Shown: piece by piece, positions 1 through 64,000 of the stretch
Position numbering within the stretch: the first letter of the stretch is position 1
Layout of the letters: the number at the start of each line of letters is the position of its first letter
Assembly (NCBI RefSeq): GCF_000365425.1
Contig: NZ_AQOV01000002.1
Coordinates: 682,001 to 746,000, forward strand
Reading direction: 5' to 3'
From: Methylomonas sp. MK1
GTDB lineage: Bacteria > Pseudomonadota > Gammaproteobacteria > Methylococcales > Methylomonadaceae
DNA length: 64,000 bases
The notes under the pieces: generated by a model
Told to the model about the DNA's origin: nothing
Databases searched by the model: none
The model's input: only the letters and a program-made list of their open reading frames with translations
Position numbers and translations under genes: made by a program

Positions 1-147
1 TCCTTCACCCCCTGGCATGCCTTGCCGGAACACCGGCCGCTGGGCGGCGTCAATCGGGCGCGTAGAGTGGTTTACAACGCCATTTCTGCGTTTCGGCATG
101 AGCGTAATAACGTGCCCAGAACCGAGCCGAATAGTTGGGATATTTAA
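1..147 (+). CDS. Catalase-family protein, C-terminal end (partial)
   Basis: The window opens inside a reading frame that runs to a TAA at 145-147 (48 residues visible). The visible end contains [18 protein letters not shown] and FRHERN, which I recognise as the C-terminal signature of the catalase-related y4iL-like haem proteins rather than of classical KatE/KatA. Haem ligand and active-site residues lie upstream of the window, so activity cannot be judged. The frame is clean and ends normally, before the mobile region that follows. Family assignment is from memory of the motif; a lipoxygenase-like or unrelated haem protein is a less likely alternative. Confidence 0.6.
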
Positions 148-369
148 CTTTAAAGTGTCGCCAACTCAGGCGGTTCTGTCGGTACCTTAAACATCTTAAA
201 TTGACGGCGACTTAACAGCATTCTGACAAGCCAGCGTTTCAAATGCTGGTAGCGGTAGGCATGGAGGTTGGGCTAAGGCACGAAGCCCAACATGAGATGC
301 GTAAAATCCTCCCGCAAATCATCGACAACGCTAGATTAAAAATTACCGATGTTTTGAAGGTCATCCATT
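148..369. other. Intergenic stretch with no gene seen
   Basis: About 220 bases between the catalase-family stop and the DUF2835-like fragment. No frame with coding character was found on either strand. It contains one perfect short inverted repeat (267-291, listed separately). Together with the damaged DNA on the right it looks like decayed sequence beside a mobile element. Confidence 0.4.
267..291. repeat. Short palindrome GTTGGGCT...AGCCCAAC
   Basis: A perfect 8-bp inverted repeat (267-274 and 284-291) around a 9-base loop. Its sequence resembles the small dispersed intergenic palindromes (REP-like) common in many proteobacterial genomes. There is no T-tract, so it is not a convincing terminator. 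Only one copy lies in this window. Confidence 0.45.
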
Positions 370-528
370 TTGGGGTTCGTTGCCTCACCAAAACCTAAGG
401 CCCTGGATCTCAGTTACGACCAATATTTACCTGTCTATAAAGGCATCGCCAAAACCGTGGTGACCGTCGCCGACGACGGTCGGCGCGTCGTATTTCCGGC
501 TGGCAACATTCAACGTTATCTGACTATA
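370..528 (+). pseudogene. DUF2835-like gene fragment, cut by IS630
   Basis: The frame from about 370 reads LDLSYDQYLPVYKGIAK, then DDGRRVVFPAGNIQRYLT. This matches the core of the small DUF2835 family (about 70 residues, function unknown). The frame has no ATG; the first possible start is a TTG at 370, and an in-frame stop lies just upstream at 355-357. The match stops at about residue 48, exactly where the IS630 left end begins (about 529). The sequence beyond the right end of the IS does not restore the missing DUF2835 C-terminus, so the gene is broken and the flank was probably also rearranged. Family call from motif memory. Confidence 0.5.
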
Positions 529-1104
529 GATACGGCCCTATGAAGGTTGAACTTATGTGATCTAAATTCTGTCCGAGCGGCATGGACAAAGAAGACGCAA
601 GAAAACAAACTCTTGAGCAGTTGCACGAAAGGCGAAAGCAAGTGGTGCGATTGCATAACAAAGGCTACAAAGTCATGAAGATCGCTGAGATGAGACGGGG
701 CTAACCTACCCGACCGTACGAAGCGCGATTGACCTGTATCTAGACGGCGGATGGTCAGCGATTCGGCCTGGGCAGCGCGGTCGAACGCCAGGCGAAGGAC
801 GCGTGCTCACGCCCGACCAAGAGAGCAAGATCCAGCGGGCCATCATCGATAAACGCCCAGAGCAGTTGAAAATGGATTTTTGTTTATGGAGCCGAGCGGC
901 GGTGATGCAACTGATTGAGCAGGAATACGGGATCAAACTGCCGGTGCGGACAGTGGGTAAATACCTCAAGCGTTGGGGTTTCACACCACAAAAGCCGATC
1001 AAAAAAGCTTACGAACAGCGGCCAGAAGCCGTCACAGCCTGGCTAGATGAACACTACCCTGCTATTGCCGCCCAAGCCAAGGCCGAAGGCGGCGAAATCC
1101 ACTG

Positions 1105-1123
1105 CACCCACAGGGCACATAAA
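1105..1123 (+). repeat. 19-bp palindromic insert in transposase, copy 1
   Basis: Inserted between the codons for H and W/G of the motif GGEIHWGDETAL. It contains ACCCACAGGGCACATAAA and is nearly palindromic around CCC-ACA-GGG. Removing exactly 19 bases restores the transposase frame. A sister insert lies at 1254-1273. Confidence 0.6.
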
Positions 1124-1253
1124 GGGCGATGAAACGGCGCTGACCAACACCGATGTCCGAGGCCGGAGTTATGCGCCAGCGGGCCAAACGCCAGTCACCT
1201 ATGCGCCGGATGGCAAACGGGAAAAATTATCCATGATCGCTACCGTCACCAAC

Positions 1254-1273
1254 TATACCCACAGGGCATAAAA
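1254..1273 (+). repeat. 20-bp palindromic insert in transposase, copy 2
   Basis: Contains ACCCACAGGGCATAAAA, nearly identical to the insert at 1105-1123, and lies where the family should read TVTNQGKARW. It replaces one codon (net +17) and returns the frame to that used before copy 1. It is also an imperfect palindrome around CCC-ACA-GGG. Confidence 0.6.
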
Positions 1274-1514
1274 GGAAAAGCCCGCTGGATGATCATTGAC
1301 GAAGCCTTCAATGCCGATAAATTGATCGAATTTTTGGGAGCCTTGATCAAGGACACCGACAAGAAAGTGTTTTTGATCGTAGACAACCTACGCGTTCACC
1401 GTGCCAAACGGGTCAAAGCCTGGTTGGAAGAGCACAAGGATCAGATCGAAATGTTCTATCTCCCCAGTTGCAGCCCCGAGTTAAACCCGGAGGAACGTTT
1501 GAATGCTGTAGTGG

Positions 1515-2731
<1,217 letters not shown>

Positions 2732-2923
2732 CTATTCGGGTGTCCGTTTTTATTAGACCACTACATGCCGATTTAAAACAAGTCATTGGTAAAAAAGTCC
2801 CCGTCAGAACCAAGGCCAAATTACGCGCTGCCGCCATCGGCCACATGATTCACTTGGCACAATCGCCTGAACGGGTTAAAAGCTTTTTCCAGGACCAGCC
2901 AGTGAAATGTGCCGCTTAAAACT

Positions 2924-5900
2924 TCATGGGGCCGGATCTATAGTTTGGGAATCACCGCTTAAAGGTGTTGAGCTTCTTCCCGTTCCTGCTTTGCTAAACA
3001 TTTTTACTATCTCTTCAGCTGGGACGGGTTTGCTGAGCAAATATCCTTGAATTTCATCGCAGCCGTAATCAGCCAAAATATCGAATTGGCTTTGGGTTTC
3101 TACGCCTTCGGCAATTACCGTCATGTTCATGGAATGGGCAATGTTGATCAACATCTTGACGATTTTTTGGTCGTTCTCGTCATGGCAAATATCGATGATG
3201 AACGATCTGTCGATCTTTAAGTTGTCTACCGGCAGGTTTTTCAGGTAGCTCAAAGAGGAATAGCCGGTGCCGAAATCATCAATCGATATTGCAATGCCTC
3301 GGCTACTGAGGCGCTTCAACGCCGTCAATGCTGCCTGGAAATTATTCATCAACGTGGTTTCCGTTACTTCCAATTCCAGTTGCCTTGGTGCGATTTGGTA
3401 TTCTGCGATGATGGCAAGGACTTTTTCAACAAAATCGTCTTGTTTCAACTGTACCGCGGATAAGTTGACGGCAATTTTGCGATTCATAAAGCCCATCTCC
3501 TCCCACTGTTTGAGTTGCTGGCATGCCGTTCTGATTACCCATTCGCCCATTGCAACAATTAGGCCTCGTTGTTCGGCAAAGTCGATAAATTCAAAAGGTA
3601 CAAGTAGTCCTTTGCTGGGATGCCGCCACCGAATCAGGGCTTCTACCCCCACGATAGCTTGGGTGGCGATGTCCATTTTGGGTTGGTAAAACAATTCCCA
3701 CTCTTGGTTCTGAACGGCTCTGCGCAATTCTTTATCCAAGTGCAGATGCTTGATGGAGAGTGCCTGCATCTGGTTGTCAAAAAATTGAAAGCCGGTTTCA
3801 GATGATGCCTTTTTACAGAACGTTTTCGCCGTGATGGCATTGTTGATTAGGTCATCAACCGAGTTTGCATCGGACGGATACACACTGATGCCGATGTGGC
3901 CGGTAATATAGATACTGTTGCGGTCAATATCGATTGGATCGGCTAAAGCATCCATCAGACGCTCGACCATCCAGGTAACCGCTTCCTTATTCGACAGTTC
4001 CGGAATTAACACCGCGAATACATCGCCGCCGATTCGGGAAAGCGTCAAGCGCGAGATGTCGTCGCTTTTTCTGAAGGTGAGGTTCAAGCGGTCGGCAATT
4101 TCTTTTAAAACCTTGTCGCCGACCGTCCGGCCTAGGGTTGCGTTAATCATGCCGAACATACCGATATCGATCACAAATATGGCCGCCAAATGGCTATATC
4201 GATGCCCTCTTTCAATGACTTGATTGACCCGGTCGTAAAATAAAACCTGATTCGGCAATCCGGTAAGATTGTCGTAGTGTTTGGAATAATCCAGTTCCGT
4301 CGAGATTTGCGAGGCTATTTGTTCAAGTTCATCAACTCTTAGCTGCAATTTGGACACTTCGCTATCATCCTTATCAGCATCTATTTGCGTTGCGAGTGGA
4401 TTTTTTGCGGCGGGCTGTGCGTCGGATTTAACTTTTTCGGCAAATTCGTTTTGTAGTTGCCAGCGCTCGACGCGGTTCCGGCCCGATTCCTTGGCAACAT
4501 ATAACGCTTCATCGGCAAATTTGTTGAGTTCGCTCGGGTCTTCCGGTTGGTCTAGGATACTGGCGACACCCAAGCTGGCGGTTACCCATGGTCCATTCTC
4601 GTAACGGGCGACAGATTCCGATTTGATGCGTAAGCGGATCCGTTCGGCCACCGTAATGGCTTCGTCAACGCTTAAGCCGGGCAGCACGATGCAAAACTCT
4701 TCGCCGCCATAGCGGCCAACCAAATCAATTTTGCGGGTGTTGGTGGTTAATATTTCGGCCAGCAATTTGATGATGACGTCACCGGTCGCATGACCGTAGT
4801 TATCGTTAACCAGTTTGAAATGGTCGATGTCGACCATAATGCAGGATAGCTCCAAATTGTTTTGCAGTGCATCGGCAAACGCTTTTTCAAACAGTTCGTT
4901 AAATGCCCGCCGATTTAAGCAACCGGTCAGAGAGTCTCGAGTCGCTAGGAAGTGCAATTCCTTGTTTTGCTCTTTAACCTGAGCCTGGCTTTCCTCCAAA
5001 CTGCTGACCATGGTTTGCAATTTGGTATTGCGTTCTTCTATTTCGGTAATGTCATCCAGCGTGATCAACACCCCTTGAGCGGCATCGTTGCCACCAAGAA
5101 TGGGCGATGCATTGATCACGAATTTAAATGTGCCGTTGCCAGGGCTAAGCAATTTTAGATGCGCGCCAATCGAACTTTTGCCGGTTTTTAAAACAGTTTG
5201 CCAGGGCAGGTAGGTGTCGGTAGTCGAATCGTCGGCGCTTTTCCATTTTAATTGCGAGGCCTTTTTCCCCAGCAAAGCAGCCATGGGGCTGGCGATCTTT
5301 TTCAGAAAGGCATTATTGGCCAACACAATTTGCTCGTGCTCATCAATAATGATGACGCCCTCGGCCAGCGTATCGAAAGCCGCGTTGACCCTGTCGGGAA
5401 TCACGGCGCTGGGGTCGAGTACTTTCAAGGTTCTGAGCATGAACGTCAGGTAAATAAAAAAGCCGACAACCAAAAAGAATATCGCCATTTTAAAACTAGG
5501 GTGTTCAAGAAAATCCGAAGCCGATTCTCCGGCTATTGGCGCGAATTTAAATTCAATATCGCCCCATTTTTCCGAGTCGCGAAAAATAGGCACCACCAAA
5601 TGGGTGGAAGTGGATTTTTGGCTATCGTAATCGGCCCATTCCTTAACGTGATCGTTGACTTGAAAAATTAATTGGTCGTTTTGCAAGCGGATTCCGGCGG
5701 AACGAATTTCCGGGTTTCTTTTGATCAGGGCATTCAGCATTCGCTCAATGCGGTGTGGGTCTTGATCGGGGGCGATGGTGGAAAATTGAATGGCCAGCGC
5801 TTCGCTGACTTGTTTGCGCGACTCCAACATAAATTTGGATTTATCCGGCATGAACCCCAACATTTCCGCCGTAAACAGCAAGCAGATACTGATTAGTGCT

Positions 5901-5962
5901 AAAGCCAGGCTGATGCGCATTGCCGGCAATAAAAGTCCAACCGTCTTTTTTAGGGTGTCCAT
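2924..5962 (-). CDS. Membrane PAS-GGDEF-GGDEF-EAL c-di-GMP enzyme
   Basis: 1012 residues. TM1 (about 15-37) and TM2 (about 157-177) enclose a ~115-residue periplasmic sensor region. A PAS domain (about 190-310) and short coiled coil follow. GGDEF1 has an intact GGEEF (419-423), so diguanylate cyclase activity is likely. A second GGDEF-like domain is degenerate (GGDVF, 645-649). The EAL domain keeps EALIRW (774-779), NLSAVQL, EVTETT, DDFGTGYSS, the KIDRSF lysine and AEGVE, so phosphodiesterase activity is also plausible. It lies 61 bases downstream of the giant surface-protein gene on the same strand, which suggests c-di-GMP control of that protein. The last residues (about IDPAP and stop) come from the IS630 end; without the IS the frame would end TIVR and stop. 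Net enzymatic direction cannot be told. Confidence 0.93.
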   Translation of the reverse strand: MDTLKKTVGLLLPAMRISLALALISICLLFTAEMLGFMPDKSKFMLESRKQVSEALAIQFSTIAPDQDPHRIERMLNALIKRNPEIRSAGIRLQNDQLIFQVNDHVKEWADYDSQKSTSTHLVVPIFRDSEKWGDIEFKFAPIAGESASDFLEHPSFKMAIFFLVVGFFIYLTFMLRTLKVLDPSAVIPDRVNAAFDTLAEGVIIIDEHEQIVLANNAFLKKIASPMAALLGKKASQLKWKSADDSTTDTYLPWQTVLKTGKSSIGAHLKLLSPGNGTFKFVINASPILGGNDAAQGVLITLDDITEIEERNTKLQTMVSSLEESQAQVKEQNKELHFLATRDSLTGCLNRRAFNELFEKAFADALQNNLELSCIMVDIDHFKLVNDNYGHATGDVIIKLLAEILTTNTRKIDLVGRYGGEEFCIVLPGLSVDEAITVAERIRLRIKSESVARYENGPWVTASLGVASILDQPEDPSELNKFADEALYVAKESGRNRVERWQLQNEFAEKVKSDAQPAAKNPLATQIDADKDDSEVSKLQLRVDELEQIASQISTELDYSKHYDNLTGLPNQVLFYDRVNQVIERGHRYSHLAAIFVIDIGMFGMINATLGRTVGDKVLKEIADRLNLTFRKSDDISRLTLSRIGGDVFAVLIPELSNKEAVTWMVERLMDALADPIDIDRNSIYITGHIGISVYPSDANSVDDLINNAITAKTFCKKASSETGFQFFDNQMQALSIKHLHLDKELRRAVQNQEWELFYQPKMDIATQAIVGVEALIRWRHPSKGLLVPFEFIDFAEQRGLIVAMGEWVIRTACQQLKQWEEMGFMNRKIAVNLSAVQLKQDDFVEKVLAIIAEYQIAPRQLELEVTETTLMNNFQAALTALKRLSSRGIAISIDDFGTGYSSLSYLKNLPVDNLKIDRSFIIDICHDENDQKIVKMLINIAHSMNMTVIAEGVETQSQFDILADYGCDEIQGYLLSKPVPAEEIVKMFSKAGTGRSSTPLSGDSQTIDPAP

Positions 5963-6023
5963 GCTCTTAAATGCTGCGATGCCGGAATAGTAAATCCAAA
6001 CTCAAGCAAACCGTTTCTGATAA

Positions 6024-9000
6024 TCACCGGGTGTCTTCAGATTGGGAAGATACAGAGTCAAGCTCATTAGCTTCATGGTCTTTTGCCGGCCTTGATTTTT
6101 TGACTGACCTCATTATGGGCAATGGATCAAAGCGTTTCAGTAACGGCACCGTAGACATAAAGCTGGCCATTAGCGACCCAGCCCGCAAGATCCAGCTGAC
6201 AAATCCGGCAGTGAGGCCGGCGCTGGTCCCCAGAATGATTTTAATGTTTACCGGATTGGCGTCGGCCACAACCGTAGGGTCGCTCATTTGCTTGCGAATG
6301 TTTTCCAATCTGTTCCAAAACTCCATTTCTTCTTGCTCACTTAAAGCAGTCTGGCTATCAATCCTGTATTCTTCGACCAATGGAATTCTGGATTGGAAGT
6401 GGTATTTTCGGCTATTTTCGCTGCTGCCTTGTGGTTCACTCTTATTCGAGTCTATCAGTCCGGATAACCGTGGGCTATTTCCATCGTTAATCCATGTGCT
6501 GGGTTCTAGGATAAATTGATTGCCTGTTGCCTGATTATCTCGGCCTGGTTGTCGGGTTAGTTGCTCAATTGGGGTGTTCAAATCGACAACGACCGCAAAT
6601 TGATCGGTGGAAACGTGGTGACTTGCTGAGATATTCGTTTGAGCGTTGTCTCCCTGATTTTTATCATTTAAACCATTTTTTTGGTTATATGTGATGATGT
6701 CGCGCAAAGTATTCGTTGTGTCGTTAGATGCACTATAGTCAATGCTGGCGGCCATTGTGGTAGAGCTGGCGGAACCGTCACTGACGGTGACATCAAAATT
6801 CGGTGCGACTTTATTCCCGTCATCGACAAACTGCACCTGGCCGGCGCTTAGCTGAGCGGTCGTAAAGCTGGTGATCGGCGTATTTGCTGCCGACGTCAAT
6901 TGGAAGTAGCCGCCGGACACACTGCTGACTGTGTAAGTGAAGCTGGTGTTGTCGGGGTCGGTCACACCGAAGTTGGCGGCCGATAGGGTGACGGTCTCGC
7001 CTTCGTTAAAGGTCAGGTTGGCGCTGCTGATTACCGGGGCGTCGTTGCTGGCGGTGATACTCAGCGTGCCTGACACCACATTGCTGGTCCCGCCATCACC
7101 ATCAGTCACATATCCTTGCAAGGTACGCACCAAGCTTGACGGCGCGTCCGAGACATTCTGATAGCTAATGTTACGACCCAAGGCCTGCACAGCGGCCACG
7201 CTGGCATTGCTGGTAAAGCTGATGACCAAAGGCGTCGCGCCGTCAGTACCGCCGGTGAAACTGCCGATGACGACGCCGGAGTAGGTGACATCGTTACCCG
7301 ACAAGCCGATTTGTCCACTGGCCGTACCTTGGTTGCGGATAGACAGACGATCTTCCGCTTGACCGTTAGTGCTAAACTCAATCACCATCTGGCCGTCGTC
7401 AAAATTTGTCAAGTCGGCATCGGTTACCGTCGCATTGGGCGCCAATATAACGGCCCCGGCATTTTCCGGATAACTGACATTGCTGGTGGCAAAACTTAAC
7501 ACCGGCGCATCGTTGACCGGATTGATAGTCACGGCGACGGTAGCGGTCTCGGTGGCGCCGCCGGATGTCACGCTATAACTAAAACTGGTGGCGCCGTTAC
7601 TGTTGGCAGTGGGCGTGAAGGTCAAGGTGCCGTTGGCATTTAGCGTGACGTTGCCGTCGGTGATGGCGACCGTTTGACCGCTACTGATGTTGATGCCGTC
7701 GATAGCCGAAATATACCGGCCTGAATTCTCAAAGGTATCGTTAGCCAGCGGGTCGAAGGTGACCGGCGTATCTTCATTCGTTGTCACGCTGTCATTTGCA
7801 ATGTCCGCGACGGCCGAGATCAAGCCGCTGATAGTGTCGCTATCCGACAAAGCGCCGCCGGAGCCGGAATTGCCATTGTCCGTAGTCACCACAGTGAAAG
7901 AAACCGCGCCGTTATCGTTATAGTCAGCAGTGGTGGTAAACACCGGCGCAGTTGCCGCCGACGCAAAATAGGCGTTGATCGACGCTACATCGCCGGAGAG
8001 CACCAAGCTATTGGTGCCGCTACCGCTGATCGTGACACCGCCAGCTGATGTTGCCGAAAAAACACCCGCTGCCGTGCTTACCGACAAGGTGCTGGTAACA
8101 GTTCCCGAACCGCTATCAACATCGGAGATGACGACCGAGCCGAGCATTTGAATCACCGAGTCTTCCGGCACGCTGGTGCCATCGCCGTAAACGGTATTGA
8201 CCGGCGCATCGTTCACGGCGGTAATGTTGATCGTGGCGACATCAAAGCCAGTCAGCGCGCCGCCCGAACCGGTGTTGCCTTGGTCGTTAACGCTCAAGGT
8301 TAAGGTATCGGTGGCGGGCGGCGTATCGGAATTGATGATATAGCTCAACGATCCGCTGGCATTTCCGGCCAGCAGATCGTTGATTTGGCTGAGGCTGCCG
8401 GTCAACGTGATGGAACTGGTGCCGGAGCCGGAAACGGTAACCCCCGTCGTACCCGCATTGGCTGTCAATGTGCCAGATACCACCGAGACAGTCGCTTGCA
8501 CGTTGGAGCTACCCGCGTCGACATCCGCGATATTTAGCCCGGTGCCGTGCAGGGTTAGGCTGGTTTGTTCGGTAGCGCTATAGCTGGCTGGGGTTATCGT
8601 TGCAGTCGGCGCATCGTTGATCGGATTGACTGTAATTACCTGAGTCGCCGTTGCGATCAAACCGCCGCCGGTTCCGGTATTGCCTAAATCATTCAGCGTA
8701 AATTCCATACCGCCTGGCCCACTGTAGTTGGGGGCCGGCATGTAATCTATGTTATCCAAAGCGGTGTTAATCGCCGCTAGGGTGCCACGGAACGTCATTG
8801 TGGTATCCGCTGCGCCATCGCCAACGGAAAATGTCAATCCGACCAACCCGCCTAAAGTGACTGTGCCGCTAATAGCGGAAATCGTCATCTCCAGATTTGC
8901 GGAACCGGCATCAACGTCAGAGATCGTAATGGCATTGCCAATCCAAGCCGAAAAGCGCTTTACCACGTCTTCATCGGTAGTTCTCGCGCTAACGACATTG

Positions 9001-12000
9001 ATTACAGGTGCATCGTTCACCGCATTGATGCTTACGGTGGTGTTACCACTGGTGGTTAGAGCGCCACCACCACCCTGGGCACCGGCATTGACATCACTGA
9101 AGGTCCAGTCGATCTGCACGCTGGCCGGCGGCGTGTCGCTCCAGTTCCAATACACGGTGTTGCGCATCAAAGTGTTGACCCGGTCATTGGTCGCGTTGGC
9201 GCCAAAAGTAATTTCCATCTGCCCGCCGGTGAAGGTGTAGGTACCGACCTGGACGCCGCCGACATAAACGTCGGCGCCGCTGACCGTGACGGTGATGCCG
9301 TCGAACGCCAACGCGTCCTCGGCATTGGCGCCGCCGTGGCGGGCCAGGGTCAATGTCGAACCGTTGAAATTGTTAGTACCGGACAACTCGGCATCGAAAA
9401 GCGTCACGTCGGCGTCAAGGACCACCGCCGAACCGTTTTCGATAAAGGTAGGCGCGCCATTCAGGTTAGCGAACACCGGCGCATCATTAACGGCGGTAAT
9501 GTTGATGGTCAGCGTATTGGCCGTGCTATCCAGGGTTTGTCCGCCGCCATAGCTACTACCATCGTCCACGATACTGAATAAAAAGCTGGTTGCTGCGGTG
9601 CTATTGGTAGCCGGTGTGTAGGTCAATTTTCCAGATTGAATGTCCGCGGCACTGTTTGCGTCCAACTCTTGCACGGCAACGCCATTCAAATACAGTGTGC
9701 CGGAGGCGGGCAGAGATTCGATCCAGACCTGGCTGAGATTGTTACCGTCGACATCGGTGAACGGAAAATTGGCGGTGGTAAAGGTGTAAGCAGTATCCTC
9801 GGTCACCGTAATCGTTTGGTCTTGTCCGACCGGTGCACTGTCCGGTGTTTCCGTGATAACAGCATTGGAAAATTCCGAGGTTTCGTAAAAAGTCGAATAA
9901 CTGGAATGGGTGCGGGTAGCGGTAACGGTAAGGTACTGGCCAGTCGCTAGGCGGGCATCTGAGAAATTAAATTGAATATTGACGGTTCCTGAACTGCCAA
10001 CCGCCATGTTAACGGCGTTGAGAAAGGTCGGTCCCTCGCCGCTGGCCGTGGTATCCGAATAAACTTCGATGCGGTAATAGCTGTTAGCCGCCCCATTATA
10101 GGTACCGCTCAAGGTTAAATTGGTGCCATTCACAGTCGCGCGGGTTAGCACCATCGTGTTCAACAGACTATTGGGACCGCTATCGACATCGCCCGCGTCG
10201 TTGGCTGTAGCGCCATCGTCGCCCAGGTCGATGCCAAGTCGGGTATTGCCGTAAATGCTATTCTCTAAAAAGACGTTGCTGGAGCTAGTACCCACAACCG
10301 TTATGCCCACGTCATTGTTGGCGATGATATTGCCTGCACCGGCCGCCGTGCCGCCGATCAAGTTACTGCTGGCGGAATTTTCAATAGCAACCCCTTGAAT
10401 ACCGTTCCCCAACGCTGTCACACCATCCGTGCTAACCCCTATGTAGTTGCCTTGAACGACAGTACCGGTGGTGCCGTTATCGCTGATATAGACGCCGGCC
10501 TCGGTATTGCCTGCAATGATGTTGCGTGCCGCCGCCGTGATGCCGCCAATTACGGTGTTGTCGGCACCGCCGATCACTGAAATCCCATCCCAACTGTTTG
10601 CCAAACCGGCATTGCCGGATACGTCGGTACCAATATAGTTACCTTGGATGACATTGTTGTCGGCACTTTCGCCGTTGATAAAAACGCCGGAGTAACTGTT
10701 ACCTGAGAGCAGGTTGCCGGCGCCGCTTGCAGTGCCGCCGACAGTATTTCCAGATGATTCGATGGTGATGCCGGAATTAGCGTTGCCCAAGTCTACAGTA
10801 CCGGAAATGTCGGTACCGATGTAGTTGCCGGTGATGACGTTACCGGTAGCTGAGCTACCGGTCAGCGTAATGCCAGAGCCGTTGTTACCGGAAATGAAGT
10901 TACGTGCAGCGGCGGTTGTGCCGCCGATGGTGTTGTTGGCCGACTGCACGTAAATACCGCCGGCGGCATTGGCTATTGCTGCGGTACCGGCGGCATTGAG
11001 ACCGATCAGGTTGCCAGCAACCAGCGTGTTGCTGGCGGGTGCTTCCAATTGAATGCCCACCCAGTTGGTGGTACCGCTGATGACATTGCCTTCGCCAGCT
11101 ATCGTTCCGCCAATGATGTTACCGGCGGCATTGACCCATATGCCCTGATTGGCATTGCCCACGGCATTGGCGCCGGTCACATCGGTGCCAATGTAGTTGC
11201 CTTTGATTTGGTTGCCGGTGGCCGAACCGTTGTCGGTACTCAAGCCGATACCGATACCAGTATTACCGGAAATCACGTTGCGATCCGCCACCGAGCTGCC
11301 GCCGATGATGTTATTGGCCGAATTCCAAATACCAATACCTGCGGAGTTACCCGCCGCGCCGGTACCGGCGGCGTTAAGACCGATCCAGTTGCCGGCGACG
11401 GTATTGCCGTTACTGCCGGAAATCTCAATGCCGGTGCCGGCAAAATTTTGAATCACCAGGCCGCGGATGGTACTGCCGTCGCTGCCGCCGTAGAGTTGGA
11501 TGCCATTTTGTATGTTCCCTGCGCCGTTTAATACAATGGCAGGTCGACTGCCATTGGCGCTAAAACTATCGTCGCTGGTGGCGTCCAGCACAATTGTGCT
11601 GGTTATGGTCAGCGCTGAGGTCAGATTGATGGTATGCACCGACGTGCCGCTGATGCCGAAATAAATATAATTCGGGCCGGCGGTATTGTTGGCAGCGGCA
11701 ATCGCCTCCCGCAACGAGATGCCGTCGCCGCCGTCGCTGGCAATCAATGCGCTGATCGAACTGGTATTGGCACCTGCGCTGATAGTATCCGAGGTGTTGG
11801 TAACGACAATGGCGCCGACATGCACATCCAGGGTGTCGGTGTCCGTTAAAGTACCGCCTGTACCGGCGTTACCTTGATCGCTGGTGGTCATGGTCAATTG
11901 AGCCAGGCCACGGTAATTGCTATCGGGGGTAAAGGTCAGACCATTATTCAGTGCGGTATTGATTGCCGCCACTGTGCCGGAATAGCTCATGCTGCCGCTA

Positions 12001-15000
12001 CCATTGGCGCCGCTGACCAAGGTCATGCCCGTGGTACTGGCCAGCGACAAGCTGCCGTGACTGATGCTTAAGGTCAGTTGCACACTGCTGGAGGCCGCAT
12101 CGACATCGGCAATTTGTAGGGCATCGCCATTGGCGCTGGAGAAGGTTTTGCTGGTATTGATGGCCGTATAGCCATTGGCGGGCAGACTGTTGACTGGGGC
12201 GTCATTGATTGCCGTGACCGCGATGCTCCGAGTGGTAATGTTGCTGGCCGTCGTGCCGTCGATAACGCTAAAACTTACGGTACGGCTGGCGGTGGACGGT
12301 GCATCGCTGGTGTTTTCATAGGTAATAGAACGCAATGCGGTTTGATATTGGGCGACGGTAGCCGATCCGGATAAGGTCAGTGTGCCGGTGCTTGCATTCC
12401 AACTGCCGGTGATGCCGTTTTGGTCAGTGAATGCCAGCACGTCCTGCCCGCTGGCGTAGTTGCCGGAGATTTGCACCGTGGCACCGGCCAGGTTGGCGCT
12501 ATCGACGTCCGAAAGCACCAGAGTTGAGGTCACCGCCGTCGCGGGACCGTTCTCCGTGTAAGCCAGCGCGGTGCCTTCGATGCCTGAAATGATCGGTGCC
12601 TCGTTGACATTCAACAGTTGAATGGTGAAGTTTTCATCGTACGTGGCACCGCCCGCATCCGTAACCCTCACGGTAATGATATGACTGGATGCGGTTTCAA
12701 AATCCAGCCTGCTACCATCGGCGACGCTGATGGTGCCGTCGGTTCCTAGGGCAAAGCGTCCGCCGGCACTATCGGTTAGACTGTATGTAGGATTGGCGCT
12801 GGCATCAATATCGAATCCCACCACGGTGCCCACTACGGTGCCGTTAGCGGCGTTCTCGGCGACCGTAAATCCAGTGGTTTGCTGATACAGTGCCGCCACG
12901 TTGGCAGCGCTCATCACGCCGTTGGCCACAATAAAATTATCGATAGCACCGTCGAACGCCGCGTCGCCAGCCCAATGCGATTTGCCGATGAAGTTATTGC
13001 TGCGAACACCAGTCTCCAGCGCCACGCCGGCGGTGGACGCGGCCAAGTTGCCATTGACATACAGGTTCATGTTGCCCGATGCATCAACCGTGGCGGCGAA
13101 ATGCAACCATGAGCCATTGGTGATGGCATTGGCGGCGGTGGCGCGATAGGTGTACGCGCCATTTTTCTCGATCGTGAAAGTGAGGTTGTTGGTGTTCCAT
13201 TCCCGACCGACATAGATGTTGCCAATTCCAGTGCTATCGGTTTGCCCGAAATCGAACACGCGCTGCCAATCGCCGGTGCTATCGAATTTGACCGAAGCGG
13301 CAAAGGTCATCGCGCCGCCAGTTGTGATCCCAGAAATATCACCATACTGGCCCGATGTCCCGCCGGCCAGATCTAACGCACCGGAGCCATTGGGGCCGGT
13401 GGTTTGGCCAGGGTTGCTGTAAAAGGTTATTGGGGCATTGTTGCCGGCATCATCTCGGCCGAGATTGGCAAGATTATTGACGCCATAAACGCCCACCAGA
13501 TCGGATTTCGCGACACCGTTGATACTGTATAAATCGTTGGGTGCGTCGTTGACTGCCGCGACTGTGATCGCCACCGTATCGGTATCTGTTAATGTCAAAT
13601 CCTTAGCAAGCGTGGCAATTTCGGCTGTAGTCAGTGCTCGATTGTAAACCCGCGCGTCGTCTATCTTGCCATTAAAGTCGTAAGTGGTGCCGCCGTTACC
13701 GTGTTTGCCTATAAAGCTATTGCTTCCCTGGCTGTAAGCAATGGATGTGGTGTAAGCGGTAGAAGCCACGGCAACGCCGTCGATATAAACCGTTTGGGTA
13801 TGGGCTGCGCTGTCGATGGTGTATGCAACGTGGTGCCAGCCGGTTCCGGCCAATGTCGTAGCCGTCTCGGTAAATCTGAAAGTCCCGCTGTCGACATAAC
13901 TGCCTTTGATTTTGCCGCCAGCATCTAGGCGGAGTAACACGTTGTCACCCAGCGAAATTACTTCCGCGCCCCCGGTGTCGGCGGACGTCAAGTTTACCCA
14001 GGCCGCCAGGGTTACACTGGATGGCTGGCCGTAAAGCCCGGTAGTTTGTACATAACCGTCACCAGCCAAACTCAGCACAGTGCCGCGGGTAGCGTCACTG
14101 ACCGCTATGCCGTTGATGACCGAGCCCGCGTAACCCGCCGCCGGACTGCTATCGGTACCCAGTGTGCCGGTGTTCTCGAAAGCATAACGGCCCAACAGAC
14201 CGGTATCGATATCCAAACCCAACAGTACCGAGTCTTTGGTAGTCAATGTCAGTGTCGCGCTGCCGATGTATTCGGCAGTGGGCGTGAAGCTTAAGCCATT
14301 GAGTGCGGTGTTGATGGCGCTGGCCGAGCCACGAAGCGTCATCGTGCTATCTGCGGTGCCGTCGCCGGCCAAAAAGGTCAAGCCGGTGGTGCCGGCCAAG
14401 GTCAGCGTGCCATTGGTGACCGTCAGAGTGATTTCGTTGTTTGCGCCGCCGGCATCGGCGTCGGCTATCGTAATCGTATTGCCATTGGCCGATGAGAACA
14501 CTTTGGCGGTGTCCTCATTCGTCGTTTGTGCTGCGGGTACTGTATTCACAGGCGCGATGTTTATACTTGCTTTGACAGATACCGCACCTATCGACCAATC
14601 GGCAGCAAGTAACGCTGAACCGCTCATCGTTACTGAGCTCGCGCCTTCCGCCACGGAAGAGCCAGCCTTTGCCGTAGACAATAGGGAAGAGCTGGTCCAT
14701 TGCGAAGTTTGCCCGGTGCCGGTTGTATCAGCTGAAATAGCTTTCCAATACTGCACGTCGATAACCAAATCGCCAGTCGCACTGGCGACATTCACCGTGC
14801 CTGATCCTCCCAACAAACCGGTGGTGCCGGTGTTGCCAGCGTAAGTACCGTAGGGCGTCGATTGGTTAACACCGTTAAAGGTCGATGCACCCGCAGTGGC
14901 TTCTGTATTTCCAGTAAATGATATAACGACGTTATCGGTTCCCTCTGTGGGGTTGACCAAAGCCCAGATTTCGACGGCGTGATTGGCTGCTGTGCGTCCG

Positions 15001-15953
15001 ACGCGGGTGAGATCGGCGGCACCGTATTTAACGCTGTTGACCCCAGCGTTGCCGTCATCAATGGCAATCTCGACGAATAGTACCCGGTCGATGCCGGCAT
15101 TCACCTTATGCGACCATGTCAGCTGGCTGGTGCTGGTACTATCCGTAGATGTCACTGTGCCATTGGCAGTAACCGCCATCAAGCCAGTCCATTCGCTTTG
15201 ACCCGCCGCGCTGACTACAATTTCGGTTTCGACGTCGCCGCTTTGGTATTCGAGTAACCAGTCGCCACCCAAATCGGCACTACCGGTGGTATCTTCCGAC
15301 GCCGCGACTTCGGTATTGGTGATGCCGGACAGGTACTCGACAAAACTCTGGCCGAACTGCGTTTCAGCGACATTGCAGCCGTAAAGCAGAATATCGCCGT
15401 TGGCGTTGAAGGAATCCCCCCAGGCGCTGATGTCGGTCTGGTTTTGAATCAAGGTGTCAAAGTTGAGCTGGCTATTGCCTAAATCCAGGCTGCCGTCGCT
15501 GCCGTGCGAGATAATGTGCACCGCGTCCAGATTGTCGCGCTCGGCCAGAATCTGTGTGATTTGTTGAATGCCGTTAGTGCTGCTGTCCAGCGTAATGATT
15601 TCCAGATTGCGGTCTGAAACGTCGCTGCGTTTGATGTCGTTTAATAGCGATTCGTAGCCCAGGACGCGGGTATCGACAAACACGATTTCATTGCGGCTGG
15701 TCTCGCTGGCGCTGGTTTGCGTGGGGGGCTGTTGGGTGTCGGCGGGCGGTGTCGCGTTGGCGTAGGTCGCATTGGGGTCCATGAGTTGTTCGGTCAAAAG
15801 CCCCTCGATGCCGCCGGAGAACAGCTGTCGAGATTCCAACTCTTCCAGAATCGGTTTGGAGTGGTAGTGCTTGAGATGTGACTTTGAATTCATGGGCGTT
15901 GAAATTTGCAGTTTGACCGATGAGCATGGAACGCCGTTGGCACCGGATGCCAT
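6024..15953 (-). CDS. Giant LEPR-XLL/DUF4347 surface protein (LamG, cadherin-like, beta-helix)
   Basis: 3309 residues; a later start at Met21 (15893) is possible and neither start has a clear ribosome site. Near residues 36-48 ILEELESRQLFSGG resembles the LEPR-XLL N-terminal motif of giant surface proteins. DUF4347 follows (about 88-250: IVFVDTRVLGYESLL, AVHIISHGSDGSLDLG). Then come beta-sandwich and cadherin-like repeats, two LamG/concanavalin-like domains (about 13600-14200 and 12890-13550), a cadherin domain (about 12600-12890) and a right-handed beta-helix with NYIGTD/NxIGG repeats (about 10230-11640). A long run of cadherin-like repeats (about 6730-9830) follows. The end has a hydrophobic segment (GLTAGFVSWILRAGSLMASF), RFDPLPIM and a charged tail, probably an anchor. 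No classic signal peptide is seen. Likely adhesin or matrix protein; the export route is unknown, and the divergent SecA-like/HlyD/M50 genes are candidates. Confidence 0.93.
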   Translation of the reverse strand: MASGANGVPCSSVKLQISTPMNSKSHLKHYHSKPILEELESRQLFSGGIEGLLTEQLMDPNATYANATPPADTQQPPTQTSASETSRNEIVFVDTRVLGYESLLNDIKRSDVSDRNLEIITLDSSTNGIQQITQILAERDNLDAVHIISHGSDGSLDLGNSQLNFDTLIQNQTDISAWGDSFNANGDILLYGCNVAETQFGQSFVEYLSGITNTEVAASEDTTGSADLGGDWLLEYQSGDVETEIVVSAAGQSEWTGLMAVTANGTVTSTDSTSTSQLTWSHKVNAGIDRVLFVEIAIDDGNAGVNSVKYGAADLTRVGRTAANHAVEIWALVNPTEGTDNVVISFTGNTEATAGASTFNGVNQSTPYGTYAGNTGTTGLLGGSGTVNVASATGDLVIDVQYWKAISADTTGTGQTSQWTSSSLLSTAKAGSSVAEGASSVTMSGSALLAADWSIGAVSVKASINIAPVNTVPAAQTTNEDTAKVFSSANGNTITIADADAGGANNEITLTVTNGTLTLAGTTGLTFLAGDGTADSTMTLRGSASAINTALNGLSFTPTAEYIGSATLTLTTKDSVLLGLDIDTGLLGRYAFENTGTLGTDSSPAAGYAGSVINGIAVSDATRGTVLSLAGDGYVQTTGLYGQPSSVTLAAWVNLTSADTGGAEVISLGDNVLLRLDAGGKIKGSYVDSGTFRFTETATTLAGTGWHHVAYTIDSAAHTQTVYIDGVAVASTAYTTSIAYSQGSNSFIGKHGNGGTTYDFNGKIDDARVYNRALTTAEIATLAKDLTLTDTDTVAITVAAVNDAPNDLYSINGVAKSDLVGVYGVNNLANLGRDDAGNNAPITFYSNPGQTTGPNGSGALDLAGGTSGQYGDISGITTGGAMTFAASVKFDSTGDWQRVFDFGQTDSTGIGNIYVGREWNTNNLTFTIEKNGAYTYRATAANAITNGSWLHFAATVDASGNMNLYVNGNLAASTAGVALETGVRSNNFIGKSHWAGDAAFDGAIDNFIVANGVMSAANVAALYQQTTGFTVAENAANGTVVGTVVGFDIDASANPTYSLTDSAGGRFALGTDGTISVADGSRLDFETASSHIITVRVTDAGGATYDENFTIQLLNVNEAPIISGIEGTALAYTENGPATAVTSTLVLSDVDSANLAGATVQISGNYASGQDVLAFTDQNGITGSWNASTGTLTLSGSATVAQYQTALRSITYENTSDAPSTASRTVSFSVIDGTTASNITTRSIAVTAINDAPVNSLPANGYTAINTSKTFSSANGDALQIADVDAASSSVQLTLSISHGSLSLASTTGMTLVSGANGSGSMSYSGTVAAINTALNNGLTFTPDSNYRGLAQLTMTTSDQGNAGTGGTLTDTDTLDVHVGAIVVTNTSDTISAGANTSSISALIASDGGDGISLREAIAAANNTAGPNYIYFGISGTSVHTINLTSALTITSTIVLDATSDDSFSANGSRPAIVLNGAGNIQNGIQLYGGSDGSTIRGLVIQNFAGTGIEISGSNGNTVAGNWIGLNAAGTGAAGNSAGIGIWNSANNIIGGSSVADRNVISGNTGIGIGLSTDNGSATGNQIKGNYIGTDVTGANAVGNANQGIWVNAAGNIIGGTIAGEGNVISGTTNWVGIQLEAPASNTLVAGNLIGLNAAGTAAIANAAGGIYVQSANNTIGGTTAAARNFISGNNGSGITLTGSSATGNVITGNYIGTDISGTVDLGNANSGITIESSGNTVGGTASGAGNLLSGNSYSGVFINGESADNNVIQGNYIGTDVSGNAGLANSWDGISVIGGADNTVIGGITAAARNIIAGNTEAGVYISDNGTTGTVVQGNYIGVSTDGVTALGNGIQGVAIENSASSNLIGGTAAGAGNIIANNDVGITVVGTSSSNVFLENSIYGNTRLGIDLGDDGATANDAGDVDSGPNSLLNTMVLTRATVNGTNLTLSGTYNGAANSYYRIEVYSDTTASGEGPTFLNAVNMAVGSSGTVNIQFNFSDARLATGQYLTVTATRTHSSYSTFYETSEFSNAVITETPDSAPVGQDQTITVTEDTAYTFTTANFPFTDVDGNNLSQVWIESLPASGTLYLNGVAVQELDANSAADIQSGKLTYTPATNSTAATSFLFSIVDDGSSYGGGQTLDSTANTLTINITAVNDAPVFANLNGAPTFIENGSAVVLDADVTLFDAELSGTNNFNGSTLTLARHGGANAEDALAFDGITVTVSGADVYVGGVQVGTYTFTGGQMEITFGANATNDRVNTLMRNTVYWNWSDTPPASVQIDWTFSDVNAGAQGGGGALTTSGNTTVSINAVNDAPVINVVSARTTDEDVVKRFSAWIGNAITISDVDAGSANLEMTISAISGTVTLGGLVGLTFSVGDGAADTTMTFRGTLAAINTALDNIDYMPAPNYSGPGGMEFTLNDLGNTGTGGGLIATATQVITVNPINDAPTATITPASYSATEQTSLTLHGTGLNIADVDAGSSNVQATVSVVSGTLTANAGTTGVTVSGSGTSSITLTGSLSQINDLLAGNASGSLSYIINSDTPPATDTLTLSVNDQGNTGSGGALTGFDVATINITAVNDAPVNTVYGDGTSVPEDSVIQMLGSVVISDVDSGSGTVTSTLSVSTAAGVFSATSAGGVTISGSGTNSLVLSGDVASINAYFASAATAPVFTTTADYNDNGAVSFTVVTTDNGNSGSGGALSDSDTISGLISAVADIANDSVTTNEDTPVTFDPLANDTFENSGRYISAIDGINISSGQTVAITDGNVTLNANGTLTFTPTANSNGATSFSYSVTSGGATETATVAVTINPVNDAPVLSFATSNVSYPENAGAVILAPNATVTDADLTNFDDGQMVIEFSTNGQAEDRLSIRNQGTASGQIGLSGNDVTYSGVVIGSFTGGTDGATPLVISFTSNASVAAVQALGRNISYQNVSDAPSSLVRTLQGYVTDGDGGTSNVVSGTLSITASNDAPVISSANLTFNEGETVTLSAANFGVTDPDNTSFTYTVSSVSGGYFQLTSAANTPITSFTTAQLSAGQVQFVDDGNKVAPNFDVTVSDGSASSTTMAASIDYSASNDTTNTLRDIITYNQKNGLNDKNQGDNAQTNISASHHVSTDQFAVVVDLNTPIEQLTRQPGRDNQATGNQFILEPSTWINDGNSPRLSGLIDSNKSEPQGSSENSRKYHFQSRIPLVEEYRIDSQTALSEQEEMEFWNRLENIRKQMSDPTVVADANPVNIKIILGTSAGLTAGFVSWILRAGSLMASFMSTVPLLKRFDPLPIMRSVKKSRPAKDHEANELDSVSSQSEDTR
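10230..11640 (-). repeat. Tandem beta-helix coding repeats in the giant gene
   Basis: This part of the giant ORF encodes about ten imperfect units of roughly 40-50 residues. Each has a variant of GNYIGTDVTG, an AxGNxxxGI step and IIGGTxAGxGNVISGN. The pattern is that of a NosD/parallel beta-helix stack. At DNA level the units are diverged but recognisable, so recombination between units could change the length of the helix. Confidence 0.75.
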
Positions 15954-16262
15954 AGATGCTGCTAGAGTTTAGCGACTTCGCTTTAATTATTCTGTGATTG
16001 CAACAAATAATCCGCAATAGAACACAGATAAGCGTACTCAAAATGTGCAGTGGTTAAGTGTCGGAGGGTGCATGGAAAAAATGGAGAGCTTGTGGCTTTT
16101 ATTAGCCCCGCCCTTAAATACCATCACCCCTCGAAGAGCAAACCAGCTTGGGTTTCGACGACCTCAGACCGAACGGAATACCGGTAGTTTCCCTACTACA
16201 GCTCCGGTTTCCGTTCTATACTTCCGCTTGATTTAAACACTGTCTAATTTGGAGGGACGCCC
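15954..16262. other. Divergent control region between giant gene and export-like operon
   Basis: 309 bases without a convincing gene; a 63-codon open frame at 16045-16236 has no family resemblance or ribosome site. It separates two divergent units, so it should hold both promoters. I could not pick a sigma-70 promoter with confidence. A strong hairpin (16171-16216) lies near the operon start, and a good ribosome site GGAGGG (16251-16256) precedes the first HDOD gene. Confidence 0.5.
16171..16216 (+). promoter_or_regulatory. Large hairpin upstream of the HDOD genes
   Basis: GAACGGAATACCGG (16171-16184) pairs with CCGGTTTCCGTTC (16204-16216) over 13 base pairs with a single bulged T. TAGT/ACTA (16185-16188 and 16195-16198) can extend the stem. 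No U-tract follows, so it is not a simple terminator. It ends 46 bases before the TTG start of the first HDOD gene. It could be a 5' leader structure, a riboswitch-like element or a protein-binding palindrome. I could not match it to the c-di-GMP-I consensus by eye. Confidence 0.5.
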
Positions 16263-17129
16263 TTGCTTGATCCTGTCAAGATCAATTCGCAAGCAGATTT
16301 GATCGAACACACCTTGCAAGAAATCAAAGGTTTGGTTTCCTTGCCCGAGGTATATCAGAAAGTTAGAAATTTGATCGACGATCCCCATTCGGATATCGAG
16401 CACTTTGTCGAAGTTGTGGCCAGCGATCCCAACTTAACCGTCGCCGTGTTAAGAGTTGCCAACAGTGCTTTTTTTGGTTTTCCAGGCAAAATCGACAGCT
16501 TGAGTCGGGCGGTCAACATGCTGGGCATAGGGCAGCTACATGACTTGGTGCTGGCTACCTCGGCGATTGCCTCGTTAAAATTGCCCAATGACATCATGCC
16601 GCTGAAAACCTTTTGGCGGTTCAGCTTGTTCTCGGCGGTGTTGACCCGGTTGTTGGCAAGCCAGCTAAAAATCCCCAAGAGCGAACGCCTGTTTGTGATT
16701 GGTTTGTTATATGAGATAGGGCATCTGGTGCTTTACGCAAAGCACCCTGAGTTGGCGAAACGCGCGATGGAACTTTCCCGGAATAACCAGGAAATGCTGT
16801 ACATCTCTGAACAAAAACTGTTAGGCATGCATTACGGCGAGATAGGTGCCAAGCTGATGGCGCAGTGGCATTTACCGGCGCATTTTCAAGATATTGTGCA
16901 TTATCAGCCCACCCCTGACCTTGCCCCGGAACAGGTCAGGGAAACCGCTCTGCTGCATCTGGTGCGGGCTTGTGCCGAAAAATCTATATTCGGGCATATG
17001 AGCCCGATCGAGCAGAGCGTATCCAGGGACATTTGGGATATTTTGCAACTCAACCCCGAACAGTTGGACGACACTGTCGAACAAGCTTTAAAAGCCGCGA
17101 CTGAGATGGAAAAGCTCATGTTCAACTGA
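16263..17129 (+). CDS. HDOD-domain protein 1
   Basis: 288 residues, almost all one HDOD domain (metal-lacking relative of HD phosphohydrolases). LPEVYQKVRNLIDDP, TVAVLRVANSAFFGFPGKIDSLSRAVNMLGI and LLYEIGHLVLYAKHPE are family hallmarks. The start is a TTG supported by GGAGGG six bases upstream. HDOD proteins act as signalling or scaffolding modules, often linked to c-di-GMP and surface behaviour; no catalytic HD pair is expected. It is the first gene of a tightly spaced run; the next gene begins 7 bases later and encodes a paralogue. Confidence 0.9.
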   Translation: MLDPVKINSQADLIEHTLQEIKGLVSLPEVYQKVRNLIDDPHSDIEHFVEVVASDPNLTVAVLRVANSAFFGFPGKIDSLSRAVNMLGIGQLHDLVLATSAIASLKLPNDIMPLKTFWRFSLFSAVLTRLLASQLKIPKSERLFVIGLLYEIGHLVLYAKHPELAKRAMELSRNNQEMLYISEQKLLGMHYGEIGAKLMAQWHLPAHFQDIVHYQPTPDLAPEQVRETALLHLVRACAEKSIFGHMSPIEQSVSRDIWDILQLNPEQLDDTVEQALKAATEMEKLMFN

Positions 17130-17135
17130 TCCAGC

Positions 17136-18026
17136 ATGAAAGCCGAACAACGATTCCTTTGCGATTTGGCCGAAAAAATTTCGATGCCCGAGGTGTATCT
17201 GAAAATCAGGCTGTTACTGGAAAAGCCGGATGCCAGAATCCGCGATTATGTCGCCGTGCTGCAAACCGATTCGATGCTGACAATTCGCATAATCCGCATG
17301 GCCAACAGCAACTTCTTTGGTTTTAATCGCAAAGCCGACGATCTTTACGATGCAATCAGCCTGATAGGCACCATCCAGTTGCATGATTTGCTGTTGAGCA
17401 GTCTGTGCATGCGCACGTTTTGCAATATTCCCGGCGCGGTTCTGGACTTGAAAGAGTTCTGGTTGCACGCCATCGAATGCGGCATTGCCTGCCGCACTCT
17501 GGCTAAGCTGGCCGGACTGCCCGCTGGACACCGTTTTTTTGCATTGGGCCTGTTACTGGAAATCGGCCACGCGGCGATGTTTGTGAAAGCTCCGGAACAG
17601 GCGCTGAACGCATTAATGGCAAGCCGGGAGGAGGGCTTGCCGATTGATGAGCAGGAACGACTGGTGTTTGGTTTTGATTATTGCCAATTGGGTTCGGAGT
17701 TGATGCGCTTATGGCATTTACCCGAGGTGTATTCGCACATCATTGGTCACCACCTGCATCCCGAAACTACCGATCCGCATTATCGCAACGAAACCTATCT
17801 GATTTACTTGGCTCAGCAAGTGTTTGCCGAACCGGAGCAATTTAATAAAGTGCTCAGCGGTCTAAAGGATAGCCATCAACAATTTGCGGCTATCCCCAGC
17901 AATTTGAAAGACCTGGTCAGTCAAGAAATAGCCTCCCATCTCGATGACATATTTCTGATGTTGTGTCCGCAGAATATTGTTCTGAATTCTGCCAACCAGG
18001 ACGAGGTTTTCCGCCATGAGCATTAG
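17136..18026 (+). CDS. HDOD-domain protein 2
   Basis: 296 residues, a second HDOD protein related to the preceding gene: MPEVYLKIRLLLEKPDA, TIRIIRMANSNFFGFNRK and LGLLLEIGHAAMFVKAPE line up with it. The pair probably arose by tandem duplication and may act as a heterodimer. It overlaps the following GAF-HlyD gene by 11 bases, so translation is likely coupled. The role in this operon is inferred to be regulatory; nothing in the sequence gives a ligand. Confidence 0.9.
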   Translation: MKAEQRFLCDLAEKISMPEVYLKIRLLLEKPDARIRDYVAVLQTDSMLTIRIIRMANSNFFGFNRKADDLYDAISLIGTIQLHDLLLSSLCMRTFCNIPGAVLDLKEFWLHAIECGIACRTLAKLAGLPAGHRFFALGLLLEIGHAAMFVKAPEQALNALMASREEGLPIDEQERLVFGFDYCQLGSELMRLWHLPEVYSHIIGHHLHPETTDPHYRNETYLIYLAQQVFAEPEQFNKVLSGLKDSHQQFAAIPSNLKDLVSQEIASHLDDIFLMLCPQNIVLNSANQDEVFRHEH

Positions 18027-19764
18027 ATTTGCCCAACAGTGGCTGGACATTGTCTGCCGGATTGTGCCGCAAACCCAGGCTGCGGTATTGATGGTGAGCG
18101 ATGCGGATCGCAAAGCACTGCGGCTGTTAGCGAAATGGCCGGAGAACATCGCCGATGCTGCCGAGTTATCCGCTATTTGCAAACTTGTGCTGGAGAAAAA
18201 TCAACCAAGTTGCGTTCCCAACGTAGTACAGGCCGATCAACGCCATTACGACTTCTTCGGTCTGCCAGTCTTCGACGGTTCGGCGTTATTGGGGGTGATT
18301 GTGCTCAAGCTTGAGCATTCGCTCACTGATCGACGAGAGGCAGTTTTTGCCATACTGGAGCAAAGCGTGGAGTGGTGGCGTTTGGCTCAAAGCCGTTTGC
18401 AGCAGAACGACAATTTTTACAGCTCCGTAGTGGGTTTGCTGGCGGCTTGTTTCGAGCAAAATAGTTACCGCGAGATTTTGATTAGCCTCGGTACCGAATT
18501 GACGCGCATGTTGAATTGCGATCGGGTCGCCATAGGCGAATTCAAGGACAACTACAGCACTGTAGTGGCGATTTCCAATAACGCGCAATTCGATCAGCAG
18601 GCCAATCTGTTGCAAAAAATCGCCGATGCCATGGACGAAGCCATCGAACAGGATAGTGTCGTGGTGGTTCCCGATGTCAAATCGGTCGCCATTCAACGTG
18701 CCCATCAGGAAATCGTCCGCAAGTACGGCTATGGTTCATTGCTGACCGTGCCTATGCTGCATGGCGGTAAATTTATTGGAGCGGTTACCCTGCTACGCAG
18801 TGAAGAACAAGCCTTTGATAAGGAAACCGTTCTGCTTTGCGAACAAGCCCTGGCACTGCTCTCGCCCCACCTGGCCTTAAAAAAACTCGACGAACAAGCA
18901 TTGACGGTAAAAATCGGCATCAAGCTTAAACAACGGCTAGCCGAACTGTTGGGCGTGAAGCAATTTAAAGTGAAGTTGACGGTTCTGGGTTTGGTGTTGT
19001 TTTTGTCGATCTCCGCCCTGTTGCGCGGTGATTTCCGCCTGACGGCAGACGCGGTGTTGGAAGGCAAAATTCAGCGGGTGGTGGCTGCGCCGATAGCCGG
19101 TTTTTTGCAATCGGCGGCGGTACGGGCCGGCGATACGGTGCGACAAGGCGAATTGATGGCTAGTCTGGATGACGCGGAACTGCAATTGGAGCTAAACAAA
19201 CTGGATGGGCAGCTGCAAAAATTCCGCCGCGAGTACCGCGAAGCCCTGTCCGGCGGCGATCTGGTTAAAGTCCGGGTCATCAGCGCGCAAATCGAGCAGG
19301 CCGACGCGGAAATGGAGCTGACGCGTCAGCAGTTGCAGAAAATCAATCTGGCCGCGCCCTTCGATGGTGTGGTGATTGAAGGCGATTTGAGTCAGAAACT
19401 CGGCTCACCGGTCGAACGCGGCGAAATCCTGTTCAAAATCGCCCCGTTGGAGGGCTACCGTATCATTTTGAAAGTGGATGAAAGTTTGATTTCCTATGTG
19501 CAGGTGGGCCAAAAAGGCGAGTTGGTGTTGGCCAGCATGCCCAGCCAGACTTTCCCACTACAGGTGCAAAAGATTACCGCAGTCGCCAAAACCGATAGTG
19601 GCAAAAATATCTTCCGCGTCGAAGCCAGTCTGGAAAACGCGCCTGAACTACTAAGACCAGGCATGGAAGGCATAGGCAAAATCGCGGCCGGTCGGGCCAG
19701 TTTGCTGTGGATATGGAGCCACGACATGTTGGCTTGGTTGCGTTTGTGGATTTGGTCTTGGTGA
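18016..19764 (+). CDS. GAF - membrane - HlyD adaptor fusion
   Basis: 582 residues. The N-terminal half is soluble and sensor-like, with a GAF domain at about 150-305 (LTRMLNCDRVAIGEFKDNY, YGYGSLLTVPMLHGGKFIGA). One TM helix follows (about 322-345, VLGLVLFLSISALL). The C-terminal half is a HlyD/RND-type periplasmic adaptor: a lipoyl/barrel-sandwich half (VVAAPIAGFLQSAAVRAGD, APFDGVVIEGDLSQKLGSP), a short alpha-hairpin and a beta-barrel. It thus joins a cytoplasmic sensor to an export adaptor across the inner membrane. It sits 21 bases before the M50 gene. A cytoplasmic GAF on an export adaptor is uncommon; the ligand is unknown. Confidence 0.9.
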   Translation: MSIRFAQQWLDIVCRIVPQTQAAVLMVSDADRKALRLLAKWPENIADAAELSAICKLVLEKNQPSCVPNVVQADQRHYDFFGLPVFDGSALLGVIVLKLEHSLTDRREAVFAILEQSVEWWRLAQSRLQQNDNFYSSVVGLLAACFEQNSYREILISLGTELTRMLNCDRVAIGEFKDNYSTVVAISNNAQFDQQANLLQKIADAMDEAIEQDSVVVVPDVKSVAIQRAHQEIVRKYGYGSLLTVPMLHGGKFIGAVTLLRSEEQAFDKETVLLCEQALALLSPHLALKKLDEQALTVKIGIKLKQRLAELLGVKQFKVKLTVLGLVLFLSISALLRGDFRLTADAVLEGKIQRVVAAPIAGFLQSAAVRAGDTVRQGELMASLDDAELQLELNKLDGQLQKFRREYREALSGGDLVKVRVISAQIEQADAEMELTRQQLQKINLAAPFDGVVIEGDLSQKLGSPVERGEILFKIAPLEGYRIILKVDESLISYVQVGQKGELVLASMPSQTFPLQVQKITAVAKTDSGKNIFRVEASLENAPELLRPGMEGIGKIAAGRASLLWIWSHDMLAWLRLWIWSW

Positions 19765-19785
19765 AACGGGGGCTAAGGCTGCGTC

Positions 19786-21930
19786 ATGGCTAACGAACTT
19801 TTTAGTCCGCATTGGTACCGAGTCGCTAAACTCAAGCCCAGGCTACACAGCCATATCGAGATCCATCGCCACGAGTATCGCGGCCTGATTTGGTACATCC
19901 TCGAAGACCCCAATACCGCCCGCCACCAGCGCTTTAACAGCCTGGCCTATCAGTTTATCGGGTTATTGGAAGGCAAGTTAACGGTGCAAGAGATTGCCGA
20001 TACCCTGAATCGGCAACTGGGTGACTACGCGCCCAGCCAACAAGACCTCATTCAGTTGCTGGGGCAATTGCATCAGGCCGATTTGATCCAAACCGACGCC
20101 TTGGTCAACACCGAAGAATTGTTCGAGCGTCAAGCCCGACTGAACAGCGCGAAAAGCAATCAGCGTTTGTTAAATCCACTGTCGTTGAAATTACCGCTGT
20201 GGGATCCGGACGAGTTTCTCGGCAAACATGTGTCCAAAGTGGCTGGTTTGTTCAGCATTAAATTCGGCGTGGTCTGGCTGCTGGTCGTCGCAATCGCTTT
20301 GCTGCAAGCCGGAGCGAATTGGCCGGAAATCAGCCATCATTTCGAATTGAACGCCTTGGCCCCCTACAATTTTTTGATCATGTTCTTGCTGTATCCCCTG
20401 ATCAAAATCCTGCATGAATTGGGACATGGCTTTGCGATGAAGGTGAAAGGCGGCGAAGTGCATGAAATGGGCGTCAATTTTTTATTGTTTATACCGGTGC
20501 CTTACGTCAATGTCTCAGCCGCCAACCATCTGCGTAACAAATACGACCGGATGTTGATCAGCGCCGCCGGCATTTTGGTCGAAGGCTTTCTGGCCGCGCT
20601 CGGCTTATTCTTGTTTTTGAGCACCGAGACCGGCTTTGTCCAGGATATTGGTTTCGACATCCTGCTGACCGGTGGCGTGTCGTCGCTATTTTTTAACGGC
20701 AACCCGCTATTGAAGTACGACGGCTATTACATTCTGGCCGATGCTTTGAGTATTCCCAATCTATACCAGCGCTCGACTCAAATCTGGAGCTATTTATTTC
20801 AGCGCTATCTGTTTGGTTTGAAACAGGCGGTTTCGCCGGCCTCCGCGCCAGGCGAAACGGCTTGGTTCGTAATCTTTAGTTTGGCGTCGCTGACTTACCG
20901 CCTGATGATGTTGTGGTTCGTCTGTATCTATCTGATCGAAAAATTTTTCTCCTTGGGTGTCGTCGTTGCCTTGTTGATGGTGTCATTACAGGTCGTGTTT
21001 CCGCTGTATAAAGCCATACGTTTTGTGTTTACCAGCCCCAGTCTAAGTCGGAAAAGAGATAAGGCGCTGCTGACCACGGCAGGGTTGGCCTTGTTTCTCG
21101 TTCTGGTTTTCGGTGCTTTGCCGATCCCGAATTACACGCTGGCCGAAGGCGTGGTTTGGCTGCCCGATGAAGCGTTGATCAAGGTCGAGCAAGAGGGCTT
21201 TATCGGCGAACTTTTAGTGAGATCCAATCAGTTTGTGAATCGGGGTGATGTATTGCTGGCCATGCACGACGACGCCTTAGAAGCCAAAGCCAAGATCGCA
21301 CGCGCCAAGGTTGCCGAGTTGCAAAGCCAATATCGGGCGGAGAAAGAGTCGGATTTGGTGAAGGCGGAAATTTTGAAAGAATCGCTGCACGTTGCGGAAT
21401 CCGAACTGGACCATTTGAACAAAAAAGCGAGTGCTATGATTGTGAGTGCGACGAAATCCGGCTACATTTTGTTGCCGGATGCCGACGATCTGACCGGTAG
21501 CTATTTACGCCAGGGTGAGTTGATTGGTTACATTCTGGATGAACAGCCGCCGACGATCCGCATGGTGGTAACGCAAGACAATATTGGCCTGCTGCGGCAA
21601 GGTAGCCCGGAAATCAATGTGCGCCTGGTAAGTGATCCATATCGAGACTATCCGGCCCGTATTATCAGGCTGGCGCCGGAAGCGACCAACACGCTACCCA
21701 GCCCGGCCCTTGCGACCACCGGCGGTGGCAAGATCCGCGTGAATTCGGAAAACGAACAAGACATGCAAACCCTGCAAAAAATCTTTTTGGTCGATCTGGA
21801 CTTCTCGCCGCCGAAAAATCTACCGATAGGCATGCGCGCCTATGTGCGGATCAACCATGGCGGCGAATCGATTATGACTCAGCTGTACCGCCGGGTACGC
21901 CAGGTGTTTTTGAGGCAGTTCAATGTCTGA
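19786..21930 (+). CDS. M50 metalloprotease with PqqD-like and HlyD parts
   Basis: 714 residues. The start (about 30-105: YRGLIWYILEDPNTARHQRF ... TVQEIADTLN) resembles a PqqD-type peptide-recognition wing. Several TM helices hold a site-2-protease core with HELGH at 210-214 and the second zinc-ligand motif NPLLKYDGYYIL. After a last TM helix (about 430-450) comes a lipoyl/HlyD adaptor with coiled coil (EGFIGELLVRSNQFVNRGD onward). Such M50-lipoyl proteins are known beside peptide exporters and ABC systems, but here no ABC ATPase is nearby and the next gene is SecA-like. It probably cuts or guides a substrate at the inner membrane. It overlaps the SecA-like gene by 8 bases. Confidence 0.92.
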   Translation: MANELFSPHWYRVAKLKPRLHSHIEIHRHEYRGLIWYILEDPNTARHQRFNSLAYQFIGLLEGKLTVQEIADTLNRQLGDYAPSQQDLIQLLGQLHQADLIQTDALVNTEELFERQARLNSAKSNQRLLNPLSLKLPLWDPDEFLGKHVSKVAGLFSIKFGVVWLLVVAIALLQAGANWPEISHHFELNALAPYNFLIMFLLYPLIKILHELGHGFAMKVKGGEVHEMGVNFLLFIPVPYVNVSAANHLRNKYDRMLISAAGILVEGFLAALGLFLFLSTETGFVQDIGFDILLTGGVSSLFFNGNPLLKYDGYYILADALSIPNLYQRSTQIWSYLFQRYLFGLKQAVSPASAPGETAWFVIFSLASLTYRLMMLWFVCIYLIEKFFSLGVVVALLMVSLQVVFPLYKAIRFVFTSPSLSRKRDKALLTTAGLALFLVLVFGALPIPNYTLAEGVVWLPDEALIKVEQEGFIGELLVRSNQFVNRGDVLLAMHDDALEAKAKIARAKVAELQSQYRAEKESDLVKAEILKESLHVAESELDHLNKKASAMIVSATKSGYILLPDADDLTGSYLRQGELIGYILDEQPPTIRMVVTQDNIGLLRQGSPEINVRLVSDPYRDYPARIIRLAPEATNTLPSPALATTGGGKIRVNSENEQDMQTLQKIFLVDLDFSPPKNLPIGMRAYVRINHGGESIMTQLYRRVRQVFLRQFNV

Positions 21931-23920
21931 GTTGGTGCTGCGTCCTGGGGTACATTTTGGTAGCTACCCGCAAAAGCCGGAAAGTCGACTAAGCGATTTC
22001 GAACAAGGCGCGGCGGCATTTTTCGACAAAATCCACAAACGCCTGCATCGCCAGCGGTTCAGCCAGCCTTATATCGTCAGTCGAGTTGAAAAAATTGCCG
22101 CCCCTCTAAGCAACTACAACGAGCAACAACTGACCATTGCCATTCTGGATCTGCGGGAAAATCTATACCGGCATGGTCTGAAAGAAGAACTGATGATCAA
22201 AGCCTTCGCGCTGATTCGCGAAACCGCCGGTCGAACTTTGAATAAACGGCATTTTGATGTGCAACTGTTTGGCGGCTGGTTAATGATCAACGGCATGCTG
22301 GCGGAAATGGAAACCGGCGAAGGTAAGACGTTGACCGCGACGTTGCCGGCCTGCACTGCCGCCTTGGCCGGCATCCCGGTGCATGTGATTACTGCCAACG
22401 ATTACTTGGCGGCGCGCGATGCCGAGATTTTGAAGCCGCTTTATCTGCGCCTGGGCTTGAAATCCGGCGCGGTAATCGACGGTATGGACCTGGAACAGCG
22501 CCGAAAACTCTATCAACAACCCATCGTGCACACGACGAATAAACAGATTGCCTTTGATTATCTGCGCGACCGCATTGAAATGGGTGAAGATGTGGGCTTG
22601 TTAAAATTTCAATTCAAGCAGATTCAACGGCAAATAAAACAGCCGAGAAGCAACGCTCTGATCATGCGCGGCTTGTGCTTTGCCATTATTGACGAAGCCG
22701 ATAGTGTATTGATCGATGAAGCCAAAACGCCACTGATCATCACCCAGACCCGGCCGAATGAGGAGTCTCCGGAAACCTATGGTGATGCTTTGTATCTGGC
22801 CTCATCGTTGTTCATCAACGACGACTTTGTCATGGACGCCAAAACTCGCGACGTTGAACTGACGCCGCAAGGCGAAAATACTATTGCGGATATGATTATC
22901 GGCTTGGGGCCGAGTTGGAAAAACAAGCGCTGGCGGGAGGCTATGGTCAAGCAGGCGCTAATCGCCGAGTATTGCTTCAAGCGCAACAAACAATACATCC
23001 TGAAAGACAACAAGGTCCAAATCATCGATGAGTTTACCGGCCGGGTGATGGAAGATCGCTCCTGGGAACAAGGCTTGCAGCAAATGATAGAAGCGAAGGA
23101 AGGTTGCTTGATTTCCGAACAACGCGAACCTCTGGCAAGGATCAGTTATCAGCGCTTTTTCAGTCGCTATCTCAAACTGGCCGGTACCTCGGGCACGGTG
23201 CGGGAAGTAGCAACGGAAATGCAGCGCGTTTATGGTTTGCATAGCATAAAAGTGCCGACTCATAGAGTGTCGAAACGGATTTTGCTCAGTGAGCGGATTT
23301 ATGCCACGCAGGTAGCCAAGCAACGCGTGTTTCTACAACGGGTCAGCGAGTTGCACTCACTAGGCCAGCCGGTATTGATCGGTACCGGTTCGGTCGTCGA
23401 ATCGCTGGAGGTCAGCGTATGGTTGGAGCAGGCCGGCGTTCCTCACCGGGTATTAAATGCCGAGCAAGATCAACACGAAGCGGAAATTATTGCCCATGCC
23501 GGCCAGCTAAATGCCGTTACCGTGGCGACCAATATGGCAGGCCGCGGCACCGATATTGCATTGGGCTTGGGCGTGGCGGAGCTGGGCGGTTTGCATGTGA
23601 TCGCGTTGAACTGTAACGAGTCTCGGCGCATAGATCGGCAACTATACGGCCGTTGCGCCCGGCAAGGCGATCCGGGTAGCTGCGAAGCGATACTGTCGCT
23701 GGAGGATGCGCCGCTGAGTGAGTTTTATTCGTCTGCTATCCTCAAGGCTCTGGCCGGCCTGGCTAAAGATCAGCAAGCTTTGCCGGCGCTGTTGGGAAAA
23801 CTGATATTACGCTTGCCGCAAACTTACAAAGAGCGGCAACAGCGCAACATCAGAAGGCAATTAAGCAAACAGGACAAGCATTTGTCGCGTATTTTGGCGT
23901 TTTCCGGCAAGTTTGAATAA
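21923..23920 (+). CDS. Short SecA-like translocase ATPase
   Basis: 665 residues against about 900 for housekeeping SecA. Walker A is in EMETGEGKTLTATLP (GEGKT at 132-136); AIIDEADSVLIDEAKTPLII is the DEAD box; FAFDYLRD-like FDYLRDR, VATNMAGRGTDIALG and IDRQLYGRCARQGDPGS are the remaining SecA motor motifs. The usual N-terminal region is divergent. After the second motor domain only about 70 residues remain, so most of the helical wing/scaffold and the C-terminal zinc (SEC-C) domain are missing. It is best seen as an accessory SecA for a special substrate. Neighbours (M50-HlyD, HlyD, divergent giant protein) suggest that substrate is the giant surface protein. It could instead be a SecA paralogue with another role. 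Confidence 0.92.
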   Translation: MSELVLRPGVHFGSYPQKPESRLSDFEQGAAAFFDKIHKRLHRQRFSQPYIVSRVEKIAAPLSNYNEQQLTIAILDLRENLYRHGLKEELMIKAFALIRETAGRTLNKRHFDVQLFGGWLMINGMLAEMETGEGKTLTATLPACTAALAGIPVHVITANDYLAARDAEILKPLYLRLGLKSGAVIDGMDLEQRRKLYQQPIVHTTNKQIAFDYLRDRIEMGEDVGLLKFQFKQIQRQIKQPRSNALIMRGLCFAIIDEADSVLIDEAKTPLIITQTRPNEESPETYGDALYLASSLFINDDFVMDAKTRDVELTPQGENTIADMIIGLGPSWKNKRWREAMVKQALIAEYCFKRNKQYILKDNKVQIIDEFTGRVMEDRSWEQGLQQMIEAKEGCLISEQREPLARISYQRFFSRYLKLAGTSGTVREVATEMQRVYGLHSIKVPTHRVSKRILLSERIYATQVAKQRVFLQRVSELHSLGQPVLIGTGSVVESLEVSVWLEQAGVPHRVLNAEQDQHEAEIIAHAGQLNAVTVATNMAGRGTDIALGLGVAELGGLHVIALNCNESRRIDRQLYGRCARQGDPGSCEAILSLEDAPLSEFYSSAILKALAGLAKDQQALPALLGKLILRLPQTYKERQQRNIRRQLSKQDKHLSRILAFSGKFE

Positions 23921-24002
23921 ACGCTTTGGCCTTGAATTTACTATTTTGTTAAAAATCAGACCGTTTCAAATCAAGTCAAATTAATCCATTAGTAACTTTT
24001 AC

Positions 24003-24890
24003 ATGTCCATACGCCACCTTTTTTTTCGCGCACTACTCGGCCCCGGCCTATTCAGTGGCGCCGTGCTCGCCGCCAATCTGGATTGCATGGTCAAGCCGGA
24101 AATGTACGTCGAGCTAAGCAGCCCGGTTGCCGGTACCGTCGAAGCGCTGTTGGTCGATAAGGGCGATCACGTTGCCAAAGGCCAGCCGCTTGCCCAATTG
24201 GAAGCCTCGGTGGAATGGGCCAAGTTCAACCAGGCCAAGGCCGATGCCGAGACCAATAGCGAGGTACGCAATCAGAAAGTGAAATTGGAGTACGCCACGC
24301 GCAACCGCACCCGCTATCGCAGTTTAGCCACGACCAGTGTTATTTCTCAAATCGAGAAAGACAAAGTCGAAACCGAAGTGGTGTTAGCTGGAATCGAGTT
24401 AAAAAAGGCAGAGGAACGCAAAAAGTCCGCAATGCTGGCATTGGAAATGGCTAAGGCACAACTGGAGGTTAAAACCATCAAAAGTCCGATAGACGGCATC
24501 GTCATCGACCGCTATGCCATGCCCGGCGAGTCGGTCAGTGATCGCGCGATTATGAAACTGGCGCAAGTGAATCCTTTGCGGGTTGAGTTGATCGCGCCGA
24601 CTGAATACTTTGGCCTGATTCAACCGGGTATGGAAGTGGACGTACGCCCTGAACTGCCGGTCAAAAAAGTCGTGAAAGCCATGGTCACCAAAGTTGACCA
24701 ATTGATCGATCCGGCCAGCGGTAGCTTTACGGTGCGCATGACCTTACCCAATCCCAGCGACGAACTAATCGGCGGTGTCAACTGTATCGCTACCTTCGAT
24801 TTTGCCACCCCAGCCGCAACCACGACACCGACTCCACCGCCTTTTGCGCCGCAAAACGCGGCTCCAGCGGGTCCGGTCATAAAGCGTTGA
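24003..24890 (+). CDS. Secreted HlyD-type periplasmic adaptor
   Basis: 295 residues. The N-terminus is a signal peptide (FFRALLGPGLFSGAVLAA, cleavage near residue 22). The mature part is a compact membrane-fusion protein: barrel-sandwich (LSSPVAGTVEALLVDKGDHV, TIKSPIDGIVIDRYAMPGES), an alpha-hairpin of about 80 residues, and a beta-barrel. The end is Pro/Thr-rich (about 268-295). It lies 82 bases after the SecA-like gene, probably in the same transcript. It is the third protein with an HlyD-type half in this run and may bridge to an outer-membrane partner, which is not encoded nearby. Confidence 0.88.
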   Translation: MSIRHLFFRALLGPGLFSGAVLAANLDCMVKPEMYVELSSPVAGTVEALLVDKGDHVAKGQPLAQLEASVEWAKFNQAKADAETNSEVRNQKVKLEYATRNRTRYRSLATTSVISQIEKDKVETEVVLAGIELKKAEERKKSAMLALEMAKAQLEVKTIKSPIDGIVIDRYAMPGESVSDRAIMKLAQVNPLRVELIAPTEYFGLIQPGMEVDVRPELPVKKVVKAMVTKVDQLIDPASGSFTVRMTLPNPSDELIGGVNCIATFDFATPAATTTPTPPPFAPQNAAPAGPVIKR

Positions 24891-25253
24891 TCGATGCTAC
24901 AACGCTTAACCCGCAATATTGATTCAGCTTGCAAAGAGCCTGTCATAGGGCAGTCTAGGTCAGGCTTCAAAAAATTTGGTCCGAACGCAATGACAGTAAT
25001 CAATAGGACGGGTCGATAAGCGGAATACCGGCTGATGATTTCCCAGCCAACTCTCTGCCAAAACCATCACGAGAACGGATCAATGCGGGACGCCGGACGA
25101 TTCGGGTCAGTTGCCCAGGCTATGCTGCGAACCTGTTATAAAACTTATCTCGGAAACTGCGAGGCAGCATGCAACTCGTACAGGGGGCTTAGAATAAAAT
25201 TGGCCGCTCTCGAGTAGAGTTGTAGCAATTAAATCCGTGAAAAAGAGTAGCCA
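24891..25253. other. Intergenic stretch with no gene seen
   Basis: 363 bases after the HlyD adaptor. A 60-codon open frame (25035-25217) has no recognisable motif and an unnatural composition. I saw no clear terminator, palindrome or RNA gene. Confidence 0.4.
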
Positions 25254-25442
25254 ATGTCATATATGTCAATTAATTCAGGTGCGTCCCAAATTCATAGTGC
25301 TGCCGGGGCAAATGTTCCAACAGTCAAAAAGGCCCAGTCAAACAGCCCCACGCAAGCGTTCCAGCAAGCCCAAACGGTTGTTAAAGAAGCCGATCAAAGT
25401 ACCGAAGGTGGTAAAGGCAGATTTATTGATGTTCGCGCCTGA
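25254..25442 (+). CDS. Small hypothetical protein
   Basis: 62 codons, reading MSYMSINSGASQIHSAAG and ending RFIDVRA. A second Met at 25263 is an alternative start; AAGAGTAG lies a few bases before the first ATG. The composition (Ser, Ala, Gln, Asn rich, no hydrophobic helix) recalls small proteins of unknown role that end in a DVxA motif, but I cannot name the family. It is alone between the export-like operon and a convergent gene. Confidence 0.45.
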   Translation: MSYMSINSGASQIHSAAGANVPTVKKAQSNSPTQAFQQAQTVVKEADQSTEGGKGRFIDVRA

Positions 25443-25566
25443 TGCCCGAAAATTTTATGCCGAACTGCCTAAGGTCTGAGAGCAGTCCGGTAAAACGCCA
25501 ACCAATTATTCGCCCCATCCCGCTGAGAGTTAGATTGGCTATCTCGATACCCGCCAGGTAGTCCCG

Positions 25567-27489
25567 TTAAAAAGCCTCAGGTCGATATATGCTTGCCTCC
25601 GGCAGCAATCCGGGAAACGAGCCTTTGCGGATGTTAAAGAACAGCAGTTCCGGCAGGCTGACGATAATGCCTTTCAAGCCTTTGCGTAAATTGTCCCCGT
25701 CATCCCAGGGCCAGCTGAACAAGCCGTATAGGCCCTGGCTGCCGGCTATCGCCAGATTCAAGCCGCCCTGCAATGGCCGAGGCCATAGCTGATCTTGAGT
25801 GAAGAATAAAAACGCCGCGTCGTCCCCGTTCCATTTATAAATCCTCGAACTTAGGGTATTGGATTCCTGTAAATCCACCTGCCATTGCGGCATCTGCCGG
25901 TAACGCAGTTGACGCTGCCGTTCTCTGTAGGGCTGGCGCTGGAAGCTGGTGCTGAGTCGATATGCGCTCCCTATCTGGTCATAGGCGACAAACGGAATCA
26001 TGTTCAAGCCGTCTTCGTCAACGTAACCGCCCAGCAGTCGCTGCGACGCCTGGCTTCTACTTTCCTCGGCTGTCGTCGACATGTCAGAAATCGTCTGGTT
26101 GATGAGCCGAAATATTTCCGTGACGCAATTACGGCTAAGCAGGTTATAGCCATACAAGGACTGCAATTGGTTTTGATATGTTTCGATTTGCTGCGTGACG
26201 ATGTTTTGGACATCTGCCAGTTCGCTTGTTGGCAGCGGTAAACCAACCAATTCCGCCGTTGCCGGTCGCGACGGCGTGGTTGTCAATGGCAACAGCTTCA
26301 AAGACTGCTGGTCATGGCGCGGCTTATGCAATTGCATTAGCGCTGTCGCGCTTAGCTCAAGTTCCGAGTAAGCAAGTTCATCCAACGCTATGGGGCTGTC
26401 CAGTTGTTTGGACGTCGCTGCAAACAGCTCTTGACTGTATTGCAGCGCTGCCGGCAAGTTGTCTTCGTCGATAACAGTGGCTTGTGGGTCGTCATTTTCC
26501 GCGCGGCTGCGGTCCAGCACGCTTAGATAGCCTGATGCGATGGCATGGTCCAGCGCATGTAAACGGGCCATACCCACCAGCATCGGATAGCCCCAGTCGC
26601 TGCGTTGGCTCTGCATCAGTCTAATTAAATCGGCAAACAAACGTTGTCGAAAATCTTGCAGCTTGGCACGTTGCGTTGTGTTGAGTCTGCATGCCGCCTC
26701 GGGGATTTGTAACAAACTTTCGCTACGCGGCGATAGCCTGGCTTGCAGTACATCCAGTGCAGCCAGATTCAGCAACTGATTGCGGTAGCGTTCGGCAAAC
26801 GAACTGTTCGTGGCGATAAAGTGTGTATCGGTTGGTTCACTAATTGTGGGGTCAACCGCCACGTCCGGTTTCAGGGCTTGTAAGGTTTGCCAAGCTTGTT
26901 GGCGTTTGGCCACCAAAAAATCTTCGCCATACTCGTTAACGATTGCCTCGTGCAATTGTTGTAGTGCGTGGCTGCTGTTGCCTGCTTCGATAGGGAGCGC
27001 TTCAGTCGCTCGGTATTGCGTCAAAAAATATCCCAATCCTTTTATCGGTAGAGGCGGCGCAGAGCCAAGATTTTGCAAGCCTGAAACCAGCGCTTGATCG
27101 TCGTGCAGAGCTTGTAATAGTGATAATTGCTGGTTTTGAATGAGCAGGCGGCGACTAAAGGTATCCCGTAGTGCTTGAAAAAAATCCTCTGAAACTTCGA
27201 TGCGGTGACCGTATATGTTACGGTTCTCCTGAAAGCCGTAGGCAAACTCAAAGGCGGCCGCATCGTTGCGATACAAACGCAGCAGGCCAGGTTCGACGTG
27301 CTGAAAATGAAAGACTTGTTGGTCGAATTTAATCGCGGTATGGCCGCCGCTGGCGCTGCCTTCGTTGGCGTCTATGTACAGGAATTCGAAGTGATGACTA
27401 TCTTCCGCTTCCGCAACCGTTACCCAAAGTAAACAGCCCAGTGCCAGCGCCCACTTTGCGAATTTCAAGCCAGCAACTGGCATGACCAA
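25567..27489 (-). CDS. Periplasmic DUF4105-like protein, possible permuted papain-like fold
   Basis: 640 residues. The N-terminus has a signal peptide (KWALALGCLLWVTVAEA, cleavage near residue 28). Just after it comes FLYIDANEGSASGGHTAIKF, and near residue 455 LLSRNCVTEIFRLIN. The order His-in-GHTA then Cys-in-NC recalls circularly permuted NlpC/P60-type peptidases and DUF4105, in which that His and Cys pair. The middle is helical and of unknown role. It follows the lipoprotein gene by 20 bases on the same strand, so the two are probably co-transcribed. The fold is inference; an enzyme acting on lipids or peptidoglycan would fit. The gene itself is certain. Confidence 0.75.
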   Translation of the reverse strand: MVMPVAGLKFAKWALALGCLLWVTVAEAEDSHHFEFLYIDANEGSASGGHTAIKFDQQVFHFQHVEPGLLRLYRNDAAAFEFAYGFQENRNIYGHRIEVSEDFFQALRDTFSRRLLIQNQQLSLLQALHDDQALVSGLQNLGSAPPLPIKGLGYFLTQYRATEALPIEAGNSSHALQQLHEAIVNEYGEDFLVAKRQQAWQTLQALKPDVAVDPTISEPTDTHFIATNSSFAERYRNQLLNLAALDVLQARLSPRSESLLQIPEAACRLNTTQRAKLQDFRQRLFADLIRLMQSQRSDWGYPMLVGMARLHALDHAIASGYLSVLDRSRAENDDPQATVIDEDNLPAALQYSQELFAATSKQLDSPIALDELAYSELELSATALMQLHKPRHDQQSLKLLPLTTTPSRPATAELVGLPLPTSELADVQNIVTQQIETYQNQLQSLYGYNLLSRNCVTEIFRLINQTISDMSTTAEESRSQASQRLLGGYVDEDGLNMIPFVAYDQIGSAYRLSTSFQRQPYRERQRQLRYRQMPQWQVDLQESNTLSSRIYKWNGDDAAFLFFTQDQLWPRPLQGGLNLAIAGSQGLYGLFSWPWDDGDNLRKGLKGIIVSLPELLFFNIRKGSFPGLLPEASIYRPEAF

Positions 27490-27509
27490 GTGGGCGACTG
27501 ACTGCGGGA

Positions 27510-27974
27510 TTATTTTTTCAATCCTTCTTCAATAGCTTGTTTCTTCCACGGTTCGTTATCGCTCAAACTTTCGGTAAACGCCGAAATTTGCGGTTTGCCG
27601 AGCTTGGCTTTGGCAAGTCCGCGGCCGATACCTACGTAAGTATTCCGGTCGGTTTCCCAGTTGGTGATCTCATGACTTTCGGCCAGTTCGCTGAGATGTC
27701 CGCGAAAACTGTCCAGCGTGCCGCTGCTGGATACCACGAAGGTAGCGGTATAGTCGGCTACATCTGTCTCGTATTTTTCGTGTTTGTTGCGCGAGGAGTC
27801 GGAACTGGAGGTAAAAGGGCTGGAGGCACTTTTGAAGATGCCGCCGGAACTGTCGGACAAGCTACCTATGCTGTCGGACGAGCTCTCGGAGCTGGTGGAA
27901 AACGAGCAGCCACTGATTAGCGCTGTTCCCAGAACGACAGTAGTTGCCAAGGTAAAGGTTCTGCATGAAGTCAT
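27510..27974 (-). CDS. Serine-rich putative lipoprotein
   Basis: 154 residues. A lipoprotein signal ends in LISGC (Cys about 23). A Ser-rich low-complexity linker (about 25-65) is followed by a conserved-looking domain with YETDVADYTATFVVSS and ITNWETDRNTYVGIGRGLAK, a pattern I associate with a small family of putative lipoproteins of unknown role. It is upstream of and probably co-transcribed with the DUF4105-like gene. Confidence 0.85.
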   Translation of the reverse strand: MTSCRTFTLATTVVLGTALISGCSFSTSSESSSDSIGSLSDSSGGIFKSASSPFTSSSDSSRNKHEKYETDVADYTATFVVSSSGTLDSFRGHLSELAESHEITNWETDRNTYVGIGRGLAKAKLGKPQISAFTESLSDNEPWKKQAIEEGLKK

Positions 27975-28027
27975 AGGCTTTCGGTGAGGTATTTGTCTTT
28001 AAAATTAGTAGTTTTACCGGTTATTCG

Positions 28028-28053
28028 TAGAGACGCAAGATTTTGCGTCTCTA
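28028..28053. repeat. Perfect 11-bp palindrome, terminator-like or dispersed repeat
   Basis: TAGAGACGCAA (28028-28038) and its exact complement (28043-28053) with loop GATT. It lies 26 bases past the lipA stop and 54 bases upstream of the lipoprotein start. Downstream of lipA it could act as a transcription end, though no good T-tract follows. The core GAGACGC...GCGTCTC resembles palindromes dispersed in many bacterial genomes. Confidence 0.5.
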
Positions 28054-28078
28054 AAGTGTTTCGTTGGCGGTAGTAGAG

Positions 28079-29038
28079 CTATTTGCCAACCCCCGCCGCC
28101 TGTAAATCCGCATGGTAAGAAGATCTTACCAAGGGCGCGCTGGCGACTTGTTGAAAGCCCAGTTCGCGGGCAATTTCGGCATAGCGCTGGAATTGGTCGG
28201 GATGGATGTATTCCTGTACCGCCAGATGGTCTTTGCTGGGCTGTAAATACTGGCCCAAGGTCAGCATGCTGACCCCGTGGGCCAGTAAATCTTTCATTAC
28301 CTCGACAACTTCCGCTTCGGTTTCGCCTATGCCCAGCATCAAGCCGGATTTAGTCGGTACGTCAGGCAGACGCTGGCCGTGTTGTTGCAGCAGTTTTAGC
28401 GAGACGTGGTAATCGGCGCCGGGACGGGCTTGCAGATACAGGCGCGGCACGGTTTCCAGGTTGTGATTGAATACATCGCATGGCTGTTGTTGCAGAATAT
28501 CCAGCGCTGTATCCATCCGGCCGCGAAAATCCGGCACCAATACTTCGATGGTGGTGTTAGGCGACTGGCTGCGCACCGCGGCGATGCAGGCGGCGAAATG
28601 GCTGGCGCCGCCGTCGCGCAAATCGTCGCGGTTTACCGAGGTGATGACTACGTATTTTAAGGCCATCGCGGCGATGGTCGCGGCCAGATTGGCCGGTTCT
28701 TCCGCATCCAAAGGTTGCGGTTTGCCGTGGGCGACATCGCAGAACGGGCAGCGGCGCGTGCATAAATCGCCCATGATCATGAAGGTGGCGGTGCCGTGGC
28801 TGAAACATTCGCTCAAGTTGGGGCAGGCGGCCTCTTCGCAGACGGTGTGCAGGCGGTTTTCGCGCAGGGATTGTTTGATGCGGTTGACTTGGTCGCCGGT
28901 CGGTAGTTTGATGCGGATCCAGTCCGGTTTGCGCAAAATTTGCTCGGGCTTTTCCACCTTCACCGGAATCCGCGACAACTTGTCGGCATTGCGTTGATGA
29001 GTTTCTGGTGTGGAGCGGGAAGGGGCGTTGAGGGTCAT
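28079..29038 (-). CDS. lipA: Lipoyl synthase LipA
   Basis: About 319 residues from the ATG at 29038; a GTG 15 bases upstream (29053) would add five residues. It is a radical-SAM enzyme that inserts two sulfurs into octanoyl groups on lipoyl domains. Both cluster motifs are present: [12 protein letters not shown] for the auxiliary [4Fe-4S] cluster and CTRRCPFC for the SAM cluster. The C-terminal RSSYHAD supplies the conserved RSSY serine ligand. It is the last gene of the dacA-dat-ybeD-lipB-lipA run and acts on the product of LipB. Confidence 0.97.
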
Positions 29039-29118
29039 ATTGCCACCGGGCACTTAAGTTCGTTTTTGAGTCTCCGCAAGCCTGGCATTATTGGCGAGGC
29101 TTGTTGAGTTTGTTTGTC

Positions 29119-29739
29119 TTACATTTCTATCGCTTGCAGCAATTGATGCACAACCGGCACGGCTAGTTCCTGAGTGTTTATTTTAACGCCTAAATCGGCC
29201 AATTGCGTCACTTGCAAGCCGGCGTATCCGCAGGGATTGATGTCTGCAAACGGCGCCAAATCCATATCGTTATTGACGCTAAGGCCATGGTAACAGCAAC
29301 CGTGTTTGATACGCAGTCCCAGCGAGGCAATTTTGCGCTCGTTGACGTAGACGCCCGGTGCCTTGGGTTGTGCCTGGGCGGAGATACCGTATTGCCGCAG
29401 GGTATTGATCACCGCGTTTTCCAGAATGGTGACCATCTGCCGTGGCCCCTTGCCGAGTCGGCGTAAGTCGGCCAGCAGGTAAATGACCAACTGGCCGGGG
29501 CCGTGATAGGTCACTTGGCCGCCGCGGTCGCTCTCGACGATTTCGATAGCGTTGGCTTTTAGTAAATGTTCGCGCTTGCCGTTTAAACCCAGGGTGTAAA
29601 CCGGCGGATGCTCGACGATCCAGATTTGGTCTGCCGTGTCACCATCGCGTTCCGCGGTGAACTGCTGCATGTCTCGCCAGACGCCGAGATAGTCTTGTCG
29701 CCCCAGATCGCGCAGGACGGTCGTCGCCTTACTTGGCAT
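29119..29739 (-). CDS. lipB: Octanoyltransferase LipB
   Basis: 206 residues. It transfers octanoate from acyl carrier protein to lipoyl domains. RGGQVTYHGPGQLVIYLL is the family signature, and NPCGYAGLQVTQL holds the catalytic Cys; the catalytic Lys lies in ERKIASLGLRI. It lies 9 bases after ybeD and 80 bases before lipA. Confidence 0.97.
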   Translation of the reverse strand: MPSKATTVLRDLGRQDYLGVWRDMQQFTAERDGDTADQIWIVEHPPVYTLGLNGKREHLLKANAIEIVESDRGGQVTYHGPGQLVIYLLADLRRLGKGPRQMVTILENAVINTLRQYGISAQAQPKAPGVYVNERKIASLGLRIKHGCCYHGLSVNNDMDLAPFADINPCGYAGLQVTQLADLGVKINTQELAVPVVHQLLQAIEM

Positions 29740-29748
29740 TAGTCCGGT

Positions 29749-30015
29749 TTACAAAGCCATCAGCACATCTGGGCAGGCTGTCAAGCCCAGGTAGATTGCG
29801 TCCAGTTGTTCGCGGCTATGGGCTTCGATCATTACCGTCACCGCCAGGTAATTGCCGCCTTTGCTGGGGCGGGTGGTGACCGCGCCTTCCAGGATGTCCG
29901 GGACATGGCGGCGGACGATTTCCACGACGATAGCGTCGAAATCGTCGCGATGCTTGCCCATCACCTTGATAGGGAACTGGCAGGGAAATTCCAGTAAGCT
30001 TTCGGTTTCGCTCAT
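29749..30015 (-). CDS. ybeD: YbeD/DUF493 family protein
   Basis: 88 residues, a small alpha-beta protein of the UPF0250/DUF493 family (LLEFPCQFPIKVMGKHRDDF, TRPSKGGNYLAVTVMIEAHS). It resembles the ACT-like regulatory fold; its biochemical role is unsettled. It overlaps dat by 4 bases and precedes lipB by 9, keeping the dacA-ybeD-lipB order known from Escherichia coli. Confidence 0.93.
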   Translation of the reverse strand: MSETESLLEFPCQFPIKVMGKHRDDFDAIVVEIVRRHVPDILEGAVTTRPSKGGNYLAVTVMIEAHSREQLDAIYLGLTACPDVLMAL

Positions 30016-30851
30016 GACAATGATTTTTTGTAAGCTTGCAGTAAGTCGTCCATGCGTTTCCAGACCGGGCCGGGCTTGCCGTCACCGACTTGCTCACCAT
30101 CCAGTTCTATCACCGGCACGATCTCGCGGGTAGAACTGGCGACCCAGATTTCGCTGGCGTTGTGCAGCGCTTCCAGCGCGATGATGTCTTCCTGATAAGG
30201 GATGTTATGCGCGGCTGCCAGTTCCAGAATTACGTCGCGGGTAATGCCGGGCAGGATTTCATGGCTTTTGGGCGGTGTGATCAATTCGCCATCCAATACC
30301 GCAAACAGATTGCTGGCTGCGCCTTCGACGACGTAACCGTTGCGTACCAGTATCGCTTCCGCGCAGCCTTGATCCAGCGCTTCCTGTCTGAGCAGAATGT
30401 TGCCCAGCAAAGTGATGGCTTTGATGTTGCAGAGCTGCCAGCGGGTGTCGTCCAGCGTAATCGCCTTGATGCCGTCGACCCGGCCGGCGAAAGGCTTGAT
30501 GTCCGCACTCATCGCAAATATCGTCGGTACGACTTGCTCGGGAAAGCCGTGATCGCGCTTCGGCGCATAGCCGCGGGTGACTTGCAGGTAAATGTATTGA
30601 TCCCTGTCATCCGCCAGCAGCGGCCGGAAAATCGCTTCCCAATCCGCGACGCTGTGCGGCAGCGGCAAACGGATGCCGTCCAGGCTATTGTTGAGCCGGG
30701 TAATATGGTCTTCCAGTCTGAACAGCCGGCCCTTATAAGCCGGAATCACTTCGTAGACGCCGTCGCCGAATAGAAAGCCGCGGTCCAGCACCGACACCTT
30801 GGCGTCGGCTAGCGGTAGATAAGCGCCGTTCAGATAGACTTGCTCGGTCAT
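30012..30851 (-). CDS. dat: D-amino acid aminotransferase
   Basis: 279 residues, fold-type IV PLP enzyme of the branched-chain/D-amino-acid aminotransferase group. YLNGAYLPLADAKVSVLDRGFLFGDGVYE is the family start; the PLP lysine is in CNIKAITLLGNIL, and EGAASNLFAV and STREIVPV are cofactor-binding segments. It interconverts D-alanine and D-glutamate with 2-oxo acids, which fits the peptidoglycan carboxypeptidase gene upstream. It overlaps both neighbours by 4 bases. A branched-chain aminotransferase or aminodeoxychorismate lyase is a less likely reading. Confidence 0.92.
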   Translation of the reverse strand: MTEQVYLNGAYLPLADAKVSVLDRGFLFGDGVYEVIPAYKGRLFRLEDHITRLNNSLDGIRLPLPHSVADWEAIFRPLLADDRDQYIYLQVTRGYAPKRDHGFPEQVVPTIFAMSADIKPFAGRVDGIKAITLDDTRWQLCNIKAITLLGNILLRQEALDQGCAEAILVRNGYVVEGAASNLFAVLDGELITPPKSHEILPGITRDVILELAAAHNIPYQEDIIALEALHNASEIWVASSTREIVPVIELDGEQVGDGKPGPVWKRMDDLLQAYKKSLS

Positions 30852-32011
30852 TCTTTCTCCAACAGGCCGATAGCGGCATCGTACAGGCGGCGGAAAATGC
30901 CGCCTTCGGCGACCGCATCCAAGGCCACCAGCGGTTTGCTGAGTATGGATTCGCCCGCCAGAGAGATGTTCAGGTTGCCGACCGTGTCGCCCTTATTCAA
31001 CGGGGCGAACACGCCTTTGTCTATCTGGGTTTCGGCTTTCAATTCATTAAAGTGTTTGCGCGGGGCAGTGACATACAGGTCTTCCGGTAAACCGACCGGG
31101 ACTTTGGACGTGACACCTTTTCTGACCCGAGCTTCGCCCAGCGGTTTATTGCCTTCGTAAAGGCGATGAGTTTCGAAGAAGCGGAAACCGTAATTTAACA
31201 AGGACTGGCTCTCGTTGGAACGAGCCCCGGCGCTGGCGGTACCCATGACCACCGAAATCAGCCGCATGTCTTCGCGTTTGGCCGAAGCCACCATGCAGTA
31301 GCCGGCGTCATCGGTAAAACCGGTTTTCAAACCGTCAACCGACGGATCGCGCCACAGCAGCAGGTTGCGGTTTTGCTGGGTGATGCCGTTGTAAGTAAAT
31401 TCCTTTTGCTTGTCCCAGCGATAGTATTCCGGGAACTCTTTAATCACCGCTCGGGCTAAGGTAGCCAGATCATGCGCCGAACTGTAGTGATTGGGGCTGG
31501 GCAGGCCGGTGGCATTTTCGAAGTTGCTGTTGGTCATGCCCAGACGGCCGGCCTGTTCGTTCATCATCGTCGCGAAGGTTTGTTCGCTACCGGCGACGTG
31601 TTCGGCCAAGGCTACGCTGGCATCGTTGCCGGATTGAATGATCATGCCTTGCAGCAAGTCTTCCACCCCAACTTGTTTGTTAACTTCCACAAACATCTTC
31701 GAGCCGCCGGTTTCCCAAGCGTTCTGGCTAATGGTGACTTTTTCGTCCAGCGTCAAGTGACCGGCTTTCAGCTCGCGGAACACCACGTAGGCCGTCATGA
31801 TTTTGGTCAAGCTGGCAGGGGATACGCGCTTATCGGCATCCTTTTCGGCCAATACCCGGCCGCTGTCGAAGTCCAACAGGAAGAAGCTGGAGGCCGCGAC
31901 GCTAGGGGCGGCAGGGGTAAAAATCGGGCTGGCGGCTTGCAGCGAGAAGGCGGTTAACAATAACAGCAGCCCGCTAAACAGGCTGATTGTCGTACGGAAA
32001 GGTTGGCTCAT
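30848..32011 (-). CDS. dacA: D-alanyl-D-alanine carboxypeptidase (PBP5/6 type)
   Basis: 387 residues. It trims the terminal D-Ala from peptidoglycan stem peptides in the periplasm. Signal peptide: LFSGLLLLLTAFSLQA (cleavage near 26). Active-site SLTK at 67-70 (SPASLTKIMTAYV), SGN in IQSGNDASVALAEH, and KTG in VDGLKTGFTDDAGYC. A C-terminal beta domain and an amphipathic helix (RRLYDAAIGLLEKE) tether it to the membrane. It is the first gene of the operon; the next gene, dat, overlaps by 4 bases, so released D-Ala can be used by the transaminase. Confidence 0.96.
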   Translation of the reverse strand: MSQPFRTTISLFSGLLLLLTAFSLQAASPIFTPAAPSVAASSFFLLDFDSGRVLAEKDADKRVSPASLTKIMTAYVVFRELKAGHLTLDEKVTISQNAWETGGSKMFVEVNKQVGVEDLLQGMIIQSGNDASVALAEHVAGSEQTFATMMNEQAGRLGMTNSNFENATGLPSPNHYSSAHDLATLARAVIKEFPEYYRWDKQKEFTYNGITQQNRNLLLWRDPSVDGLKTGFTDDAGYCMVASAKREDMRLISVVMGTASAGARSNESQSLLNYGFRFFETHRLYEGNKPLGEARVRKGVTSKVPVGLPEDLYVTAPRKHFNELKAETQIDKGVFAPLNKGDTVGNLNISLAGESILSKPLVALDAVAEGGIFRRLYDAAIGLLEKE

Positions 32012-32154
32012 GGTCGCAATTCAAAAAAGTCATTCTGGAAGCGGTCATTGTAACACCGAGAGCCGCTGCTTAGAAAAACCCTCGTATTGTGCTAAGCGGC
32101 TTGAGCCAAAAGCCGGAGATTGTTGCAACTGTTTGGATTAGTTGGCAAGTTGGC

Positions 32155-32787
32155 TCACGCACCCGCATTGCAGATTTTGAATTTGCAAGCGCAATCCTGC
32201 AAGGCCATGCAAGCAGTTTGCTCGATGGGTCTATCCAATAAAGTGGACATCAGCGCGCGATCGAATTCGCACAACTCCGGATGTTGCTGGGCCAGATCGT
32301 GATAAACGCAATTAACGGCTTTAATGGTCGGCTGCACTTGTTCGGTGTCCATTTCGGCGTGATAACCCAGCGATTGCATTAATTCCACCAGCGCGCTTTG
32401 CTTTTGTGCCGGGTCTTTGCCGCTGAATTGCGGGGCCAGCGACTGCGCCAGATTAACGCCCATACGCCACAGCATTTGCCGCAAAGCGGTTTCGCCCAGT
32501 TCGGCTTTCAACTCACCCAACAACAAGTTGCAGAACCAGGGATATTGCTTGGGCAGGCGGTTACGGCCTTGTTCGGTCAGCGTGTAATTGCGCGAAGGCC
32601 GGCCGCCGGTGCTGTTCAAGGCCGCTTCTGCAACCAATTGGTCTTTTTCCAAACCGGTGAGATGTTGTTTGACCGCGTTTCTGGAGATTTCCAATTGCGC
32701 GGCCAGCTCGTCGATACTCATACCGGCCGCGCTGGACAGCAGTAATTTTAAGATTTGTTCCTGGCGTGAGCCGGTGAGTTTGACCAT
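32155..32787 (-). CDS. SufR-like HTH regulator with conserved cysteines
   Basis: 210 residues. The N-terminal winged HTH (QEQILKLLLSSAAGMSIDELAAQLEISRNAVKQHLTGLEKD) resembles the DeoR/ArsR-type head of SufR. The C-terminal part carries cysteines in NCVYHDLAQQHPELCEFD and CMALQDCACKFKICN, a spacing like the Fe-S-binding end of SufR-type repressors. An Fe-S or NO-sensing role is therefore likely but inferred. It is divergent from the truncated haemoglobin gene with 195 bases between, and the shared region holds a palindrome that may be its operator. Confidence 0.88.
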   Translation of the reverse strand: MVKLTGSRQEQILKLLLSSAAGMSIDELAAQLEISRNAVKQHLTGLEKDQLVAEAALNSTGGRPSRNYTLTEQGRNRLPKQYPWFCNLLLGELKAELGETALRQMLWRMGVNLAQSLAPQFSGKDPAQKQSALVELMQSLGYHAEMDTEQVQPTIKAVNCVYHDLAQQHPELCEFDRALMSTLLDRPIEQTACMALQDCACKFKICNAGA

Positions 32788-32893
32788 GTGAATGTGGGGC
32801 GGTCGGAAATAAGGGATGCGGCATTCTACGCCGGATCAACTGGCAGGCAAAGCACTACAAGCCTATTTTTGCCATATAAATAACTTTTATAAT

Positions 32894-32916
32894 AAAAATA
32901 TTGCAAAAGTATTTTT
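32894..32916. promoter_or_regulatory. Possible operator between regulator and trHb gene
   Basis: AAAAATA (32894-32900) and TATTTTT (32910-32916) form a perfect 7-bp inverted repeat around TTGCAAAAG. It lies just past a TATAAT (32888-32893) that could be a -10 for the haemoglobin gene, so binding there would block it. The AT-rich setting makes such palindromes easy to find by chance. Confidence 0.35.
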
Positions 32917-32982
32917 TTTCGCTTACTCTGCGCTCGGCTTTGAACAGCCGCATTTTTAATTTGCAACCAAGGGCAGACCATC

Positions 32983-33363
32983 ATGAGCGAAACCACGGCA
33001 ACTCTTTACGAACAACTCGGCGGCGAAGCGGCCGTTAATGCAGCCGTCGATATTTTTTATCGCAAAGTCTTGAGCGATCACCGCATCAACCGCTTTTTCG
33101 ATAACACCGATATGGACAAACAGGCAGCCAAACAAAAATCCTTTTTAACCATGGCCTTTGGCGGTCCCAATAACTATTCCGGCGCCGATATGCGTCAGGC
33201 CCATGCGCATCTGGTAAAAAAACTGGGTTTGGACGATTCGCATTTTGACGCGGTGGTCGAGGATCTGGCGGCTACCTTACAAGAGCTGAACGTGCCGCAA
33301 GAGCTGATCAATCAAGTCGCGGCTATTGCCGAAAGCACGCGTAACGACGTGTTGGACCGCTAG
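32983..33363 (+). CDS. Truncated haemoglobin, group I
   Basis: 126 residues. TLYEQLGGEAAVNAAVDIFYRKVLSD with the B10 Tyr and AFGGPNNYSGADMRQAHAHL with the proximal His mark a group I (TrHbN-like) globin. Such proteins bind O2 and NO and often act as NO dioxygenases when given electrons. The next gene, 15 bases on, is a [2Fe-2S]/FAD/NAD reductase that could supply them. The start has a good GGGCAG-type site upstream. Confidence 0.95.
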   Translation: MSETTATLYEQLGGEAAVNAAVDIFYRKVLSDHRINRFFDNTDMDKQAAKQKSFLTMAFGGPNNYSGADMRQAHAHLVKKLGLDDSHFDAVVEDLAATLQELNVPQELINQVAAIAESTRNDVLDR

Positions 33364-33378
33364 GCGCTGGAGTAGGGG

Positions 33379-34365
33379 ATGAGCTTGTATAAACTCAGCG
33401 TGAACGACCGCGACATTATTTGCGAGTCTGGTGAAACCGTGCTGGACGCGTGTCTGCGCGAAAACATCGACATCCCCTATGGTTGTCGGCAGGGCGCCTG
33501 TCAGAGCTGTATGGTGCGCAGCTTGCAGGGCCCGCCACCGTCGGCGGCGCAAGACGGTTTAAAAGAAGTATTGCGCCATCAACACTATTTCCTGGCCTGT
33601 CTGTGTTATCCGCAGCAGGATATGGCGATCAGCATTAGTCCGCCGGCCGAGTTTTTTACCGAGGCCACGGTGATTGAAAAAAGTCTGTTGAATGCGGAAA
33701 CGTTGCAACTTACTTTGCAGTGCCAGGAAACCATGGATTATTACGCCGGCCAGTTTGTGAATCTGAAACGCGCCGACGGTTTGACCCGCAGTTATTCGAT
33801 CGCCAACAATCGGTTGCACGCCAACAAGCTCAGCTTTCATATCCGCCGCTTGGCCGGCGGTCGCTTCAGCGAATGGGCGCACCAGGAACTGAATGTCGGC
33901 GACAAGTTAGAGGTTTCTGATCCGCAAGGACTGTGCTACTACCTGCCCACGAGCCAAGAGAATAATCTGTTACTGATCGGCACCGGTAGCGGCTTGGCGC
34001 CCTTGGCCGGGATTGTCAGCGAAGCTTTGCATCACGGTCATAAGGGGGCGATCCATCTGTTTCATGGCAGCCGCGAGATGGACGGTTTGTATTGGCTGGA
34101 GGAAATGCAGGATCTCGCTAGCCAGTACCCTAATTTTCACTACACGCCGTGCATATCGCGCGGCGACGCGCCGGAGGGCGTGGCTAGGGGGCGGGCCAAC
34201 GATGTGGCGATGACCCTGTTGCCCAGTCTGAAAGGTTGGCGCCTATATTTATGCGGCCATCCAGACATGGTGCATCAAACCAAGCGCCAGGCGTTTTTGC
34301 ATGGCGCGGCTTTGCAGGATATCCATGCCGATGCGTTTCATGTGGCGTCGGCAACCTTGGATTGA
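33379..34365 (+). CDS. [2Fe-2S] ferredoxin / FAD / NAD(P) oxidoreductase
   Basis: 328 residues. The plant-type ferredoxin domain comes first (about 1-90) with cluster cysteines in YGCRQGACQSC and a fourth in LACLCYP. An FAD-binding barrel (RSYSIANN) and an NAD(P) domain (LLIGTGSGLAPLAGI, LYLCGHPDMV) follow. This is the layout of oxygenase reductases such as those of phenol or methane monooxygenases. Here the partner is most likely the truncated haemoglobin in the same operon. Its end overlaps the convergent LysR gene by 28 bases. Confidence 0.94.
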   Translation: MSLYKLSVNDRDIICESGETVLDACLRENIDIPYGCRQGACQSCMVRSLQGPPPSAAQDGLKEVLRHQHYFLACLCYPQQDMAISISPPAEFFTEATVIEKSLLNAETLQLTLQCQETMDYYAGQFVNLKRADGLTRSYSIANNRLHANKLSFHIRRLAGGRFSEWAHQELNVGDKLEVSDPQGLCYYLPTSQENNLLLIGTGSGLAPLAGIVSEALHHGHKGAIHLFHGSREMDGLYWLEEMQDLASQYPNFHYTPCISRGDAPEGVARGRANDVAMTLLPSLKGWRLYLCGHPDMVHQTKRQAFLHGAALQDIHADAFHVASATLD

Positions 34366-35234
34366 TCGGGCAGCGCATAAACCTTTTGCCGCTCCAGAGC
34401 CGCTAAGGTGCGGATCTGCGCCAGCACCTGCTGCAAAACCGGCGCATCGTTATCGCGCTGCGACACCATATACGCCGGTAATTTGAATTGCGGGCTGTCG
34501 GCGACCGGAAACAGTTTGCCGGCTTGCAGCAGTGGTTCGGCCAGGCGCACCGGCAGGAAGCTCGATCCACGGCCTTGTGCCAGAATCAGCTGTACCGCCA
34601 TCCAGCCGATATTGACCACCTGGGCCGGCCGTTCCAGATTGGGGTAGCTATTGCTGTGCTGGGCGTAAAACCCGGGTGCCCAATCGACATAAATGTAATC
34701 GTCGTTTGGCCAGGGCTGTTTGGGATCGGTGGTCAACAGCACCAATGTTTCGTCGAACAAATGTTCGATTTGCAGGCCAGGGCTGTGCTGGGGGGTGTAC
34801 ATCAAGCCGATGTCCAATGCGCCTTCCACCAAACTGCGCATCAAGTCTTCTTCAAAACCGATATCGCTGCGGATGGAAATATCCGGCATAGCCTGTCTTA
34901 TCGCGCCTATCCATTCCGGCAACAAGGTTTCGCACAAGGCAATCCGCGCCCCAATGCTGATGCTGCCGCGAAACCGGCTGGGCAGGCCAATGTCGTGCCG
35001 GGCTTGTTCCAGTGTTAATAGTAAGGATTTGGCATGCCGCAAAAAACGCCGGCCCGGCAAGGTCAAGGTGGCGCCGGAGCGATTACGGACAAACAACGTG
35101 ACGCCCAAATAGGCTTCCAGGCGCTGGATCCGGGTGCTGACGGTGGATTGCGTCACGTACAAGCGATTGGCGGCTTCCAAAAAACTGCCGTTAGCTGCGA
35201 CGCTTAAAAAGGTTCTGATTTGATCGATGTCCAT
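34338..35234 (-). CDS. LysR-family transcriptional regulator
   Basis: About 298 residues from the ATG at 35234 (MDIDQIRTFLSVAANGSF); an upstream TTG (35270) is unlikely. The winged HTH (ANRLYVTQSTVSTRIQRLEAYLG) is followed by an effector domain of the periplasmic-binding fold. It is divergent from the lipoprotein-efflux operon, and a perfect T-N11-A operator (35255-35279) sits in the gap, so it probably controls both itself and that operon. The inducer is unknown. Confidence 0.93.
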   Translation of the reverse strand: MDIDQIRTFLSVAANGSFLEAANRLYVTQSTVSTRIQRLEAYLGVTLFVRNRSGATLTLPGRRFLRHAKSLLLTLEQARHDIGLPSRFRGSISIGARIALCETLLPEWIGAIRQAMPDISIRSDIGFEEDLMRSLVEGALDIGLMYTPQHSPGLQIEHLFDETLVLLTTDPKQPWPNDDYIYVDWAPGFYAQHSNSYPNLERPAQVVNIGWMAVQLILAQGRGSSFLPVRLAEPLLQAGKLFPVADSPQFKLPAYMVSQRDNDAPVLQQVLAQIRTLAALERQKVYALPDQSKVADAT

Positions 35235-35254
35235 GGTTTTAATATTGCATTTGT

Positions 35255-35279
35255 CGATATTAAAGTCCAATAAATATCG
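35255..35279. promoter_or_regulatory. LysR-type T-N11-A operator
   Basis: CGATATT (35255-35261) and AATATCG (35273-35279) are exact complements separated by 11 bases, so the inner bases form T-N11-A, the LysR consensus. It lies 20 bases before the LysR start and 83 bases before the start of the divergent lipoprotein gene. Confidence 0.7.
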
Positions 35280-35361
35280 CTTGTCTTATATCAAAACGGT
35301 TTTTATAGTGCCAGCTTAGTAATGTATCGATTCGATGGCATTCACTGGCGCGGAGGAACTC

Positions 35362-36219
35362 ATGAAAACGTCAAAATGTTCGTTTACCTGGCTATTTGCC
35401 GACCACAAAAAAGTCCTGATGGGATTGGCTTTGCCATGGCTGTTGGTGGCATGTACGGCGCCGAGTATTAAGCCGGCCGCGTCACAAATCGACCGATTGC
35501 ACAGTTTTTTGATTGTGCCGGTGCAAGCGCCGCCACTGGAAGTGATACCCGATTTGATCGAGCGGCGCGATCCGGCTTATCGACATTTCGAAAACATGGC
35601 CTTGGGTTTTGCACTGCCCACGGAGCTTTATCAAATCCCTGGCGGCATCCAAATTGCGGGCATGGTCAGCGACACTCATACGGCGGATGTGGATTCGATG
35701 ACCAAGGCAGCGCCAACAGCCGCGGGCGGTTCGGCGAGTGCCGATTTGCTTTGGACACCGGCCAAGGCCGCTGCGCAGAAATTGCGCGGTTTACTGTCTG
35801 CGGAAAATCGCAAAGGGGAATTGAGCCGCGAGTATTACCCGTTGCCAACGGTGGGCGACGCCAGTTTGCAACATTGGCATCAGGCGATTCAGGCCTGGTA
35901 CGGTCAGAACACCACGCCAGTCGATTATGTGGCGATGGGCCGCTACGATGCGGTGATAGAGGTGGGTATCGGCCTGTATCGAATCTTCGAGGGACAAACG
36001 TCTTTGCAGCTAATGATCAAGCTCATCGATCCGGTGTCGCGCAACGTTATCGCCCGCACGCTTTCGGAGAGTTTTAAGGTTGACGAACAGGCGCTCGCCT
36101 CCCTGGATAACGATGGCGCAGCGTTTAAGCAATTGATTGGCGATATGGCGGTCCCGCTGTTGCGGCAAAGTTTGGGCGACATCGGTCTGCGCATGCCGTC
36201 TCAAGCCGATGAATCTTAG
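35362..36219 (+). CDS. Putative lipoprotein heading the efflux operon
   Basis: About 285 residues from the ATG at 35362, which has GGAGGAA just upstream. The signal ends in LLVAC (lipobox), so it is a lipoprotein. The mature part includes SFLIVPVQAPPLEVIPDLIERRD, WHQAIQAWYGQN and YDAVIEVGIGLYRIFEGQT; I do not recognise a named family. A pattern of a conserved VGxGxYxxxxG core with a C-terminal helix suggests an envelope protein that might assemble with the exporter. It is 24 bases before the MFS gene. Confidence 0.85.
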   Translation: MKTSKCSFTWLFADHKKVLMGLALPWLLVACTAPSIKPAASQIDRLHSFLIVPVQAPPLEVIPDLIERRDPAYRHFENMALGFALPTELYQIPGGIQIAGMVSDTHTADVDSMTKAAPTAAGGSASADLLWTPAKAAAQKLRGLLSAENRKGELSREYYPLPTVGDASLQHWHQAIQAWYGQNTTPVDYVAMGRYDAVIEVGIGLYRIFEGQTSLQLMIKLIDPVSRNVIARTLSESFKVDEQALASLDNDGAAFKQLIGDMAVPLLRQSLGDIGLRMPSQADES

Positions 36220-36243
36220 CGTGCTGACTGGGCCAATAAGCGG

Positions 36244-37824
36244 ATGAGTGTGGTCTATCAAAAACGCCTGCGCGGCTGGCGTTTTACGCTATTTAATCTG
36301 TGTCTGGGTTTCGGGCATGCGCTGGTGATCCTCAATGCCGGCGCTTATATCGCCATGCTGCCCAGAGTAGCCGGCGGCTTGGGCGTGCCGCCCAGTTTTG
36401 CGACCTGGACCCAGACGGACTACATGATAGCGCTGGCGCTGGCGTTTCCGGTGGGCGGCTGGTTGGCGCGGCGCTTCGGCGAATACCGGCCCTTCGTCGC
36501 GGCCTTCATGGCTTTTACCGTGGCTTCTTTCATCTGCGCCTATTGCACTGGTTTTTATAGCTATCTGGCCGGGCGCATTGTGCTGGGATTTGCCGGCGGT
36601 TTGACGCTGCCCTTGGGGCAGGCCTTGTTGCTCAAGGAATATCCCGATAAACGTAAATCGCTCGGCATCGGCGTCTGGAGCATATTCACGTTGACGCCGT
36701 TCACCTTCGGCCCGCCCCTGGGCGGCTGGATAGCGGATAATCTGGGTTGGCGCTGGCTGTTTTGGCTCAACATCCCAGCGGCATTGGCGATTGCCGGCAT
36801 CGTCGGCGCGCTGCTATATCGGCGCGGTCACCGGCGGTCCTGGCAGCGCTTCGATAGCGTCGGATTTCTGTTGTTGGTGATGCTGGTGTTTGCCTTGCAG
36901 ACGCTGTTGAATCAAGGCAACGATTGGGACTGGACCCATTCGGCCTATATCAATGGCTTAATCGCGTTGATAGGCGCCACGCTGATTTACTGGGTAGTGT
37001 GGGAATTGAACGTGCGCCGGCCATTTCTGGATATTCGCCTATTCGCCCAGCGCAATTTCGCCATCGGCGTATTCATTTTATTTACCGGTTTTCTGTGTTT
37101 TCAAGGCTTGCTGTCTTTGTTAATTGTACAGTTACAACTGGCTTTCGGTTACTCGTCCTGGGAAGCCGGTTTGGTATTTCTGCCGATGGCCATCTTGGCC
37201 AAACCGATGGCCAGCGTCTTTCACGAGATCGTCAAACGCTGCGATGCTCGGCTGTTAGCGAGCGCGAATTTGCTGGGGTTTGCCGCCACCTATTTCTGGT
37301 TGAGCCGCTTCGACGATCCGGACGCGTTTGCGCAATTGTTCTGGCCGAAATTACTGGAAGGCGCCTGCCTGGGCAGCTTTTTCGTTCCGATGACCGCTTT
37401 ACTGCTTCACGGCCTGCCAGCCGAGCGGCAATGGCGGGCGCTGGAACTGGCCAATCTGTTGCGGATAGCCGCCGGGGCGATCGGCATAGCCGTGCAAGGC
37501 ATCGTGCTGTACCGGCGGGTGCCGCAGCATCTGACGCGCTTTGCCGAAAATCATGGCGCGTTTGAACTGGCTGATCATCCCGCGCTGGCTGCACTGAATT
37601 CGTTGGGGTTCGCCGAGACGGCGGCTTTGGCCAAATATGCCAAGCTAGCCGGCCGCGATGCGGTACTGCATGGCATGAACGATGCCTTTTGGTTGGCAGG
37701 TTGCCTGTTTGTCGGCATGGCGGCGCTGGTCTGGTTTGCGCACCCGACTCGCACGCCGGTGAAAGTTAGTGTCGAGCAGGCGTTGCGCCGGGAAACTCAG
37801 GAATTGCTGGCGGAGGAAGCCTGA
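36244..37824 (+). CDS. MFS drug exporter, DHA2 (EmrB-like) family
   Basis: 526 residues with about 14 hydrophobic helices. Motifs include WTQTDYMIALALAFPVGGWLARRFGEYRPF, GRIVLGFAGGLTLPLGQALLLKEYP and FGPPLGGWIADNLGWRWLFWLNIP (motif C-like). Proton-driven export of hydrophobic compounds is the expected role, together with the outer-membrane and HlyD proteins that follow. The stop overlaps the next start by 1 base. Confidence 0.95.
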   Translation: MSVVYQKRLRGWRFTLFNLCLGFGHALVILNAGAYIAMLPRVAGGLGVPPSFATWTQTDYMIALALAFPVGGWLARRFGEYRPFVAAFMAFTVASFICAYCTGFYSYLAGRIVLGFAGGLTLPLGQALLLKEYPDKRKSLGIGVWSIFTLTPFTFGPPLGGWIADNLGWRWLFWLNIPAALAIAGIVGALLYRRGHRRSWQRFDSVGFLLLVMLVFALQTLLNQGNDWDWTHSAYINGLIALIGATLIYWVVWELNVRRPFLDIRLFAQRNFAIGVFILFTGFLCFQGLLSLLIVQLQLAFGYSSWEAGLVFLPMAILAKPMASVFHEIVKRCDARLLASANLLGFAATYFWLSRFDDPDAFAQLFWPKLLEGACLGSFFVPMTALLLHGLPAERQWRALELANLLRIAAGAIGIAVQGIVLYRRVPQHLTRFAENHGAFELADHPALAALNSLGFAETAALAKYAKLAGRDAVLHGMNDAFWLAGCLFVGMAALVWFAHPTRTPVKVSVEQALRRETQELLAEEA

Positions 37825-39269
37825 TGTCTGCCCGCCGACTGATTGCGTTAACCTTGGCGGCGAGCTTTTCAGCAGGCTGCGCCCGGTTCGGCGATGAAGA
37901 AACTCCGCGCGCCAGCCTATTACCAATGCCCGAAATGACAAACACCGTCGCTGTCGCCCGCGGTAGTTTCCCAAGCAGCGATGTCTGGCCGGCGCAGGAT
38001 TGGTGGACGCGCTTCGCCAGCCCGGAATTGCAGCGCTTGATAATGACCGCGCTCGCCGATAATCCGGATTTCAAAGCCACCGCAGCGCGGCTGCGGCAGT
38101 CGCAGGCGATGGTCAATGCCCAGGCGGCCGAACTGTACCCGACCATTGACGCCAATGTCAGCTTCTCGGCGCAACGCTTCTCCGCGAACAGCGTGCAAGC
38201 CAAACTGGCCGGTGAAAATTTTCGGCAAATGCTGATCAATCCCCTGATCTTGCGGTATCACCTGGACTTTTGGGGGCGCGACGCGGCGGCCTTGCAAGGC
38301 GCGGTCGGCCGCTCGCTGGCGGTTGCGGCGGAATTGGCCGATGCGCGGTTATTGTTGGCATCCGCCGTGGCCAAGGCTTATTTCGAGCTGCTGGCGGCCG
38401 GCGAAAAACAAGGTATCGCCGAGCGTATCGTCGCCGAGCGTCAGGCGTTGTTGCAATTTGAACAGACGCGTCTGGCGACCGGTTTGGCCGCCGACGCCCC
38501 GATATTGCAGGCTCGAATAGCTCTTGCTAACGCCGAGCAAAGTTTGGCTGCGGCACGCGCCGATGTGGAATTAAATAAAAATCTGTTGGCGGCGCTGGCC
38601 GGAAAGGGTGCGGATTGGGGGGCCGGCATCGTTATCGAACCAGGTCAGGTTGACCAGGCGTTAACCCTACCGGTGGTTTTGCCTTTGCATTTATTGACGC
38701 ATCGTCCCGATATTAGCGCGGCACGTTTGCATGCCGAGGCGGCAGCCGAGGAAATCAAGGTGGCCGAGATGGCGTTTTACCCGGATGTCAATTTGGTGGC
38801 CTTCACCGGTTTACATAGCGTCAGCTTGAGCGATGTGTTGTTGCAAGGTTCCAGCTTGGCTTATGCGGTCGGGCCGTCAATAGAGTTTCCGATTTTCGAA
38901 GGCGGCCGCTTGCGTGCCAATTTGAATTATCAGCAGTCTGCTTATGACGCGGCGGTCGAGCGCTATAACCGCAGCTTGGTGCATGCGGTGCAGGAGGTGG
39001 CGGATGCGCTGAGCCGCTGGCGCGAGCTGGATGAGCGCCTGGTGGCCCAGCGGCAAAGCCTGGCCGACGCATTAGCCGCTGACAAGCTGGCCGACAGTTT
39101 ACGCAGTCATGGCTTGTCTGACCGCGCCGCGCCGAGTCTGGCCAAATTGGAGGTCTACCAACAACAGTTTCGCTTGGCGGCTCTGGTGGGCGAACGCCAC
39201 AAAGCCGAGATCAATATTATCAAGGCGCTGGGCGGCGGCTACAGCGACACTAAACCTGCAATGCCATGA
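37824..39269 (+). CDS. Outer-membrane efflux lipoprotein (NodT/OprM type)
   Basis: 481 residues. A signal with lipobox-like AGCARFG (Cys about 19) is followed by two OEP repeats: WWTRFASPELQRLIMTALADNPDFKATAARLRQSQAMV and YPDVNLVAFTGLHSVSLSDVL with PSIEFPIFEGGRLRANL. It forms the trimeric TolC-like exit duct. It overlaps the HlyD gene by 4 bases, which fits a tripartite pump. Confidence 0.95.
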   Translation: MSARRLIALTLAASFSAGCARFGDEETPRASLLPMPEMTNTVAVARGSFPSSDVWPAQDWWTRFASPELQRLIMTALADNPDFKATAARLRQSQAMVNAQAAELYPTIDANVSFSAQRFSANSVQAKLAGENFRQMLINPLILRYHLDFWGRDAAALQGAVGRSLAVAAELADARLLLASAVAKAYFELLAAGEKQGIAERIVAERQALLQFEQTRLATGLAADAPILQARIALANAEQSLAAARADVELNKNLLAALAGKGADWGAGIVIEPGQVDQALTLPVVLPLHLLTHRPDISAARLHAEAAAEEIKVAEMAFYPDVNLVAFTGLHSVSLSDVLLQGSSLAYAVGPSIEFPIFEGGRLRANLNYQQSAYDAAVERYNRSLVHAVQEVADALSRWRELDERLVAQRQSLADALAADKLADSLRSHGLSDRAAPSLAKLEVYQQQFRLAALVGERHKAEINIIKALGGGYSDTKPAMP

Positions 39270-40438
39270 CTGCAAACATGCCAAAAAAAATTCGTCCTCG
39301 GGAAATTCTGCGCCAACGCCGGCGCCGCTTGCAAGGCGTCACCTTGATCTTATTGCTGGCCGGATTGGCTTATCTGGGGTATTGGTGGCTGGCGCATCGC
39401 GACTGGATCGCCACCGACGACGCCTTCGTGGCCGGGCATTTAATTACGCTGAAAACCCAGACCGACGGCACCGTGGTGGAAGTATTGGCCGAAAACACGC
39501 TGTGCGTGGCAAAAGGCCAGCTGCTGGTGCGGCTGGACGGTGTGCATGCCGGCATTGCCTTGCAGCAGACGCAAGCCGAACTGGCGGAGGCGGTGCGGAA
39601 TATTGTCAGTTTGCGCGCCAAATCCGAGACATTGAAGCAGCGGGTGTTGGTCAAGCAAGCCGTATTGGAACAAGTCAATCACGATTTGGCGCGCTTCAAC
39701 GCGGCGGCCAAGGACGGCGCGGTTTCCGATCAGCAACTGCAAACCGCGCAGGACAAGGTCCGCGAGCTGGACGCGGCGATTAAAGAAATTCGCGCCGAAC
39801 AAAGCGGTGTCGATGCGCAATTGCTGGATTCCGGCATCGATAATCATCCCGCCGTGGAAAAAGCCAAGAGCCGCTTGCGCCAGGCTTATCTGGACTATCA
39901 GCGGCGCAATCTGGTCGCGCCGGTGTCGGGTTGCGTGGCCAAGCGCAAGGTACAAGTCGGCGATAATCTGAAGGCTGGCGCGCCCTTGCTAGCCATCGTG
40001 CCGCTGGACGATGTTTGGATAGAAGCCAACTTCCTGGAAAGCCAGATCGCTGGGGTTAGGCCGGGGCAGAAGGCGGAAATTCGCGTCGCCGCTTATGGTG
40101 ACGACCGGCTTTATCACGGCCGGGTGCAGGGCATTAACCCTGGCACCGGCAGTATCTTTGCGCTGTTGCCGACCGATAATGCCACCGGTAATTTTATTCA
40201 TATCGCCGAACGCATGCAGGTACGCATTGCGCTGGATGCCGCGGAACTCAAGGCCAATCCCTTGCAGCCCGGCCTGTCTACATTAACCCGTATCAACATA
40301 GAAAAAGCAGAGGGTTCGGGAGCCGCATCCGCGTTTGTGCTGAACGGCGAGGCTTATCGCACCGACGTTTATGATCGAGAGTTGGATGGCGCCGAACAGT
40401 TGATAGAACAGATTGAGTTAGCCAATCGGCCGCGCTAA
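39266..40438 (+). CDS. HlyD/EmrA-type membrane fusion protein
   Basis: 390 residues. N-terminal TM (LILLLAGLAYLGYWWL), barrel-sandwich (WIATDDAFVAGHLITLKTQTDG, RRNLVAPVSGCVAKRKVQVGD), a long alpha-hairpin and a beta-barrel (VWIEANFLESQIAGVRPGQKAEI). It links the MFS pump to the outer-membrane duct. The first Met (MTANMPKK) overlaps the preceding gene by 4 bases; MPKK at 39278 is an alternative. No terminator with a T-tract was seen after it. Confidence 0.95.
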   Translation: MTANMPKKIRPREILRQRRRRLQGVTLILLLAGLAYLGYWWLAHRDWIATDDAFVAGHLITLKTQTDGTVVEVLAENTLCVAKGQLLVRLDGVHAGIALQQTQAELAEAVRNIVSLRAKSETLKQRVLVKQAVLEQVNHDLARFNAAAKDGAVSDQQLQTAQDKVRELDAAIKEIRAEQSGVDAQLLDSGIDNHPAVEKAKSRLRQAYLDYQRRNLVAPVSGCVAKRKVQVGDNLKAGAPLLAIVPLDDVWIEANFLESQIAGVRPGQKAEIRVAAYGDDRLYHGRVQGINPGTGSIFALLPTDNATGNFIHIAERMQVRIALDAAELKANPLQPGLSTLTRINIEKAEGSGAASAFVLNGEAYRTDVYDRELDGAEQLIEQIELANRPR

Positions 40439-40605
40439 GTGAGTAGTATTCAGGCTGATAGCGATTAATTTCCACAAAATTGCTGCAATAAAATGCCGCT
40501 ACGTGTATCTTTGCCTTCCGGCAAAAATGGCCGAAACCTGTACATCAAACTGGCGACTGCGATAAGGTGCGCGCCGCTTCTAAAAATTTAAATGACGGAT
40601 TAACC

Positions 40606-41340
40606 ATGTGTTTTAGCGCCAATATGTCGCTGGGATTGGGCTTAGCAGGCCTGGTCGCAGCGAGTGTGACTTTTCTGGATAAAGACGAAACCTTTTGGGT
40701 CAGACTGGCCCGCGCCTATGCCATCTTCCATTTTTCCTTGATGGAGTTCATTCAATTTTTCGCCTATCCGGTGGCGGACCAGTGCGGTTATGGCACCAAC
40801 CTTTTTTTGAGCGAGCTGTCGTCGGTGCATATTAGCCTGCAAGCGTTTGCGATCATGCCGGCTTTGGCGACCTATTCGTCGGACCCTAAAGCCTTGAAGA
40901 AAGCCTTTATTGTCGGCAGCTCTTTGAGTGGCTTGTTTTTGATTTTGACTCGCTTGCCGAACGACTGGCAGCTGTTTGACATAGACCCTAACTTTATCGG
41001 CCGGATGAATTCCTGCTTGTTCATGGGCATCTACCACATCGGTTATGCTGTCTCCAGTGCCTTTGGTTTGCTGGTGACCCATGGCTCGCTGTTTGCATTG
41101 GCGTTCAGCGCGTTTGTCTGGAAAAACAATTGGCGCATCGGCATCTATCATTGCTTTGGGGCATTGATGACCTTGTTCATGCCGCAATGGTTGTTCGGGG
41201 TCAGTACCGGCGAAGCGGCGGCGATGTACTGTTTTTATTCGATTCCGATCACCGCCAGCTTTATGCCGCCATTTAAAAAGTTTTTTTCTGCACAATCCGG
41301 CGATTGGTCGGACGGCGTGCCTGCCAGACAACAGTCTTGA
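40606..41340 (+). CDS. DUF5765-family multi-pass membrane protein
   Basis: About 244 residues from the ATG at 40606 (MCFSANMSLGLGLAG); an upstream GTG at 40567 is less likely. The start CFSANMS and the pattern of about seven hydrophobic helices, including FHFSLMEFIQFFAYP and MGIYHIGYAVSSAFGLL, match DUF5765, a membrane family of unknown role. It stands alone, convergent with the PfkB gene 36 bases away. Confidence 0.82.
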   Translation: MCFSANMSLGLGLAGLVAASVTFLDKDETFWVRLARAYAIFHFSLMEFIQFFAYPVADQCGYGTNLFLSELSSVHISLQAFAIMPALATYSSDPKALKKAFIVGSSLSGLFLILTRLPNDWQLFDIDPNFIGRMNSCLFMGIYHIGYAVSSAFGLLVTHGSLFALAFSAFVWKNNWRIGIYHCFGALMTLFMPQWLFGVSTGEAAAMYCFYSIPITASFMPPFKKFFSAQSGDWSDGVPARQQS

Positions 41341-41376
41341 TGAGTGCAGCAGAGGGGCAAGACATGGCGTTTTTTG

Positions 41377-42258
41377 TTATTGCCACGCGTCAATAAATCT
41401 TTGATAAAACGCGGGGTCAGCGACGGTCGCGCCGCGCTGACCTACCAACGCGGACGCAAAATCCTGCGCCCGTTTTAGTATCACAGGCATAGGCCAATTT
41501 TCGGCAATGCCCACTAACAAAACCGCTGCAAACGCGTCACCGGCGCCAACCGTATCGACAATTTCGATGTTACGGTCGGGAGCGATGTCGAACAACTCAC
41601 CCTCTGAATCTAACGCCATCGCGCCTTGGCTGCCGCGTGTAAGTACCACGCCGCTTAAATGATAAGTCTGCTGCAATAAATGCATCTTGTTGCTTATGCT
41701 CTGCTCGCCGGGCAGCAGCAATTCCAACTCTTCATCGTTCAGTTTCAACCAATCCGCGCCGGCTACCCATTCCAAGACCTGATTCGTTTGCCACCAGGGC
41801 GCGCGCAGATTGACATCCAGAAACACCGGACCACTCCAGGTTTGTTGCAAATCGAGGCAGGCTTGCCTGGAAACGCTGTTTCGCAAGGCTAGGCTGCCAT
41901 GATAGAGCAAGCCCTGTTTGCGGAGATGATGGAAAGCCTCTGCATCAATGTAGTCGTAAGCTTGCTGGTCCAGAATCCGGTAGCTGGGCTGCCCATCTGT
42001 TATGCTGATCGCTACGCTGCCGGATGGATGATCGGCGTCGATCTGCATCGCGGATCGAGTCATGCCGGCACTTTGCATGGCCGAGAGGATCTCGCGACCG
42101 GCATCATCTTCTCCCACACGGCTGATAAACAGGGCAGGCCGGCCCAAAGCTTGCAGATGCCAGGCGACATTAAACGGTGCGCCACCGAGGATCCGGCTGC
42201 CGTCCGGAAAGTTGTCGAATAGTACTTCACCGAAGATGGTACAAAAAGCTGTTTGCAT
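41377..42258 (-). CDS. PfkB-family sugar kinase (fructokinase-like)
   Basis: 293 residues of the ribokinase fold. GGAPFNVAWHLQALGRPALF is the N-terminal PfkB signature, and VDTVGAGDAFAAVLLVGI the C-terminal one with the catalytic Asp. The start FGEVLFDNFPDG is most like bacterial fructokinases, so fructose is the best guess for the substrate. It is divergent from the ATP-grasp gene with about 220 bases between; not obviously part of either neighbouring operon. Confidence 0.92.
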   Translation of the reverse strand: MQTAFCTIFGEVLFDNFPDGSRILGGAPFNVAWHLQALGRPALFISRVGEDDAGREILSAMQSAGMTRSAMQIDADHPSGSVAISITDGQPSYRILDQQAYDYIDAEAFHHLRKQGLLYHGSLALRNSVSRQACLDLQQTWSGPVFLDVNLRAPWWQTNQVLEWVAGADWLKLNDEELELLLPGEQSISNKMHLLQQTYHLSGVVLTRGSQGAMALDSEGELFDIAPDRNIEIVDTVGAGDAFAAVLLVGIAENWPMPVILKRAQDFASALVGQRGATVADPAFYQRFIDAWQ

Positions 42259-42479
42259 CAGTCTGACCTCGCCGCAATTGCTGGTTTAAGGCGGCCACAA
42301 TAATCAACGCGTGCGGAAATAACAATGGCGTTTGAACTGCTGTGGTCGTTTTCAGGGCGCTTGCCGGAGAGTGTTGCACTGATGTGGTGCGTAATGCGGT
42401 TTGGGCGACGTAGCGGCGATTTAACTTTTTGATAAATAGACATTAATAAGATTGGCATGTGGATTGCTGAAGGATGGTC

Positions 42480-43907
42480 ATGAATATAAATACTTTTTTC
42501 GATGAAATGCGCACCTCAACCGGTAGCGTCCGGCGCCTGTATCAACCATTCGCGGAGTGGCTGAGCGGTACCGATCATGCCCAGTTGATGCAAAAGTCCC
42601 GCGAAGCGGAAATGCTGTTCCGGCGGGTGGGAATTACATTCAACGTCTACGGCGACGAGGCCGGCGCCGAACGGCTGATTCCGTTTGATGTCGTGCCGCG
42701 CATTCTGGCTGCCACGGAATGGCGGGTATTGTCGGCCGGCGTGATTCAGCGGGTCACCGCGCTGAATGCGTTTTTGAACGATCTGTATCACGATCAGGAA
42801 ATCATCAAAGCCGGTATCGTCCCCGCCAGTATTCTGGAAAACGAAATGTATCGGCCGGAAATGCAGGGCGTGGACGTGCCGGGCGGCATTTATGCGCATA
42901 TCGCCGGCGTCGATATTGTGCGCACCGCCGAGAACGAGTTTTATGTGCTGGAAGACAATCTGCGCACACCGTCCGGGGTTTCCTACATGCTGGAAGACCG
43001 CAAGATGATGATGCGTCTGTTCCCGGAACTGTTCCGCCGTTATGCGGTAGCGCCGGTCGAGCATTATCCGCAGGTGTTGCTGAACAATTTACGGGCGGTG
43101 GCGCAGCCCGGCGTTTACGATCCGACCGTGGTGCTGCTAACCCCCGGTGCCTACAACAGTGCTTACTTCGAACACGCATTTCTGGCCCAGCAAATGGGTA
43201 TAGAACTGGTGGAAGGCCAGGATTTATTTTGCAAGGACAATGCGGTGTTCATGCGCACCACGGAAGGCCCAAAGCGCATTGACGTGATTTATCGGCGCAT
43301 CGACGACGATTTTCTCGATCCGCTGGCGTTTCGCGAAGATTCTATGCTCGGTGTGCCGGGCTTGGTTTCGGTGTATCGCAACGGCGGCGTCACGCTGGCT
43401 AACGCGATTGGCACGGGGGTGGCAGACGACAAAGCCACCTATACCTATGTACCCGACATGGTGCGTTTTTACCTGGGTGAGGAGCCTATCCTGTCCAACG
43501 TGCCCACGTATAAACTGGAAAATCCTGACGATTTGAAATATGTGTTAGAGCATCTGGAGGAACTAGTGGTCAAGGAAGTACAGGGTTCCGGCGGTTATGG
43601 CATGTTGGTGGGTCCAACCTCGTCCAAACAGCAGATCGAGGATTTTCGGGCGCGGATTTTGGCCGAGCCCGACAATTACATCGCTCAGCCTACATTGGCA
43701 TTGTCGACTTGTCCGACTTTGGTTGAACAAGGGGTGGCACCGCGTCATGTGGACTTGCGACCGTTTGTGTTGTCCGGCAAAACCACCACGCTGGTGCCGG
43801 GTGGCTTATGCCGAGTGGCGATGCGGGAAGGTTCGCTGGTGGTCAATTCCTCGCAGGGCGGTGGCACGAAGGACACTTGGGTATTGACTGGAGACGCACC
43901 ATGCTGA
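42480..43907 (+). CDS. Circularly permuted ATP-grasp protein (DUF404/407)
   Basis: About 475 residues from the ATG at 42480, which has AAGGA five bases upstream; an ATG at 42474 overlaps that site. Motifs: VPGGIYAHIAGVDIVRT, VLEDNLRTPSGVSYMLEDR, VIYRRIDDDFLDP and VVKEVQGSGGYGMLVG. This family is nearly always beside alpha-E and transglutaminase genes, as here, and is thought to make or modify a peptide; no product is known. Its stop overlaps the alpha-E start by 7 bases. Confidence 0.95.
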   Translation: MNINTFFDEMRTSTGSVRRLYQPFAEWLSGTDHAQLMQKSREAEMLFRRVGITFNVYGDEAGAERLIPFDVVPRILAATEWRVLSAGVIQRVTALNAFLNDLYHDQEIIKAGIVPASILENEMYRPEMQGVDVPGGIYAHIAGVDIVRTAENEFYVLEDNLRTPSGVSYMLEDRKMMMRLFPELFRRYAVAPVEHYPQVLLNNLRAVAQPGVYDPTVVLLTPGAYNSAYFEHAFLAQQMGIELVEGQDLFCKDNAVFMRTTEGPKRIDVIYRRIDDDFLDPLAFREDSMLGVPGLVSVYRNGGVTLANAIGTGVADDKATYTYVPDMVRFYLGEEPILSNVPTYKLENPDDLKYVLEHLEELVVKEVQGSGGYGMLVGPTSSKQQIEDFRARILAEPDNYIAQPTLALSTCPTLVEQGVAPRHVDLRPFVLSGKTTTLVPGGLCRVAMREGSLVVNSSQGGGTKDTWVLTGDAPC

Positions 43908-44845
43908 GCCGCACCGCCGATCATCTCTATTGGATGGCGCGTTATATCGAGCGCGCCGAGAACATGGCGCGGGTGCTGGACGTGACCTATCGGATGTCAT
44001 TGGTAGCGAATAGCGCCTACGACGAAACCGCACGCTGGAAACCCCCGGTGCAGATTGCCGACGATATCGAGGCTTTCGAGAAAAACTACTCCGGTTATAC
44101 TGCGGCCAATGTAATTCACTTCATGGCTTTGGATGAGCGTAACCCGTCCAGTATTGTCAGCGCCCTTAACTCGGCGCGAGAAAATGCGCGGGCGGTGCGG
44201 GTGGCGATGTCTTCGGAGATGTGGGAGACCGTCAACGCCTTGTGGCTGGAACTAAGGCAACGGATTCGCCAGGGTCTGAACGAAGCCGATATTTGCGAAT
44301 TTTGCGACTGGGTGAAATCCCGCTCGCACCTGTTTCGCGGTGTTACCTTCGGGACCATGCTGCGCGATGACAGTTACAAATTTGTGCGTTTGGGAAGCTT
44401 TGTGGAGCGGGCCGACAATACCGCGAGACTTTTAGATGCCAAGTATCAATTGCTGTTGCCGGCTGTTGATGCTCAGGAAGCCCAGGTCGACTATTACGAA
44501 TGGAGTTCCTTGCTGCGCTCGGTATCGGCATTCGAGGCCTATCAAAAAGTGTTTCGGGACACCATCGAGCCCTGGAAAGTGGCGGAGTTATTGGTGTTAC
44601 GCGATGACATGCCGCGTTCCTTACATGCATGCTACGATGAGTTGGCGCCTATTCTGGAGCAACTGTGCCGGCAGCGGGGCATGGAATGTCTGCGGTTAGC
44701 CGGCGAAAATCATGCGCGGTTGCATTACGGGCGGATGGCCGACATTTTTAGTATCGGCTTGCATGAGTTTTTGCAGGATTTCATTTTGCGCAACAATGCG
44801 CTTGGCGGAGAAATTCAGCGGGCTTTTCTAAACGGGCCGGAATAA
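43901..44845 (+). CDS. Alpha-E domain protein
   Basis: 314 residues from the ATG at 43901, where MLSRTADHLYWMARYIERAENMARVLD is the standard alpha-E start. An all-helical protein of unknown activity that goes with the circularly permuted ATP-grasp protein. YVEW-like NGLHEFLQDFI and the C-terminal LGGEIQRAF are consistent with full length. It is coupled to the gene before it and is followed after 100 bases by the VOC-fold gene. Confidence 0.94.
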   Translation: MLSRTADHLYWMARYIERAENMARVLDVTYRMSLVANSAYDETARWKPPVQIADDIEAFEKNYSGYTAANVIHFMALDERNPSSIVSALNSARENARAVRVAMSSEMWETVNALWLELRQRIRQGLNEADICEFCDWVKSRSHLFRGVTFGTMLRDDSYKFVRLGSFVERADNTARLLDAKYQLLLPAVDAQEAQVDYYEWSSLLRSVSAFEAYQKVFRDTIEPWKVAELLVLRDDMPRSLHACYDELAPILEQLCRQRGMECLRLAGENHARLHYGRMADIFSIGLHEFLQDFILRNNALGGEIQRAFLNGPE

Positions 44846-44945
44846 ACAATTGATTGAACCGCATCGGAATTATGTGACTTGCCGACGGTTTAAAGGACAT
44901 TTTGGCGATTCAGCCTAACGGACAAATAGAGTTAGAGGTAAACGG

Positions 44946-46199
44946 ATGATAAATTCACTGATCCACCCCAAGCAGGGCGACAAGGCCAATTCGCCCTGGT
45001 TTGACGAGTTTCTGGTCAAATTGCTGGAAAACCGGGATCGTACCGGTCTGACCGAAATGATCCGCGAAATCGACGCGTTAATGTTGACGGTGGAGCCGGG
45101 CTGTTCGGCGGCCTATGTCAGCGAGTTGGCGTTGATGACGCCTTACCACTATCTGGTGACCTTGGAGTCCGAGAGCCATTGGACCCATGTGCTGCGGATT
45201 GATATGAATTCGCCGGACCTATTGGTACGGGAAGTGCGTGCACCCGGTCGAGCCGACATCTTTCGCAGTCTGAACGAGGTGTATCCAATCGGCGCCCATA
45301 AGCCGAATTCACGCTATATGGGTGAGATTTTTCGGGTCAGCAATTTGCATGAAGTGGTCGAGCAGCAAAAAGCCAGGGAAATCCGCTTCTTCAATCAGGA
45401 TCAAATCCGCAAATTGGAATTGCCGGGCAATATGGCTATCGTCAAGCCGTCGCCGTATACGCACAATATCGTTGCATACTGGGAGCGGCCGCCGGAGGAC
45501 ATCAGGGTATATGCCTTGGGAAATAGCATCATTCTTGACGACGTGAATCGTGGCTATCTGCAAGCGAAGGAAATTCAGGAAGAATTAGGGCTGGATAAAC
45601 TCATCCGGCCCATCGATCATTTAGCCACCCGGGTTTACAGTCAGAACCGGGAAGTGGCGATCTTGGAATATTTGACGCTCTCGAGCTATTACTATTGGGG
45701 GTCTTACGACATTGCCAATCAGAATTCGTCTACCAACGTTACCAAAAGCATTCATTATCCCGAGGAGCGGATCAGTCCGGCCAAAGTGTTTACCGCTGCC
45801 AATCATCCGTATTTTGTTAATCATCTGGTGGGCTTGCCGTCGCCGACCGAAAGTTTCGTGCGTAACTATGGTCCGCGCTTGCACCATGTGGCTTTGGAAG
45901 TGGCCGATGGCGAGATCAACGGTTTAGCCAATATCGATTATGTGGTGCAGGCTATCCGGGCTAGGGGCAAGGATTTTCTGCTGGATGTCATCGGTTCGCG
46001 CGAGGAAGGTCTAAAACAGATATTTTCCAGCGCTTCCGAGCATTCCTCGTTGATTGTGGAATATGTACAACGTTTCGGGAATTTCGACGGTTTTTTCACC
46101 AAGCAGAATGTGGCGGAATTGACGCATGCGGCCGGCGTAGAAGAAAACCTAAGGCTATTGCAGGCTGAAAGCGAAGCAGCCAATGCGGTGTCAGCATGA
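44946..46199 (+). CDS. HPPD-like VOC-fold protein in the ATP-grasp cluster
   Basis: 417 residues. The C-terminal half has the pattern of 4-hydroxyphenylpyruvate dioxygenase and other VOC enzymes: first His in RPIDHLATRV (H224), second in RLHHVALEV (H313/314) and Glu in LIVEYVQRFG (E372), together a 2-His-1-carboxylate metal site. VVQAIRARGKDFLLDV and GNFDGFFTKQN fit too. The N-terminal ~200 residues are not recognised. It lies between alpha-E and transglutaminase genes and overlaps the latter by 4 bases (ATGA), so it is part of the cluster. I infer an Fe(II)-dependent oxygenase acting on the cluster product or an aromatic/2-oxo acid; the substrate is unknown. Confidence 0.85.
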   Translation: MINSLIHPKQGDKANSPWFDEFLVKLLENRDRTGLTEMIREIDALMLTVEPGCSAAYVSELALMTPYHYLVTLESESHWTHVLRIDMNSPDLLVREVRAPGRADIFRSLNEVYPIGAHKPNSRYMGEIFRVSNLHEVVEQQKAREIRFFNQDQIRKLELPGNMAIVKPSPYTHNIVAYWERPPEDIRVYALGNSIILDDVNRGYLQAKEIQEELGLDKLIRPIDHLATRVYSQNREVAILEYLTLSSYYYWGSYDIANQNSSTNVTKSIHYPEERISPAKVFTAANHPYFVNHLVGLPSPTESFVRNYGPRLHHVALEVADGEINGLANIDYVVQAIRARGKDFLLDVIGSREEGLKQIFSSASEHSSLIVEYVQRFGNFDGFFTKQNVAELTHAAGVEENLRLLQAESEAANAVSA

Positions 46200-49100
46200 G
46201 TATCAGAGTCGCGATCAATCATAAAACCAGTTACCACTACGATCATCCGGTCCAATTAAGCCCACATGTGTTGCGGCTGCGGCCGGCCTCGCACTCGCGG
46301 ACGGCGGTCAGTGCGTATTCGCTAACCATCAAACCGGACAAGCACTTCATTAACTGGCAGCAGGATCCGTTCGGTAATTATCTGGCGCGCTTGGTGTTTC
46401 CGGAAAAAACCACCGAGTTTTCGATAGAGGTGGATTTGATCGCCGACATGACGGTGATCAACCCATTCGATTTTTTTCTGGAAGAGTATGCCGAACATTA
46501 TCCGTTTTCCTATCCGGAGCAATTGGCCAAGGAACTGGCGCCGTATCTGGAAATTCGTGAGCATGGCCCTTTACTGAAAGCCTTTCTGGCCGGGTTGAAT
46601 TGGGACAAGCAAGGTATCGTCGATTTTCTGGTGGGCATCAATCAAGCTGTGAATCAGGTCGTCAATTATGCAATCCGCATGGAACCGGGCGTGCAAAGTT
46701 GCGAAGAAACCCTGGAAAAAAAGCTGGGTTCTTGTCGAGATTCCGGCTGGTTGTTGGTACAGGTGTTGCGGCACATGGGTTTGGCCGCGCGCTTTGTATC
46801 GGGGTATTTGGTACAGCTGGTAGCGGATGTGAAATCGCTGGACGGCCCATCCGGTACCGATCACGATTTTACCGATCTGCACGCCTGGGCAGAAGTATAT
46901 ATTCCGGGTGCGGGCTGGGTGGGCCTCGACCCGACGTCCGGCTTATTTGCCGGCGAAGGACACATTCCCTTGGCCTGCACCGCCGACTATGTCAGCGCGG
47001 CGCCGGTCAGCGGCGGGTTTATCGGCAAGGCCGAGACTACTTTCGGGTTTTCCAATCGCGTCAGCCGCATCCATGAAGATCCGCGCGTTACCAAACCTTA
47101 TACCGACAGGCAATGGACAGACATCGAACGTCTGGGCGAAAAGGTGGACGCCGAGCTGAAAGCGGGCGATGTACGTCTAACCATGGGCGGCGAGCCGACT
47201 TTCGTATCCATCGATAACATGGATGCGCCGGAATGGAACACGGATGCCGACGGCGAGGAAAAACGCAAGTTGGCCGGAAAACTGGTCAGACGTTTGCGTG
47301 ACAGCTTTGCGCCGGGAGGTTTGTTGTATTTCGGTCAGGGCAAATGGTATCCGGGCGAGCCGTTGCCGCGCTGGCAGTTGGCGTGTTTTTGGCGCAAGGA
47401 CGGCAAACCGATTTGGAAGAACCCGGCCTTATTGGCGGATGAGACCCGAGATTATGGGTTCGACATCAAGCAGGCTGAAGCTTTTATCCGCGATTTGGTC
47501 AAACGACTGGGTGTGGCCGGCGAGTTCATACTGCCGGGTTTCGAAGACCCTCTTTACTATTTATTACAGGAGGGTTTGGTTCCGAAAAACCTCGATCCTT
47601 TGCAAGTCGATTTGAAAGACGACTTGGAGCGCCAGCGCTTGGCCAAATTGCTCAGCGCGGATCTCGGCGCGCCGGTCGGTTATGTTTTGCCTTTGCACTG
47701 GAGCTATCAGGCCAGCGCTTGGAACAGTAGCGCTTGGGAATTCCGGCGCGGGGAGATGTTCCTGGTGCCGGGCGATTCGGCGATGGGTTTGCGTTTACCT
47801 TTGAACAGTTTGCCTTGGGTGCCGTTCGAAAAGCGCGATCACCCCCATGAACGCAGTCTTTACGAACCGGTGGAACCTTTGGGCGATATTGATTCGGAAG
47901 TTAGCCGTCGTTACAGTCAAATGGCAAAGCAGGAATTGCATCCGACCGAAATGGACGCGGCCGACGATGAGATGCCGCACGACCCGGAATGGGTGCCGCA
48001 TACCGCTTTGTCGGTGCAAACCCGTGAAGGCCGCTTATATGTATTTGTGCCGCCTACCACCGAGTTGGAGCATTATCTGGACATCATCGCATCGGTGGAG
48101 GCGACTGCTGCGGCACTTAAGATGCCGGTCGTTATAGAAGGTTATCAACCGCCGCACGATTTGCGTTTGACCCGTTTGCCGGTGACGCCCGATCCTGGCG
48201 TGATAGAGGTGAATATTCATCCGGCCGCCAGTTGGAAAGAGCTGGTGCATAACACCACCACTTTGTACGAGCTGGCCCGGCTGACACGGCTTGGCACCGA
48301 GAAATTCATGCTGGATGGCCGGCATACTGGGACGGGTGGCGGTAATCATGTGACATTGGGTGGCATTACGCCGGCCGATAGTCCGATTTTGCGGCGGCCG
48401 GATTTGTTGCGCAGCTTGGTCACCTATTGGCAACATCATCCAGCCTTGTCCTATTTATTTTCCGGCTTGTTTCTCGGTCCAACCAGCCAGGCGCCGCGCG
48501 TCGACGAAGCGCGCAATGACAGTCTGTACGAGCTGGAAATTGCTTTTCAACAAATGCCGGAGGGCGAAGTAGCCGCGCCTTGGCTGGTCGATAGGCTGTT
48601 CCGCAATTTACTGGTGGATATGACCGGCAATACGCATCGTAGCGAGTTTTGTATCGACAAGCTTTATGCGCCGGGTACCGATGCCGGACGGCTTGGCCTG
48701 CTGGAGTTGCGTGCGTTCGAAATGCCGCCGCATGCAAGGATGAGTCTGATGCAAATGTTGTTACTGAGAACCTTGGTGGCCTGGTTTTGGCGCGAGCCAT
48801 ACAAGAAGCCCTTGGTGCGCTGGGGGACGCAATTGCATGACCGGTTTATGTTGCCGCATTTCATTGCCAGCGATATTTACGATGTGGCGCGCGATCTACA
48901 AGCCGCGGGGTACGAATTCAAGAGAGAATGGTTCGCGCCGTTTTTGGAATTCCGGTTTCCTAGAATCGGTAGTCTGCGGGTTAACGATCTGCAATTGGAT
49001 CTGTATCAGGCTATTGAGCCATGGCACGTGTTAGGCGAAGAAATTACCAGCAGCGGCACCGCCCGTTATGTCGACTCTTCGGTGGAACGCTTGCAGGTGT

Positions 49101-49507
49101 CGCTTAGTGGGGCGATGGGTGAACGCTATGCCTTAACCTGCAATGGTCGCAGGGTGCCGTTAAAGGCCACCGGCAAGCAAGGCGAGCTGGTGGCGGGTAT
49201 CCGTTATCGGGCTTGGAGCCCGCCGTCGGCCTTGCATCCCTCTATCGGTGTGCAGGCCCCGCTGGTATTCGATTTGGTTGATACCTGGAACGGCCGGTCT
49301 ATCGGCGGTTGTACGTATCACGTCTCTCATCCGGGCGGCCGCAATTACGATACGCTGCCGGTTAATGCTTACGAAGCTGAAGGACGCAGGGTTAGTCGTT
49401 TTTGGCAGCACGGTCATACGCCGACGGACTCCGTGTTGGAATTACCGAGTGAGGAGTTAAATAAAGACTATCCGTTTACACTGGATTTACGCTGGAATGC
49501 GAGCTAG
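46196..49507 (+). CDS. Transglutaminase-like protein with DUF2126
   Basis: 1103 residues. The N-terminal bacterial transglutaminase-like part (MSIRVAINHKTSYHYDHPV, LRLRP) carries the papain-like site: Cys in KLGSCRDSGWLLVQVLRH, His in FTDLHAWAEVYIPG and Asp in GLDPTSGLFAGEGHIPL. From about residue 320 the large DUF2126 region follows (LTMGGEPTFVSIDN, GGGNHVTLGG, ELRAFEMPPHARMS). This long form is common in the ATP-grasp/alpha-E cluster. It may be a cysteine protease or cross-linking enzyme for a peptide product. It is the last gene of this set. Confidence 0.94.
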   Translation: MSIRVAINHKTSYHYDHPVQLSPHVLRLRPASHSRTAVSAYSLTIKPDKHFINWQQDPFGNYLARLVFPEKTTEFSIEVDLIADMTVINPFDFFLEEYAEHYPFSYPEQLAKELAPYLEIREHGPLLKAFLAGLNWDKQGIVDFLVGINQAVNQVVNYAIRMEPGVQSCEETLEKKLGSCRDSGWLLVQVLRHMGLAARFVSGYLVQLVADVKSLDGPSGTDHDFTDLHAWAEVYIPGAGWVGLDPTSGLFAGEGHIPLACTADYVSAAPVSGGFIGKAETTFGFSNRVSRIHEDPRVTKPYTDRQWTDIERLGEKVDAELKAGDVRLTMGGEPTFVSIDNMDAPEWNTDADGEEKRKLAGKLVRRLRDSFAPGGLLYFGQGKWYPGEPLPRWQLACFWRKDGKPIWKNPALLADETRDYGFDIKQAEAFIRDLVKRLGVAGEFILPGFEDPLYYLLQEGLVPKNLDPLQVDLKDDLERQRLAKLLSADLGAPVGYVLPLHWSYQASAWNSSAWEFRRGEMFLVPGDSAMGLRLPLNSLPWVPFEKRDHPHERSLYEPVEPLGDIDSEVSRRYSQMAKQELHPTEMDAADDEMPHDPEWVPHTALSVQTREGRLYVFVPPTTELEHYLDIIASVEATAAALKMPVVIEGYQPPHDLRLTRLPVTPDPGVIEVNIHPAASWKELVHNTTTLYELARLTRLGTEKFMLDGRHTGTGGGNHVTLGGITPADSPILRRPDLLRSLVTYWQHHPALSYLFSGLFLGPTSQAPRVDEARNDSLYELEIAFQQMPEGEVAAPWLVDRLFRNLLVDMTGNTHRSEFCIDKLYAPGTDAGRLGLLELRAFEMPPHARMSLMQMLLLRTLVAWFWREPYKKPLVRWGTQLHDRFMLPHFIASDIYDVARDLQAAGYEFKREWFAPFLEFRFPRIGSLRVNDLQLDLYQAIEPWHVLGEEITSSGTARYVDSSVERLQVSLSGAMGERYALTCNGRRVPLKATGKQGELVAGIRYRAWSPPSALHPSIGVQAPLVFDLVDTWNGRSIGGCTYHVSHPGGRNYDTLPVNAYEAEGRRVSRFWQHGHTPTDSVLELPSEELNKDYPFTLDLRWNAS

Positions 49508-49661
49508 ACAGAACGAGGAAATTAAAAAATCTAATCAGCGAGTGTCGGTTTTTTTTACAATTTAGCTTGAAATTGACTCGATTTGCTATACCATCCTTAC
49601 CTGAGGAACGAGACAAAGTGGCTATAGCTATTTGAACTTGTTATGAATATTTGTTTATAGG

Positions 49662-50444
49662 GTGGGGTGTATCTTGAATCGACAGAAGCAGTCTTTCGAT
49701 CATTGTTTCGAGGTATTTTTAGCTGATACGCCGGAAAGTAAAAAAATTCATTATCAACTCAGATACCGGGTTTATTGCGATGAAATAGGCTTCGACGATA
49801 CGGAGCAGTTTCCGGCGCAGCAAGAAATCGACGAATGGGATAAAAGCGCAATTCATTTTTTAGTCAGGCATAAATACACGCAGCAGTGGTTGGGCGGGTT
49901 GAGGATGGTCAAGCCCAAAGGTCACGTTTTTCCGTTTCAAGAAAGTAGCATTACGTCTGAACGTATACCTAGCGGCAGATACAAAAATTCCGTCGAAATT
50001 TCCAGACTATGCGTTACTAAGGACGCAAGGCGGTTTGCTTTTAGAAACCCGGCTATAGACGCACCTGAAGAAAATCGCAAAATTAGTTTTCTGCACGATT
50101 ACCGCAACATCAATAGAGACATAATGTGGGGGCTGTATCGGGCGGCGGCAGTTTATTCTCTCCGGCAGGGCATTAAGCATTGGTATATGTTATCCAATCC
50201 GGCACTGGCATATAGTGTTAAAAAACAAGGCTTTGATATACAGCAAATAGGCGAAGCCAGTCGTCAGAGTAAGCGTCTGCTTTATTGTTTGAGCACAAAG
50301 CAAGTGTTGGAAAATTCCTTATGGTTTGAGGACTACCGACACGATTTCCGCTTATATTCGGATATTACAAATGACGTTTCTGTCGATATGGGTGGGCGCC
50401 AGGTAAAGCAAATCGGGGTTATTTCTTATGTATCGAGAATCTGA
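49662..50444 (+). CDS. PEP-CTERM/exosortase-associated acyltransferase, copy 1
   Basis: 260 residues from a GTG at 49662; a TTG at 49674 is a possible start. It belongs to the GNAT-like family that accompanies exosortase loci (FeeM-like N-acyl amino acid synthases): FEVFLADTPESKKIHYQLRYRVYCDEIGFD, EIDEWDKSAIHFLVRH, SVEISRLCVTKDARRF and WYMLSNPALAYSVKKQGF. It probably joins an acyl chain from ACP to an amino acid. A second copy lies at 54572. It starts the AT-rich XrtA region. Confidence 0.9.
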   Translation: MGCILNRQKQSFDHCFEVFLADTPESKKIHYQLRYRVYCDEIGFDDTEQFPAQQEIDEWDKSAIHFLVRHKYTQQWLGGLRMVKPKGHVFPFQESSITSERIPSGRYKNSVEISRLCVTKDARRFAFRNPAIDAPEENRKISFLHDYRNINRDIMWGLYRAAAVYSLRQGIKHWYMLSNPALAYSVKKQGFDIQQIGEASRQSKRLLYCLSTKQVLENSLWFEDYRHDFRLYSDITNDVSVDMGGRQVKQIGVISYVSRI

Positions 50445-50507
50445 TTTATCCGTTTAAATCCGTTGCGTAAAACCCTCGCCTGGAACTATCTGGTCAGGCC
50501 TTCTATG

Positions 50508-51884
50508 TCATTCCTGGTGTTCATCAGTATGATTACGCAGCAAAGCTTGCAGTCCGTATTTTTCAAATAAACCGTACAAGGTTGGTCTGGTAACGCCCAA
50601 TAATTTAGCTGCTTCGGATATGTTATTGTCTGCGTAGGTCAGAGCTCGTTTGATGGCGATGGTTTCTGCCGCTTCTCTTACCGACTTTAGATTCAGCGGC
50701 ATAGACTTGTCGCTATCGGTACCAATTTCCAGCTCTTCGGCGGTGACGAAATTGTTGTCGGATAAAATGACGGCACGTTTGATTTTGTTCTCCATCTCAC
50801 GAATGTTGCCGGGCCAGTTATAAGCTTCAAGAGCACGAGCTGCGTCGTGGGAAAAATGCTTTTCCTTGGAATTGTTTTCGCGGCAATAGCGTTGTAACAG
50901 TACATTGGCTATCGTGATGATATCCCCCTCGCGCTCGCGCAAAGGAGGAATATCAACGACAATCTCACTGAGCCGGTAATATAAGTCCCCCCGGAAATTA
51001 CCTTGCGCAATAAGATCGGGTAAATGGCGATGTGTTGCACATATGATGCGCACATCCACGGCAATTTCCTTTCTACCCCCTAACCGTTCTATCACGCGTT
51101 CCTGGATAAATCGCAGCAATTTTGCTTGTAAGGCAAAAGGTAGGTCGCCGATTTCGTCCAAAAAGAATGTGCCGCCTTGCGCATATTCGATTTTGCCTTT
51201 AGTTTGTGCTACCGCGCCGGTGAATGCACCTTTCTCGTAGCCGAATAATTCACTCTCTAACAATGTTTCTGGTATGGCTGCGCAGTTCACCGCTACAAAA
51301 GGTTGAGAGGCGCGTGCGCTTAAGCGATGCAAGGCTTTTGCCATTAGCTCCTTACCGGTGCCGCTTTCGCCGATTAATAATACGGTCGCTTGGGTAGGTG
51401 CAATTTTTTCAATCATCCGCATGACCGCCTGCATTTGCGGGCTGGTGGCGATCACACCCGTCAGGGGCTTTTGTTGCTGCAATATTTGATAGTCGCGTTC
51501 TAGAGCGTCGAGCTGAAACGCTCTTTCTATGATTAGGCCCAAGACGTCCGGGTCTACCGGCTTTTGATAAAAGTCATAAGCGCCTAAGGCTACTGCATGA
51601 ATAGCATTTGCGCGGTCATCATTGCCGGTTACTACGATTATCTTGGTGGCTGGCGCTAATGCGAGGATTTCCTTGAGAGTGGCGAGTCCTTCAGTGGCGT
51701 TGGTGGGGTCGGGTGGTAAACCGAGATCCAAGGTAACTACGCTTGGCGTATATCGTCTAAGTGCTGCTATTGCTTCATCTCTATTGCTTGCAATTACTAC
51801 TTCGTATTGTTCGAAGGCCCATTTCAGTTGTTTTTGTAAGCCTAGGTCGTCCTCAATAATTAACAGTACTTTAGAAGTGATCAT
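50508..51884 (-). CDS. prsR: PrsR, sigma-54-type response regulator of the PEP-CTERM system
   Basis: 458 residues. Receiver domain with phospho-acceptor D53 (VVTLDLGLPPDP); AAA+ domain with Walker A GESGTGKE (172-179), the sigma-54 contact GAFTGA (219-224) and Walker B FLDEIGDLP; C-terminal Fis-type HTH (ISEAAKLLGVTRPTLYGLFEKYGL). This is the PEP-CTERM-box regulator that works with PrsK. It overlaps prsK by 14 bases. It should act at -24/-12 promoters of PEP-CTERM genes, none of which I could find with certainty here. Confidence 0.95.
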   Translation of the reverse strand: MITSKVLLIIEDDLGLQKQLKWAFEQYEVVIASNRDEAIAALRRYTPSVVTLDLGLPPDPTNATEGLATLKEILALAPATKIIVVTGNDDRANAIHAVALGAYDFYQKPVDPDVLGLIIERAFQLDALERDYQILQQQKPLTGVIATSPQMQAVMRMIEKIAPTQATVLLIGESGTGKELMAKALHRLSARASQPFVAVNCAAIPETLLESELFGYEKGAFTGAVAQTKGKIEYAQGGTFFLDEIGDLPFALQAKLLRFIQERVIERLGGRKEIAVDVRIICATHRHLPDLIAQGNFRGDLYYRLSEIVVDIPPLREREGDIITIANVLLQRYCRENNSKEKHFSHDAARALEAYNWPGNIREMENKIKRAVILSDNNFVTAEELEIGTDSDKSMPLNLKSVREAAETIAIKRALTYADNNISEAAKLLGVTRPTLYGLFEKYGLQALLRNHTDEHQE

Positions 51885-53970
51885 TATTTCCTTGATTTGC
51901 GGAAACTCGCTGAGCTAGTGGTAATTGAATGGTGAAAGCAGTGCCTTGGCCTGGATTGCTATCAACCCGGATATTTCCGGACTGCTTTAGAATGTAATCG
52001 CGGGCTTCGTAGGCGCCGATACCCATTCCGGCATTGCCTTTTGTCGTATCGAACGGCTTGAATAGGCGTTCAGCAATGAACTGGTGGTCCATGCCTATAC
52101 CGTTATCGATAATTTTGATGACAGCATAGTCTTGGTTTTTTGTTAATTCAAGCTTAACCCATCCATCGCTTGTCGCTATGGCGTCTTGGGCGTTTTGAAC
52201 CAAATTAGTCAAGATATTGGTAAGTTTGATTTTGTCGGCCGTCACGAAACACTCGCTGAGTGTGGTTTCCATCTGCAATGGCGGAGTGCCGAGATGCTGT
52301 TGCGCGATGTTTTTAACCAATTCCACCAAATTAATGAAGGTATTGGCTGTGGTTGTGTTGGTCTCGCCTTGTTTTAACTGTTCGACTATATGGTGCATTT
52401 TTTTGACTACGTTATTTAGCGTGTCTATGGTGTCGTCGAAGAAGTCCGGGTTATGTTTATGTTTTTCCGCGTTTTTTACGATCAGGGAGATCTGGGCCAC
52501 CAGATTTTTGAGGTCATGTACCAAATATGCTGAAAGGCGGTGATAAGTTTCAAATTGACGATTATTGGCGAGTTCTTCGCTTGTCCGGTTCAGCGCGAGA
52601 GCGTTGGCAAGTTGCATTCCCACAGTTTTTAAAAGATCGTGGTCTTCCCAGTCAAGTTTTCTTGGCGCGCGTGCCTGAGTTAACACGACAAAAGCTTCAA
52701 GTTTGTTTAGGTGAAATAGCGGCACTATAAGCCACACTTGGCTATCTTCGTAGCACCACGGCGATAGATCTATATCATCGTAAACTTCTGGAGCATGAGC
52801 GAGTTCGAAAAAATCGATGACCCATTGCTTGTTAGCTAAATATTGAGGCAGGTCGCCTATGTTGTGGAGATATTCAATTTCTTGTGGAGTGAGTTTGAGG
52901 TTTTGTTCTGCGGCTAGAAAAAAATGGCCTTGATCGTTTTTTAACCACAAACCGCCCCCTGCGCTTTCTACTAAGTCCGTCAAAGTGGTTATGATGAATC
53001 CTTTCAGTTCCTCAAGCGACTCAAGTTTTGCCAGCGATTTGCTGATCTTGAGCCACTCTTCTCGGTAATCGTAGCTATAGTGAAAAAAGTGCTTACTAAA
53101 ATACACCTTGGAGATCGCCCGTATTTTTCCGGATGTAAACGGGATAATCAGCAGGAGAATGGCGAGGAAAATAAACAGAGTTTGTGCAGCCTCACCCCAT
53201 TCGGTATTTGCGCGTTTGATATAAAAACCGGCAAACGACATAAGGATTAAATAGATGCCGCAACCTAGCAGGATCGTTGAGTAAAAAATAGTTTTGCGAG
53301 GTGTTGTCAGTTCTGTACTTTGGCTGTTAAGCTTTAGTCGGGTCAATGTGACTGCTAAAAGTGGTGTCATGAGTGCGTTAATTACACCTCGTGACTGCCA
53401 GAGCTCGAAGTCTAAGCTGCTGAATAGCAGTGATTTGCTGTAAACGAGCAAATCGAACGCGAATAGCGAGCCAAGGCTTATACACAGAAATTTGAGATTC
53501 CACCTTTGCTTCAGGGGGGTGCTGCGGTAAAGCTGCTCAACCAGGATGAGGCCAAATACAGCGGATACAACGTGCGATGCGAAACGAGGATCGACGTTCA
53601 GATGTTCTCGGATTAGGGTTAGGTAGCCAGGGAAGATCTCAATACCTAAAACCAGCAAGATAGTTAGGGTAGCGACCACACTAACATTCGACTTAAATAT
53701 TTGCTTGTGATCGTTGTATATCTGTTTGGACAGCAGTGCACCAAGCTGCAAAAACCAAGATGCATTGCGGAGAGTTTCGTACGGCAGCGTGTCAGCGAAG
53801 AAGAAATGGCTGTTTTTTGTGGCGATTATCACGCTTGTGCACCATGCTAACGAGCACAAAACTGCTATTATGAAAGGCAGATGCCAGTTTTTCCTAAAGC
53901 AAGCGTATAAAAGTAAAAAACCATAAGCGATTGCTGCGCTCAAGTAGCTGTAATAAATGTAGCTTTGCAT
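51871..53970 (-). CDS. prsK: PrsK, membrane histidine kinase of the PEP-CTERM system
   Basis: 699 residues. The N-terminal half (about 1-290) has about eight TM helices. A GAF-like region (about 310-460) follows, then the HisKA-type site YHRLSAYLVHDLKNLVAQ with the phospho-His, and an ATPase with N box LTNILTNLVQNAQDAI, G1 IIDNGIGM and G2 GNAGMGIGAYEARDYI. It is the cognate kinase of PrsR. It is divergent from the cyclic-nucleotide-binding gene, 77 bases apart, and starts the two-gene minus-strand unit. Confidence 0.95.
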   Translation of the reverse strand: MQSYIYYSYLSAAIAYGFLLLYACFRKNWHLPFIIAVLCSLAWCTSVIIATKNSHFFFADTLPYETLRNASWFLQLGALLSKQIYNDHKQIFKSNVSVVATLTILLVLGIEIFPGYLTLIREHLNVDPRFASHVVSAVFGLILVEQLYRSTPLKQRWNLKFLCISLGSLFAFDLLVYSKSLLFSSLDFELWQSRGVINALMTPLLAVTLTRLKLNSQSTELTTPRKTIFYSTILLGCGIYLILMSFAGFYIKRANTEWGEAAQTLFIFLAILLLIIPFTSGKIRAISKVYFSKHFFHYSYDYREEWLKISKSLAKLESLEELKGFIITTLTDLVESAGGGLWLKNDQGHFFLAAEQNLKLTPQEIEYLHNIGDLPQYLANKQWVIDFFELAHAPEVYDDIDLSPWCYEDSQVWLIVPLFHLNKLEAFVVLTQARAPRKLDWEDHDLLKTVGMQLANALALNRTSEELANNRQFETYHRLSAYLVHDLKNLVAQISLIVKNAEKHKHNPDFFDDTIDTLNNVVKKMHHIVEQLKQGETNTTTANTFINLVELVKNIAQQHLGTPPLQMETTLSECFVTADKIKLTNILTNLVQNAQDAIATSDGWVKLELTKNQDYAVIKIIDNGIGMDHQFIAERLFKPFDTTKGNAGMGIGAYEARDYILKQSGNIRVDSNPGQGTAFTIQLPLAQRVSANQGNNDHF

Positions 53971-54047
53971 TTAGTGTCGATGTTTAAGTGTTTTTATACT
54001 ACGTTAATTATTATACGACCTTATAAGCAGTAGGTAGGATCATTACT

Positions 54048-54539
54048 TTGCAAATTCAGGCGGACATGAAAGAATTATTTAGTGACGTACTAACTAATGC
54101 GCAATTCTCCGACGGTTCCGGCTGGAAACGATATCGCCTAAATGCGGGTCAGACCATCGTGAAAAAAGGCCAGCAAGGAAACACATTATTTCTCATAGAA
54201 GAAGGTGTTGTTAGAGTGTTAGGTGGTGCAGAGCTGGATGGGAATCGGCGCATAAGTCCCGGCCTCTGTGATTTAGAAGCTGGGGCAGTATTTGGAGATG
54301 TCTGTTTGTACGAGCCCAGAGAGAGAACGGCCTCTGTTGTTTCGTTGACTGATGTGTGTTTACTTGAAGTTCGTAGTGACATGTTGAGCGTTTACTTGGA
54401 CGATCATCCGGTGCAGGGTTATTTATTTTTGAAAGGCTTGTTTCAAGCTATGTCTAATCGTTTGGGATTAGCAAATGATCGAATAGAGCATTTACTGGCA
54501 TGGGGAATTAAAGCACATGACATCGATAAATATTTGTAG
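54048..54539 (+). CDS. Cyclic-nucleotide-binding-domain protein
   Basis: 163 residues from a TTG at 54048 (TAGGTAGGAT lies upstream); an ATG at 54066 is an alternative. It is one CRP-type beta-roll: QTIVKKGQQGNTLFLIEEGVVRV, then LEAGAVFGDVCLYEPRERTASVVSLTDVCLLEV. No HTH follows, so it is not a CRP-like DNA binder; a regulatory partner role is likely. The RTASV phosphate-binding region is plausible (ERTASV). It is 32 bases before the second acyltransferase and probably co-transcribed. Confidence 0.88.
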   Translation: MQIQADMKELFSDVLTNAQFSDGSGWKRYRLNAGQTIVKKGQQGNTLFLIEEGVVRVLGGAELDGNRRISPGLCDLEAGAVFGDVCLYEPRERTASVVSLTDVCLLEVRSDMLSVYLDDHPVQGYLFLKGLFQAMSNRLGLANDRIEHLLAWGIKAHDIDKYL

Positions 54540-54571
54540 TTGGATGATCCTCGTGAAAATGAGAGGGCAAG

Positions 54572-55309
54572 ATGGATGTGGAGCCTAAGTTATCACTGGC
54601 AGAAAGTTTTAGCCGTTACTTCAAGGTAGGTCTCGCTGAAAGTGACGCTCAAAAGGAATTTGTTTTTCAAGTAAGATATCGCGTTTATTGTGAAGAGTTT
54701 AAATATGAGCCTGTTGAACGTTTTGCTAATCGCCTTGAAGTAGACGAATACGATCAATATTCCCGCCACTGTTTGATTACGCATTTGCAAACTGGTATCC
54801 CGGCTGGTTGTGTAAGAATGGTTCCTGCTATCGGAGAGCGACACAATAATCCATTGCCGTTAGAAAAATACTGTGGCGTTAGTTTAGATAGCAAGCTTAT
54901 AGATAATTTAAAGCTTCAGAGAAATACAGTATGCGAAATATCCAGATTAGCTGTGGATGGGGCGTTTCGTAGACGTACTGGAGAGACTCTAACGCGTTTC
55001 GGTGAAATTAACGGCTTACAGTTTTCGCCTCAAGAGCAGAGGACTTTTTCGTCAATAGCAGTTGCTTGTTTTTTTGCTGCCACAGTCCTGACAGAGGTTG
55101 ATGGGCGTACAAATGTGTTTGCAATGATGGAGCCGTTCTTGCCGCGTTTGATGCATCGGTCAGGTATAGATTTTCAAAGAGTTGGTAAGGATATTGACTA
55201 TCATGGTATACGTGCACCTTATTTCATTACTACTCAGGCCGTTTTGGGAAATATGCATCCCGATTTGTTAGAGTTATATTCCTGGATAAAAGAAAATATT
55301 GTTAGTTAA
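54572..55309 (+). CDS. PEP-CTERM/exosortase-associated acyltransferase, copy 2
   Basis: 245 residues, the same family as the gene at 49662: FVFQVRYRVYCEEFKYEPVERF, EVDEYDQYSRHCLITH, TVCEISRLAVDGAFRRR and EPFLPRLMHRSGIDFQRVG. The two are only distantly alike outside these motifs, so they are likely older paralogues with different substrates. Follows the cyclic-nucleotide-binding gene and precedes prsT. Confidence 0.92.
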   Translation: MDVEPKLSLAESFSRYFKVGLAESDAQKEFVFQVRYRVYCEEFKYEPVERFANRLEVDEYDQYSRHCLITHLQTGIPAGCVRMVPAIGERHNNPLPLEKYCGVSLDSKLIDNLKLQRNTVCEISRLAVDGAFRRRTGETLTRFGEINGLQFSPQEQRTFSSIAVACFFAATVLTEVDGRTNVFAMMEPFLPRLMHRSGIDFQRVGKDIDYHGIRAPYFITTQAVLGNMHPDLLELYSWIKENIVS

Positions 55310-55389
55310 TATGACGGGATCGAATGTAATTGTATATTTCTCGGCGATTAATAGGTAGCCAGATAAAATATTGGGGTTTTGGTAATAGG

Positions 55390-57789
55390 ATGAAAAAAAA
55401 AATAATCAGTTCCGTAGTTCTCGCATGTTCATTTTTATTGCAAACAGCGGCATGTTCCTCGCCGGAGGAGGCTGCTCAGAGTCATTTGCAAAAAGGTAAG
55501 GAGTTTTTTGAAAAAGGGGAGTTTGATAAGGCCTTGCTGGAGTTGAAGACATCCAGCCAAAGCAGCGATAAGTTTGGTGAGACCTATTTCTATATGGCCT
55601 TATTGGACGAAAAAAATAATAATTTCAAGTCTATGCGGCAAAACCTAATTAGGGCCTTAGAATTAGAGCCAAGTTTGACTTCCGCAAAAATAAAACTGGG
55701 TAAGCTCGATATCGTTTTCGGAGATTTGGAGAAAGCATTGGAGCAAGCTGAGTCAGTTTTGGCAAGTGATTCAAGCAATACTGACGCAAAATTGATCAAG
55801 GCATCAGTTTATATTAAGCAGTTGAAAAAAGATCAAGCAGCGGAAATAGTTGATTTTGTTTTGAAGGACAGCCCGGATAATGTTGAGGCTTTGTCGTTGC
55901 AGGCGGCTTTATTTGCTGAAAAAAATGAAATAGATCAAGCCTTGGTATTGGTAAATAAAGCCTTGGAAAAACAGCCTAAAAACCTTCCTTTGCGTTTATT
56001 TAAAATCAAACTCGATGCAGGGCTGAATAATATAGATAGTGTGATAAATGGGTATGAGGAGCTCATTCAGTTATACCCGGATGCTAGTAACTTTAAATTA
56101 AGTTTGGCTTCCATTTACTCGATGACTGATAAGCTTGAGGAGGCGGAGAGGCTATTAAGGGAAATGGTTGAAAAATCAAATGATAAAAGCGAACCTGAAA
56201 TCGTGTTGATCGAATTCCTAAATGCTCGTGCTAAAGATCGGGTTATTCCAGAGTACAAGGCTATGCTTAACCGTCATCAAGGGCAACCTAAGGTGTTGTT
56301 AGAGCTATCAAAATGGATGGTTGCGTCAGGGTATGCTGAGACTGGTAAAGAAGGATTGGAACAAGTTGTTCAGCTAGAGAAGAATAACGAAGCAGGCTTG
56401 TCAGCTAAAGTCATTCTTGCGGAAATTGCGCTAACGGAAAAGCAGTTTAGTGCTGTAGAAAGCTCTTTGAGAGATGTTCTTAGTGTTAATCCAGAATTGA
56501 TTCAGGCAAATTTGCTTAAAGGCCGCTTTTTGCTGGCTCAAAATAAAACCGATGAAGCCATTGAGTTTCTTAATAAGCTTATATGGAACAAAATTAATGT
56601 AGACGATGTTTATTCCTTGTTAGGTGATGCCTATTTAATAAAACAAGATCGGAAACAGGCTGAGAAAAGTTATAAGCAGGCGTTAGAAGTTAATCCAGCC
56701 AATTTGGTAGCCTTTTCTCGTGTGTATGGTAACTACATACAGGCTGGGCAAAATGATAATGCTAGACAATATCTTGAAAAGGCGTTATCGATAAAACAAA
56801 ACGACGTTTTACTGCTTACTAGTAAGGCTGAGTTGGATATTTTGGAGAAAAAGTGGGATAGTGCCCAAGAGGCTATTCAGCGGCTAGCGCTTTTTTCTAA
56901 AGATAAGGCTATGCCTATATATCTTCAAGCCAATGTTTTGCAGGGTAAAGGTAAGTATGCTGAGGCAATTAGCTTGTATGATAAGCTGATACAACAGTAT
57001 CCTAATCATCTAAATTCATTGATTAATTTAGTTAGATCTTATGAGGCTCTTGGGCAAAGAGATATGGCTGTTGCTTATTTAGAAAAGCACCATGTGAAAT
57101 ATCCTGATCAATTAAGCGCTGTAGGTGTCTTGAGTGATATATATATCGCAAATAATGATTTTTTAAAAACCAAAAAGCTGTTGACGGATCAGATTAAACA
57201 CACTCCAAAGGCAGTATCGATTTATCTCGCTCTTGCAAGGGTTGAGGCAATGATGAATAAAAATATTTCTTCAGCTAAAGATGTGTATTTGCGAGGATTG
57301 GAAGTCAATCCAGATGATCCTCAGTTAGCTATGGCTCTGGCGGCTTTGTATGAGCAATTAAACGAAAAGGAAAATGCAATCAGGGCGTATAAATCAGTAC
57401 TCGATAAGAATCCGGGCAATAACTTAGCTATTAACAATTTAGCGTCATTATTGGTGGAGTCAAACAGTCGCGACGAGATTGGTCAAGGTATGGAGTTAGC
57501 AAAAGTATTTAAAGATTCCGATAACTCCTATTTTCAAGACACATACGCTTGGGCATTAATTAAAGCAGGTAGTAATGAGGAGGGTCTTAAGTTATTACAG
57601 TCCTTGATTTTAAAAGAACCTAAACTGCCTGAGTTTAGATATCACTTAGGAGTTGCGCACATGAATGTTGGTAATAAAGCGACTGCGATAAGTGAGCTTA
57701 AACAAGCTATTAGTTTGTCTGAAAAGCAAAAGCGAAATTTTTCCGGTAAAGATAACGCAAAAAAGATACTTGAAGAAATAGACAATTGA
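55390..57789 (+). CDS. prsT: PrsT, TPR-repeat lipoprotein of the PEP-CTERM system
   Basis: 799 residues from the ATG at 55390 (MKKKIISSVVLACSFLLQTAAC), with a lipobox at LQTAAC. The rest is a long chain of tetratricopeptide repeats, e.g. AYLIKQDRKQAEKSYKQAL, ALYEQLNEKENAIRAYKSVL and NNLASLLVESN. The family is found with XrtA loci and probably forms a periplasmic scaffold for exopolysaccharide assembly or export. The open frame continues 60 bases upstream without a better start. Confidence 0.93.
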   Translation: MKKKIISSVVLACSFLLQTAACSSPEEAAQSHLQKGKEFFEKGEFDKALLELKTSSQSSDKFGETYFYMALLDEKNNNFKSMRQNLIRALELEPSLTSAKIKLGKLDIVFGDLEKALEQAESVLASDSSNTDAKLIKASVYIKQLKKDQAAEIVDFVLKDSPDNVEALSLQAALFAEKNEIDQALVLVNKALEKQPKNLPLRLFKIKLDAGLNNIDSVINGYEELIQLYPDASNFKLSLASIYSMTDKLEEAERLLREMVEKSNDKSEPEIVLIEFLNARAKDRVIPEYKAMLNRHQGQPKVLLELSKWMVASGYAETGKEGLEQVVQLEKNNEAGLSAKVILAEIALTEKQFSAVESSLRDVLSVNPELIQANLLKGRFLLAQNKTDEAIEFLNKLIWNKINVDDVYSLLGDAYLIKQDRKQAEKSYKQALEVNPANLVAFSRVYGNYIQAGQNDNARQYLEKALSIKQNDVLLLTSKAELDILEKKWDSAQEAIQRLALFSKDKAMPIYLQANVLQGKGKYAEAISLYDKLIQQYPNHLNSLINLVRSYEALGQRDMAVAYLEKHHVKYPDQLSAVGVLSDIYIANNDFLKTKKLLTDQIKHTPKAVSIYLALARVEAMMNKNISSAKDVYLRGLEVNPDDPQLAMALAALYEQLNEKENAIRAYKSVLDKNPGNNLAINNLASLLVESNSRDEIGQGMELAKVFKDSDNSYFQDTYAWALIKAGSNEEGLKLLQSLILKEPKLPEFRYHLGVAHMNVGNKATAISELKQAISLSEKQKRNFSGKDNAKKILEEIDN

Positions 57790-57816
57790 GCAGGTAATTG
57801 GGTAACTATTTAGATT

Positions 57817-58485
57817 ATGATTATGCCGATATTTAAAAAAAAGTTGTTGTATTGTTTGATAGCACTTGTCCTTGTTTCTAGTTTTGGTGGGTGTTCCCAA
57901 CCTCTGCTTGAGGATGTGCAACAGACTGCTGACTATACTTATCAGATAGGGCCCGGGGATAGTGTCAATATTTTTGTTTGGGGTAATCCAGAGTTATCTA
58001 CCTCAGCACCTGTTCGTCCGGATGGAAAGATAACCGTTCCTCTAGTAGAAGAATTGTTGGCTAGTGGTAAAACGCCATTTGAACTTGCTCGGGACATTGA
58101 GAAGGTGCTTTCGACCTATATCAAGAGTCCGCAGGTGGTTGTTATGGTAAGCGGATTCAAAGGGATTAGCACTCAGCAAATCAGGGTTATTGGGAGAATT
58201 GGTGGCGGTGGCGGTGGCGGTGGCGGTGGCGGTGGCGGTGGCGTAGGACGTTACCAGGGTAAGTCCATTCCATACGAGAGGGGAATGACGTTATTGGATG
58301 TTATTATTCAAATTGGTCTGAACCAATATGCTGATGGCAATAGAGCCAGTGTTATCAGGGACGTGAATGGAGAATTAAAGCCGTTTGGTGTAAGGATTGA
58401 CGACCTGATTGATGATACAGATTTGTCAGCTAATGTCTTGATGATGCCTGGGGACATTTTAATTATTCCCGATGCGTATTTTTAG
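57817..58485 (+). CDS. XrtA-type polysaccharide export lipoprotein with polyglycine insert
   Basis: 222 residues of the Wza-like export family. Lipobox at LVSSFGGC (Cys about 27). The PES domain is seen as YTYQIGPGDSVNIFVWGNPELSTSAPVRPDGKITVPLVEE; a SLBB-like domain follows (IPYERGMTLLDVIIQIG ... MMPGDILIIPDAYF). Between them, where family members usually read IRVIGEV plus a few residues, is a run of 14 Gly encoded by GGTGGC repeats (58201-58242). This protein should form the outer-membrane pore for the exopolysaccharide. Next is the chain-length gene, 66 bases on. Confidence 0.93.
   Translation: MIMPIFKKKLLYCLIALVLVSSFGGCSQPLLEDVQQTADYTYQIGPGDSVNIFVWGNPELSTSAPVRPDGKITVPLVEELLASGKTPFELARDIEKVLSTYIKSPQVVVMVSGFKGISTQQIRVIGRIGGGGGGGGGGGGGGVGRYQGKSIPYERGMTLLDVIIQIGLNQYADGNRASVIRDVNGELKPFGVRIDDLIDDTDLSANVLMMPGDILIIPDAYF
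58201..58242 (+). repeat. Seven GGTGGC hexanucleotide repeats in coding sequence
   Basis: Seven perfect tandem units of GGTGGC within the export-lipoprotein gene, encoding 14 Gly in a row. Because units are 6 bases, gain or loss stays in frame and would lengthen or shorten a flexible linker by two residues per unit rather than switch the gene off. Confidence 0.92.
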
Positions 58486-58551
58486 GTGGTTTGACTTTTT
58501 CTGTAGGTAGTATCCCCATTAATTTTAGATTGAAAAAAACGGCTAGTTAAT

Positions 58552-60099
58552 ATGCAGCAAGATCTTTCCGAAGTTTATTTTTATTTGAAAGGTACTTTAA
58601 AGTACAAGCGCCTTGCCATCGTTTTCGCTTTGGTTGTCTGTTCAGCTGCTTGGGCGTACATTTTTATGATGCCCGATAAATTTGAATCTAAAGCTAAAGT
58701 TCATATTGATTCAGCTACAGTGATTAGACCTCTCATGAGAGGCATGGTTGTAGAGCCTGATATATCTGCGCTGATCAGAATAATTCAGCAGCTAATGTTT
58801 ACGAGACCCAATCTGGAAAAAATTATTTCGCTATCCCAGCTAAGTAGATCGCAGGATAGCTCAGGATCTGCTACCGAATTGATCGAGAATCTCAAGAAAG
58901 ACATAACAATTGCAGGAGGCAGAGGAGATATATTTGATATTGCTTATACTTCCCAAGATCCTGAGGTTGCGAAGAGTGTGGTTCAGGCTGTTCTTACTGT
59001 ATTTTCAGAACAAACTGAGGGGAAGGCATTGGCCGACGCGAGTGATGCGCAGCGTTTCATCGAACAGCAGATACGAGAATACGAGATTAGGCTGCAAGAT
59101 GCTGAAAAAGCAAAAGAAGAATTCAAGCGCGCAAACATAGATTTACTCAACGGCTCTGATCAATTTCAGAGTTTGCAGAAAATGAAGGAACAGTATCTAG
59201 ATGCCAACACGGCTCTAGATCAAGCTATTTCTCGACGAAATGTATTAGCGGAGCAGGTTGCTGAAATCCAAGAGTCTGAAGAAGACTGGGGTCTACCGAC
59301 ATCCACTCAGGAAGTATCCGCAGATAATGCAAGGATAGAATCTCTGAAAGATAAGCGCACTGAATTGTTGCTGAAATATACCGAACGCCATCCAGAAATA
59401 GTTGAAATTGATAAGTTGATTGAGACGCTGAAAACTCAAGAGAATCAAACTAAGACGAGTCAGACACAAGCAAGCGGAGATATACAGGAAGGTCTTTCCG
59501 AAAGTATTGGTGCACAGAAAATGGCGAATCCCTATGTTCAGGCGTTAAAAATGGGTTTTGACAATGCTCAGGCTGAAGTTGCTTCTAGTCAAACTTTAGT
59601 TGAATCAATTCGAAACAGGATAGCAAAACTTGAAGAAGGCTTGAATGAAAGATTGACCATAGAAACGGAAATGAAAAATCTTAACCGGGACTATGAAACG
59701 ATAAGTGGCAAGTACGCTGAGTTATTGGATCGGCGTGAACAGGCTCACATTACCGAACGCGTTGACGACCAGACATCTCGTTTGAAATTCAAAATTGCTG
59801 ACCCCCCTAGTAAGCCCAACAAACCTAGTTCCCCTAATAGAAAATTATTTTACTCTTTCGCACTTTTGGTTGGGGTGATTTTAGGATTCGGTGTCGCGTT
59901 TTTGGTTTATTTTATACGACCAGTGTTCATGTCAACGAGACAAGTAAGGGTTGTGACCGGGCTACCATCCTTAGGTAGTGTGTCTCTTACTTCACAGGGC
60001 ATAAGTCAGACCAATAATATTGACTGGTTACTTATTTCGACTTTTGTAATACTGCTAAGTGGCTATATCGGTATCATGATATTTGAGATACTAAAGTAA
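58552..60099 (+). CDS. XrtA-system polysaccharide chain-length determinant (Wzz-like)
   Basis: 515 residues. TM1 (about 20-42, LAIVFALVVCSAAWAYIFMM) and TM2 near 440-460 enclose a long periplasmic coiled-coil region; TSRLKFKIADPPSKPNKPSSPNRKLF is the Wzz proline-rich end before TM2. A third hydrophobic segment closes the protein (LLISTFVILLSGYIGIMIF). It controls polymer length with the tyrosine autokinase encoded 23 bases downstream. No kinase domain is fused here. Confidence 0.94.
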   Translation: MQQDLSEVYFYLKGTLKYKRLAIVFALVVCSAAWAYIFMMPDKFESKAKVHIDSATVIRPLMRGMVVEPDISALIRIIQQLMFTRPNLEKIISLSQLSRSQDSSGSATELIENLKKDITIAGGRGDIFDIAYTSQDPEVAKSVVQAVLTVFSEQTEGKALADASDAQRFIEQQIREYEIRLQDAEKAKEEFKRANIDLLNGSDQFQSLQKMKEQYLDANTALDQAISRRNVLAEQVAEIQESEEDWGLPTSTQEVSADNARIESLKDKRTELLLKYTERHPEIVEIDKLIETLKTQENQTKTSQTQASGDIQEGLSESIGAQKMANPYVQALKMGFDNAQAEVASSQTLVESIRNRIAKLEEGLNERLTIETEMKNLNRDYETISGKYAELLDRREQAHITERVDDQTSRLKFKIADPPSKPNKPSSPNRKLFYSFALLVGVILGFGVAFLVYFIRPVFMSTRQVRVVTGLPSLGSVSLTSQGISQTNNIDWLLISTFVILLSGYIGIMIFEILK

Positions 60100-60122
60100 A
60101 GTGGTATTAAACAGGTAAATAT

Positions 60123-61022
60123 ATGAGCATTATAGAGAATGCGCTGAAAAAGGCAGGGAGCCAAGGATTAGTTGTGGAAAATAATAGTCAAGAGTCGGCT
60201 ATCACAAGTAAACCTGATAGGGGTGTCAGCGAAAGCAATTTAGAATCGGTTGGGTTGCGAGAATCTTCCCGCGCATTTTCGCCCGAGCAACAAGTTGTTG
60301 TTGATTGGGTTGGTTTGGCTGAAAATGGTTTTATAGATAATAATAATGCAAAGTCTCAGCTAGCTGAAGAGTTTAGGGTTATTAAGAGACCTTTGGTAAA
60401 CAATATACAGGGCGCGGAAAATAATGGTATTAATCGTTCTAATTTAATTCTTATTTGCAGCAGTTTGCCTGGGGAAGGTAAAACATTCGTTTCAATTAAC
60501 TTGGCTTTGAGCATCGCTAACGAAAGAGATAAAAAAGTTTTGCTTATAGATGCGGATGTAGAAAAGCCAAGTATATCAAAACAATTGGGGGTTAATAGCC
60601 CTCGCGGCTTAATAGAGTATCTAGAAGATGATAAGGTCACTTTTTCGGATATCTTACTAAAAACAGATCTTCCAAATCTTAGTTTAATTACGGCGGGTAA
60701 AAGACATAAATACTCGACAGAGTTGTTGTCAAGTCAACGGATGTATTTGTTTGCGGAAGAAGTGAGTCGGCGATACAAAGACCGAATTGTGATTTTTGAT
60801 TCGCCTCCGTTGTTAGTTGCTACTCAGGCCCAGATACTTGCGGAACTTGTGGGTCAAGTAGTGCTGGTGATCGCGGCGGAAGTAACCCCTCAGAGCGTGG
60901 TTAATGAGTCGGTTGCGAAGCTTAGTAATTGCGATGTTGTTATGACCCTTCTGAACAAAACAAGAAAAGAGATAGATATATACGGCCACAATTATAGCTA
61001 TGGGAAATATGGGCATCTGTGA
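60123..61022 (+). CDS. XrtA-associated tyrosine autokinase
   Basis: 299 residues, BY-kinase. MSIIENALKKA is the usual start. Walker A SLPGEGKT at 114-121, Walker A-prime VLLIDADVEKP and Walker B IVIFDSPPLL are present. The C-terminus holds the Tyr cluster YGHNYSYGKY that becomes phosphorylated. It acts with the chain-length protein as a split Wzc-like pair. Its end overlaps the next gene by 23 bases. Confidence 0.95.
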   Translation: MSIIENALKKAGSQGLVVENNSQESAITSKPDRGVSESNLESVGLRESSRAFSPEQQVVVDWVGLAENGFIDNNNAKSQLAEEFRVIKRPLVNNIQGAENNGINRSNLILICSSLPGEGKTFVSINLALSIANERDKKVLLIDADVEKPSISKQLGVNSPRGLIEYLEDDKVTFSDILLKTDLPNLSLITAGKRHKYSTELLSSQRMYLFAEEVSRRYKDRIVIFDSPPLLVATQAQILAELVGQVVLVIAAEVTPQSVVNESVAKLSNCDVVMTLLNKTRKEIDIYGHNYSYGKYGHL

Positions 61023-62682
61023 CGGTAATCGTCTTTCCGGTTTATCTCTAGCCACCTTGCTTTCTGGTTTAAGTGTAGGCATGGTTTTACATTCTAGCGC
61101 TGCAAAGGCGCTTGATTGGAGATTTAGTCCAAGTTTATCGGCGAGTGAAATATTTTCTGATAATTTGACGCTTTCTGAAAATAACAAAAAAAGTGGCTTT
61201 GTAACTGAGATTAGTCCTGGAGTTTCGTTGTATGGGGATTCTCCTTGGAGTAATTTCAATTTAAATTATCGTATGCAAGGTCTCTATAATGCGGGTGGTA
61301 GAGATGCTATAGATATAAATCATCAGCTTAATATGAATTCTTTGTATCAAGCCGTTCGTAACACTCTATTTTTGGAAACTGCAAGTTCAATAAGCCAGCA
61401 AAATATTAGTAATTCTTTTGTTACCACTGATAATATTTCTGGAAGTGGCGGGCGAACTGAAATTAAGACTTTTAGCATTTCGCCGTACTGGACTCCTAGA
61501 TTTGGTCGGTTTGCAACGGGTTTAGCTAAAGTTGGTTATAGTAATTCATCATTCGGGGATTTAAATGGGTCATCAGAGACGCAGCAGCGGTTGTCGACTC
61601 CTATATCTGATTCTGGCACCTTTACTCGACAGGCTAGATTGTCCAGCGGCAGTTACTTTAATAGAGTTAACTGGGGATTGAACTATTCGTCCCAAGAGCA
61701 AAGTAGGGCTGCCGGACAAGATGTTCGATTTGAACAATACCAAGGTAATGCCCGATATTATATCAATAATAAATTCAACCTTTTTGGACAGGCAGGGTTT
61801 GAAAATAACGATTTTCAAACCTCGACGAACAGCATAAGTAACGGTTTTTTTTATACGGTTGGCGGGCAATGGACGCCAAGCAAGTGGTACTCACTTGAGG
61901 TTGGTATCGGTAATAACAAGCATGCTACGTTGCAATTTAATCCATCGGAAAATCTTAGTTCGACCATTACGTATCGTAATAAAGATGTTGGGTTAAACAC
62001 TGGCGATTCTTGGGATGCAAATTTTAACTATCGAGCTAAGCAGCTGACTATTGGATTTAATTATTCCCAAGAGACAACGACGCTGCAACAATTGTTCGCC
62101 GAGCAGGGTTTTTTCCTTCGGGATGCTTCGGGCAGTTTAACTCAGGTGGTAAATACTCAAGATTTAGTTTCACGGGGAATTCTAACCCCTGGTCCGACTG
62201 ATCCTGTTACCGGACGATCATCGTTGATTCCAGGCCCCAATTTTAACAATACCCAGCTAGTTTTGAATCCGTTTGATTTGGTAAATGACGTGATTATTAG
62301 AAAGCGTGGAAACCTTTCTTTTTCCTACCAAACCGGTAAGAGCAGTTATACCGCTTCGGTATTTAATGAACGTAGAACATACGAAGCTCGTTCAGGAGAG
62401 GATATGTCATACGGCGTTACGGGCAGTTGGCAATGGCAGTTTACTCCGAGAATGGACCTTTATCTACGTCCTTCTTGGCAACATACGGATGGCGAATTGT
62501 CCAGTAATTCTCGATATGATGTTGCTTTGGGAGTAAGCCGGGGAGTTCCGATTAATCTGGGACGACCCTTATTAATGGATACCAGGCTCGAGTTTCGGCA
62601 TATCAATCAAATATCTGATTCCTCTCAATTTGATGGTTATGTTGAGAACCGGGCGACAGCTAATTTTAACGTACGATTCTAA
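61000..62682 (+). CDS. PEP-CTERM system-associated outer-membrane beta-barrel
   Basis: 560 residues (ATG at 61000; a second at 61009). A signal-like start (LSLATLLSGLSVGMVLHSSAAKA, cleavage near 36) is followed by WRFSPSLSASEIFSDNLTL and many alternating beta-strands ending in a C-terminal aromatic (RATANFNVRF), as expected of an outer-membrane barrel. The family is typical of XrtA loci and is likely involved in polysaccharide export or anchoring. The start overlaps the kinase gene, suggesting coupled translation. Confidence 0.92.
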   Translation: MGNMGICDGNRLSGLSLATLLSGLSVGMVLHSSAAKALDWRFSPSLSASEIFSDNLTLSENNKKSGFVTEISPGVSLYGDSPWSNFNLNYRMQGLYNAGGRDAIDINHQLNMNSLYQAVRNTLFLETASSISQQNISNSFVTTDNISGSGGRTEIKTFSISPYWTPRFGRFATGLAKVGYSNSSFGDLNGSSETQQRLSTPISDSGTFTRQARLSSGSYFNRVNWGLNYSSQEQSRAAGQDVRFEQYQGNARYYINNKFNLFGQAGFENNDFQTSTNSISNGFFYTVGGQWTPSKWYSLEVGIGNNKHATLQFNPSENLSSTITYRNKDVGLNTGDSWDANFNYRAKQLTIGFNYSQETTTLQQLFAEQGFFLRDASGSLTQVVNTQDLVSRGILTPGPTDPVTGRSSLIPGPNFNNTQLVLNPFDLVNDVIIRKRGNLSFSYQTGKSSYTASVFNERRTYEARSGEDMSYGVTGSWQWQFTPRMDLYLRPSWQHTDGELSSNSRYDVALGVSRGVPINLGRPLLMDTRLEFRHINQISDSSQFDGYVENRATANFNVRF

Positions 62683-62693
62683 ACAGAAAATAC

Positions 62694-63728
62694 ATGTACG
62701 ACGGATTTTATAATCTCACCCAAAAGCCTTTTCAGCTTAGCGCTGATCCAGATTTTTTTTTCCAAAGCTCTGTACATAAACGTGCTTTAGCTTATATGCA
62801 TTACGGCTTGACGCAGGGTGAGGGCTTTGTTCTCGTTATAGGCTCGCCTGGCACGGGTAAAACTATGCTGGTAAAGAGTTTGATAAAAAATTTGAACAAA
62901 GAGAAGTTGTTAATTGGGGTGATGATGACTTCTCAAGTGGGTCCCGAAGACACCTTGAGGATGGCGGCATCGACATTTGGTTTTTCATTTTCTCTGACGG
63001 ATAAGGCCAGTTTATTATCTGGGTTTGAAAAGTTTATCGCTGAAAAAGCCAGAGAAGGAAGGCGATTGCTTTTAATCGTCGATGAAGCTCAGAATTTGCC
63101 AAAACAATCCTTGGAAGAATTGCGTATGCTTACCAATTTGGATGTTAATGGCAATCCTGTTTTTCAGGTGTTTTTGATTGGGCAACCCGAATTGAAACGC
63201 ACCATTTACTCTGCGGATATGGAGCAGCTAAAGCAGCGCATTGTCTCTACATTTCAGCTTGATCCGTTGGATTTGGAAGAGACCAAAGAATATATACTTT
63301 TTAGGTTGCAAACCGCCGGTTGGTCTGGGACTCCTGAGTTTACGCCAAGTGTTTTTGAGGCTATTCACGAGTTTAGTGGAGGTATTCCTAGACGCATTAA
63401 TTCCTTGTGTGACCGTCTGCTGTTGTTCGGTTATTTGGAAGAGTTGAAGCTGCTGGATGAGCAGGCAGTGACTAAAGTTATCGTCGAGGTTAAGGAAGAA
63501 ATGTTGCTCGAGGTTGCTGACGAGGAGTATGAGAGTTCCATGTCGCCGTTACATCGTTTCAGTGGTGCTGATTCAGAATCTCTCGAGCATCGGATTGCCA
63601 GACTCGAAGATGTTGTCACCAATCTTCGAAACAGTCTGAATAAAGAAAAAGCGCTGCTTAGAAAAGCTATTCTGCTGCAATTGGATATGGATGCAGTTTA
63701 CAGCGATACAACAACCTCCCTGGATTAA
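62694..63728 (+). CDS. XrtA-associated AAA ATPase (ExeA-like)
   Basis: 344 residues. MYDGFYNLTQKPFQLSADPDFFFQS is the family start. Walker A GSPGTGKT (50-57) and Walker B LLLIVDEAQNLP are intact; EFSGGIPRRINSLCDRLLLFGY is the typical C-terminal lid. The last ~70 residues form a coiled coil (EHRIARLEDVVTNLRNSLNKEK). It is a standard member of XrtA exopolysaccharide loci; its role is not established. Eleven bases follow the previous stop. Confidence 0.94.
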   Translation: MYDGFYNLTQKPFQLSADPDFFFQSSVHKRALAYMHYGLTQGEGFVLVIGSPGTGKTMLVKSLIKNLNKEKLLIGVMMTSQVGPEDTLRMAASTFGFSFSLTDKASLLSGFEKFIAEKAREGRRLLLIVDEAQNLPKQSLEELRMLTNLDVNGNPVFQVFLIGQPELKRTIYSADMEQLKQRIVSTFQLDPLDLEETKEYILFRLQTAGWSGTPEFTPSVFEAIHEFSGGIPRRINSLCDRLLLFGYLEELKLLDEQAVTKVIVEVKEEMLLEVADEEYESSMSPLHRFSGADSESLEHRIARLEDVVTNLRNSLNKEKALLRKAILLQLDMDAVYSDTTTSLD

Positions 63729-63733
63729 CAAAA

Positions 63734-64000
63734 ATGTTCCCTAAAGTCTTGGTTTGCGTGGTTGGCGCGCGACCTAATTTCATGAAAATGGCGCCAATTA
63801 TTAGGCAGTTGCAATCTGTTCGGCATTTGATCACTCCTTATCTGGTGCATACCGGTCAGCATTACGACCAAGCCATGAAAGATACTTTTTTCCAACAGCT
63901 CGGTATTCCGGAGCCGGACAAAGATTTGGGTGTTGGATCCGGCAGTCATGCAGTGCAGACTGCAAATGTCATGTTGCGCTTTGAGCCGGTTTTGGATGAG
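63734..64000 (+). CDS. wecB: UDP-N-acetylglucosamine 2-epimerase, N-terminal part
   Basis: 89 codons before the window ends. FPKVLVCVVGARPNFMKMAP, LVHTGQHYDQAMKDTFFQ and LGVGSGSHAVQTANVM are hallmark segments of WecB-type epimerases that make UDP-ManNAc. It begins 5 bases after the ATPase stop and continues the exopolysaccharide operon to the right. Confidence 0.93.
   Translation, partial: MFPKVLVCVVGARPNFMKMAPIIRQLQSVRHLITPYLVHTGQHYDQAMKDTFFQQLGIPEPDKDLGVGSGSHAVQTANVMLRFEPVLDE

Follow-up and report, generated by a model that had tools for sequence, protein, structure and literature searches.

The 64,000-nucleotide stretch of Methylomonas sp. MK1 DNA analysed here (the window) carries a gene for a giant surface protein, divergent from a tightly packed run that encodes two HDOD proteins, a GAF-HlyD membrane-fusion protein, a fusion of a PqqD-like domain with an M50 intramembrane protease and an HlyD part (M50-HlyD), a short SecA ATPase, and one further HlyD-type adaptor (Table 1). 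When re-derived, the open reading frames of the giant and of the downstream run agreed in coordinates, order, overlaps (11 bases between the second HDOD gene and GAF-HlyD, 8 bases between M50-HlyD and SecA) and domains with their first description in an earlier note on this DNA, the ORF scan and the Pfam/NCBIfam matches concurring on the make-up of the run. That note's gene list omits the sensor-PAS-GGDEF-EAL gene beside the giant. Homologues of the sensor at its N-terminus occur in 11 ORFs across the fetched loci, and the ones in at least L100, L135 and G081 adjoin a giant. The closest named genome among the matches listed is Methylomonas sp. LW13, with 95% identity in M50-HlyD and 92% in SecA.

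The divergent genes had been described as flanking a 309-bp control region. The arrangement holds and the size probably does not: the giant likely starts at M21 (about position 15893), because the LW13 relative lacks an upstream in-frame start, and the region would then be nearer 370 bp. A scan of this divergent region between the giant and HDOD genes for promoters and terminators found nothing, an Rfam scan gave no match at the gathering score, and a tRNA search returned none.

Table 1. Features of the giant-protein locus, in window coordinates
Feature	Position	Strand	Basis or remarks
Giant surface protein	6024..15953	-	3309 aa as called; DUF4347, LamG, cadherin-like, tandem-95 repeats (Pfam/NCBIfam)
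LEPR-XLL-type leader motif LEELESRQLFSGG, proposed address signal	15810..15848	-	Giant residues 36-48
Giant C-terminal region, last 130 residues	6027..6416	-	Weakly hydrophobic segment and DPLP motif
Membrane sensor-PAS-GGDEF-EAL protein	2924..5962	-	61 bp downstream of giant, same strand
HDOD protein 1	16263..17129	+	Pfam/NCBIfam
HDOD protein 2	17136..18026	+	Pfam/NCBIfam
GAF, transmembrane segment 318-336, HlyD-type membrane-fusion protein	18016..19764	+	Pfam/NCBIfam
PqqD/RRE-like, M50 intramembrane protease, HlyD fusion	19786..21930	+	Pfam/NCBIfam, alignment, model
RRE-like domain of M50-HlyD protein	19831..20100	+	Residues 16-105
HExxH zinc motif of M50-HlyD protein	20413..20427	+	Residues 210-214
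Short SecA ATPase, 665 aa	21923..23920	+	SecA_DEAD, SecA preprotein domain, P-loop
Walker A of short SecA, TGEGKT	22313..22330	+	Residues 131-136
HlyD-type adaptor with N-terminal hydrophobic, signal-like segment	24003..24890	+	Pfam/NCBIfam

Several other groups of genes were noted in the window. A transposase-like integrase-core gene (rve, HTH_21) lies near the giant cluster at 1515-2405. An MFS transporter, an OEP and HlyD genes at 36244-40438, with a LysR regulator nearby, make up an EmrAB-like efflux set, and its OEP (37824-39269, beside the MFS and HlyD genes) is the only one found in the window. Genes for a circularly permuted ATP-grasp, an alpha-E, a transglutaminase-like and a DUF2126 amidoligase protein stand together at 42474-49507. 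Finally, the mostly AT-rich region 49662-63728 encodes, by Pfam, a histidine kinase, a sigma-54 response regulator, a pair of autoinducer-synthase-like acetyltransferases and a TPR protein, together with polysaccharide export, chain-length and kinase-like genes; it resembles an exopolysaccharide cluster of the exosortase/PEP-CTERM type.

Leaders and C-termini of the giant proteins

The giant was first described as a LEPR-XLL/DUF4347 protein. DUF4347 is matched by Pfam; LEPR-XLL is present only as the variant given in Table 1, seen by eye and with our own patterns, and the NCBI LEPR-8K model (NF012209) fell short of its cut-off, with no match to this N-terminus at E ≤ 1. The cut-off was passed by seven of the nine giant N-termini tested, and one more matched below it. 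Among eleven loci traced upstream, ten have giants of 6,436-14,389 aa that begin with a LEPR-XLL variant (an LExxE.R-type motif, placed between residues 26 and 121 of the called frames); the giant of the remaining locus, Nitrospira L080, lacks such a motif. The motif of the L100 giant is LEPRLLFSAD, the L100 entry in the motif table being that of the wrong gene, a neighbour taken in place of the giant. Open frames of about 11,700-14,400 aa were also seen beside or near the module at L098, L116, G240:C84, G301:C7 and G053:C1.

The C-termini differ across loci, being either of the DPLP type, as in this giant and those of L099, L100, L114, L135, G190, G081 and G009, or marked by an [IV][DN]W motif. 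The idea that the M50 protease universally targets a C-terminal transmembrane anchor is unsupported, since a hydrophobic segment occurs in the DPLP type only and this giant has no 19-residue window with a mean Kyte-Doolittle value of at least 1.6. The non-DUF4347 giants of L086, L096, L116, L130, L138 and G107 have in common a C-terminal motif of approximately [IV][DNS]W followed by DFV..L......RNPN..L.I, possibly a second signal or anchor. A sub-threshold Pfam line for Toxin_R_bind_N on the giant (16.2 bits, cut-off 23.8) was taken as noise.

Conservation of the gene set

The set of GAF-HlyD, PqqD-M50-HlyD, short SecA and HlyD recurs in records from Proteobacteria, Nitrospira, Omnitrophota and Rokubacteria, and its gene order is kept across phyla. 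We examined 80 named loci found by an M50-HlyD search, the best 80 of at least 577 and therefore a sample that leans to close kin of the query; within it GAF-HlyD is present in 75, the short SecA in 72, HlyD in 56 and an OEP in 10. Of the eight loci lacking a short SecA, four are truncated by the end of their contig; in the remaining four cases the genome encodes one elsewhere. At L107 and L130 the lack looks like a contig break, and in L077 and L108 the short SecA lies at a separate place, which in the L108 genome is about 2 kb from a LEPR-8K match. Furthermore, pairwise distances of SecA and M50-HlyD are correlated over 74 sets (r = 0.87, with none of 999 permutations as high), a value to which common descent contributes.

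The earlier note held that the run is not a standard type I system, and this stands: by motif, an ABC-ATPase-like ORF of at least 450 aa occurs in only 2 of the 80 loci, with none in the run, and we set type I secretion aside accordingly. Its observation that no TolC is nearby applies to this operon and not to some relatives, which encode an OEP at the locus; the ten OEPs above were found with four seeds, and OEPs were confirmed by Pfam in G240, G053, G077 and the second giant locus of the MK1 genome. Only 11 of the 80 loci have HDOD genes next to the module, and these genes were for that reason rejected as core parts.

It is worth considering here whether the module is a regulator or releaser rather than an exporter, with the M50, GAF, HDOD and GGDEF-EAL parts controlling the retention or release of a giant that is exported otherwise. 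LapD and LapG control the retention or release of LapA in such a manner, M50 proteases often act in signalling, and the sensor-PAS-GGDEF-EAL gene does adjoin the giant, with its sensor recurring as described above. However, this reading leaves unexplained the SecA motor, the three membrane-fusion proteins and the OEP genes at some loci, and the scarcity of HDOD genes by the module and of ABC-like ORFs likewise speaks against it; we regard it as distinctly improbable.

Association with giant genes

The proposal that the run is dedicated to the giant implied that a giant gene should often adjoin the set and that the run should not occur mostly without one. Where both flanks extend for at least 3 kb, a giant adjoins the set at 30 of 41 loci, so that the run does not occur mostly without one, and both this neighbourhood and the co-occurrence counts among genomes support the association. 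Overall a giant was found beside the module in 43 of the 80 loci, in 25 of 35 with flanks of at least 5 kb and in 16 of 23 with at least 7 kb, the giants having been chosen by length, composition or a DUF4347/C-terminal match, so that shadow ORFs are possible and ORF starts are mechanical. At the locus of Methylobacterium brachythecii (L127) the giant starts about 9 kb from the module. We searched for LEPR-8K in twelve genomes without a giant at the locus, namely those of 10 of the 11 well-flanked loci lacking one (L123 being the exception) and of the short-flanked L111 and L129. The model matched elsewhere in 10 of the 12, in 8 of them in frames of at least 4,000 aa; for L108 and L139 the matching frames have just 681 and 86 aa, and the L090 and L105 genomes gave none.

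In a class sample of 274 genomes, DUF4347 was found in 31 (30 of which pass the Pfam cut-off; G265 and G090 were counted on partial matches), M50-HlyD in 40 (E ≤ 1e-20), LEPR-8K in 19 and the short SecA in at least 17. The last were chosen by hand (high score, an open frame of at most 837 aa and a match extending past residue 590), leaving out G176 (872 aa) and G168 (808 aa, from a 0.3 Mb genome that has no other SecA), both judged full length, as well as the divergent one of G060 (571 aa). Taking these 17 as a minimum, DUF4347 accompanies the short SecA in 13 of 17 genomes versus 18 of 257 without it, LEPR-8K in 12 of 17 versus 7 of 257, and M50-HlyD in 17 of 17 versus 23 of 257. LEPR-8K occurs in 17 of the 40 genomes with M50-HlyD versus 2 of 234 without; conversely, M50-HlyD is present in 17 of 19 LEPR-8K genomes versus 23 of 255 lacking that marker.

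Some genomes speak against the association. G213 and G076 have LEPR-8K without M50-HlyD, 8 of the 31 DUF4347 genomes lack M50-HlyD, and 12 of the 40 M50-HlyD genomes have neither marker, G112 and G229 among them carrying the second-type motif described below. Five genomes (G052, G177, G190, G206 and G224) combine LEPR-8K and M50-HlyD with no short SecA among the matches listed; the loci of G052 and G206 are cut by contig ends, G224 has the second type, and G190 has the full module apart from the short SecA. At the G008 module the long neighbour is a protein of 2,195 aa whose N-terminus is signal-like and which lacks a LEPR motif.

These counts bear on the simplest alternative, that generic efflux adaptors and a SecA relic lie beside a giant gene by chance or hitch-hiking. 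The HlyD and M50 families are common and some loci have no giant, but Fisher's p is at most 6e-11 for the module-giant and module-module pairs in the 274 genomes (only indicative, because the genomes are related), the gene order is kept across phyla and the catalytic motifs are conserved. We give a chance neighbourhood almost no credence and set it aside on the co-occurrence.

A second type of leader and protease

The MK1 genome has a second DUF4347/LEPR giant (C1, 3,033 aa, at G000:C1 ~401700-416640, locus L006), in an operon of the order giant, OEP, HlyD, HlyD, M50-HlyD, with no SecA there. The M50-HlyD of this locus belongs to a second type (alignment A4), with similar neighbours in G162, G119 and G224. 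The leaders associated with this type have D after the LL-like pair (LEPRILFDGAA, LEPRMMFDGAV, LEPRIMLDAAA, LEPRIMFDGAA, LEPRLLFDGAA, and LE.R[IV]VLDAA in G056, G229 and G112), and those of the first type have mostly S there, otherwise A or N. One exception is G177, with a giant that reads LEDRILLDAN and yet an M50-HlyD that resembles the first type. On these small numbers, the pairing of leader form with protease type is what recognition of the leader by the RRE-like domain would predict.

The M50-HlyD protein and the short SecA

On this one M50-HlyD sequence the M50 and PqqD matches lie below curated cut-offs; across the 58 members of alignment A2, at E ≤ 0.01, M50 was matched in 54 and PqqD in 41. 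Residues H210, E211, H214 and D312 are invariant in all 58, and in the model the HExxH falls in helix 193-220, giving the HExxH and distal Asp motif in transmembrane helices that marks M50 site-2-type proteases. A structure comparison of the protein returned mostly adaptor-part matches and no M50 fold among the matches listed. The N-terminal domain has a predicted winged-helix, PqqD-like fold of the kind that defines RREs, the leader-binding domains of RiPP systems.

The short SecA aligns with residues 24-604 of B. subtilis SecA, and its AlphaFold2 model (mean pLDDT 86.7), which ends in a long helix at 622-661, aligns with SecA structures to about residue 612 (B. subtilis) or 660 (E. coli). 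It thus keeps both motor domains, the preprotein cross-linking domain and the start of the scaffold helix, and nothing beyond; the B. subtilis chains compared have 762-802 residues, so that, with a stop at about 604-612, the C-terminal part after the first scaffold helix is missing. We take the missing region to be the wing domain and two-helix finger, the C-terminal parts of SecA that act on SecY, and their loss argues against a normal SecA-SecY cycle. The short end is common to relatives, since L658, F660 and G662 at its extreme are nearly invariant in alignment A3 (56 sequences). In 82 short SecAs (filtered to 450-900 aa, which dropped a 1,203-aa frame of L133 with an overlong start) the motor motifs are mostly kept, with GEGK in 79, GRGTD in 76 and QL.GR..RQG in 65, and a tree separates all 82 from 15 housekeeping SecAs (support 0.947). 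Two genomes show further variety: G240 (C113, C84) has a pair of modules, each with a short SecA of its own, along with five LEPR-8K matches; and in G060 the short SecA (locus L214, 14599-16314; 571 aa, E 2e-47) is divergent and is accompanied by M50-HlyD, GAF-HlyD, HlyD and a weak OEP match, perhaps a third version of the module.

These features invite the suggestion that the short SecA is an accessory, SecA2-like motor working on ordinary SecYEG, with M50-HlyD and HlyD acting later in processing, anchoring or outer-membrane passage. The conserved motor and preprotein domains would suit this, as would the presence in the MK1 genome of one full-length SecA and one SecY, the sole SecY match there. 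Against it, the protein ends, in common with its relatives, before the region of the wing and two-helix finger, and the giants have no strong signal-peptide-like core: by a crude measure, the top 15-residue hydropathy in the first 120 residues of first-type giants is 0.6-1.6. We consider this arrangement unlikely.

Discussion

Gene content and order, conservation, co-occurrence, correlated divergence, the motor and protease motifs, and the predicted RRE-like fold together suggest that the run is probably a dedicated biogenesis and export module for giant proteins with an N-terminal LEPR-XLL leader. In the export model, whose transport, binding and cleavage steps we infer throughout, the RRE-like domain at the N-terminus of M50-HlyD would bind the leader on the cytoplasmic side, and the intramembrane M50 domain would remove the leader or free the bound chain. 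The short SecA, with its ATP-driven clamp kept and its SecY-acting C-terminal parts gone, would drive the unfolded chain, either by an inner-membrane route formed by M50-HlyD and GAF-HlyD or in concert with the housekeeping SecYEG. From there the three HlyD-type adaptors would connect to an outer-membrane channel of the TolC type, which some relatives encode at the locus and which is presumably encoded elsewhere here. The GAF and GGDEF-EAL parts, joined in this lineage by HDOD, may couple expression or activity to signals.

It is informative to compare this module with known systems. Like type I secretion, including the RTX adhesin exporters, it has HlyD-type membrane-fusion proteins, OEPs at some loci and giant repeat-rich substrates; unlike it, the module has a SecA-type motor and an RRE-M50 fusion in place of any ABC ATPase, and its substrates carry an N-terminal LEPR-XLL motif. 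Accessory Sec (SecA2 or SecA2-SecY2), which in some Gram-positives is devoted to large surface proteins, also places a second SecA ATPase beside the housekeeping one. However, the short SecA lies below the SecA and SecA2 cut-offs (best 549.8 bits, cut-off 814; for the SecA2 models 499.6, 446.6, 397 and 361.4 bits, cut-offs 1085, 930, 725 and 1100) and lacks the C-terminal parts, there is no second SecY in the MK1 genome, and HlyD adaptors stand alongside; SecA2/SecY2 was set aside on the family cut-offs and the missing SecY. In peptidase-containing bacteriocin exporters and daptide-type RiPP systems, leader recognition and a leader protease are joined to an exporter, and the PqqD-M50 part is similar to the model of the daptide protease; in contrast to these systems, the module's substrates are thousands of residues long, SecA replaces the ABC ATPase and the protease is fused to an HlyD adaptor. 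By analogy, the module would function as an exporter that reads a leader but is driven by another kind of motor.

LEPR-XLL is common in Planctomycetota and Cyanobacteria. Many of the giants match the LEPR-8K model and the window giant has a variant of its motif; that model names the motif only, whereas here the motif is tied to a gene set. In the literature searched the name occurs in two papers, in one of them for a Vibrio giant protein. Full-text searches of that literature, which has most subscription papers and bioRxiv outside it, turned up no account of such a system, passages of PMC3482391, PMC8277102 and PMC10868602 included.

We hesitate to go much further, and what follows is a tentative proposal that we hold to be possible and somewhat short of probable: that the dedicated module is a new diderm secretion system, a SecY-independent, ABC-free tripartite conduit with a SecA-family motor, whose inner part is the leader-reading M50-HlyD, which serves LEPR-XLL proteins of up to about 14,000 residues and which has a sister version (with the LEPR...DGA leader) without a short SecA at the locus.

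How bacterial proteins of 5,000-15,000 residues leave the cell is often unclear, and LEPR-XLL has been a named but unexplained motif. Linking the motif to a specific group of genes, which encode a motor, a recognition domain, a protease and adaptors, makes the question testable in a cultivable methanotroph. If the model is true, a tripartite secretion system would have taken up SecA as its motor, and giant proteins would be subject to leader recognition in the style of RiPPs.
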